Positions 1 to 28,243 of a stretch of DNA of 28,243 bases are shown here, one piece after another. Both the position numbers and the translations under genes were made by a program. The stretch lies in the IMG/VR virus record IMGVR_UViG_3300017917_002319, positions 1-28,243 of that record. One strand, written 5' to 3'. The DNA is from a virus. The first letter of the stretch is position 1; every line of letters starts with the position of its first letter. The notes beneath the pieces were generated by a model that had not been told where the DNA came from, did not search any database, and saw nothing but the letters and a program-made list of their open reading frames with translations.

Positions 1-1004
1 AATTACCATGTTGGCAGTTTGATACAACTGGTATCGATTTAACTGATAGAGGTTTTATTTTACTTGGTGGTGATGGTAAACAATATGGTTTCTATAATAA
101 TGTAACAAGTACATTCTATCAAACACCTAATGTCACTTGGATAGATGTAGGTGCTAGTAATCAATCAGCTTTAATGGCTGCAATTAGTAGTGTTGAATCA
201 AGTGGTACTTATAGTTATAGATTATTCGATGTATACACCGATACAGCTAATTTATTCTGGGCTAAAGGATTATATCCAAATTATTCTACATATTATAATA
301 ATATCAATGGTGGTACTGGTTTATCTATAACACCTATTACCAATGGTAAACAATCAGCAGCACTCACAAGAAAGTTAATTTGTAATACAACTGTTTCTAC
401 TAGTTTTCCAGTATCTGGATTTAAAACACGAAACACTATTCAAGTCAACCCTGCAGTTAATGGTGCTGGTCTTAATGCTGCTAACAGTAACAAATACATT
501 ACTGTATATGATAGTAATTACATAAAGCATGTATTTTGGTTTAACAATACTGGTTCACCTCAATCAGCACCTGCAGTAAATATTAACACATATTATCCAG
601 GTACAATAACACAAATTCATCAAGTAGATTACACTACTGCAGCTACAAATAACGCGTTATATGATTCATTAACTGCAGCACTTGACACTGCTGGTTTTGA
701 TGTAATAAGTAAGACAGCTGGTGCAATAGTGTTTACAACAGGAACACCAGGTTATTCATTAGACATATTTACCAATTATGATGCTGCGGTAATCAGTTCA
801 GTTACACTTGGTGGTGATTATTTAACAGCACAAGTGGCTGGTAATGGTGTACCAGATGTAACATCTATGAGTGAGATATTAATGGATAACATTACATCCA
901 TTGGTTCTCCAGGTATTGTCAATGTAAAGTTACCAGGTGTACCTGCTATTTCATACACAGTAGATTCAGGTACTAGAAATAGCGTAGCATTAATTAAATA
1001 CTAA
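1..1004 (+). CDS. C-terminal part of a fibre-like virion protein (5' end outside window)
   Basis: The reading frame is already open at the window edge (first full codon at base 3) and runs without a stop to TAA at 1004. The ATG at 174 is therefore only an internal methionine and the gene starts upstream of this window. The 333 visible residues are rich in Ser, Thr, Asn, Gly, Tyr and Ala, with few charges and no cysteine-rich or catalytic motif, as in beta-structured fibre or appendage proteins. It ends one base before the ATG of the next fibre gene in the junction TAA-t-ATG, so the two are probably co-expressed. The virion role is inferred from composition and neighbours. I do not recognise the family. 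Confidence 0.75.
   Translation, partial: LPCWQFDTTGIDLTDRGFILLGGDGKQYGFYNNVTSTFYQTPNVTWIDVGASNQSALMAAISSVESSGTYSYRLFDVYTDTANLFWAKGLYPNYSTYYNNINGGTGLSITPITNGKQSAALTRKLICNTTVSTSFPVSGFKTRNTIQVNPAVNGAGLNAANSNKYITVYDSNYIKHVFWFNNTGSPQSAPAVNINTYYPGTITQIHQVDYTTAATNNALYDSLTAALDTAGFDVISKTAGAIVFTTGTPGYSLDIFTNYDAAVISSVTLGGDYLTAQVAGNGVPDVTSMSEILMDNITSIGSPGIVNVKLPGVPAISYTVDSGTRNSVALIKY
993..1000 (+). promoter_or_regulatory. TAAATA late-type promoter core for the fibre gene
   Basis: ATTAAATA lies inside the last codons of the preceding gene. Five bases separate it from the ATG at 1006, the same spacing as the other late-type cores in this window. In T4 the TATAAATA late element sits at -10, which would place +1 on the ATG. 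Being inside a coding region, this copy is less certain than the intergenic ones. Confidence 0.4.
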
Positions 1005-1005
1005 T

Positions 1006-2076
1006 ATGGCAATAGAAATTACAGAAAATACAATTATAAGACTTCTTGTAAGACGTGGTTCAGAAGCTGAGAAAAATACAATTATTTTAGCTCAGGGTGA
1101 ACCAGGATTTGCCTTAGATACTCAGACATTTGTCGTGGGTGATGGTGCAACCAAAGGTGGTTTACCAATACCTAATACTGATGATACATCAATTGAATGG
1201 GCTGGTACAACACCTGATTACATTCAAGTAGCTGATGGTGGTGTAACAAACACTAAATTAGCTAATATGGCTGGTAATAGTGTTAAAGGTAACACTTCAT
1301 CTACACCAACTTCACCATCAGATGTTGGAGTTACTGCAAATAGTTTAGTGGGTAGAATTGGTTCACTTAATAGTGGTAATTTAACATCAATTCCAATTAG
1401 TACAATCTTCAATTCATTTTTCTCTTTAGTAGCACCAGATCCAACTTTCACACAATATTGGTTTAATTTAAACAACTACAAGTGGTATTCATATGATGGT
1501 GTAAGCTGGTTGAGTTTACATCAATATGCTGCATCTGGACCAGAAAGATTACTTTATGTTGGATCAGGTTCATCAGTGGCTACTTATGATGGTGGTGATA
1601 CCAATGCACCTTCAGTTTCTAGCGGACCAATGTGGGAAGTAGATTCTGATTATACATCTAAAGTTTTAAGAGGTGCGGCTGATGGCAACACTGCCACAGT
1701 TCCATTAGATAATGGTGGTAATGATTCAGTGGAAATGACAGCTGCAATGATTGCACCACATAGACACAATGTTGCTGTTTTGATACCTGGACATGGTGGA
1801 AGTGATGGTACAAGAGATGCAGCTGATGGAGGTACATATTCAACACCAAATGCATCAAATCCAAATTTAGACTGGACAGGTATATTATCACCATTACCTC
1901 CAGGAAGCACAGCTGGTAAGTATCCAAAGGATTCATCTGGTTTACCTGCTGTTTATGAGGATTACGGTAATGGAGTTACTAATCCAGCACAACCACCAAC
2001 CAATTTACCAACACTACCTGCATACCAAGGTGTGCTCGTTTTAAAACGCACATCAAGGGCATATTATGTAGTGTAA
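1006..2076 (+). CDS. Tail fibre / receptor-binding protein with Mtd-like N-terminal domain
   Basis: The first 55 or so residues (IIRLLVRRGSEAEK, then LAQGEPGFALDTQTFVVGDG) match the pattern of the Mtd-type N-terminal domain of many phage fibres: a short arginine-containing strand, then GE-PGF and a GDG turn. The middle is Ser/Thr/Asn/Gly-rich with repeated turn-forming residues. The C-terminal third contains APHRHN near residue 250, an HxH motif of the kind that binds metal in T4-type fibre tips, and a glycine/proline-rich tail ending in LVLKRTSRAYYVV. It probably attaches the virion to the host. The domain call is by eye. No reverse transcriptase or template repeat accompanies it here, so nothing suggests a diversity-generating element. 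Confidence 0.65.
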   Translation: MAIEITENTIIRLLVRRGSEAEKNTIILAQGEPGFALDTQTFVVGDGATKGGLPIPNTDDTSIEWAGTTPDYIQVADGGVTNTKLANMAGNSVKGNTSSTPTSPSDVGVTANSLVGRIGSLNSGNLTSIPISTIFNSFFSLVAPDPTFTQYWFNLNNYKWYSYDGVSWLSLHQYAASGPERLLYVGSGSSVATYDGGDTNAPSVSSGPMWEVDSDYTSKVLRGAADGNTATVPLDNGGNDSVEMTAAMIAPHRHNVAVLIPGHGGSDGTRDAADGGTYSTPNASNPNLDWTGILSPLPPGSTAGKYPKDSSGLPAVYEDYGNGVTNPAQPPTNLPTLPAYQGVLVLKRTSRAYYVV

Positions 2077-2083
2077 AAGGTTT

Positions 2084-2320
2084 ATGTCAGCAACAACTAC
2101 GAATTATTTTAAGTCCAATGAAGATTTAAAAACTTTAACGGATAAATGCGTATACATATCTACCATTACAGCTGATGTAGCAATAACTAGTAAAGGTAAT
2201 TTATTTTTAAAGCTTAAATGTAAAAATAAGAATAGAAACAAAATTATCCAAAATTTAGTTGTTTATCTGATCGAAGAGGGTTGGAAAATTAAAAAGACTT
2301 GCAGCATATTTGTTTATTGA
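2084..2320 (+). CDS. Small unknown protein (78 aa)
   Basis: I do not recognise this protein. It starts 7 bases after the fibre gene, and AAAGG lies 4 bases before the ATG, one of very few Shine-Dalgarno-like sequences in the window. The sequence is lysine-rich (KCKNKNRNK in the middle) and ends in a hydrophobic/aromatic tail, ICSIFVY-like. Its last bases overlap the -35 element of the next gene's promoter. No signal peptide or catalytic motif is visible. Confidence 0.55.
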   Translation: MSATTTNYFKSNEDLKTLTDKCVYISTITADVAITSKGNLFLKLKCKNKNRNKIIQNLVVYLIEEGWKIKKTCSIFVY

Positions 2321-2345
2321 TTCGAATTAGGAAATCAGCTATTCT
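2317..2345 (+). promoter_or_regulatory. Sigma70-like promoter for the 116-aa gene
   Basis: TTGATT (2317-2322), a 17-base spacer and TATTCT (2340-2345) stand 6 bases before the ATG at 2352. The expected transcription start falls on or next to the ATG, giving a leaderless transcript. The same geometry recurs in front of several other non-structural genes here, which supports both the promoter and the choice of start codon. Confidence 0.6.
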
Positions 2346-2351
2346 TTGGGC

Positions 2352-2702
2352 ATGGGAAGATCAATGACTCAGAAGCAAAAAGAGTTGCATTACCACACCT
2401 GGGAAGATAATGAAGAAAGGGGTGTGTATAAACTCCGTAATTACAACATGCATTATATCACTATCACTAGATGGATGCCTGGTGAGAAAGATCCAGTAAC
2501 TACTGAGGTTTACGATAAGATTCAATATATACCGACTATTAATGGTTTTAGGCTCAATAATAGAGGTTCTCATATTTGTGAGAACACTAAATGGAAATTT
2601 GATAATTTAGAAGAAGCTAAAAATGGTGCAAAGTTACAAATTGATAAGAATTTTGAAGCAGCTAAAGGTATTAGATATGTAAGAATTGCCAAAGATACTT
2701 AA
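2352..2702 (+). CDS. Unknown early-type protein (116 aa)
   Basis: I do not recognise this protein. An in-frame TTG at 2346 would add two residues, but ATG 2352 lies exactly 6 bases behind a sigma70-like -10 element, the spacing used elsewhere, so it is preferred. The product is soluble and mixed-charge. It has an aromatic segment, RGVYKLRNYNMHYITITRW (residues 23-41), and a C-terminal half rich in Lys/Glu/Ala. The promoter class suggests an early or middle gene. Its stop codon overlaps the stop of the convergent minus-strand gene by four bases (TTAA). Confidence 0.6.
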   Translation: MGRSMTQKQKELHYHTWEDNEERGVYKLRNYNMHYITITRWMPGEKDPVTTEVYDKIQYIPTINGFRLNNRGSHICENTKWKFDNLEEAKNGAKLQIDKNFEAAKGIRYVRIAKDT

Positions 2703-2872
2703 TCTTTCCAAACAAGTGTGAGTCGTGGACCCATTTCTAATATTTGGATAAGTGTACCACCACCAACCGTTTCATTGATGTAGAGATCTAAAAGTGTATC
2801 ATTATTAGCGACTGATACAGTACCTGATGGTGTTGCTGAAGTGGCTGGTACTACTGATACATGATATGCCAT
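2699..2872 (-). CDS. Small late-type protein (57 aa)
   Basis: Reading the minus strand from ATG at 2872 gives an uninterrupted 57-codon frame, MAYHVSVVPATSATPSG to LTLVWKD, then TAA. Its upstream sequence is CAATAAATA, 6 bases and ATG, matching the late-type cores before virion genes, so this is very likely a real late gene in what would otherwise be a 235-base gap. The residues are mostly hydrophobic and small polar (VSVANNDTLLDLYINETVGGG), which suggests a small beta-rich virion or fibre-assembly protein. That is inference from position and promoter class only. It converges on the gene at 2352 with a four-base overlap. Confidence 0.65.
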   Translation of the reverse strand: MAYHVSVVPATSATPSGTVSVANNDTLLDLYINETVGGGTLIQILEMGPRLTLVWKD

Positions 2873-2878
2873 ATATAT

Positions 2879-2887
2879 TATTTATTG
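2879..2887 (-). promoter_or_regulatory. TAAATA late-type promoter core (minus strand)
   Basis: On the minus strand CAATAAATA ends 6 bases before the ATG at 2872. It resembles the T4 late element TATAAATA and puts the expected start at or beside the ATG. Confidence 0.6.
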
Positions 2888-2904
2888 TTAGATGGTATTA
2901 AACC

Positions 2905-2932
2905 TTGACTATAATTATGAATATTGTATAAT
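2905..2932 (+). promoter_or_regulatory. Sigma70-like promoter for the nuclease gene
   Basis: TTGACT (2905-2910), a 16-base spacer and a perfect TATAAT (2927-2932) stand 5 bases before the ATG at 2938. This is the closest match to the bacterial consensus in the window. With a usual 6-7 base discriminator the first transcribed base would be the start codon itself. Confidence 0.75.
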
Positions 2933-2937
2933 AAATT

Positions 2938-3615
2938 ATGATCGTTTTCGAACCTAAAGAACATAGGTATTTCAATCAAGAAACTAAAGATGAGTATATA
3001 AGTGTTTCTGGTGTACTTTCTCAATTTAAACCTGAATTTGATACTGAAAAATGGGCTAAGAGAGTTGCAGATAAAGAAGGTACAACACCGGAAAACATTA
3101 TTAAAAAATGGGATAGAATACGTGATGAAGCAAATGATAAAGGTAAACGTATTCACAAATTAGTTGAAATTTATCTCACTGAAGGAAAGTATGATGATTC
3201 GTTATTCTTTAGGAATTTCATGACTACTTTTCAAGCTGAATGTGAAGAGAATTCAATAGTTCATTCTGAAAGGATTCTTCATACTCATACTCACAAAGTT
3301 GCTGGTACTTCTGATATTATTGAAGATTGTGGTAGATATTTTAATGTATATGATATCAAAACAAATAAGAAGTTTAAATATCATAGTCCATTTAATGAGA
3401 AAATGTTATATCCATTAGAGCATTTATCAGTGTGTGAATATAACAGTTACACTTTACAATTATCTTTATATGCTTATATGTATAGTCAGATGACTGGTAA
3501 GCATGTGGGTAAGTTGAGAGTATTTTATAATTATGATAAAGATTTTTGGGTAAGTATACCTATGGGATATATGAAAGATAGTGTTGAAAAAATGCTTAAT
3601 TTGATTAAGAGATAA
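2938..3615 (+). CDS. PD-(D/E)XK superfamily nuclease
   Basis: The 225-residue protein carries the ordered motifs of phage and RecB/Cas4-type PD-(D/E)XK nucleases. An N-terminal FEPKEHRYFN...ISVSGVL segment is followed by GKRIHKLVE (residues 69-77), the G-x-x-H-x-x-x-E motif. Then come AGTSDII (122-128) with the metal-binding Asp126, DIKTNK (139-144) supplying the D-x-K pair, and QLSLYAYM (174-181), the conserved Q-x-x-x-Y helix. It should cut DNA in a metal-dependent way, with a likely role in replication, recombination or host DNA degradation; the substrate cannot be read from sequence. It has its own strong sigma70-like promoter and is followed after one base by the gp26-like gene, so an early gene leads directly into a baseplate gene. 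Confidence 0.8.
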   Translation: MIVFEPKEHRYFNQETKDEYISVSGVLSQFKPEFDTEKWAKRVADKEGTTPENIIKKWDRIRDEANDKGKRIHKLVEIYLTEGKYDDSLFFRNFMTTFQAECEENSIVHSERILHTHTHKVAGTSDIIEDCGRYFNVYDIKTNKKFKYHSPFNEKMLYPLEHLSVCEYNSYTLQLSLYAYMYSQMTGKHVGKLRVFYNYDKDFWVSIPMGYMKDSVEKMLNLIKR

Positions 3616-3616
3616 T

Positions 3617-4348
3617 ATGAGTCAAAATCCAGATGCAAGTAATATTCTTAAAGAGCTCCAAGCTTTAAGTCAGGAAAATATTGTTAATGTTTATCTTCCA
3701 AGTCTTAAAACAAAAATTGCATTTAGAAAGCTCAATCTCAAACAGCAGAAGAGCTTGGTATTGGTTGCTATGGATAATGCATTGAGTTTGCTCAATTTCA
3801 ATGTAACACTCTATGATATTATCTGTGAGAATTTAGTAGAACAGATTGATTTAAATACTCTTAATTTGTTTGATAAAAACAGTATTATTTTGTCATTAAT
3901 TGCTGAAAATGCAACAGCTAAGAGTGATCCAAGTAAGAAAACACTCAATGGTGTGCTTGCTAAATATGAATCAGCAAATGTAGATATCAATAGTAAGAAT
4001 ATCAAATTTAACGGTGGTGAGGTAGAAGTTAAAATTCCAAGTTTAACTGCTGATTATAGATTTAACAAGACTCTCTTAACTAAGTACACTAAGACAGTAG
4101 AAGATCAGAAGGAGTTTATGTCTGATGTTTATGTAATTGAGCTTTGTAAGTATATCAATTCAATTACAATGAAGAGCGGTGTGGTAAAGCTTATTGAGTA
4201 TCCATTATCTAGCATTATTGAAATTGCTGAATCTTTACCGGTAATTACACCAATTACCCAGTATATTAGTCAGATTAAGGATATTGAAACTAAACTCAAT
4301 ACTTTCAATAATGAAACAGTAGAGATTAGTCCAGCATTATTTATCTAA
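3617..4348 (+). CDS. Baseplate hub protein, gp26-like
   Basis: The 243-residue protein begins with VNVYLPSLKTKIAFRKLNLKQQKSLV (residues 23-48), the pattern of T4 gp26-type baseplate proteins: a PSL-x(4)-I-x-F-R strand, then a Q-Q-K-x-L helix. The remainder is alpha/beta with many Asn and Ser. T4 gp26 is 208 residues and belongs to the baseplate hub. The gene sits between the nuclease (TAA-t-ATG junction) and the tape-measure-like gene, at the head of a hub/tube block, which agrees with the assignment. Family membership is judged by eye. Confidence 0.6.
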   Translation: MSQNPDASNILKELQALSQENIVNVYLPSLKTKIAFRKLNLKQQKSLVLVAMDNALSLLNFNVTLYDIICENLVEQIDLNTLNLFDKNSIILSLIAENATAKSDPSKKTLNGVLAKYESANVDINSKNIKFNGGEVEVKIPSLTADYRFNKTLLTKYTKTVEDQKEFMSDVYVIELCKYINSITMKSGVVKLIEYPLSSIIEIAESLPVITPITQYISQIKDIETKLNTFNNETVEISPALFI

Positions 4349-4361
4349 ATAAATAGTAAGC

Positions 4362-4369
4362 CATAAATA
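4362..4369 (+). promoter_or_regulatory. TAAATA late-type promoter core for the tape-measure-like gene
   Basis: CATAAATA ends 5 bases before the ATG at 4375. Two further overlapping TAAATA copies lie at 4346-4355 across the end of the preceding gene, so the site may be duplicated. Confidence 0.65.
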
Positions 4370-4374
4370 TTATT

Positions 4375-6210
4375 ATGGCTGCGGTAGACATAATAGATCA
4401 AGCTAAGTTATATGAATCAATCAATAACTTAGCTAAAAGCATTGAAAAGAGCAATGAGAAGATGATCAAAGCTCTTAGTAAGGTTACTGGTGGTACCATT
4501 AAAGGTGAAGGTAAGGTAGCTGATGCACCTACTGCAGTTCAAGATGAGGAAACTGTAAGACGTAAAAGGGGTAAAGTATTTGAAGATGTAATCAATGTAA
4601 ACATCGTTGAACTTGGTGGTAAAGCTATAGATCAGTTAAATAAGATTCTCAAAGGTTTAGTACCTAAAGAAGAGAAGAAAAAAGAAGATATGAAGAAGCC
4701 AGAAGAATCTTCATTTCTTAAAAAACTTCTTGCTTTAGCTCCTTTATTATTACCATTAATAGCTACGCTATTAAAATTCTTAGCTGGATTGAGCGGTGAT
4801 AAATTATTTGAATTTTTAGCTAATTTATTTCCTAAAATATTTGATATCGGTAAACTTACAGATGGTATTATGGATATAATGAAAGCAGTGGGTACATTGC
4901 TTTCAGATGGTTTTAAATTATTTAAAGAAACCAAATTAGGTAAATTTTTCAGTGAATTAGGCGACGACATAGCTAAACTCTTTAAAGAGAATAAACTGTT
5001 TCAAAAGTTATTCGGTGAAGCAGGTATTTTCAGTAAAGTGTTCGGTAAGGCTGGTTTCTTTGCTAAATTATTCGGTGAAGGAAGTACTTTTGCCAAAATC
5101 TTTGATACTGCTGGTGATGCTGCAAAAGTACTCACCGGTGGCTTTTTCGGTAAAATCTTCAAAGGTGTCGGTAAAACAGTATTAAAGAGATTACCATTAT
5201 TAGGTTCGATATTTAGCTTTTATGATGCATATACTGAACTTTCAAGTGGTGATTACTTAAGTGGTTTCACTAGCTTATTAAGCGGTATTGCTAATCTCTT
5301 CCCTGGCGTCGGTTCAGTAATATCTATAGGTTTAGATTTCTTAAATTACCTCTTCAAAACTGAATCAATGCAAGATTTCAAAGCAAATCTCAATCAAGGT
5401 TTGTTCACTCAAGCATTCAGTAGTTTAGGTGATACATTAGTTCAGAAGGTACCATTCTTAAAGTGGTTTTATGATTTATCTGAAAATATAGGTGGTGCGC
5501 TTGCTGGCGATACTGAATCTATTATTAAGTTATTTGATCAATTTGGATTAGGTAATTTAGCTAAATGGATGTTCAGTGATAACATGATGGATAAAGCAAC
5601 TGCATTCACTGATGCTTCAGTATTTGAGCAATTGATAATTACCGGTATAGTTAATCCAATAACTAAATTAATTGAGTGGTTTAACAGTATGTTTGGTAAT
5701 CTCATTGAATCAGCTAAAGAAAAGGTAAAAGGCTTCTTTGGCTTTGGTAAGAGTGAAGATAAAGGTGAGTATGATCAAGCTGCTGAAACTAAGAGATTAG
5801 AAGAGAATCTCAAGGCTAAGAAAGCTCAAAAACTCAAAGAACAAGAAATGATGCTCAAACAGCAAAAGGAACAAGGTTATGAGCAATTGAATGACTTCAC
5901 TTCTGAGCCTGAAAACATAATTAAACGTGGTGATGTTATCAAGAAGTTCTCTAAAGATGATGCTATCATAGGTTTCAAACCAGGTGGTGATATAGATAAG
6001 ATGTTTAAGAATGTAATTAAGTTCTTAGGTGATACAGTTAACAATGGTAAGGAGCTTGTCGATGTGGGTAAAAAGCAAATGGAATTGATGCAAGCATTAT
6101 TAGAGAAGAATAACTCTAATCTTATTAATAACAGTACAAGTAACAATACATATGTATTAGCTTCTAGATCTAGTGTTGATTCATTTAGAGAAGATGCATT
6201 GCGTTATTAA
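4375..6210 (+). CDS. Large hydrophobic virion protein, probable tail tape measure or hub protein (gp29/gp28 position)
   Basis: The 611-residue protein has several clear zones. Residues 10-45 form a polar coiled coil (LYESINNLAKSIEKSNEKM). A hydrophobic stretch follows at about 120-148 (LLALAPLLLPLIATLLKFLAGL). Five tandem decapeptides of the form F-G-x-A-G-x-F-x-K-L/V/I occupy 203-252. Glycine-rich membrane-like helices follow at about 265-335, and a charged coiled coil (QAAETKRLEENLKAKKAQKLKEQEMM) lies near 465-500. Hydrophobic centre plus coiled coils is typical of tape-measure proteins. The length is close to T4 gp29 (590 aa), and the gene lies just before the gp48-like gene, where T4 has gene 29. 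It could instead be a hub or membrane-penetration protein, since no sequence signature of gp29 was recognised. Confidence 0.5.
   Translation: MAAVDIIDQAKLYESINNLAKSIEKSNEKMIKALSKVTGGTIKGEGKVADAPTAVQDEETVRRKRGKVFEDVINVNIVELGGKAIDQLNKILKGLVPKEEKKKEDMKKPEESSFLKKLLALAPLLLPLIATLLKFLAGLSGDKLFEFLANLFPKIFDIGKLTDGIMDIMKAVGTLLSDGFKLFKETKLGKFFSELGDDIAKLFKENKLFQKLFGEAGIFSKVFGKAGFFAKLFGEGSTFAKIFDTAGDAAKVLTGGFFGKIFKGVGKTVLKRLPLLGSIFSFYDAYTELSSGDYLSGFTSLLSGIANLFPGVGSVISIGLDFLNYLFKTESMQDFKANLNQGLFTQAFSSLGDTLVQKVPFLKWFYDLSENIGGALAGDTESIIKLFDQFGLGNLAKWMFSDNMMDKATAFTDASVFEQLIITGIVNPITKLIEWFNSMFGNLIESAKEKVKGFFGFGKSEDKGEYDQAAETKRLEENLKAKKAQKLKEQEMMLKQQKEQGYEQLNDFTSEPENIIKRGDVIKKFSKDDAIIGFKPGGDIDKMFKNVIKFLGDTVNNGKELVDVGKKQMELMQALLEKNNSNLINNSTSNNTYVLASRSSVDSFREDALRY
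4981..5130 (+). repeat. Five tandem 30-bp units encoding decapeptide repeats
   Basis: Units begin at 4981, 5011, 5041, 5071 and 5101. They encode FKENKLFQKL, FGEAGIFSKV, FGKAGFFAKL, FGEGSTFAKI and FDTAGDAAKV. The first and last units have diverged most, as in an old internal duplication. Phe at position 1, Lys at 9 and a hydrophobic residue at 10 recur in every unit. Confidence 0.8.
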
Positions 6211-6213
6211 ATA
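6206..6213 (+). promoter_or_regulatory. TAAATA late-type promoter core for the gp48-like gene
   Basis: ATTAAATA overlaps the stop codon of the preceding gene and ends 6 bases before the ATG at 6220. Confidence 0.55.
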
Positions 6214-6219
6214 TTATAA

Positions 6220-7515
6220 ATGAGTTACCCATTTAATTTTGCATTTCTATATGGAGCAGAGAATGATGGCACAGTGCCACCATTAGCTGTACCTTCTACA
6301 TTTAGTAGGAGTGCTGCTCCAGATGTAGATTACAATCAAAAATGGCTTAACACAGCTTCTAACTTTGTAGAAAACAATATATCAACTCTTGGTTTTGTAC
6401 AGGATTTAAGTAACAACTATCCAACATCTACTTTAAATGATATTGTATCATACTATAAGAATGACCCAAATAAAAAGGTAGATCTTATAGATATAGTAAA
6501 TGATTTCACATGGACTATATCACCAAGAACAAGTAGAGGTGATGTACCTTATATTTGGTTAAATGAAAGATATATTACATTAAATGCTTTGTTAAATCAG
6601 GCTGTATATGGTATTACTGCTATATTAGATAATAAAGCAGCACAAGCTGTAATACGTACTGGTGTACAACAATTTGAAAGTGCTACAAGTTCATTAAGTA
6701 GCTTAGGTTTATACAATTCAGTAAAGAATGTATTTAAAGATATAGGTCAAGATGCTGCTATAGCTGGTAATAAACTCTTAGATAAATTTGGTATTGTTGA
6801 TACTTTAGGTCCAGTATTAGAAACACCATTAACACCATATAAAGGGTTATACTATACTGTTGAATCAGGTTTCAATTATAGAATACCATTGTTTAATAGT
6901 GAGTTCTGGAATACCTCTAATACCTTTACTGAAGGTGCTGGTGAAGGTAATGCTGACTTTATAGCTGGTTTAGTTGATAGTGTAAAAGCACTCGGTATGG
7001 AAGCATCTAAACTTATCAATACCGGTAGTAATCAATATGGTACATATGTAGAGTTTCCTAAGCAGTATACAATGTCATCACCTGCTTCATACACTGTAAC
7101 ATTTGATTTAATTAATACTAAACCAGCTACCTATACTGATGTAGTATCTAATTTCAAATTACTCTTTTTATTATTTTATCAAAACTTACCAGTAAGAAGG
7201 AGTAAGCAATTAGTGGATCCTCCGGTATTATACAACATATATGTACCGGGGCAGAAGCGTATGCCATATGCATATTTGTCTAGTATTGCTGTAAAAAACT
7301 TAGGTGCAAGTAGATTGATGGAAATAGATTTTACTGGATTGAATTTAATCAATCCACCAGCTACAGCAACTAGTACATTCCCTGAAAAATGGACTACAGT
7401 AGTTCCAGATGGTTATAGGGTAACATTAACGTTCCAAGATTTAATACCAGAAACTAAGAATACTGTATTTTCATCTTTCTTATCCAATTCAATCATACAA
7501 ACAAGTGTAACATAA
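6220..7515 (+). CDS. Baseplate tail-tube cap protein, gp48/gp54-like
   Basis: The 431-residue protein opens with MSYPFNFAFLYG. It contains a C-terminal domain from about residue 275 (YTVTFDLINTKPATYTDVVSNFKLLFLLFYQNLPVRRS, then PPVLYNIYVPG) ending in a beta-rich VTLTFQDLIPET segment. This layout, a beta domain that reports a displacement and then a strand meeting the tube, resembles T4 gp48 and gp54, the proteins that cap the baseplate and start tube assembly. T4 gp48 is 364 aa. It sits after the tape-measure-like gene and before gp53, as in a tail-completion block. The gp48 and gp54 possibilities cannot be separated here. Confidence 0.55.
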   Translation: MSYPFNFAFLYGAENDGTVPPLAVPSTFSRSAAPDVDYNQKWLNTASNFVENNISTLGFVQDLSNNYPTSTLNDIVSYYKNDPNKKVDLIDIVNDFTWTISPRTSRGDVPYIWLNERYITLNALLNQAVYGITAILDNKAAQAVIRTGVQQFESATSSLSSLGLYNSVKNVFKDIGQDAAIAGNKLLDKFGIVDTLGPVLETPLTPYKGLYYTVESGFNYRIPLFNSEFWNTSNTFTEGAGEGNADFIAGLVDSVKALGMEASKLINTGSNQYGTYVEFPKQYTMSSPASYTVTFDLINTKPATYTDVVSNFKLLFLLFYQNLPVRRSKQLVDPPVLYNIYVPGQKRMPYAYLSSIAVKNLGASRLMEIDFTGLNLINPPATATSTFPEKWTTVVPDGYRVTLTFQDLIPETKNTVFSSFLSNSIIQTSVT

Positions 7516-7516
7516 T

Positions 7517-7888
7517 ATGGATAACTCAACAGGACAATATCAAAATGACATAGTATCACTACCTAAGTTACAAAACACTAGGTATGAGAATATATTCAAA
7601 ATATATAGTGATATTGATGGGTTAATGTATTACAACTTAAACAGAAGTATTAACTTTCCAAATAACTTAGACCCTTCATTATTCAACACTGTTAGATATG
7701 ATACACCTACTCAATGGCCAATATTGAGTTATAAATTGTATCAGACTATATATCTTTGGTGGATGATAACTGAAGCTAACAATATCCGTAATCCATTTAT
7801 CCAACCTAAAGTTGGTAGTTCATTAAGATATATTAAACCAGAATACGTACAATATATTTTAGGTCAGATTAAATCACAGCTTGTATAA
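7517..7888 (+). CDS. Baseplate wedge protein, gp53-like
   Basis: The 123-residue protein carries the signature of gp53-type wedge proteins. It has an N-terminal RYENIFKIYSDIDGLMYYNLNRS, then WPILSYKLYQTIYLWWMITEANNIRNPF (residues 73-100), then a G-x-x-L-R-Y-I-K strand near 107-113. The W-x-x-[IL]-S-x-x-x-Y-x-T-x-x-x-W-W core followed by N-x-x-x-N-P is well known in this family. T4 gp53 is longer (196 aa), so this is a short version lacking the extended C-terminus. The gene begins one base after the gp48-like stop, and its own stop overlaps the ATG of the next gene by one base, indicating translational coupling. Confidence 0.7.
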   Translation: MDNSTGQYQNDIVSLPKLQNTRYENIFKIYSDIDGLMYYNLNRSINFPNNLDPSLFNTVRYDTPTQWPILSYKLYQTIYLWWMITEANNIRNPFIQPKVGSSLRYIKPEYVQYILGQIKSQLV

Positions 7889-9468
7889 TGACAACAGACA
7901 TATACAAATCAATAGATCCATTCATACCACCTTTGTTGCAAAATGTAGTAACATTTAACAAAAGTGAGTATATCTATTGTGTTGTATTATTAAATGGTGA
8001 AGGTCCATTTTTAAATCTTACCACTGAGTCTGTAGTTGGTTTAAATATAGTAGATAACATAACTAAATTCACTCACACCGGTGAATTAGTTGTTTTAAAT
8101 GATAATGACATAATTGAAAGAGCTTATAACAATCCTGGTGAATCCTACACTACTAGACAAGCTGATCTCAATACAAACAGTATCGAATTCTTTTTTAGAG
8201 GTGATGGTAGAGATTTAGTATTAATATTAATTACACCACGTGATTCTGATAATTTAAATTTACAAGATCAGGTATCTTTAACTAACCCATTCACGTTAAA
8301 GTTCTTGTTTAGTATTACAAATATTAGAGATCAAATTACCAGTTCCGGTAAAAAATTAAAAGTACTTACTTTACAAGATTTAGATGAAAGAATCTTAGAA
8401 GAAGTTAATTTAAACTTCTGCACTTCAAAATTTGTTGAAGGTAAAAACTTAACTAATTTAGATAATTCAGAAAGAGGTATTTTAAGTGGTGAAGTAGTAA
8501 GAAACTTGCTTACTAGTGCACTCACACAATCAGGTACTTTTAAAGATAACACTGAAATCAGTTTTGCAACTAATGATGCATGGGATAGTGGTGGTTCTAC
8601 ATTATTTTATAGCTCACCAGCTACCTACAATGCATACAATGATTTAATTTACGTATTACAAAGACACATAAGTGGTCAAACATTTGATTCATGTATTTTA
8701 AGAAAAGAACGTAATAATGTATGGTCTTTAATGAGTGTAGGTAACTATTTTAAATATGGTTACAATAAAGGCACTGATAGTGCTGGTGCATTACATATTG
8801 AAAAATTCTTAGTTCAATCATCAGGCTCCACTGTTAATGTAGTATTAAAGAAAGACAGAACACCTACTGCTCTAGTAAACAATACTGGATATCTTAATAG
8901 TAGTTACATTACCAATTATCAATTATATTACTCTGATGCACAAACGGTGCAGGATGATATAATCACTCATGCAGTACACTCATATCAATTAAACGATAAA
9001 CAATTCAATATTGATATGACAAGAAACAATATTGAGAGTGCAAAGAGAACATTTGAAGATTTCTATGTAAAACCAATGAAAGGTGAAAATGGTAGACCAG
9101 CTCCTTTCTTCTATACAAATGCAATAAGAAATTCAAATCGTAATATTAAGAATACATTCAGCTTAGCAGATTACAGTTTAGATCAAAGGTTAAACTGGGG
9201 TAGAAACTATATTCTACTTAATGCAATTTATAGAGGTTTAACAATTGAATTCACTGTAGATGGTATATCTAATAGACAAGCAGGTAGATTTATTTCTATA
9301 GATAGAGAGGATGCTTTACCAACTTCTAGTTTTGATGATAGATTATTAGGTATTTGGTTTATAGTTAATGTTGAACACACATTTACCAGCACAACTTATC
9401 AAACTAAGATTATAGCTGTTAAGACATACTCTTATTCTCCAGTTGGTGGTAATCCTGATATTCAATAA
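7888..9468 (+). CDS. Baseplate hub protein, gp27-like
   Basis: The 526-residue protein is beta-rich. A first domain of about 150 residues contains VGLNIVDNITKFTHTGELVVLNDNDIIERAY and FFFRGDGRDLVLILITPRD, a pattern of paired strands with a G-D-G-R-D turn like the tube-like domains of gp27/gpD hub proteins. A middle region (DLDERILEEVNLNFCTSK) and a long C-terminal domain ending GIWFIVNVEHTFTSTTYQTKIIAVKTY follow; this last strand pair (a V-x-H-x-F segment) is common in hub proteins. T4 gp27 is 391 aa, so this one is larger. Its place directly after gp53 supports a hub role. Assignment is structural inference from the pattern. Confidence 0.45.
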   Translation: MTTDIYKSIDPFIPPLLQNVVTFNKSEYIYCVVLLNGEGPFLNLTTESVVGLNIVDNITKFTHTGELVVLNDNDIIERAYNNPGESYTTRQADLNTNSIEFFFRGDGRDLVLILITPRDSDNLNLQDQVSLTNPFTLKFLFSITNIRDQITSSGKKLKVLTLQDLDERILEEVNLNFCTSKFVEGKNLTNLDNSERGILSGEVVRNLLTSALTQSGTFKDNTEISFATNDAWDSGGSTLFYSSPATYNAYNDLIYVLQRHISGQTFDSCILRKERNNVWSLMSVGNYFKYGYNKGTDSAGALHIEKFLVQSSGSTVNVVLKKDRTPTALVNNTGYLNSSYITNYQLYYSDAQTVQDDIITHAVHSYQLNDKQFNIDMTRNNIESAKRTFEDFYVKPMKGENGRPAPFFYTNAIRNSNRNIKNTFSLADYSLDQRLNWGRNYILLNAIYRGLTIEFTVDGISNRQAGRFISIDREDALPTSSFDDRLLGIWFIVNVEHTFTSTTYQTKIIAVKTYSYSPVGGNPDIQ

Positions 9469-9471
9469 ATA
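9464..9471 (+). promoter_or_regulatory. TAAATA late-type promoter core
   Basis: AATAAATA spans the stop codon of the hub gene and ends 5 bases before the ATG at 9477. Confidence 0.6.
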
Positions 9472-9476
9472 TAATT

Positions 9477-10367
9477 ATGCCTAGTACAGAATACTTTAAA
9501 ACAATAGATCCGTATCTATATTCTGTCAATCTCTATTATAATAAAGACTATTATAGAGCATTTTCTAATTACTATAAAGTACTCGTATTCGGTATTGATA
9601 CACTTCAATATTTCATTGAATATAATAAAAGTAAAGTAATAGAGAACCCTATAGATGCAAGAGTTAAATTGTATAAAGAATTAGACTCTACTGGTATGGA
9701 CACATATCAGCAATTACAGTTTAAAATCTATTGGTATGAAAAATTCTTTAGTGATTTAAATCTCATTAAACAAACGTTTTTTCAACAAGTAGAAAATCCA
9801 GTATACTTTCAAGAGATTAGTGATAGTATTGGATTACTTAGAAATTACTTCTGTGTGCCTGATGATTCTACCTTATTGATAAAAGATACTAATTTTTCAG
9901 TACAAGCAAGTGAAGGTATACCATTACCAGTTAATGTTGGATCTGGTGTATATAACAAATTAAGAACTAACACAATTTTAGTATCCACAGAGATGAATTT
10001 TCTTAATACAGTCTTATATAGAAACAACATGTCTAATTTACAAGAGAACTTCACTTATCCAATAGAAGCACATGGTGAAAATCTTGTAACTGATTTCAAC
10101 TATATAGATAAGATTAAAAACATTTCACAAGAAGTGTTAGAAAAGAGTCTACGTCAGTTTTACGGTCAATTATATGATTTAATCTTATTCTATGAGAATT
10201 TTGATTATGGTGATTACGAACAAAATTTAGCTAAGATGCAAAAAGGTGCAATAGAAATAACTATAGAAGGAGCAACTAAGAAAATCACCTATTTACAACA
10301 ACAAGCTCTTTCCTATGTGAACACTGTTAATCTTTACACCACCTTAACAGCCCAAGCTATTAGTTAA
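9477..10367 (+). CDS. Unknown late virion-type protein (296 aa)
   Basis: I do not recognise this protein. It is rich in Tyr, Asn, Phe and Leu, and largely helical by pattern (LQFKIYWYEKFFSDLNLIKQTFFQQ around residue 80). A beta segment sits in the middle (SEGIPLPVNVGSGVYNKLRTNTILVS). A late-type core stands before its ATG, and it closes the hub block, so a structural or assembly role is likely. Its stop overlaps by eight bases the stop of the convergent gene on the minus strand. Confidence 0.55.
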   Translation: MPSTEYFKTIDPYLYSVNLYYNKDYYRAFSNYYKVLVFGIDTLQYFIEYNKSKVIENPIDARVKLYKELDSTGMDTYQQLQFKIYWYEKFFSDLNLIKQTFFQQVENPVYFQEISDSIGLLRNYFCVPDDSTLLIKDTNFSVQASEGIPLPVNVGSGVYNKLRTNTILVSTEMNFLNTVLYRNNMSNLQENFTYPIEAHGENLVTDFNYIDKIKNISQEVLEKSLRQFYGQLYDLILFYENFDYGDYEQNLAKMQKGAIEITIEGATKKITYLQQQALSYVNTVNLYTTLTAQAIS

Positions 10368-10800
10368 TTTCTGTTACTTCAGTTGGTTCATTAGTAAACA
10401 ACTGTTTAAAGATTTCTTCTCTAGTATACTTTAAATTTTTAGTTTCTTCTCTAACTGTTTTCTTTTCAACATCCATCTTTTTAATTTCCTTCATGGTGTT
10501 GTTCTTTTTATCGCTAATAACCAATTTACTCAAGGTATCTAAAGTAGAGGTGGAAGCTTGAATTAACTCAGCTAAAGCAGATACTTCTTTAGCATCAGGT
10601 GCTGCTTCTACCATTGGTTTAATTGTTTGAATGGTGAAATTAGTATCTTGTATAAGTTTACTAGCTTGATCGATAATAAATGATTCTAAATTCTCTTTAG
10701 TTATAGGAATTTGTTCTTGTATTGTATTTTGATTCTTTGCAATTTTGTTAATACCTTGCAATTGCGATACAAGAGAATCAATGTCTGTAGGATCTTCCAT
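10360..10800 (-). CDS. Probable terminase small subunit, gp16-like
   Basis: The 146-residue protein has an acidic N-terminus. A helical centre (ENLESFIIDQASKLIQDT, then AAPDAKEVSALAELIQASTSTLDTLSKLV, residues 62-95) leads into a basic coiled coil. It ends in a conserved-looking TREEIFKQLF near residues 127-136. The arrangement of a two-helix hairpin, an E-V-x-x-L-x-E-L-I segment and a final T-R-E-E-I/V resembles small terminase subunits of T4-like phages (T4 gp16, 164 aa), which load packaging onto DNA. The late-type promoter agrees. The large subunit is not in this window, so the call rests on pattern alone; a coiled-coil scaffold or chaperone is the main alternative. Confidence 0.45.
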   Translation of the reverse strand: MEDPTDIDSLVSQLQGINKIAKNQNTIQEQIPITKENLESFIIDQASKLIQDTNFTIQTIKPMVEAAPDAKEVSALAELIQASTSTLDTLSKLVISDKKNNTMKEIKKMDVEKKTVREETKNLKYTREEIFKQLFTNEPTEVTEIN

Positions 10801-10805
10801 AATAC

Positions 10806-10813
10806 TATTTAAG
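10806..10813 (-). promoter_or_regulatory. TAAATA late-type promoter core (minus strand)
   Basis: On the minus strand CTTAAATA ends 5 bases before the ATG at 10800. It is back to back with the sigma70-like promoter of the dUTPase gene. Confidence 0.6.
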
Positions 10814-10831
10814 CTATGGATACTTAAACAG

Positions 10832-10860
10832 TTGATTACATTTATTCAATAGTTTAATAT
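10832..10860 (+). promoter_or_regulatory. Sigma70-like promoter for the dUTPase gene
   Basis: TTGATT (10832-10837), a 17-base spacer and TAATAT (10855-10860) lie 6 bases before the ATG at 10867. The predicted start is at the ATG. Confidence 0.65.
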
Positions 10861-10866
10861 TTACGT

Positions 10867-11373
10867 ATGCTAGCACAACCCAATGATTTCGTACCTTTTG
10901 AATTACCTCATAGCAATTTTTATACCACTGATACGCCTAGTATCAAGTTTATTAAAACGCATGATGATGCAATCTTGCCACGTAAAGCTCATCCTCATCC
11001 TCTTACTGGTGATACTGGGTTTGATTTGTTTGCCGTTGATGACGTCGTTATTCCAGCTAGAGGTAGTGCAGTGGCTCCGGTAGGTTTGAAGCTAGCTTAT
11101 ATTACACCAGGTTATTGGTTTAGAATTGAACCTCGTAGTGGTCTTGGTTTTAAGAAGAATTTGCAACCTCATTTAGGTATTATTGACAATCCTTATCGTG
11201 GTGATATGGGAATTAAGTTATATAACTTCGGAGACTTTGATGTAACTATAAATAAAGGTGTAGCAGTTGCTCAATTTGCAATTTATGAGATCATAACTGC
11301 AAATGTAGAGTTTACTGATACAGTACAAGAAACTGATAGAGGTACTAAAGGTTTCGGAAGCACTGGTGTATGA
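10867..11373 (+). CDS. dut: dUTP diphosphatase (dUTPase)
   Basis: This 168-residue enzyme hydrolyses dUTP to dUMP and pyrophosphate, keeping uracil out of phage DNA and supplying dUMP for thymidylate synthesis. All five motifs of trimeric dUTPases are visible: DTGFDLFA (residues 49-56), PRSGLGF (89-95), GIIDNPYRGDMGIKLYN (104-120) with the catalytic Asp107, VAVAQFAI (132-139), and the C-terminal glycine-rich arm RGTKGFGSTGV (158-168). An extra 25-residue N-terminal segment precedes the usual start of the fold, but the ATG is fixed by a promoter 6 bases upstream. The last four bases overlap the next ATG (ATGA), coupling it to the glycosyltransferase-like gene. Confidence 0.95.
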   Translation: MLAQPNDFVPFELPHSNFYTTDTPSIKFIKTHDDAILPRKAHPHPLTGDTGFDLFAVDDVVIPARGSAVAPVGLKLAYITPGYWFRIEPRSGLGFKKNLQPHLGIIDNPYRGDMGIKLYNFGDFDVTINKGVAVAQFAIYEIITANVEFTDTVQETDRGTKGFGSTGV

Positions 11374-12092
11374 ACTTATATATAAGCCTAACAACTAAAT
11401 CACCTGAGCAATTAGGTGAGTTACCATTATCTAAATCGTTAAATTTATCTAAATTTATTTTAGATAAAGTAAGTTATTACGATGTTGCTGTCAATAATTT
11501 TGATAGTAAAAGTAAGCTTTTATATGTTTACAATAACACTGTACCTATTTGTAAAGCATATAATAAGATCATAATGGAAGTTGTTAAACGTGGTGAGTAT
11601 GAAAATATAGTATTTTTACATGATGATGTCTACATTGAAGATAGACATTTAACAGAGAAAGTAGATAAGTATCTTCAAACATATGATATTATCGGATTAG
11701 CTGGTGGTAATGATATGCAAGTACATAAACCATGTTTATGGCATGTCATGTGTAACCAAAGATTCGGTACAGTTGGTCATTATTTAACCACTGATAAAAA
11801 CACACATTGGTATGGTACTACATTTGGTGTTTCTGAAGCAAGAGTTGTTGTAATTGATGGTCTCTTTATTGGTGTAAAAGCAAGTGTATTTAAAGATTCT
11901 TATTTGATGTTTGATGAAGATCTTCCTGGTTTTCATCACTATGATATCAAATTCTGTATAGATGCTAACAATATGAAATACAAAATTGGTGTGGTACCAA
12001 TATTAGTAACTCATATGTCACCAGGATTGAAATCACTTCAAGATCCAAATTATATTAAATCTGAAGAAGCATTTCTTAAAAAGGTGCAATAA
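11370..12092 (+). CDS. Glycosyltransferase-like protein (GT-A fold)
   Basis: The 240-residue protein shows GT-A-type features. Residues 61-70 (CKAYNKIIME) precede ENIVFLHDDVYIE (79-90), where HDDV is the expected D-x-D-like metal/nucleotide-sugar site. A DIIGLAGGND segment follows at 106-115, then VVVIDGLFIGVKASVF (159-174), and finally FDEDLPGFHHYDIKFC (181-196) with an IGVVPILVTHMS end. The order matches the glycosyltransferase-like families common in large phages and giant viruses (the 'HqDv ... fHfYD' pattern). Whether it decorates DNA bases, virion proteins or host glycans cannot be told. It is translationally coupled to dUTPase by a four-base overlap, so it is probably an early gene and DNA-base glycosylation is worth considering. 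Confidence 0.7.
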   Translation: MNLYISLTTKSPEQLGELPLSKSLNLSKFILDKVSYYDVAVNNFDSKSKLLYVYNNTVPICKAYNKIIMEVVKRGEYENIVFLHDDVYIEDRHLTEKVDKYLQTYDIIGLAGGNDMQVHKPCLWHVMCNQRFGTVGHYLTTDKNTHWYGTTFGVSEARVVVIDGLFIGVKASVFKDSYLMFDEDLPGFHHYDIKFCIDANNMKYKIGVVPILVTHMSPGLKSLQDPNYIKSEEAFLKKVQ

Positions 12093-12120
12093 AAAAGGCG
12101 CTCAAATTAATGAGCGCCTT
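12090..12120 (-). terminator. Intrinsic terminator of the 44-aa minus-strand gene
   Basis: AAGGCGCTCA (12095-12104) and TGAGCGCCTT (12111-12120) form a perfect 10-bp stem with a 6-base loop. Read on the minus strand the stem is followed by TTTTTTATTG, a proper U-tract, 19 bases after the stop of the 44-aa gene. On the plus strand only CTTCG follows, so termination of the glycosyltransferase transcript would be weak. This is the only convincing intrinsic terminator seen. Confidence 0.85.
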
Positions 12121-12138
12121 CGTACTATTATGCCGATC

Positions 12139-12273
12139 TTACTTACTAGTCTTCTTACCAGTCTTCTTAGCAGACTTAACAGGTGTAGCGGGGGTAGCTA
12201 CTTGCTTAGTTGCGTTTGAAGCAGCACTAATTGTGTTGTTATCGGTATAAACTGCTGTCTTTGCTTTTGCCAT
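12139..12273 (-). CDS. Small lysine-rich basic protein, possibly DNA-binding (44 aa)
   Basis: The minus-strand frame from ATG 12273 encodes 44 residues, MAKAKTAVYTDNNTISAAS ... TPVKSAKKTGKKTSK, then TAA. The C-terminal tail repeats K-K-T/S, with alanine, proline and threonine between, like the tails of histone H1-type and other nucleic-acid-neutralising proteins. It has its own TAAATA late-type core 7 bases upstream and its own terminator 19 bases downstream, so it is a complete single-gene late unit. Late timing and the basic tail suggest a packaged or DNA-condensing protein, which is inference. An alternative is a small structural protein whose tail is a linker. Confidence 0.75.
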   Translation of the reverse strand: MAKAKTAVYTDNNTISAASNATKQVATPATPVKSAKKTGKKTSK

Positions 12274-12280
12274 ACATAAC

Positions 12281-12286
12281 TATTTA
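12281..12286 (-). promoter_or_regulatory. TAAATA late-type promoter core (minus strand)
   Basis: On the minus strand GTAAATAG places TAAATA 7 bases before the ATG at 12273. Confidence 0.55.
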
Positions 12287-12325
12287 CATTATAGCAAGTT
12301 GTGTTCAACTGTTTAAAGAAAAAAT

Positions 12326-12354
12326 TTGAATTTTTCTTTAGTATATACTAGCAT
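12326..12354 (+). promoter_or_regulatory. Sigma70-like promoter for the clamp loader gene
   Basis: TTGAAT (12326-12331), a 17-base spacer and TAGCAT (12349-12354) lie 6 bases before the ATG at 12361. The alternative -10, TATACT at 12344-12349, has a poor 12-base spacing. The preferred pair matches the geometry of the other early-type promoters. Confidence 0.5.
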
Positions 12355-12360
12355 AACAAT

Positions 12361-13284
12361 ATGGAATATTTCAATTCTCTTTGGGTAGAAAAGTATCGTC
12401 CCAAAACACTTAATGACATGGTCATAAGTGCTAGCAATCAGGTTTTTATTGAAAAATTTAAGAATAATGAGATACCCACTTTGCTTTTTGTTGGTAATCC
12501 TGGTACAGGTAAAACTACCTTAGCTAAGATCATAGTTAATGAGATATTGAATACTCAATATCTTTACATTAATGCATCAGATGAAAACGGTATTGATACA
12601 ATTCGTACCAAGGTGATGGGATTTGCTCAAACAAGAGGATTCACTGAAACTGTTAAAGTAATTATACTTGATGAAGCAGATGGTTTATCTCCAGATTCAC
12701 AACGTGCATTGCGTAATGTAATGGAAGAGTATGCTAAACATACTCGCTTTATTCTTACTGCAAATTACAAGCATAGAATCATTGAACCATTGCGTAGTAG
12801 GTGTCAGCAAGTAGATCTTACTTTTGATATGCCTTCTGTGGTAAATAGAATGGTTTCTATTCTCAATAATGAGAAGGTTACCTATAATATTGAGAATGTA
12901 AAGAATATTGTAAAGAGCTCATTTCCTGATATTCGTCTTACAATCAATAAAATTCAGAAAGCAATTGTTAATAATGAATTAGTTATTGATAGTAAGCTAT
13001 CAGTTAAGGTAGTTAATGACTTATATTGTTTAGTTAAGAAGGGTTTCGCATTGAAATCTAGACAATATATGATTCAAAAGCAAGATGATTTTGGAAATGA
13101 CTTTCAAAAGCTTCTTAAAGACTTATTTGACTGTATTGATAGTGATTCTACGTTAGAAGAGAACAATAAAAAACTCGCTTTAATTACTGTGCATGACCAC
13201 ATTTATAAAGCGAGTTTTGTAGCAGATCAAGAGATCAATGCTTATGTATGTCTCATTAATTTATCAAAATTGTTATCTTCTTAA
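12361..13284 (+). CDS. Sliding clamp loader ATPase subunit (gp44-type, RFC small-subunit family)
   Basis: This AAA+ ATPase opens the sliding clamp and loads it at primer junctions during phage DNA replication. The 307 residues begin LWVEKYRPKTLNDM, the family's N-terminal signature. The Walker A site is GNPGTGKTT (45-53), Walker B is VIILDEAD (100-107), sensor 1 is ILTANY (131-136), and PLRSRCQ (143-149) carries the SRC arginine finger. T4 gp44 is 319 aa, so the length fits. The clamp (gp45) and small loader subunit (gp62) are not in this window. An early-type promoter precedes it. The 3' end overlaps the convergent minus-strand gene by 12 bases with no terminator between. Confidence 0.93.
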   Translation: MEYFNSLWVEKYRPKTLNDMVISASNQVFIEKFKNNEIPTLLFVGNPGTGKTTLAKIIVNEILNTQYLYINASDENGIDTIRTKVMGFAQTRGFTETVKVIILDEADGLSPDSQRALRNVMEEYAKHTRFILTANYKHRIIEPLRSRCQQVDLTFDMPSVVNRMVSILNNEKVTYNIENVKNIVKSSFPDIRLTINKIQKAIVNNELVIDSKLSVKVVNDLYCLVKKGFALKSRQYMIQKQDDFGNDFQKLLKDLFDCIDSDSTLEENNKKLALITVHDHIYKASFVADQEINAYVCLINLSKLLSS

Positions 13285-13893
13285 GCCCATATAGATAGAG
13301 GTATATGATTTTGTACCTCCTTGATCAGCTAACTTACCAGTATCACTACCATGAGGTATCTTTACTTGAGTATTGAGTAAGTTTGTTTGTGATGGTGCAG
13401 TAGCTGAACCAATTTCAGGATTTTGTGAAGTTTTACGTGTTTGATTCTTCACAATTTCCTGTTCATCTTCTTCATACTCAGCAACTGTAATTGGTTTGAT
13501 ATTTTCTTTATTATCATAATGATGACTACCTGCAACGGGTGTCAAATTAGGATAAGCATCAATACGTTGAAGAAGATCAGCTGGACAGGTAACATATTCG
13601 TAAACCTTACCTGGCATTACTTCTTGCGAGATATCACAAGATACCAATCCATCCATATTATCATCATTACCTGGTTGTGTGGATGGGTAATGGTTCTTAA
13701 TGTTAGTAATTCTGATTGGTAAGTCGCTATTAGCGTACATTACTAATCTACGCTGAATTTCATCATTTAAAGCTTTAAAGGATGTCATTCTATCATAGCC
13801 ATCTTTAAACTTAACTATATCACCAACTAAGAAACCACCTCTAGTATATCTATTGATAGTGCTCTCCAAAATCTTGATAAATTTTTTATTCAC
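13273..13893 (-). CDS. Unknown late-type protein (206 aa), GTG start
   Basis: I do not recognise this family. The N-terminus (FIKILESTINRYTRGGFLVGDIVKFKDGY) has a helix followed by a G-G-F-L-V-G-D-I-V-K-F strand pair. The second half is low-complexity, polar and probably disordered (EEDEQEIVKNQTRKTSQNPEIG, then SQTNLLNTQV). The start is GTG at 13893: a late-type core AATAAATA lies 5 bases upstream, exactly as for ATG-started late genes, and no ATG in frame fits. The late promoter and the position between replication and baseplate genes suggest a virion or assembly protein. It runs back to back with gp25. Confidence 0.6.
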   Translation of the reverse strand: MNKKFIKILESTINRYTRGGFLVGDIVKFKDGYDRMTSFKALNDEIQRRLVMYANSDLPIRITNIKNHYPSTQPGNDDNMDGLVSCDISQEVMPGKVYEYVTCPADLLQRIDAYPNLTPVAGSHHYDNKENIKPITVAEYEEDEQEIVKNQTRKTSQNPEIGSATAPSQTNLLNTQVKIPHGSDTGKLADQGGTKSYTSIYMGLRR

Positions 13894-13898
13894 ATAAT

Positions 13899-13906
13899 TA
13901 TTTATT
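13899..13906 (-). promoter_or_regulatory. TAAATA late-type promoter core (minus strand)
   Basis: On the minus strand AATAAATA ends 5 bases before the GTG at 13893, supporting that unusual start. Confidence 0.65.
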
Positions 13907-13919
13907 ATCTCAGTCTAAA

Positions 13920-13927
13920 ATTAAATA
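13920..13927 (+). promoter_or_regulatory. TAAATA late-type promoter core for gp25
   Basis: ATTAAATA ends 5 bases before the ATG at 13933. With the minus-strand core at 13899-13906 it forms a divergent late promoter pair only about 15 bases apart. Confidence 0.65.
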
Positions 13928-13932
13928 ATAGT

Positions 13933-14418
13933 ATGGGTAATATAAATTTATCCCAACTAGCTAATTTACCACAATCGACAACTGGTTACAAATATTCTGA
14001 TTTAACTCTCGATATTGCATCAGAAACCACGAGAACTGACTATCTCAACTCTCAATACAGTAATAACGATTTACAAGCACAATACGATTTAGGTGCTATA
14101 AAAGATAGTATTCGTAACATTTTTATTACATTTCCTGGTCAAAAGTTATTAAACCCTACATTTGGGTTAAATTTAATGCAATTTTTATTTTTACCAGTGT
14201 CAGATGTTACGGCAAACCTTATCGGTCAACGTATCTTAAATGGTTTAATAATAAACGAACCTCGTATTACAGTTAAAAAGATATATGTAGATGGTGTGTC
14301 AGATGAAAATCGATATAACATTACCTTACAGATAACTGTACCACTTATAAATACTTATACAATTTTCACATTGAAAGGTACATTAAATAGTACTGGGTTT
14401 AACTTTTACAACTTTTAA
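13933..14418 (+). CDS. Baseplate wedge protein, gp25/gpW family
   Basis: The 161-residue protein contains the lysozyme-like gp25 fold pattern. KYSDLTLDI (residues 20-28) is followed by DLGAIKDSIRNIFITFPGQKLLNPTFGLNLMQFLF (55-89), where the F/T-x-P-G-x-x-x-x-x-P-x-F-G-x-x-L core is diagnostic. The C-terminal strands (RITVKKIYVDGVSDENRYNITLQITVPL) match the EPR-I-x-V segment; an E-P-R-I motif is present. gp25 is part of the wedge core that triggers sheath contraction. T4 gp25 is 132 aa, so there is an N-terminal extension of about 25 residues. The gp6-type gene follows two bases later, the conserved gp25-gp6 order. Confidence 0.85.
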   Translation: MGNINLSQLANLPQSTTGYKYSDLTLDIASETTRTDYLNSQYSNNDLQAQYDLGAIKDSIRNIFITFPGQKLLNPTFGLNLMQFLFLPVSDVTANLIGQRILNGLIINEPRITVKKIYVDGVSDENRYNITLQITVPLINTYTIFTLKGTLNSTGFNFYNF

Positions 14419-14420
14419 CT

Positions 14421-16250
14421 ATGGCAAATAAAAATATACAAGATTATAATTTAAGCGATGCAGGTTATGTTGCATTTGATGCGGTATCGCTGAAAGATAT
14501 AATCATTGAAAGACTTTCACGTAATGGTGTTTTTACAGATCAAAATTACGAAGGAAGTAATTGGAGTGCTTTCATTGATGTAGTTTCTGTTTCATATCAC
14601 TATCTCATTTATTATCTCAATAAGAATGCTAGTGAATCACTCTTTTCTAAAGCTCAACTTTATGAAAACATTAACTCAATTGTTAAGAGTTTGGACTATA
14701 ACCCACTCGGTCCTCAAACTTCTATCTTACCATTTGAAGTATCCGCTAACGCAAATGTCCCGCAAGGTGTATACACAATACCAAGATATAGTTATTTTAC
14801 CTTTAATGGTGTAAACTACTCCTTCACTTCTGATATAACATTTGCTAAAACAGCTACCGGTGATCAAATCTTAACTGATTTCTCTAACCGTAATGTGTTA
14901 TATGAAGGTAAAATCCAAGAATACCCACTCTACTCTGCATTAGGTGATAATTTCGAAACAATTACCATCACCGTTTATGATACCATAAACAATGTAAATC
15001 CAATAATTGATAATTTTAACATATTTGTCTATGTAAAGCCAGCAGATACAGGTGTGTGGGAAGAATGGAAACGTACCACAACTCTCTATACTGAATCTGG
15101 TAGTGCTAAGAGATATTCAGTTAGATATAATGAAGATCAAAGATATGAGGTAAAATTCGGTAATAACATTACTGGTAAGAAATTGAATGCTGGTGATCAA
15201 GTAGCTATCTACTACTTACGTAGCGATGGTACTGCAGGTGAGATTAATGCAGGTGTATTGAATGATAATCCTTTATTCTATTACACCACACCTCAATTTG
15301 ATGTTATCTTAAACAATGTTAAACCTCAGAATGTTACCTATTTAACTATTAGTTTAGCAGATGAATTAGCATTTACTAACACTGTAGCTTCTACTCCTTA
15401 TGGACCACCTGAAACAGTAGAGCAAATAAGAGTAAATGCTCCTCAAGTAATTAGATCTCAATATAGATTAGTTACTAAAGATGACTTTAAATCATTTGTA
15501 AATAGAAATTTCAAAGGATTTATCCAAGATGTTTATGTAGCTAATAATAATGACTACATAAATGGTCAGTATGCTTATTTAAAGAATATTGGATTAAACA
15601 ACAGTTTTGAAGATAGCAGAGTATTACAAAACCAAGTACTCTATGGTACATCAGTTAATTTCAATAATATCTTTATCTATTGTGTACCAAAGCAAACACC
15701 ATTAAACTCTACACAAGCAAGAACTAACTACTTAACAAGTTCACAAAAGCAAATTATCTTAGATGAAGTTAATGAAGTTTGTACATTAACAGTTAATCCA
15801 ATTGTATATGATCCAGTATACATTGCATTTAATTTAGGTATTTCACCAACACCTTTATTCACCGTAAAAGATGTTATTGATAATTCATATTTACAAGTAG
15901 TAATTGATAACAATGTAAATAGAACCAAATCATCTATTGCACAAGATATTGCTACTGTTATAACTAATTTCTTTAGTTTAAGTAATAATCTATTAGGAAT
16001 GACTATTAAGGTTGATGATTTATCTAATGCAATCTTATCAGTAACTGGTGTAAAATACATTAGTACAGTAAATGGTACTGCTAGTAAAACTGGTGTAAGT
16101 TTGGTGTATTACAATCCAATTTATATAGAGAGTGATAAAAACATCACACAACAAAACTTAACATTAGCAAACTTTATGTTTCCTTATTACTACGACACAC
16201 AAAATTTAATTAATAAGATTGTTGTGTATTACGAAAAGGAATTAGTATAA
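14421..16250 (+). CDS. Baseplate wedge protein, gp6/J-like
   Basis: At 609 residues it is close to T4 gp6 (660 aa), the wedge subunit that forms the inner iris ring of the baseplate with gp25 and gp53. The N-terminal helices (KDIIIERLSRNGVFTDQNYEGSNWSAFIDVVSVSYHYLIYYLN) match the start of the family. A central segment (ETVEQIRVNAPQVIRSQYRLVTKDDFKSFVNRNF, about residues 332-365) is the typical baseplate J-like region in which A-P-x-x-x-R-x-x-x-R-L-V-T-x-x-D-F is conserved. Beta domains follow to the end. The neighbours gp25 upstream and large wedge-region proteins downstream support the call. Confidence 0.85.
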   Translation: MANKNIQDYNLSDAGYVAFDAVSLKDIIIERLSRNGVFTDQNYEGSNWSAFIDVVSVSYHYLIYYLNKNASESLFSKAQLYENINSIVKSLDYNPLGPQTSILPFEVSANANVPQGVYTIPRYSYFTFNGVNYSFTSDITFAKTATGDQILTDFSNRNVLYEGKIQEYPLYSALGDNFETITITVYDTINNVNPIIDNFNIFVYVKPADTGVWEEWKRTTTLYTESGSAKRYSVRYNEDQRYEVKFGNNITGKKLNAGDQVAIYYLRSDGTAGEINAGVLNDNPLFYYTTPQFDVILNNVKPQNVTYLTISLADELAFTNTVASTPYGPPETVEQIRVNAPQVIRSQYRLVTKDDFKSFVNRNFKGFIQDVYVANNNDYINGQYAYLKNIGLNNSFEDSRVLQNQVLYGTSVNFNNIFIYCVPKQTPLNSTQARTNYLTSSQKQIILDEVNEVCTLTVNPIVYDPVYIAFNLGISPTPLFTVKDVIDNSYLQVVIDNNVNRTKSSIAQDIATVITNFFSLSNNLLGMTIKVDDLSNAILSVTGVKYISTVNGTASKTGVSLVYYNPIYIESDKNITQQNLTLANFMFPYYYDTQNLINKIVVYYEKELV

Positions 16251-16251
16251 T

Positions 16252-18567
16252 ATGCCTACTATAAATGATGGTTATTTAGACTTTCAAGTCTGTAATGTAT
16301 TTGGTGTACCTAGTTTATCTAGCTATACATTATCAAATACACCACTCATATTTAAACCATCTTTTGACACGTTTAATGAATTAGCATATAGTAATCAGTA
16401 CTTACTCTGGGATTTCAATGATGGTTCATATTCCAAAGAAATCACAGCAACACACGTATTCACTACACCTGGTGAATACACTGTAACTCTTAAACTCATA
16501 AAAGAAGATGGTACTGGTATAACTGATTTAATTAATAGAACAGTTAACATTTATAATGTTGTAAGTGATTATATATCTTTAAGCACCACAGGATTTACTG
16601 AGATAAGTGCTGGTGAATATTCACCACCAATCAATTTATATCGTTATAATAGTTGGCAATCTAGTAATAGTGTTGGTACCACAATAGCTATTGTTCCATT
16701 TGCAAGTGGTGGTCAAAGTATTAGATATGATGTTTTTAACTACTCTAAACAACCATACTCACAATTAATACCAACTAATAGATTTGTTATCCGTGAACAA
16801 GTAGGTGTTTTAAATATCTTTGATGATATAATTGTAGATAAAATCTATACATCTAATGATAGCATTTATCTTAGATTAAACTTTGAAACTAAATCCTACG
16901 AAATATCCACCACACAATACGGTGATTCAGTATTTGCAGGTACATCAGGTGAAAAGACAGTATATTTCGTTGACGATTTACCAACTGATGTAAATGGTAG
17001 TTATAATCTATTTTTTACATTTGATACATCTAATTTTAATAACGATTCCTTATTCACTCGTGATTTACCAATATTGAATGTAAACTCTATTGTTTACACT
17101 TTTAATTATGTAAGAAATAGTGTACCAGATATATTATCTATCACTTCAAATGGTATAACTGGTGAAGGACAATATCTCACTACATTTGATATCAATGGTA
17201 CACAATTTAAGGAAGGTGTTGTATCATTTGTAATTAGACCAAAAACAGTTACTTCTTTTACTGTAGATTATATACCGTTAAGTGCTTCTGGGATAGATTT
17301 TATATTATCTTTAATTAGTCCAGAAACTAATGTTATATCTATTGCTTTACTGAATAAGAATGATGAAATAATTCCTGGATATACTACACCTTTATCTACT
17401 ATTCAAATTTCACCAGCAGTATATACAGATGTTATTTCTCCATATATTAAAGGTAAAATTATATTAAGTGATGTACCAAATGCGTCAAGTGAAAACGTAA
17501 AAATATTTGCCTACGGTAAATTCAATAATATCGGTATCCAATATACTGATAATGCTAATTATTTCCCTTACGCTTTACAATTATCCGGTGTTAGCACTCC
17601 ATTCACTGTTTACAATAGCAGTAACTATGGTGGTGTTGCTAAGATAAATGAAAATTTTAATAGTGAAAGTGCTTATCAGAGTTTAGCTACTCAACCAGTA
17701 ATTGCTGATAGTCCAATACTTATCAACGATGTAATGGGTCAAATAGGTGGTGATTTAACAGCACCAGTTTCAACATTAGGTAAACGTATATTTGAGAAGA
17801 TAGCTAACTATGTACCTAATTTAGCAGATGTTGATACTTGTAATGTAGAAGCATTATTTTCATTAACTGATTTATATGGTATTGAATCTATCAAATATGT
17901 AAGAGGTATACCTATAACCAGTTACCCACCTGATATTATTAGATTGATAGATTTGTTCTCAATTAAGAGAAACTATTTATTCGGAACCCGTAATAATTGG
18001 ATTGAAAACTTAGATAAAAGAACTAATGTATATAACACTGTAAACGGTATTAACACCAATTTACAAGCACCAACATATACAAGTCCAGTTGTTACATTAG
18101 ATGTAGCTACTACTGTATTAGATAAAAATGATCAATACATAGTTGCTTATGAAAACTTTACCAGATTATATTCAATATTACCATTGGATATATATGTAAT
18201 ACCAACACAAACATTTCCGTTATCTGGTATACAAGAGAGTTGGGGTTGGAGTTTAATATTACCACCTGATTTCTATCAACAATCGCAATCAGATAGAGTT
18301 ATCACATTACCTAAGTTCTATACATTCTATAAATGGAATAATTATATAGATGGCACTATTTTAGGTAACACAATTAACTGGGGTGATCCAGTTAACACAC
18401 AAATCAAGTTACCTGATTACGAACAGTATCCAACATGGAATAATCCATCATTATTAAGTTCATGGTATGATAGTTCTTTATCAGCATGGTATGAAGATAA
18501 TGGTTATGTGGATAGAAATTTAATTTATACTTTGAGTAACGGTGTTGGTTTATTAAGTGGCATATAA
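16252..18567 (+). CDS. Large virion protein with a PKD domain (gp7-position baseplate protein)
   Basis: The 771-residue protein has a PKD domain near its N-terminus: LLWDFNDGSYS (residues 51-61) and ATHVFTTPGEYTVTLKL (66-82), with the W-D-F-x-D-G and the final Y-T-V-T-L strand. The rest is Ser/Thr/Asn/Tyr-rich and beta-structured. A Trp-rich C-terminal segment (QESWGWSLILPPDFY, later NNYIDGTILGNTINWGDP) suggests a folded terminal domain. In T4 the gene after 6 is 7 (1032 aa). The position agrees with a wedge or peripheral baseplate protein, but I see no sequence match to gp7. PKD domains often bind carbohydrate or protein partners. It follows gp6 by the junction TAA-t-ATG. Confidence 0.6.
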   Translation: MPTINDGYLDFQVCNVFGVPSLSSYTLSNTPLIFKPSFDTFNELAYSNQYLLWDFNDGSYSKEITATHVFTTPGEYTVTLKLIKEDGTGITDLINRTVNIYNVVSDYISLSTTGFTEISAGEYSPPINLYRYNSWQSSNSVGTTIAIVPFASGGQSIRYDVFNYSKQPYSQLIPTNRFVIREQVGVLNIFDDIIVDKIYTSNDSIYLRLNFETKSYEISTTQYGDSVFAGTSGEKTVYFVDDLPTDVNGSYNLFFTFDTSNFNNDSLFTRDLPILNVNSIVYTFNYVRNSVPDILSITSNGITGEGQYLTTFDINGTQFKEGVVSFVIRPKTVTSFTVDYIPLSASGIDFILSLISPETNVISIALLNKNDEIIPGYTTPLSTIQISPAVYTDVISPYIKGKIILSDVPNASSENVKIFAYGKFNNIGIQYTDNANYFPYALQLSGVSTPFTVYNSSNYGGVAKINENFNSESAYQSLATQPVIADSPILINDVMGQIGGDLTAPVSTLGKRIFEKIANYVPNLADVDTCNVEALFSLTDLYGIESIKYVRGIPITSYPPDIIRLIDLFSIKRNYLFGTRNNWIENLDKRTNVYNTVNGINTNLQAPTYTSPVVTLDVATTVLDKNDQYIVAYENFTRLYSILPLDIYVIPTQTFPLSGIQESWGWSLILPPDFYQQSQSDRVITLPKFYTFYKWNNYIDGTILGNTINWGDPVNTQIKLPDYEQYPTWNNPSLLSSWYDSSLSAWYEDNGYVDRNLIYTLSNGVGLLSGI

Positions 18568-18576
18568 TGGTTTTAG

Positions 18577-18584
18577 AATAAATA
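18577..18584 (+). promoter_or_regulatory. TAAATA late-type promoter core
   Basis: AATAAATA, extending into CTATT as in the T4 late element, ends 6 bases before the ATG at 18591 in a 23-base intergenic gap. Confidence 0.75.
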
Positions 18585-18590
18585 CTATTA

Positions 18591-21500
18591 ATGCCAATAG
18601 ATATACAAAGGTTTTCAGAGTATAGACCACCTGATTCAATTACATTATTAGGCGATGTAAAAATTGCAAAGGACTATCAAAACCCATTTGCTTTTTCCAC
18701 ATGGTTAAATAGTTTCAAGCAGTTTAATGAATCACCAGAGATCTATATTGATCTGTATAGAAAATATCTATCTAAATGGTATGTTGTAAAGAATAACATT
18801 ATTCTTACAAATGCAGAATTAATTGTCTTATCATATACAAGTATCTTCTATGATTTACAATTAACCTATTTTACTACTGATGAGAGAAGATTCTTAACTA
18901 CTCTCGATTATAATAAAAGACAAGACATTGACATAGCAATTCCATTCTTTGCTCGTAAGATTAAATCCATCTGTAAAAACTTAGTAGATTTACGTGAAGC
19001 AATTAAGAGTCAACCAGTTAAACTTAACCTTGGTGGTACTAGAGAAACTCTTAGTAAATTGATTTATGATAGTATCTATGCTTCATTTAAGGATACCGAT
19101 CTCCAACCATTATTCTATAAAGATGATATATCAGAAGAAACCATTTTAAACAGTACTAGAGTCTTAGTAGAAGAATTATATGATGATACTGATTACTATG
19201 TTCTTTCTGGTTACAATGAACAGATACCAATTGAGTATCAATTATTCTTAGATTTCTCTAGTGCTATATTAGCACAATTAAGTGCAGTAGAATTCATCGT
19301 ACCTGAATTATCTGATTACCTTACATTTACACCTGATTTACAATCTACAGATTTACAGTACTTATACGATAAAGATTTCATTAACACAATAAACAATGGT
19401 TTAAGTGCTAATTTAAATCTTAATAATTTAGCTGAACTTACTAAGAAGTTTGCTGGTAGTGATTTCTATTACTTAAGTACTAATAGCCAAACAGAAGTAG
19501 TATCAGGTTTATTATTTGCTACAACTTCTAAGAGTGCAAATGATCAAAATATTTTCAACTTAAAGTTTGCACTTAAACAATTAGTAGGTGATAATCTTTA
19601 TACAGCTAGAGATGTTGGTGGTTTTTATTTACCAGATAGAATTGGAATGTTATATTACAATCCAATAAAGTCTACCTATACAATTAATAATGAAGGTTTA
19701 CAACCAGACACTGTAATTGTATATCCTAATCCTGATGTATACCCATATGATAATAATGGTGTTTTAAGCTTTGTTTATAACACCACAGTCTTCAAGCATA
19801 CAATTTCTGATCAGTATATATTTGGTGATATTAAGGATGATAGAAACTTACCAGATTTCAAAGGTTATCAGAGTTACAATCAAAGTGTTAATAACTATTT
19901 CAGTAACATTAGTAAACCAACTGATAGTGTAGGTTTCTTTAAAAACAGTAGAGATAACATTTGGTTAAATCCTGATGTATACCCTATAGATAATACTGCT
20001 GTATTTCCTGTAAGCTCTAGACAAAATAAATTACTTGTAGACAATAACACTGATGTAATTAAATTCAGAACTGATGTATATGGTAATAGCTATGGTTTAT
20101 TAAAAGAAGCATTTGCTGTAGAGAATATAAATTTTAATGCTAATCAATTTGCAACCATATTATTGAATTACTTCGATGGATTCTTCTTCAACTGGACTAG
20201 ATTCTCTGGTAATGATTTCGATTATTATGTAACAACCCCTGAAATTGAAGGTTACATAAGATCTGGTTTAAGTGCAACCACTTTCGATCAAATATCTACA
20301 GTAGGTAATCCATATATATTTGGTGGTAATGATAACATACCAATGTTTGCATTATCTGGTAATTACATATATATCTATGGTGGTTCATTTACTGATCTCT
20401 ATGGTAATTCATTACCAACTACAATATATGTAGGTACTGTAATATATGATGGATATACATTTACCAATCAGAGTAATGGTCAATTATTTTATGAATTACC
20501 ATCTACTGACTCACCTGCATGGCCTGGTAGTGTAAGTAATCAGTTATTATTGTATTATCAGTATTACATAGAAGGTGGTGCAAATAATAATAATGAAAGA
20601 CCTACCTTTACATTTCCAGCTACATTTAAACCAGCTGCATTAGCTAATACAGGTTATTCAAACACTGAAAATGTAATTGATGCTGGTCAATTTATATATG
20701 TTCAAATTATAGATAATGAAGTGGTTCCATATAATCCATTTGCTAATAGAGCAAATAATTATTACGAATCCTCAATACCATATTACGATAATGTATTATC
20801 TGGTAATGAAACAGTGTATACAGCTAATACAGGTTTAAATGATAATTTAGATATATACAAGAAACGTAACATTACATATGGTTCATTAATTGTTAGATCT
20901 GGTAATAATACAATTATATCTCCTATATCATCAGCATTGAGTGCTAACTTTGTTAGATATCCTGATGATGTAAAATCTCAAATTAATAATAACGTTATTG
21001 ATTTTGATATAATCTATGACACTATTATCATTGAAACTACTAATTATAGAGTAGTAGAGAAGATAAACTATGATTATGATACTAATACATTTATAGGTAG
21101 CTATACACCAGCCATTTACATGTCAGTAAGTGCATTAGAACAATCACTTGCTAAATTTGGTGATTTCTGGTTCAATGAATATTATAAGAACGTATTATTC
21201 TTTGATACAACATTATCAAATTCAGTATCTGGTAACTTAAAGATTGTATACCCTTCAGTATATAAGTTAGATTTAGTTAACTATGAATTCAAACAAATAT
21301 ATCCTTTAAGTAATGAAGATTTAACTAAGTTCAGTTTATCCACATACTTATCTGGTTTATATGATAACACTGTTCAATACTTTAATTTTCAGTATATTTT
21401 CAACCCACAAAATGTAGATGCACCATCAGTGGCTTATAACTATGAAACAGACATATACACGGTAATAGTCAAGATGTATGATAATGCTGGAGCTACTGCA

Positions 21501-21695
21501 ATACAAGAACTTCAATTTAAGTTCATAAGCGGTATATTCACTTTACTAGTTAACAAGTGTTATTTCTTAAATGAACTTATAAGAGATGAAAGTTATAGTA
21601 ATCCAATTACTGCAAACTTTTTAGACTATCTTACACCTGTTTCTGGTTTAAATACTGGTGTGTGGGATAGTGCAATTGGTGTATATAAATTTTAA
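18591..21695 (+). CDS. Very large virion protein of the baseplate region (1034 aa)
   Basis: I cannot assign a family. The length is close to T4 gp7 (1032 aa), the large wedge protein, and the gene lies two after gp6. Residues 1-300 are mostly helical with mixed charge (YLSKWYVVKNNIILTNAELIVLSY, RRFLTTLDYNKRQDIDIAIPFFARKIKSICKNLVDLREAI). The rest is a long Asn/Tyr/Asp/Ser-rich beta region without cysteine clusters. Segments such as NPDVYPYDNNG and NPDVYPIDNT are repeated about 85 residues apart, hinting at internal duplication. It has its own late-type promoter core. A wedge or outer baseplate role is inferred from place and size. Confidence 0.6.
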   Translation: MPIDIQRFSEYRPPDSITLLGDVKIAKDYQNPFAFSTWLNSFKQFNESPEIYIDLYRKYLSKWYVVKNNIILTNAELIVLSYTSIFYDLQLTYFTTDERRFLTTLDYNKRQDIDIAIPFFARKIKSICKNLVDLREAIKSQPVKLNLGGTRETLSKLIYDSIYASFKDTDLQPLFYKDDISEETILNSTRVLVEELYDDTDYYVLSGYNEQIPIEYQLFLDFSSAILAQLSAVEFIVPELSDYLTFTPDLQSTDLQYLYDKDFINTINNGLSANLNLNNLAELTKKFAGSDFYYLSTNSQTEVVSGLLFATTSKSANDQNIFNLKFALKQLVGDNLYTARDVGGFYLPDRIGMLYYNPIKSTYTINNEGLQPDTVIVYPNPDVYPYDNNGVLSFVYNTTVFKHTISDQYIFGDIKDDRNLPDFKGYQSYNQSVNNYFSNISKPTDSVGFFKNSRDNIWLNPDVYPIDNTAVFPVSSRQNKLLVDNNTDVIKFRTDVYGNSYGLLKEAFAVENINFNANQFATILLNYFDGFFFNWTRFSGNDFDYYVTTPEIEGYIRSGLSATTFDQISTVGNPYIFGGNDNIPMFALSGNYIYIYGGSFTDLYGNSLPTTIYVGTVIYDGYTFTNQSNGQLFYELPSTDSPAWPGSVSNQLLLYYQYYIEGGANNNNERPTFTFPATFKPAALANTGYSNTENVIDAGQFIYVQIIDNEVVPYNPFANRANNYYESSIPYYDNVLSGNETVYTANTGLNDNLDIYKKRNITYGSLIVRSGNNTIISPISSALSANFVRYPDDVKSQINNNVIDFDIIYDTIIIETTNYRVVEKINYDYDTNTFIGSYTPAIYMSVSALEQSLAKFGDFWFNEYYKNVLFFDTTLSNSVSGNLKIVYPSVYKLDLVNYEFKQIYPLSNEDLTKFSLSTYLSGLYDNTVQYFNFQYIFNPQNVDAPSVAYNYETDIYTVIVKMYDNAGATAIQELQFKFISGIFTLLVNKCYFLNELIRDESYSNPITANFLDYLTPVSGLNTGVWDSAIGVYKF

Positions 21696-21700
21696 CAACC

Positions 21701-23170
21701 ATGAATTTACCAGCAGATACAAAATCATCTAGTATAGTATTAAAAAACGACAACACTACTTTAGTTTTTGATCCAACTAAAGATATTGCTGTATCTGTAG
21801 ATTATTCATTTTTTGAATCTACAAGTGCATTAGGTGGTGGATTTTGTGTATTCTTTATTGCTGATACAAATACACAAATAGTATCTGGAGCACCTGGCCC
21901 TGGTTTAGGATACACTACTATTAGTGATTACTCTTATAATGGTATATCTACATTTTTCGGTACTAGTGGTGGGTATATAGCTGTTGCATTTGATGTTGAT
22001 GGTTATTTTGCTGTATCTGGTACAAATATAACTGGAGGTTATACTAATCCGGTACCTAATAGTATAACAATTAGAGGTGGTAGTAATGATAATTATAGCT
22101 TTTTAGGTAATAGCGGTGATTTACAATCATATCCTAATGTTGCATATCCTAATAGTGAAGCAATATCATTAAGTACTATTCAAAATGAGTATAAAACTAT
22201 AAGAGTTTCATTATTAAACTTTTCTAGTACTGTATTAGTTGAATTTAAGAATGACAGAGGTGAATTTGTACCATATTATCAACAAAATTTAAACATACCA
22301 AGACCACAATTTTCAGTAAGAGCTGGTATTAGTTATTCTACTGGTATATCTGGTAATAATAACTTTTGGATTAAAGGTGTTAATTTTAGAGGTTTACCAG
22401 GTAACTACTATGGTTCACTTACACCATCTATTACTAGTAGTTTCTTAACACAAGTTGATAATGACATATACATTACTTTATCAGAAGATAACCAAACATT
22501 AAGCGCTTATAGTGTTCTCAATGGTTATTTGTATTTTATAGTAGATCCAACTACCTATCAATTCACTAGTTACTATTATTCAAACACTGCTGAAGGTTTA
22601 TCTAGTTACACTTTAAGTGACTCTGGTTTACCAGTTATATCTGGTGGTTTGTTTAGTGATTACACTGATGGTTATTTCAATTATATTAGAAATTATAGTG
22701 CTACTGTACCAAATCTTATAAATGAATTTGATACAATATCGTTTAATTTATCAGGTATAGCTGATAGTACATATAATATAGTTAAAACAGTGTTGGACAA
22801 ATTTGGTGATAACTCTGTATTGATATCAGCGGTGAAAGATTTCTATATAACCTATGACGATACTAGCGCTTTAACTATAGCATCAGAGACTAATAATTAT
22901 ACAAGTCCTAAGTACACTTTATTAGAAACAAGTTACCAGACTATTAATTCAGCATTTACAACTACCTATACACCTGTAATATCAGTATTTAGAGATAACG
23001 GTATTATAGATGTAATAACAATTAATCTCACAGTAGCTAAGCAAAGTTTTAATGAAATTACTCAAAACTTTAGAGTAATCGATACATATCAATTCAATGA
23101 TAAAATCATCATTAAGATGCAAAATCCTATTACAAATCAATTATACTTTACTTCATTGAGTGCTGGTTGA
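21701..23170 (+). CDS. Virion protein with a concanavalin A/L-type lectin-like domain
   Basis: The first 230 or so residues follow the L-type lectin pattern: SVDYSFFESTSALGGGFCVFFIAD (residues 32-55), GAPGPGLGYTTI (63-74), then YIAVAFDVDGYFAV (92-105) and a later PNSITIRGG segment. G-x-G-F-C-V-F-F, G-x-G-L-G-Y and G-x-[IV]-x-[IV]-x-F-D-x-x-G-x-F are the usual anchor points of that fold. The C-terminal half is beta-rich and unidentified. It probably binds a surface sugar, as part of a fibre or a baseplate appendage. It starts five bases after the preceding gene and ends the structural block; the next gene has a different promoter class. Confidence 0.6.
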   Translation: MNLPADTKSSSIVLKNDNTTLVFDPTKDIAVSVDYSFFESTSALGGGFCVFFIADTNTQIVSGAPGPGLGYTTISDYSYNGISTFFGTSGGYIAVAFDVDGYFAVSGTNITGGYTNPVPNSITIRGGSNDNYSFLGNSGDLQSYPNVAYPNSEAISLSTIQNEYKTIRVSLLNFSSTVLVEFKNDRGEFVPYYQQNLNIPRPQFSVRAGISYSTGISGNNNFWIKGVNFRGLPGNYYGSLTPSITSSFLTQVDNDIYITLSEDNQTLSAYSVLNGYLYFIVDPTTYQFTSYYYSNTAEGLSSYTLSDSGLPVISGGLFSDYTDGYFNYIRNYSATVPNLINEFDTISFNLSGIADSTYNIVKTVLDKFGDNSVLISAVKDFYITYDDTSALTIASETNNYTSPKYTLLETSYQTINSAFTTTYTPVISVFRDNGIIDVITINLTVAKQSFNEITQNFRVIDTYQFNDKIIIKMQNPITNQLYFTSLSAG

Positions 23171-23200
23171 TTTAAAAATATAGGTTGATAAGATATTGTG

Positions 23201-23206
23201 TAATGT
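23201..23206 (+). promoter_or_regulatory. Weak -10-like element
   Basis: TAATGT stands 6 bases before the ATG at 23213, the spacing of the early-type promoters. No good -35 occurs 16-18 bases upstream; TTGATA at 23185-23190 is too close (10 bases) and TTGATT at 23167-23172 too far (28). Confidence 0.3.
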
Positions 23207-23212
23207 AAGTCT

Positions 23213-23485
23213 ATGAAACATTATATTAGCGAAGAAGAAAAAAAGAGACAAATCGAACAAATGTGGGAAGACTATGAGAGAGCCAATAAAGCTCAAATCA
23301 GCAAGTTTGACCAAAATGGTGAATTCAGAAATGAAATTACTGATTTTTTCGATGAAAACGAAGAGATAAGTACTAATGATCCTGTGAGATATGAAAAATT
23401 ATCTGAAGGTAAAAATTACAGACAGAAATCTAAAAAGAAAAACGGACAGAACGCACATAAGAAGTCAGATAGTTTTCACGACTAA
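23213..23485 (+). CDS. Small charged protein, possibly the N-terminal part of the SprT-like protein (90 aa)
   Basis: I do not recognise this protein by itself. It is very polar: an acidic-basic helix (ISEEEKKRQIEQMWEDYERANKA), an acidic middle (ITDFFDENEEISTND) and a lysine-rich end (RQKSKKKNGQNAHKKSDSFHD). Its last 95 bases overlap the reading frame of the SprT-like gene in the +1 frame. The SprT homology starts exactly where this frame stops, and the end reads AGT-TTT-CAC-GAC-TAA, where a +1 slip at TTT-C would join the two. It may be an independent small gene or the 5' part of a frameshifted protein. Confidence 0.5.
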   Translation: MKHYISEEEKKRQIEQMWEDYERANKAQISKFDQNGEFRNEITDFFDENEEISTNDPVRYEKLSEGKNYRQKSKKKNGQNAHKKSDSFHD

Positions 23486-23906
23486 GTTACATAAGTTGTA
23501 TAGGCATATAAATAAAAGGTTATTTGATGACAAACTGCCAATGTCTCAAATAACCTTTTACCCTATCGATGGGTGTTATGGTGAAGTATATTTAGAATCT
23601 TGTAAAAAGTTTCCTCTTATAGTTTTAAATAATGAATATTTAAAATTAGGTATAGTTCACATTATTGAAATTTTAATACATGAAATGGTGCATGTATATT
23701 GTGCTATATATGGTATTAATGAAATGAATTTCAAGAATGGTTATCACAATAAAAATTTCAAAAGAGTATGTGAGCAAATAGGTATGGTATGTGATAAGTC
23801 TGAAAATGGTTTCAATGTTGTCACATTACCTAAAGATCTTTACTTTCACTTTACAAAATTTATTAATGATAAAGAACTTGTACAATTAATTTCACTATAT
23901 AATTAA
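23391..23906 (+). CDS. SprT-like zinc metalloprotease domain protein
   Basis: SprT-like proteins are zinc metalloproteases related to the SPRTN family that removes DNA-protein crosslinks. Features here are LHKLYRHINKRLFDDKLP (residues 33-50), the family's opening helix, ITFYPIDGCYGEVYLES, then HEMVH (97-101, the HExxH zinc site with Glu98), and YHNKNFKRVCEQIGM (118-132) supplying the third ligand His119. The ATG at 23391 gives 171 residues, but the first 30 are just the alternative frame of the preceding gene. Other possible origins are TTG 23496 or a +1 frameshift near 23475. A C-terminal zinc ribbon, present in some homologues, is absent. Confidence 0.75.
   Translation: MKNYLKVKITDRNLKRKTDRTHIRSQIVFTTKLHKLYRHINKRLFDDKLPMSQITFYPIDGCYGEVYLESCKKFPLIVLNNEYLKLGIVHIIEILIHEMVHVYCAIYGINEMNFKNGYHNKNFKRVCEQIGMVCDKSENGFNVVTLPKDLYFHFTKFINDKELVQLISLYN
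23513..23560 (+). repeat. 15-bp perfect inverted repeat (RNA hairpin) inside the SprT-like gene
   Basis: TAAAAGGTTATTTGA (23513-23527) and TCAAATAACCTTTTA (23546-23560) are exact reverse complements separated by 18 bases. The hairpin begins 28 bases after the stop of the upstream overlapping frame and lies wholly within coding sequence. It could be an attenuator or a structure affecting the frame overlap. Confidence 0.7.
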
Positions 23907-23913
23907 TCAAAAT

Positions 23914-24168
23914 ATGATACCTGCAAATTTTTTATCCTCAGTACACCAAGCACGGTATGTATACGTCAATGAAACACTAAACGAGATATATGTATGGCAT
24001 GGAGAGAACACAATTAAGATTTACAATTACTTAGGAAAAGAAATCGGTAAGAGTGATATAATTAATTATCAAGAAAATAGAGTGTATAAGGAGCACGAAC
24101 CTATAAATATTAGAGACGTATCTATATCAATAGATGATATTGTATATAGTAGTTATAGAAATGGGTAG
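23914..24168 (+). CDS. Small unknown protein (84 aa)
   Basis: I do not recognise it. It is a soluble beta-rich protein (ARYVYVNETLNEIYVWHGENTIKIYNYLGKEIG) with alternating hydrophobic residues in the first half and an acidic end. It begins 7 bases after the SprT-like gene, so it is probably in the same transcript, and its last eight bases overlap the next start (ATGGGTAG). Confidence 0.55.
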   Translation: MIPANFLSSVHQARYVYVNETLNEIYVWHGENTIKIYNYLGKEIGKSDIINYQENRVYKEHEPINIRDVSISIDDIVYSSYRNG

Positions 24169-24370
24169 AAGTAAAAAATCAAAAGATGATTTAGTCACAA
24201 AAAAGATGGTCGACGTTATGTGCGACAACATCTCTACAATACTTCTGGAGATGGGATTTTATCCAGGGACGGAAATGTTCGATAAAACATTTTACCGTTT
24301 GATGGATGAAATCGAAATTGAGATTAAAGAAAGAGTTATAAAGCGTATCAGACAAGTAATAGATAACTAA
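24161..24370 (+). CDS. Small unknown helical protein (69 aa)
   Basis: I do not recognise it. ATG 24161 is preferred over the in-frame ATG 24134, which would add nine hydrophobic residues and extend the overlap with the previous gene to 35 bases. The N-terminus is basic (MGRSKKSKDD) and the remainder helical and charged (MDEIEIEIKERVIKRIRQVI). The stop codon directly abuts the stop of the minus-strand gene. Confidence 0.55.
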   Translation: MGRSKKSKDDLVTKKMVDVMCDNISTILLEMGFYPGTEMFDKTFYRLMDEIEIEIKERVIKRIRQVIDN

Positions 24371-24919
24371 TTACCGTCTCTTCAGAAGTCTCTTATTTCC
24401 AACCAAACAATACTGATAGTAGCTACAATTATCACAATATTCCCCATTACCAAACCAAACATGAGGTTGTTGGCAAGTACCACCATGTTTTATCTGACAT
24501 CCATTAGGACCACCAGTTGCATTTTCAACATATGCCTTCCATGATTCCCAATTGTTAAGAGTTTCAGTTTCAATCTTCTTTTTAGCAGCGTATTCAGAAC
24601 TCTCTAAATAACCAGATGATTGTTTCTTCTCACGCTTTTTAGCAATTTTAATCTTATTTCTTAGTAATACATCTTCAGAAATATCAGGTAATTTAGCTTT
24701 AACTTTAAGTTTCAGTCTCACTTCTTCCTGAGACATACCTTCCTTAAGGAACTTTTTAGCCTTTGTACTAATGAAATTAGCTAAGAAAGCATCTGTAGAA
24801 CCAAACTTATCTATCTTTCTCTTTAGTGTAGGTCCATATATATAATGTTGCTTACCAGTAATGAGGCAAGTTGCGTATATAGATTTAATCTTTTCTTTGA
24901 CCTTCTGTTTAACTTTCAC
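24371..24919 (-). CDS. Unknown basic protein with a C-terminal Cys-rich, probably zinc-binding, region (182 aa); GTG start
   Basis: I do not recognise the family. The first 120 residues are basic and mainly helical, opening MKVKQKVKEKIKSIYATCLITGKQHYIYGPTLKRK-like with a later KIAKKREKKQ segment. Cys141, His145, Cys149, His153, Cys162, Cys165 and Cys171 follow, and C-D-N-C at 162-165 looks like a zinc knuckle. A DNA- or RNA-binding role is plausible. The start is GTG 24919, 6 bases behind a minus-strand sigma70-like promoter. It is divergent from the RadA-like gene, with the two -35 elements only 8 bases apart. Confidence 0.6.
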   Translation of the reverse strand: MKVKQKVKEKIKSIYATCLITGKQHYIYGPTLKRKIDKFGSTDAFLANFISTKAKKFLKEGMSQEEVRLKLKVKAKLPDISEDVLLRNKIKIAKKREKKQSSGYLESSEYAAKKKIETETLNNWESWKAYVENATGGPNGCQIKHGGTCQQPHVWFGNGEYCDNCSYYQYCLVGNKRLLKRR

Positions 24920-24925
24920 TTACAT

Positions 24926-24955
24926 ATAATAACCAGAACACCTTGAAAAACTCAA
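24926..24955 (-). promoter_or_regulatory. Sigma70-like promoter for the zinc-binding gene (minus strand)
   Basis: On the minus strand TTGAGT (24955-24950), an 18-base spacer and TATTAT (24931-24926) end 6 bases before the GTG at 24919, again predicting a leaderless transcript. Confidence 0.55.
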
Positions 24956-24963
24956 GAAAAATC

Positions 24964-24992
24964 TTGAAGTCTTTTGGGAACACCCATATAAT
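24964..24992 (+). promoter_or_regulatory. Sigma70-like promoter for the RadA-like operon
   Basis: TTGAAG (24964-24969), a 17-base spacer and a perfect TATAAT (24987-24992). Unlike the other promoters this one lies 39 bases before the ATG (25032), so the mRNA should have a leader of about 32 bases, rich in A, with AAAGAAAAAG. Confidence 0.65.
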
Positions 24993-25031
24993 GTTAGCCG
25001 AAAGAAAAAGTATCCATAAAAAATCCTAAAT

Positions 25032-25955
25032 ATGCAACTTAATATTGCAGAGAGCGAAACGTTTCAAAGTGTCAAAAACATCACCATTCCTGATGTTTAT
25101 TACCGTAAGATGAAATGCGGTATTCCTGAAATTGATTTGCTCTTTAATGAAGGTTTCCTTCCTGGTAGTACTTTTACCCTTACTGCTCAAGCTGGTTGTG
25201 GTAAAACTACATTGATGCTTCAAATTTTGGAGCAATTGAGTAAGAAATATAAGGTTGGTTATGCAAGTGGGGAAGAACATATTCATCAACTTGCCTTTAC
25301 TGCTAAACGTATTAAGTGTGAAAATGTACCAATTGCCAATATTACCGATGTGGATAAACTTGTAGAGATGACGAAAACGTTGAATTTTCTTGTTGTTGAT
25401 TCGTTTCAATCACTCACTACTAAATATAAGCATTTTAACAATACTGAGAAAGATAGGTATGCTGTTCAAGAGCTTACTAAAGCAGCTAAAGCTAATGAAT
25501 GTACTATCTGTTTTATTGTGCATTTGACTAAAATGGGTGTTATTAAAGGTAGCACTCTTCTTCCTCATACAGTAGATGCTAATATGAATATTGAGATGAT
25601 GGAAGAATATGAAGAGGATGGAGGTCGTACTATTTTCTTCATTAAGAATCGTTTCGGACCTTTGAATACTCTTAATGCATTTATCACTAATAACGGTTAT
25701 GATTTCAATAGGAAATTTGAAACTGAAATTGTTGATGTAAAGCAAACTAAGAACAAAAATAAGTTCTATGAGTCTATTCTCACTATGGAAGGAGATATTA
25801 CTGTTTCTAACTTGGTAGAGAAGCTTGATATTAACATCGTAAAAGCTGGGTCTCTCTTGAGAGAATTAACGCAGCTTAACCGATTGGTAAAAGTAGGTCG
25901 TGGTAGCGAAGCTGTCTGGAATGTTGTAAAGAAGACAGTAAATATGGATGTATGA
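25032..25955 (+). CDS. RadA/Sms-like recombination ATPase without zinc finger or Lon-like domain
   Basis: RadA is a RecA-family helicase that drives branch migration. The 307-residue protein has the RadA core: GIPEIDLLFNEGFLPGS (30-46), Walker A AQAGCGKTT (52-60), GYASGEEHIHQLAFTAKRI (76-94, the 'SGEES' region), Walker B LNFLVVDSFQS (117-127), and KNRFG (205-209), the motif that distinguishes RadA from RecA. The usual N-terminal four-cysteine finger is absent. In place of the C-terminal Lon-like domain there is a winged-helix-like segment from about 245 to 300 (ESILTMEGDITVSNLVEKL ... LLRELTQLNRLVKVGRG). It probably serves phage recombination or replication restart. Its ATGA junction couples it to the next gene. 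Confidence 0.8.
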   Translation: MQLNIAESETFQSVKNITIPDVYYRKMKCGIPEIDLLFNEGFLPGSTFTLTAQAGCGKTTLMLQILEQLSKKYKVGYASGEEHIHQLAFTAKRIKCENVPIANITDVDKLVEMTKTLNFLVVDSFQSLTTKYKHFNNTEKDRYAVQELTKAAKANECTICFIVHLTKMGVIKGSTLLPHTVDANMNIEMMEEYEEDGGRTIFFIKNRFGPLNTLNAFITNNGYDFNRKFETEIVDVKQTKNKNKFYESILTMEGDITVSNLVEKLDINIVKAGSLLRELTQLNRLVKVGRGSEAVWNVVKKTVNMDV

Positions 25956-26173
25956 CCGTTACATCTTTAAAAGAAACATCTGTCAGATCAATAACTGTTG
26001 AATGGCAGATGAATGGTCAACAACAATTTGTCACTCTTACTGAGTGGGCAAATAGAGAAGGTGTAGATTTATCTTCACATAATATAGCACCTATCCAATT
26101 AACTAACCACCAATTGATGAGTTTTGTTAATTGTGCTACAAAACTTTTCTTTTCTCCAAGTAATAATAATTGA
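25952..26173 (+). CDS. Small unknown protein coupled to the RadA-like gene (73 aa)
   Basis: I do not recognise it. ATG 25952 overlaps the stop of the RadA-like gene by four bases, so translation is coupled and a functional link is possible. The N-terminal half predicts strands (VRSITVEWQMNGQQQFVTL), the second half helices (TEWANREGVDLSS, then QLMSFVNCATKLFF). No metal site or catalytic motif is seen. Confidence 0.6.
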   Translation: MTVTSLKETSVRSITVEWQMNGQQQFVTLTEWANREGVDLSSHNIAPIQLTNHQLMSFVNCATKLFFSPSNNN

Positions 26174-26198
26174 TTTCCTAATTGGTTCTATTTAAACT
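26170..26198 (+). promoter_or_regulatory. Sigma70-like promoter for the TGT-like gene
   Basis: TTGATT (26170-26175) overlapping the preceding stop, a 17-base spacer and TAAACT (26193-26198). The ATG is 9 bases further on, so the leader would be 0-3 bases. Confidence 0.5.
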
Positions 26199-26207
26199 TA
26201 AGTTGTT

Positions 26208-26999
26208 ATGCTTATCTCACACGAAGTACCAATTAGTTTGTTGACTACATCATTAGGCTTTAATGATTATAATTATTGCTTAGTTCATCTACTTGAAACC
26301 CATAATGCTTATAAAGAGTTTTATAAAGCATCTGTAACTAATGGTAAAGAGTTGCTTCTTGATAACTCTATTTTTGAACTCGGTAAAGCTTTTGATCCTG
26401 AAAAGTTTGCTGGTTGGATTGAGTATCTTAACCCTACCTATTACGTAGTGCCAGATTCTCTTGAAAATTGTGATGAAACTATTCAGAATTTTAAGAGCTT
26501 TGTTTCTACATATAAGCAGTTGAATGGTGCAAAGATCGGTGCTGTTCAAGGTAAGACTTACAATGAACTTGTTGAATGTTACAAGTTCATGGCTGACAAT
26601 TGCGATTACATTGCACTTAGTTTTGATTTAAGTTTCTATCAAAACATTGGTACTGGTACAACTAAATTGCAAAAGCAATGCTCTGGTAGACAGAGATTCA
26701 TTTCAATGTTAATTGAGGATAGTATTATCCGTTGGGATATGCCTCATCATTTGCTTGGTTGCTCTCTTGCTAAAGAATTTGCCTGGTATAGGGAGAAGGG
26801 TGTTACTTGTATTCGTTCTTGTGATACCAGTAATCCTATTGTTTCAGGTATTGAAGGATTGTATTACAATGGTACATTTGGTATGCAAATCAAGCCAACT
26901 ACTAAGTTGATTGAGTATATTGATCATACGGTTACTGACATTGAAAAATTTAGAATTATGCACAACGTTAACTATTTTAGAAAGATTGTAAATGGGTAA
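26208..26999 (+). CDS. TIM-barrel protein of the tRNA-guanine transglycosylase/DpdA type
   Basis: The 263-residue protein shows the landmarks of the TGT fold in order. LLDNSIFELG (50-59) lies where TGT has the catalytic D-S-G-G-F. YYVVPDSLENCDET (78-91) is the barrel strand carrying P-D. IGAVQGKTYNEL (110-121) is equivalent to the G-x-V-Q-G-G motif. HLLGCS (181-186) resembles L-M-G-V-G. CIRSCDTSNP (201-210) occupies the place of the nucleophile segment G-x-D-x-F-D. TGT swaps guanine for a deazaguanine in tRNA, and the DpdA relatives do so in DNA. Cysteine zinc ligands of bacterial TGT are not evident, as in DpdA. Whether this acts on phage DNA, tRNA or something else is unknown; no preQ0 genes are in the window. 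Confidence 0.5.
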   Translation: MLISHEVPISLLTTSLGFNDYNYCLVHLLETHNAYKEFYKASVTNGKELLLDNSIFELGKAFDPEKFAGWIEYLNPTYYVVPDSLENCDETIQNFKSFVSTYKQLNGAKIGAVQGKTYNELVECYKFMADNCDYIALSFDLSFYQNIGTGTTKLQKQCSGRQRFISMLIEDSIIRWDMPHHLLGCSLAKEFAWYREKGVTCIRSCDTSNPIVSGIEGLYYNGTFGMQIKPTTKLIEYIDHTVTDIEKFRIMHNVNYFRKIVNG

Positions 27000-27002
27000 T
27001 GA

Positions 27003-27338
27003 ATGAATAACAGCGGGGGTAACTACATCGATTATTTGAACCATATAATTAGCGAAAACTATGCTAATTATTGGAAATTTGAGATCGAAAGAGGTAGTAC
27101 CCCCGCTGATCACTATAAAGCAGATAAATTTATATCTGTATTAAATTTGCTAGAAGAAGTTAAAGCATTTTACATATTAAATGTTCAATATGACACTAAC
27201 TACGATGGTTTAGGTCTTCTTCTAGATTTTGTTTATGGTAAGACTTCTCAATACGATGTTAATTGTATTGAGTTTTTCACTCTTAATATGATAGTTTTAA
27301 GTCTTATTGAATTACTTAAGAGTCAACAAGTACCTTAA
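27003..27338 (+). CDS. Unknown protein (111 aa)
   Basis: I do not recognise it. It starts three bases after the TGT-like gene and is probably co-transcribed. It is mainly helical and rich in Tyr, Asn, Asp and Leu (YIDYLNHIISENYANYWKFEIERG, then NLLEEVKAFYILNVQYD). The first 100 bases contain a GC-rich 11-bp inverted repeat unlike the surrounding AT-rich DNA. The 3' end overlaps the convergent Dps-like gene by 27 bases. Confidence 0.6.
   Translation: MNNSGGNYIDYLNHIISENYANYWKFEIERGSTPADHYKADKFISVLNLLEEVKAFYILNVQYDTNYDGLGLLLDFVYGKTSQYDVNCIEFFTLNMIVLSLIELLKSQQVP
27011..27108 (+). repeat. GC-rich inverted repeat flanking the first 30 codons
   Basis: CAGCGGGGGTA (27011-27021) and TACCCCCGCTG (27098-27108) are exact reverse complements, separated by 76 bases. 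With one bulged A the stem continues CTAC/GTAG to 15 pairs. It begins 6 bases after the ATG of its gene. AGCGGGGGTA also occurs at 12187-12196. Confidence 0.7.
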
Positions 27339-27683
27339 TTTATTAACATTAGCTAACATTTCATCTCTAATGTTTAATAACTCTGAATTACGATCTGGTG
27401 AGTAATCAGCACTATTAAGTAATTCAGAAGTAAGATAGTTTACAATATTTTTCATAGCACTATCAATTTTATCTGGTGAATAGTTGATAAGTGGTATTTG
27501 AAAGTCATCTCCCACAGGAAATATTCTACCATACTTACCCTGATAAACTTCAATAAATTCATCAATGAGGTCATTTAATTCGTCGTATGTCTTACCGAAT
27601 GCTTCATGCTCAGCAAAACTCTTTGTTTGCCAATGGAAAACTTTTAGTTGGTTCAAGATTGCTAACAGATTAATTAATTTCAT
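27312..27683 (-). CDS. Dps/ferritin-like phage protein
   Basis: The 123-residue helical protein carries the Dps-like pattern LNQLKVFHWQTKSFAEHEAFGKTYDELNDLIDEFIEVYQG (residues 10-49). H-W-x-T opens helix A, an E-H pair follows 6 residues on, and the D-E-x-x-E segment (41-45) sits where the ferroxidase ligands of Dps reside. Such small phage homologues are usually annotated as DUF5856/Dps-like. Its role may be iron oxidation, DNA protection or neither. The ATG at 27683 is chosen over TTG 27686 because TAAATA ends 6 bases before it. A late-type promoter is notable for such a protein and hints that it is made with virion proteins. Confidence 0.65.
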   Translation of the reverse strand: MKLINLLAILNQLKVFHWQTKSFAEHEAFGKTYDELNDLIDEFIEVYQGKYGRIFPVGDDFQIPLINYSPDKIDSAMKNIVNYLTSELLNSADYSPDRNSELLNIRDEMLANVNKLRYLLTLK

Positions 27684-27689
27684 CAAAAG

Positions 27690-27697
27690 TATTTATT
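27690..27697 (-). promoter_or_regulatory. TAAATA late-type promoter core (minus strand)
   Basis: On the minus strand AATAAATA, continuing CTTTT, ends 6 bases before the ATG at 27683. It touches the -35 element of the oppositely directed sigma70-like promoter. Confidence 0.7.
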
Positions 27698-27725
27698 TGA
27701 AGGTATGCAAGAGTAAATATATATT
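27697..27725 (+). promoter_or_regulatory. Sigma70-like promoter for the 71-aa gene
   Basis: TTGAAG (27697-27702), a 17-base spacer and TATATT (27720-27725) lie 4 bases before the ATG at 27730. It fixes the start well downstream of the longer open frame. Confidence 0.6.
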
Positions 27726-27729
27726 GAAT

Positions 27730-27945
27730 ATGGTGAATGTTAAAGAAGACGATATTTTTATAGTACACGATATTAAAGTTGCTATAGGTGAACGCAATAG
27801 CAATATCTACTTCTTCAAAGAAGGTAAACATTTGTCATTAGAATTAGATGATTTTGTTCAGATGACCAGACCTATCGTCAAATATCTGTACGAAGAAGGT
27901 TTCATCAAGGTAAAGTCATTGAAAGTGACAATTTTGTCAAAATAA
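27730..27945 (+). CDS. Small unknown protein (71 aa)
   Basis: I do not recognise it. The open frame extends upstream to 27565, but those 55 codons are the reverse of the Dps-like gene, and the promoter stands immediately before ATG 27730. The short form is soluble and beta-rich: VNVKEDDIFIVHDIKVAIGERNSNIYFFKEGKHLSLELDDF, then a helix and a basic strand end (FIKVKSLKVTILSK). The early-type promoter suggests a small early gene. Confidence 0.6.
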   Translation: MVNVKEDDIFIVHDIKVAIGERNSNIYFFKEGKHLSLELDDFVQMTRPIVKYLYEEGFIKVKSLKVTILSK

Positions 27946-27948
27946 TTC

Positions 27949-27977
27949 TTGATTTTATTAAGGAACGTGCGTAATAT
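27949..27977 (+). promoter_or_regulatory. Sigma70-like promoter for the tRNA
   Basis: TTGATT (27949-27954), a 17-base spacer and TAATAT (27972-27977), predicting a start near 27984, ten bases before the mature tRNA 5' end. Confidence 0.6.
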
Positions 27978-27993
27978 ATTTATAGTTAAAAAT

Positions 27994-28080
27994 GCCTAGG
28001 TGACCCGAATGGTTAAGGGACCAGTTTTGTAAACTGGCGGCGAAAGCCAACTGCAGGTTCGATTCCTGTCCTAGGCTCCA
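27994..28080 (+). tRNA. tRNA with anticodon TGT (Thr, ACA) and a long class II variable arm
   Basis: The 87-base cloverleaf is complete. Acceptor GCCTAGG/CCTAGGC has 7 perfect pairs. The D-arm has CCC/GGG and AATGGTTAA in the loop. Anticodon stem CCAGT/ACTGG (5 perfect pairs) encloses TTTGTAA, so positions 34-36 read TGT. T-arm GCAGG/CCTGT encloses TTCGATT, discriminator is T, and CCA is encoded. Between anticodon and T stems there are 15 bases with a GGC-GAAA-GCC hairpin, i.e. a class II arm as in Ser, Leu and Tyr tRNAs, not Thr. G1-C72, C2-G71, G35 and U36 are bacterial threonine identity elements, so charging with Thr is plausible. The D-arm resembles bacterial tRNA-Tyr or tRNA-Ser. Confidence 0.9.
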
Positions 28081-28118
28081 TTTTTCGTAGACCGGTGTAA
28101 AAAATATTATTGAGCTAC

Positions 28119-28126
28119 AATAAATA
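28119..28126 (+). promoter_or_regulatory. TAAATA late-type promoter core
   Basis: AATAAATA, continuing CTTAC, ends 5 bases before the ATG at 28132 in the gap after the tRNA. Confidence 0.65.
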
Positions 28127-28131
28127 CTTAC

Positions 28132-28243
28132 ATGAAGAAAACCGGTAAGTGCTTAAATTGTAGTGTTGAATTTATTTTTAATACGTTTGTAACAAAAGGT
28201 AAATACTGTTCAACAAAATGTTCTGGTGAACATAGACGAATCT
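28132..28243 (+). CDS. N-terminus of a zinc-knuckle protein, probably an HNH endonuclease (3' end outside window)
   Basis: The frame is open to the window edge and 37 residues are visible. CLNC (residues 7-10) and KYCSTKCSGEHRR (25-36) give a C-x2-C ... C-x3-C zinc knuckle with the K-G-K-Y-C-S-x-x-C-x-x-x-H pattern that opens many phage HNH homing endonucleases. The catalytic HNH part would lie beyond the window, so the call is partial. Position next to a tRNA gene is usual for such mobile genes. A late-type core precedes the ATG. Confidence 0.55.
   Translation, partial: MKKTGKCLNCSVEFIFNTFVTKGKYCSTKCSGEHRRI

Follow-up and report, generated by a model that had tools for sequence, protein, structure and literature searches.

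T4-type late boxes placed next to the start codon in a clade of T4-like phages, and the leaderless late mRNAs that they would produce

Late transcription of bacteriophage T4 is a textbook case, in which the mRNAs are described as leadered and as bearing Shine-Dalgarno (SD) sites. The gp55/gp33/gp45 late promoters of T4 have a TAAATA core, no conserved -35 element and a purine as sixth base beyond the box (19 of 23 sites), and they are found on both strands, ahead of baseplate and fibre genes; all these features are shared by the boxes described below. The T4 late box, TATAAATA, spans positions -13 to -6, and its -13 position is variable in other phages (PMC1524935). The late promoters of cyanomyoviruses (NATAAATA; S-PM2, Syn9 and P-HM2) also resemble the present ones, in their variable first base and ATAAATA core, but in Syn9, P-HM2 and MS29 the gap to the start codon is about 20 to 40 bases (with the exception of one gene of P-HM2), which makes the mRNAs leadered. 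In pelagimyophages the prediction of late promoters has been attempted, unsuccessfully (PMC7029224). Leaderless mRNAs with a 5'-terminal AUG, such as those of Mycobacterium, Deinococcus and lambda cI, are like those predicted here; the difference is that in this clade a T4-like phage would have them at most of its operon heads and from two promoter classes. In the literature searched, most subscription journals being outside its coverage, no T4-like phage was found to be described as having leaderless late transcription.

The window, a stretch of 28,243 nucleotides that makes up positions 1 to 28,243 of IMG/VR virus record IMGVR_UViG_3300017917_002319, includes homologues of the gp44 clamp loader, gp25 and gp6, which place it among the T4-like phages, although the nearest named phages show less than 40% protein identity to it. 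Searches with gp6, gp44 and the portal protein brought together contigs of the same clade, which range from nearly identical down to some 50% identity or less, and these contigs add the T4-like core genes gp20, gp23, gp21, gp13, gp15 and gp4. A DNA-ligase scan for longer contigs returned other lineages without the motif, which were left out of the analysis. According to the first-pass annotation, TAAATA ends 5 to 7 bases before the start codons of twelve genes; all twelve sites are present at the positions claimed. They are listed here with one sigma70-type promoter, the gap being the number of bases between the end of TAAATA and the start codon; G1 to G5 and L007 are related contigs.

995-1000, plus strand: TAAATA late box, gap 5; gene 1006-2076, fibre-like, with an Mtd N-terminal domain (Pfam PF18454); conserved in G1 and G4
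2879-2884, minus strand: TAAATA, gap 6; gene 2699-2872; opposite the sigma70-type promoter of the gene at 2938
2905-2932, plus strand: sigma70-type promoter TTGACT-N16-TATAAT, its -10 element ending 5 bases before the ATG at 2938 of an exonuclease gene (phrog_298)
4364-4369, plus strand: TAAATA, gap 5; gene 4375-6210; conserved in G1, G2 and G4
6208-6213, plus strand: TAAATA, gap 6; gene 6220-7515; box includes the upstream stop codon TAA; conserved in G1, G2, G4 and L007
9466-9471, plus strand: TAAATA, gap 5; gene 9477-10367; box includes the upstream stop codon TAA; conserved in G1 to G4
10806-10811, minus strand: TAAATA, gap 5; gene 10360-10800; conserved in G1, G5 and L007
12281-12286, minus strand: TAAATA, gap 7; small Lys-rich gene 12139-12273; adjoins an extended TATAAT
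13899-13904, minus strand: TAAATA, gap 5; GTG-start gene 13273-13893; box conserved in G1 to G5
13922-13927, plus strand: TAAATA, gap 5; gp25-like gene 13933-14418 (phrog_261, phrog_43); box in 8 of 8 orthologues
18579-18584, plus strand: TAAATA, gap 6; gene 18591-21695; conserved in G1 to G4
27690-27695, minus strand: TAAATA, gap 6; gene 27312-27683 (phrog_858 / DUF5856); conserved in G1 to G4
28121-28126, plus strand: TAAATA, gap 5; ORF at 28132, open at the window end

A thirteenth TAAATA, with a gap of 7 to the start at 25952, falls within the coding sequence of the preceding gene and is probably a chance match. Counting this one, 13 of the 33 start codons of the window, which were called independently of the motif, have TAAATA at 5 to 7 bases, whereas 2,000 local dinucleotide shuffles yield 0.38 on average and 4 at most; the enrichment proposed by the first-pass annotation is therefore real. 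Other ATGs of the window have the motif at this distance in 3 of 1,030 cases (binomial P about 6e-25), and window-wide TAAATA is depleted (61 sites versus 84.7 in shuffles, sd 8.0). The statement that the marked genes are mainly virion genes holds for the gp25-like and the Mtd-N fibre genes, which can be annotated as such; it is plausible for the remainder, most of which lack a family match. The Mtd_N domain (major tropism determinant) of the fibre-like product of 1006-2076 belongs to a family known from diversity-generating retroelements. In the boxes at 6208-6213 and 9466-9471 the first three bases of TAAATA also serve as the stop codon of the preceding gene, and stop, promoter and next start are found within about 15 bases.

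Throughout the clade, orthologous starts keep the box and its spacing while the flanks diverge, and this extends to contigs with portal identities as low as about 50%; the minus-strand gene at 13893 starts with GTG in G1 to G4 and with ATG in G5. When the clade was pooled (469 starts) the gap distribution was sharp, with 66 starts at gap 5 and 51 at gap 6 where about 0.4 are expected per position. In the more distant relative G5 the box is gone where genes overlap or closely abut. Some soil-type relatives have gaps of 7 to 12, with which short leaders would remain, and this counts against a strict leaderless reading. A further set of relatives (L036, L037 and L046 to L048) has very long tail-region genes of about 1,250 to 1,900 codons, a GC content of 35 to 43% and boxes at 5 to 10 bases.

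Since the T4 box spans -13 to -6, a gap of 5 bases would put +1 on the A of the AUG, and the proposal that transcription starts on or beside the start codon thus agrees with the known position of the T4 box. The bases around the box are informative in this respect. At gap 6 the base immediately upstream of the start codon, which is the sixth after the box, is a purine in 27 of 36 cases, whereas at gap 5 a purine occupies this place next to the codon in 4 of 45 (P 1e-9). Boxes at gap 7 have a purine as the sixth base in 9 of 10. The preferred purine tracks the motif and not the start codon. The TAAATA core is invariant by design of the search, and the base that precedes it is A in 31 of 45 boxes at gap 5 and 25 of 36 at gap 6; two bases before TAAATA, at -13, T is rare and A is the most usual base, so that the first T of TATAAATA is mostly not kept in the clade.

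SD-like tetramers, on the assumption of a canonical host anti-SD, precede 4.8% of 417 clade starts and 4.4% after shuffling, while the values are 56% (15% shuffled) in T4, 49% (16%) in HTVC008M and 23% (9%) in Syn9. Clade starts therefore have no SD above chance, as leaderless genes should. The clade also departs from T4 in the position of the box, 5 to 6 bases from the start codon instead of about 15 to 35. In T4, Syn9, P-HM2, MS29, Mosig, Melnitz-1, AG-345-P14 and an Ochrobactrum phage nearly all boxes are about 15 to 40 bases upstream, and in T4 and the phages of heterotrophs an SD usually follows the far box. The arrangement in the clade is thus distinct from that of T4, as the first-pass annotation had proposed, and from that of most relatives. 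It is not wholly a strategy of its own, because HTVC008M-like phages use gap-5 boxes for part of their late genes.

In the Pelagibacter phage HTVC008M and in related contigs that carry gp55, many late boxes are exactly 5 bases from the start, at genes without SD, but the group is mixed: other late boxes are 15 to 38 bases away, mostly with SD, and SD sites are common elsewhere in the genome. Among the cultured phages compared, HTVC008M alone has many gap-5 boxes, and the homologues of gp4, gp48 and gp25 are among the genes that bear them. Taking HTVC008M, Mosig and Melnitz together, an SD accompanies 2 of 16 near boxes and 23 of 29 far boxes (P 2e-5). In 80 contigs with an HTVC008M-like gp55, a gap of exactly 5 bases is seen at 33 non-redundant starts, 2 of them with SD, and a gap of 16 to 36 bases at 29, 16 of them with SD (P 4e-5). 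This mutual exclusion of near box and SD within one phage group is what a dichotomy of leaderless and leadered mRNAs predicts.

The close placement is not limited to late genes, contrary to what the first-pass annotation implied. Sigma70-type pairs (TTGA, then 15 to 19 bases after the hexamer a TATAAT-like element) end 5 to 9 bases before 29 of 324 non-late clade starts, some rows coming from near-identical contigs, where about 0.1 is expected per position. Genes so marked are that of the exonuclease at 2938 and, in relatives, those of the dUTPase and the clamp loader, among others. In the 80 gp55-bearing contigs the sigma70-type promoters, those of gp55 itself included, peak at exactly 6 bases (27 cases). 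With sigma70 spacing such a placement would put +1 on the start codon, and the early mRNAs should then be leaderless too. A RecA/DnaB-like family (25032 in the window, 36207 in G1, 12742 in G2 and 31072 in G4) has its sigma70-type promoter 29 to 39 bases upstream, with a predicted leader of about 30 bases; judged by this spacing it is a conserved leadered exception in a genome otherwise predicted to be leaderless, and it counts against the general rule.

Sigma70-type -10 boxes at the same distance, and a box at 12273 that adjoins TATAAT, could mean that TAAATA is a -10 variant in leaderless promoters read by the host primary or an alternative sigma factor without gp55. Such a reading would also suit the results of a search for gp55, gp33 and gp45, the proteins whose homologues the first-pass annotation had proposed to look for: neither phrog_234 at loose thresholds (for gp55) nor phmmer with the T4 and HTVC008M proteins (for all three) gave a match on the clade contigs, none of which carries the replisome block. 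However, the box is the core of the T4 late consensus. TTGA occurs at -35 in just 8 of 98 late-box genes, as compared with 11 of 25 TATAAT genes, so that late boxes have no -35 element. Baseplate (gp25) and fibre genes are among those with a box; the genes for the exonuclease, the dUTPase and the clamp loader have a sigma70-type promoter in its place. In addition, gp55 is present on contigs of the mixed-type relatives, and in several of them, e.g. L108 and L133, it shares the contig with gap-5 boxes. We regard reading by a host sigma factor as unlikely.

The fixed distance to the start codon and the AT-rich flank would also be expected if TAAATA were an element for translation initiation, Kozak-like or an AU-rich enhancer, located inside the leader of mRNAs that start farther upstream. 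Hosts that do not use SD sites prefer A-rich sites near the start. However, genes whose start lies no more than 8 bases from an upstream stop on the same strand must be translated as well, and they are mostly without a box: 20 have it and 133 do not, versus 98 and 152 of the other genes (P 1e-8). The motif is a feature of operon heads, and most genes coupled to the stop of a preceding gene lack it, even if some boxed genes do follow a stop within 8 bases, which counts against the rule. A translation element does not explain why the purine follows the phase of the motif, nor why the same box is found 15 to 40 bases upstream, together with an SD, in relatives. Between the divergent start codons at 13893 (minus strand) and 13933 (plus strand) there are 39 bases with a pair of boxes that face outwards; if each RNA starts downstream of its box, a leader would not fit. 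This makes a translation element very unlikely. As for chance matches, TAAATA must be common at a GC content of about 30%, but the counts in the window and the conservation across divergent contigs leave that explanation with practically no probability.

We therefore consider it highly probable that the boxes of this clade are T4-type late promoters giving leaderless late mRNAs. The promoters would be of the gp55 type, with a -10 box but lacking a -35 element, and would stand some 20 bases nearer to the gene than their T4 counterparts. Transcripts would begin with the sixth base downstream of TAAATA, which is the first base of the start codon at gap 5 and one base earlier at gap 6, and the resulting mRNAs would be translated from a 5'-terminal AUG or GUG, probably on 70S ribosomes. 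The downstream genes of each operon may start by coupling to the upstream stop, and the sigma70-type early promoters of the same phages are placed alike. The trait belongs to the expression plan of the phage as a whole, and is probably set by a host that seldom uses SD initiation. On balance we also favour a broader proposal: a T4-like lineage would have dropped 5' leaders and SD sites both early and late, with host-sigma and phage-sigma promoters whose +1 is the start codon and internal genes served by stop-start coupling, and HTVC008M-like phages would represent a mixed stage in which the distance from promoter to start is tuned to host translation.

Regarding the host, a leaderless index was defined as the count of TATAAT-N5-8-ATG compared with the reversed pattern in whole genomes. 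It showed no excess in Pelagibacteraceae or HTCC2181. Two other bins gave 98 matches against 8 for the reversed control (L171, a UBP7 bin, G043) and 83 against 18 (L160, a Rickettsiaceae bin, G036), values that are suggestive of leaderless-rich hosts in little-studied lineages. A Bacteroidota host, considered for the lack of SD, is disfavoured by the TTGA/TATAAT early promoters. Identification through the phage tRNA-Arg was not diagnostic: a 67-base pattern had no match and a 48-base pattern matched 35 stretches in many phyla.

The same box thus appears to double as promoter and as the element that places the start codon, with SD-based control removed altogether. This arrangement is a possible reason for the failed search for late promoters in pelagimyophages (PMC7029224), and it offers a simple rule by which, in uncultured T4-like phages, late operons can be located and start codons called correctly. 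These results suggest that phages shift their promoters to suit the way in which the host starts translation, and they lead to the testable claim that the spacing from promoter to start codon reports how a host begins translation.

Follow-up and report, generated by a model that had tools for sequence, protein, structure and literature searches.

The window (the whole 28,243-nt stretch of viral DNA analyzed here) carries a single tRNA gene, called Thr(tgt) by ARAGORN, in which a threonine anticodon is set on a body with the long variable arm of a class II tRNA (Table 1). We are confident that this element is a phage tRNA-Thr(UGU) on a class II body, and we infer that it accepts threonine and reads ACA (and ACG by wobble). 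In the standard view, the class II tRNAs of bacteria are those for Leu, Ser, Tyr and Sec. Our searches of the open-licence literature turned up no description of a class II tRNA-Thr from bacteria or phages, and we claim no priority.

The gene matches Rfam family RF00005 at 27994-28077 (52.5 bits, E 9.2e-9; gathering score 29), and its fold is more stable than that of shuffled sequence (minimum free energy -33.3 kcal/mol, z -2.7), with stems of 7 bp (acceptor), 3 bp (D), 5 bp (anticodon), 3 bp (variable arm, with a GAAA loop) and 5 bp (T). The variable region of 15 nt, with its own 3-bp stem, belongs to class II (more than 10 nt with a stem of its own) and is too long for a bacterial class I tRNA-Thr (variable loop of 4-5 nt), and the loop TTTGTAA has the NGU anticodon, U33 and A37 of a tRNA-Thr. 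A sequence-only reading had proposed a long-arm class II tRNA with a threonine anticodon at this locus, which the ARAGORN call, the Rfam match and the length of the variable region confirm; the cloverleaf that it described as perfect is a good one, but it has three nucleotides before the D stem and an A-A mismatch at 10-25.

Table 1. Predicted tRNA, its parts and neighboring genes in the window
Feature	Position	Strand	Basis
Predicted class II tRNA-Thr(UGU), 87 nt, CCA encoded	27994-28080	+	ARAGORN; RF00005 52.5 bits; same-shape homologues
Acceptor 5' strand GCCTAGG (G1, C2)	27994-28000	+	ARAGORN structure; Thr identity pairs G1-C72, C2-G71
Linker TGA, acceptor to D stem; 3 nt, one above usual; 10-25 is an A-A mismatch	28001-28003	+	sequence, structure
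D arm CCC-GAATGGTTAA-GGG; near-identical to D arm of Acinetobacter phage P1 tRNA-Tyr	28004-28019	+	sequence comparison
Anticodon arm CCAGT-TTTGTAA-ACTGG	28021-28037	+	sequence
Anticodon TGT (UGU; predicted to read ACA, and ACG by wobble)	28028-28030	+	ARAGORN anticodon at position 35
Variable region, 15 nt: C, stem-loop GGC-GAAA-GCC, 3' linker AACT	28038-28052	+	sequence; stem covaries across family
T arm GCAGG-TTCGATT-CCTGT	28053-28069	+	ARAGORN structure, sequence
Acceptor 3' strand CCTAGGC and discriminator U73	28070-28077	+	sequence
Encoded CCA end	28078-28080	+	sequence
dUTPase	10867-11373		
gp44-type clamp loader	12361-13284		
gp6-like baseplate wedge protein	14421-16250		
DpdA-type DNA guanine transglycosylase-like protein	26208-26999	+	42-45% identity to phage homologues
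Dps/ferritin-like protein, just upstream of the tRNA	27312-27686	-	phrog_858, PF19174

Threonine identity in bacteria is set by G1-C72, C2-G71, G34, G35 and U36, with N73 weakly used, and serine identity by G73, G2-C71 and a large variable region (PMC9976931). The window tRNA has both threonine pairs, G1-C72 and C2-G71. Where a tRNA-Ser has G73 and G2-C71 it has U73 and C2-G71, where a tRNA-Ser has about one unpaired nucleotide 3' of the variable arm it has four, and where a tRNA-Tyr has G34 U35 A36 and A73 it has U34 G35 U36 and U73. Among the viral matches listed, the 85 distinct class II Thr sequences have G1-C72 in 84 cases and C2-G71 in all 85, and their N73 is T in 72, A in 11, C in two and G in none. 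The class I Thr tRNAs of the same set (n = 50) have C2-G71 in 47 cases and T, A and C at N73 in 40, nine and one, whereas the Ser tRNAs (n = 67) have G2-C71 in 63 and G73 in 52; the sequences in these sets are mutually related, so that the counts do not represent independent events. The viral pattern left the acceptor unconstrained, and the bacterial scan described below, which imposed GC at 71-72, was left out of the acceptor counts. Where class II and class I Thr tRNAs could be compared on the same locus, N73 agreed in 49 of 52 comparisons. The proposal that the two acceptor pairs, together with G35 and U36, favor ThrRS is supported, the pairs being present and conserved in these viral relatives; the T discriminator, which had been thought unusual for Thr, is the commonest one in the class I tRNA-Thr of this set.

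In the mechanism that we consider most probable, the host ThrRS would charge the window tRNA via G1-C72, C2-G71, G35 and U36, and the product would read ACA, and ACG by wobble, in phage translation; ACA and ACG make up 259 of the 620 threonine codons in the 24 reading frames of the window. SerRS would be avoided through C2-G71 and U73, in place of G2-C71 and G73, and through a Tyr-like 3' linker of the variable arm (4 nt long in the window and 3-4 nt among class II Thr tRNAs, with a mode of 3 in Tyr tRNAs and of 1 in Ser tRNAs, at 65 of 83), and TyrRS would be avoided through U73, U34 and G35.

The long arm is an identity element for SerRS, and its presence here, together with the fact that SerRS does not read the anticodon, is what speaks for charging by SerRS, with serine inserted at ACA by missense suppression or recoding. 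A precedent is provided by the allo-tRNAs, which have acceptor/T stems of 8/4 or 9/3 bp and SerRS identity (Mukai et al. 2017, reviewed in PMC7609411) and which, with non-Ser anticodons, insert serine in E. coli (PMC7609411). The window tRNA resembles them in its long arm with a non-Ser anticodon, but its stems have the canonical 7/5 geometry and its identity elements are those of Thr rather than Ser; we rejected membership of the allo-tRNAs on the stem geometry. With C2-G71 and U73 where SerRS would look for G2-C71 and G73, and with an arm linker of 4 nt rather than the single nucleotide usual in Ser tRNAs, we judge charging with serine very improbable, and the bacterial genomes described below argue against it further.

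By its gene content (Table 1), the window is a fragment (28 kb) of a T4-like myovirus; its G+C content is 31%. The nearest annotated relative of the DpdA-type protein is the DpdA of Flavobacterium phage immuto, and others lie in Cellulophaga and Campylobacter phages; a Bacteroidota host for the window phage is therefore likely. The same protein suggests, by its homology, that the phage DNA may carry 7-deazaguanine modifications. Downstream of the tRNA, the start of a reading frame at 28132-28243 (+) encodes paired cysteines (MKKTGKCLNCSVEF...YCSTKCSGE) resembling a zinc finger and runs off the window.

A near-identity search of phage genomes with window positions 20000-28243 gave no match. Two viral contigs (L016 and L023) share gene order with the window and have a tRNA gene at the same place, and L023 runs on into a cluster of Met, Ile, Arg and Val tRNAs. 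The flanks of these contigs are 67-72% identical to those of the window, while the tRNA differs at only two positions, which suggests that selection maintains it. This near-identity amid diverged flanks also bears on the reading of the gene as a degenerate or misfolded tRNA-Tyr, or another pseudogene, that merely resembles a tRNA-Thr: with the anticodon loop moved by one base the anticodon becomes GTA, and the body does resemble phage tRNA-Tyr, but the anticodon arm (5+7+5) is fully paired, CCA is encoded and many homologues bear the same Thr signature. We give a pseudogene almost no credence, less still than serine charging.

The homologues come from a scan of IMG/VR with a DNA pattern (UGU anticodon loop, long spacer and T loop), and they answer the call of the sequence-only reading for a homologue search with long-arm tRNA-Thr(UGU) genes of the same shape in both phages and bacteria. 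At least 119 stretches matched the UGU pattern, and at least 103 of these are long-arm Thr(tgt) by ARAGORN; no long-arm Thr(GGU) was present among the at least 120 stretches listed as matches to an equivalent GGU-loop pattern, and a complete scan with a CGU-loop pattern gave 26 stretches with six long-arm Thr(CGU), two of them with atypical acceptor ends. The long-arm Thr form is therefore strongly biased to UGU. Other carriers are a phage of 595 kb (L002) and Aeromonas phage AsFcp_1, the latter with the gene inside a tRNA array.

The variable-arm stem of these tRNAs covaries across the family, with 113 of 114 cells paired in the group with a 14-nt variable region (shuffled mean 58) and 106 of 126 in the group with a 15-nt region (shuffled mean 52).

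The T5-like phages carry tRNA-Thr(UGU) on either body. In T5, EPS7, FFH1, VAH1 and phiR2-01, a class I tRNA-Thr(UGU) of 75 nt immediately follows a certain small gene; in Lindwurm and ende that intergenic site, behind the same small gene, is occupied by a class II tRNA-Thr(UGU) of 87 nt. Searching with the site as it stands in Lindwurm returned 280 records, and in 88 of them the match spans 80% or more of the query, class II gene included. The same site and the same anticodon on different bodies suggest that the two forms do the same job. Class I tRNA-Thr(UGU) (of the E. coli type, and in T5) shares with the window tRNA the UGU anticodon, A37 and A38, G1-C72 and C2-G71, and long and short forms have the same U73 or A73 as neighboring Thr tRNAs; they differ in the variable loop (4-6 nt in class I, a 15-nt arm in the window) and in the 3-bp, Ser/Tyr-like D arm of the window. 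These phages offer a testable natural system, with the same anticodon, host and intergenic site and two bodies.

We also scanned 84,980 species genomes, with a bacterial pattern that fixed GC at 71-72, and found long-arm tRNA-Thr(UGU) in Spirosoma, in metagenome-assembled genomes (MAGs) of Kiritimatiellia/Lentisphaerae type, in Eremiobacterota and in a few others. Of 36 Spirosoma genomes, 35 have the gene. A sample of 194 genomes from the order contained four carriers, each with exactly the Spirosoma sequence, and one further match that is of another type. In a sister genome to Spirosoma, Thr(UGU) is an ordinary class I tRNA of 74 nt, and in a DNA search of the family with its gene, at a threshold of 80 bits, class I Thr(UGU) was detected in 55 of 57 non-Spirosoma genomes versus none of the 36 Spirosoma genomes (a strict pattern, TTGTAAN{10,30}GGTTCRANTCC, was dropped as a class I detector, because the class I gene of sister genera escapes it; a lax pattern gave hundreds of chance matches). 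Those of the best Spirosoma matches that were identified are tRNAs for Thr(CGU), Thr(GGU), Asn or Lys. One Spirosoma genome (G206) carries both the class II gene and a divergent, possibly acquired class I Thr(UGU) (L580, G206:C1:7833080-7833290). In Spirosoma fluviale, a partial inventory of 40 tRNA genes (150 of 307 candidates scored; Ile(GAU) and Ala(UGC) not recovered) has the class II gene as the sole Thr(UGU), along with class I Thr(CGU) and Thr(GGU); all three Thr tRNAs share GCC...GGC-U73 ends, and the Ser tRNAs begin with AGAGAG or GGAGAG. The class II gene is likewise the only Thr(UGU) found in one Kiritimatiellia MAG and one Eremiobacterota MAG, both incomplete.

Spirosoma has thus exchanged its class I tRNA-Thr(UGU) for the long form, and it was wrong to presume that every bacterial Thr tRNA belongs to class I. 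Because the tRNA that has been replaced is essential for decoding, the long form is most probably threonylated by ThrRS, and this replacement is our strongest argument for such charging. The long form is the sole ACA reader found in nearly all Spirosoma genomes and the sole Thr(UGU) found in the two MAGs from other lineages. Serine at each of their ACA codons would be untenable, and the suggestion of serine insertion at ACA is not supported. Spirosoma ThrRS aligned with the sister ThrRS has gaps near the termini only. As a separate observation, a locus in an Eremiobacterota MAG (L376, G007:C7:182400-186300) contains a dense array of about two dozen unusual tRNAs with low model scores; it adjoins a normal chromosomal tRNA set and is perhaps the tRNA array of a mobile element.

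We classified the bodies by profiles scored on the D arm, the T arm and the arm geometry (leave-one-out accuracy 154 of 171). Of 124 class II Thr tRNAs, 66 were Ser-like, 57 Tyr-like and one Leu-like, so that a Leu-type body was rejected; class I Thr was the nearest relative in only two of the 124, and the scan pattern itself accounts for part of the T-arm similarity of class II Thr tRNAs. The window body scores as Tyr over Ser by only 3.3 nats, so its sequence leans toward a Tyr origin and is not proof of one. Its nearest relative is the class II tRNA-Tyr(GUA) of Acinetobacter phage P1, which has a near-identical D arm (TGACCCGAATGGT(T)AAGGGA), a similar variable arm (C-GC...GC-AACT) and a 3' linker of 3-4 nt, and which differs in its GUA anticodon, A73 and acceptor stem. 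Tyr loops (YTGTAAA) and the window loop (TTTGTAA) share TGTAA, and a one-base register shift turns GUA into UGU. Class II tRNA-Ser(UGA) shares the long arm and the D-loop type but has G2-C71, G73, an arm linker of 1 nt and the anticodon UGA; in Spirosoma and Kiritimatiellia, the class II Thr tRNAs have the T arm and the D-loop type of their own Ser(UGA). Placed beside one another, these likenesses make it probable that the window copy arose by remodeling of a tRNA-Tyr body and that other members arose from tRNA-Ser, and several independent conversions of Ser or Tyr to Thr are likely, as far as such short sequences can tell. That this might be a Thr tRNA evolved on a Ser or Tyr body had been anticipated, and the Thr acceptor identity, the replacement of class I Thr(UGU) and the nearness of the body to Tyr and Ser tRNAs all agree with it.

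As to why the arm is there, we lean toward its being neutral: genes for tRNA-Ser and tRNA-Tyr would have become Thr(UGU) by changes in the anticodon and the acceptor, ThrRS would tolerate the arm and phages would have spread the product. The bodies nearest to Ser and Tyr tRNAs, the single register shift between the Tyr GUA and Thr UGU loops and the ordinary ThrRS of Spirosoma fit this account. It is less at ease with the lack of long Thr(GGU) among the matches listed, although a single step likewise separates Ser(GGA) from Thr(GGU), and with the compensatory changes that have kept the stem, which indicate that the arm is needed at least for folding.

An unlikely alternative, for which there is nevertheless a rationale, is that the long arm was selected as a shield from the cleavage or modification of tRNA-Thr(UGU) by host enzymes, for instance the PARIS nuclease AriB. 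This nuclease has a prime target in the tRNA-Thr(UGU) of E. coli, which it cuts between bases 40 and 41, and PARIS is countered by tRNAs of phage T5 (PMC12409363). The bias of the long form to UGU would fit such a role, as would A39 and U41 in the window, where the AriB site has U39 and A41. However, 41 of 124 class II Thr tRNAs have UCA at 39-41 and so keep the AriB site, and an anti-defense role alone sits poorly with bacteria whose own tRNA is the long form. The tRNA-Thr of T5 tested in PMC12409363 is class I (75 nt), and we rejected the T5/PARIS experiments as in vivo evidence for the class II form. We also regard as doubtful the broader proposal that the arm is an adaptation by which an ACA reader of phages and some bacteria, still chargeable by ThrRS, would be spared the destruction or modification to which host enzymes subject class I tRNA-Thr(UGU), and that it would form part of a wider phage set of long-arm tRNAs with identities outside class II (Asn, Cys, Met, Lys, Pro, Ile and Gly).

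Whatever the role of the arm, the frequent occurrence of a long-arm tRNA-Thr in phages and its replacement of class I across one genus imply that ThrRS can live with the arm, and the family would represent a natural conversion of Ser and Tyr bodies to Thr. It bears on how phage tRNAs might resist tRNA-cutting defenses, and it raises the question of whether annotation pipelines should treat such conflicts between isotype and anticodon as errors.

Finally, many phage tRNAs with long variable regions have other anticodons (Asn, Cys, Met, Lys, Pro, Ile, Gly, Gln and Trp), at viral loci L019, L025, L027, L032, L035, L039, L043, L051, L057, L089, L095, L101, L106, L112, L123 and others. Their N73 mostly fits the anticodon (G73 for Asn, U73 for Cys, A73 for Pro and for Met), as it does for Thr. 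The record of Flavobacterium phage immuto (L294:6149-6234) has an annotated 86-nt tRNA-Cys that ARAGORN does not call and that may be another long-arm tRNA.
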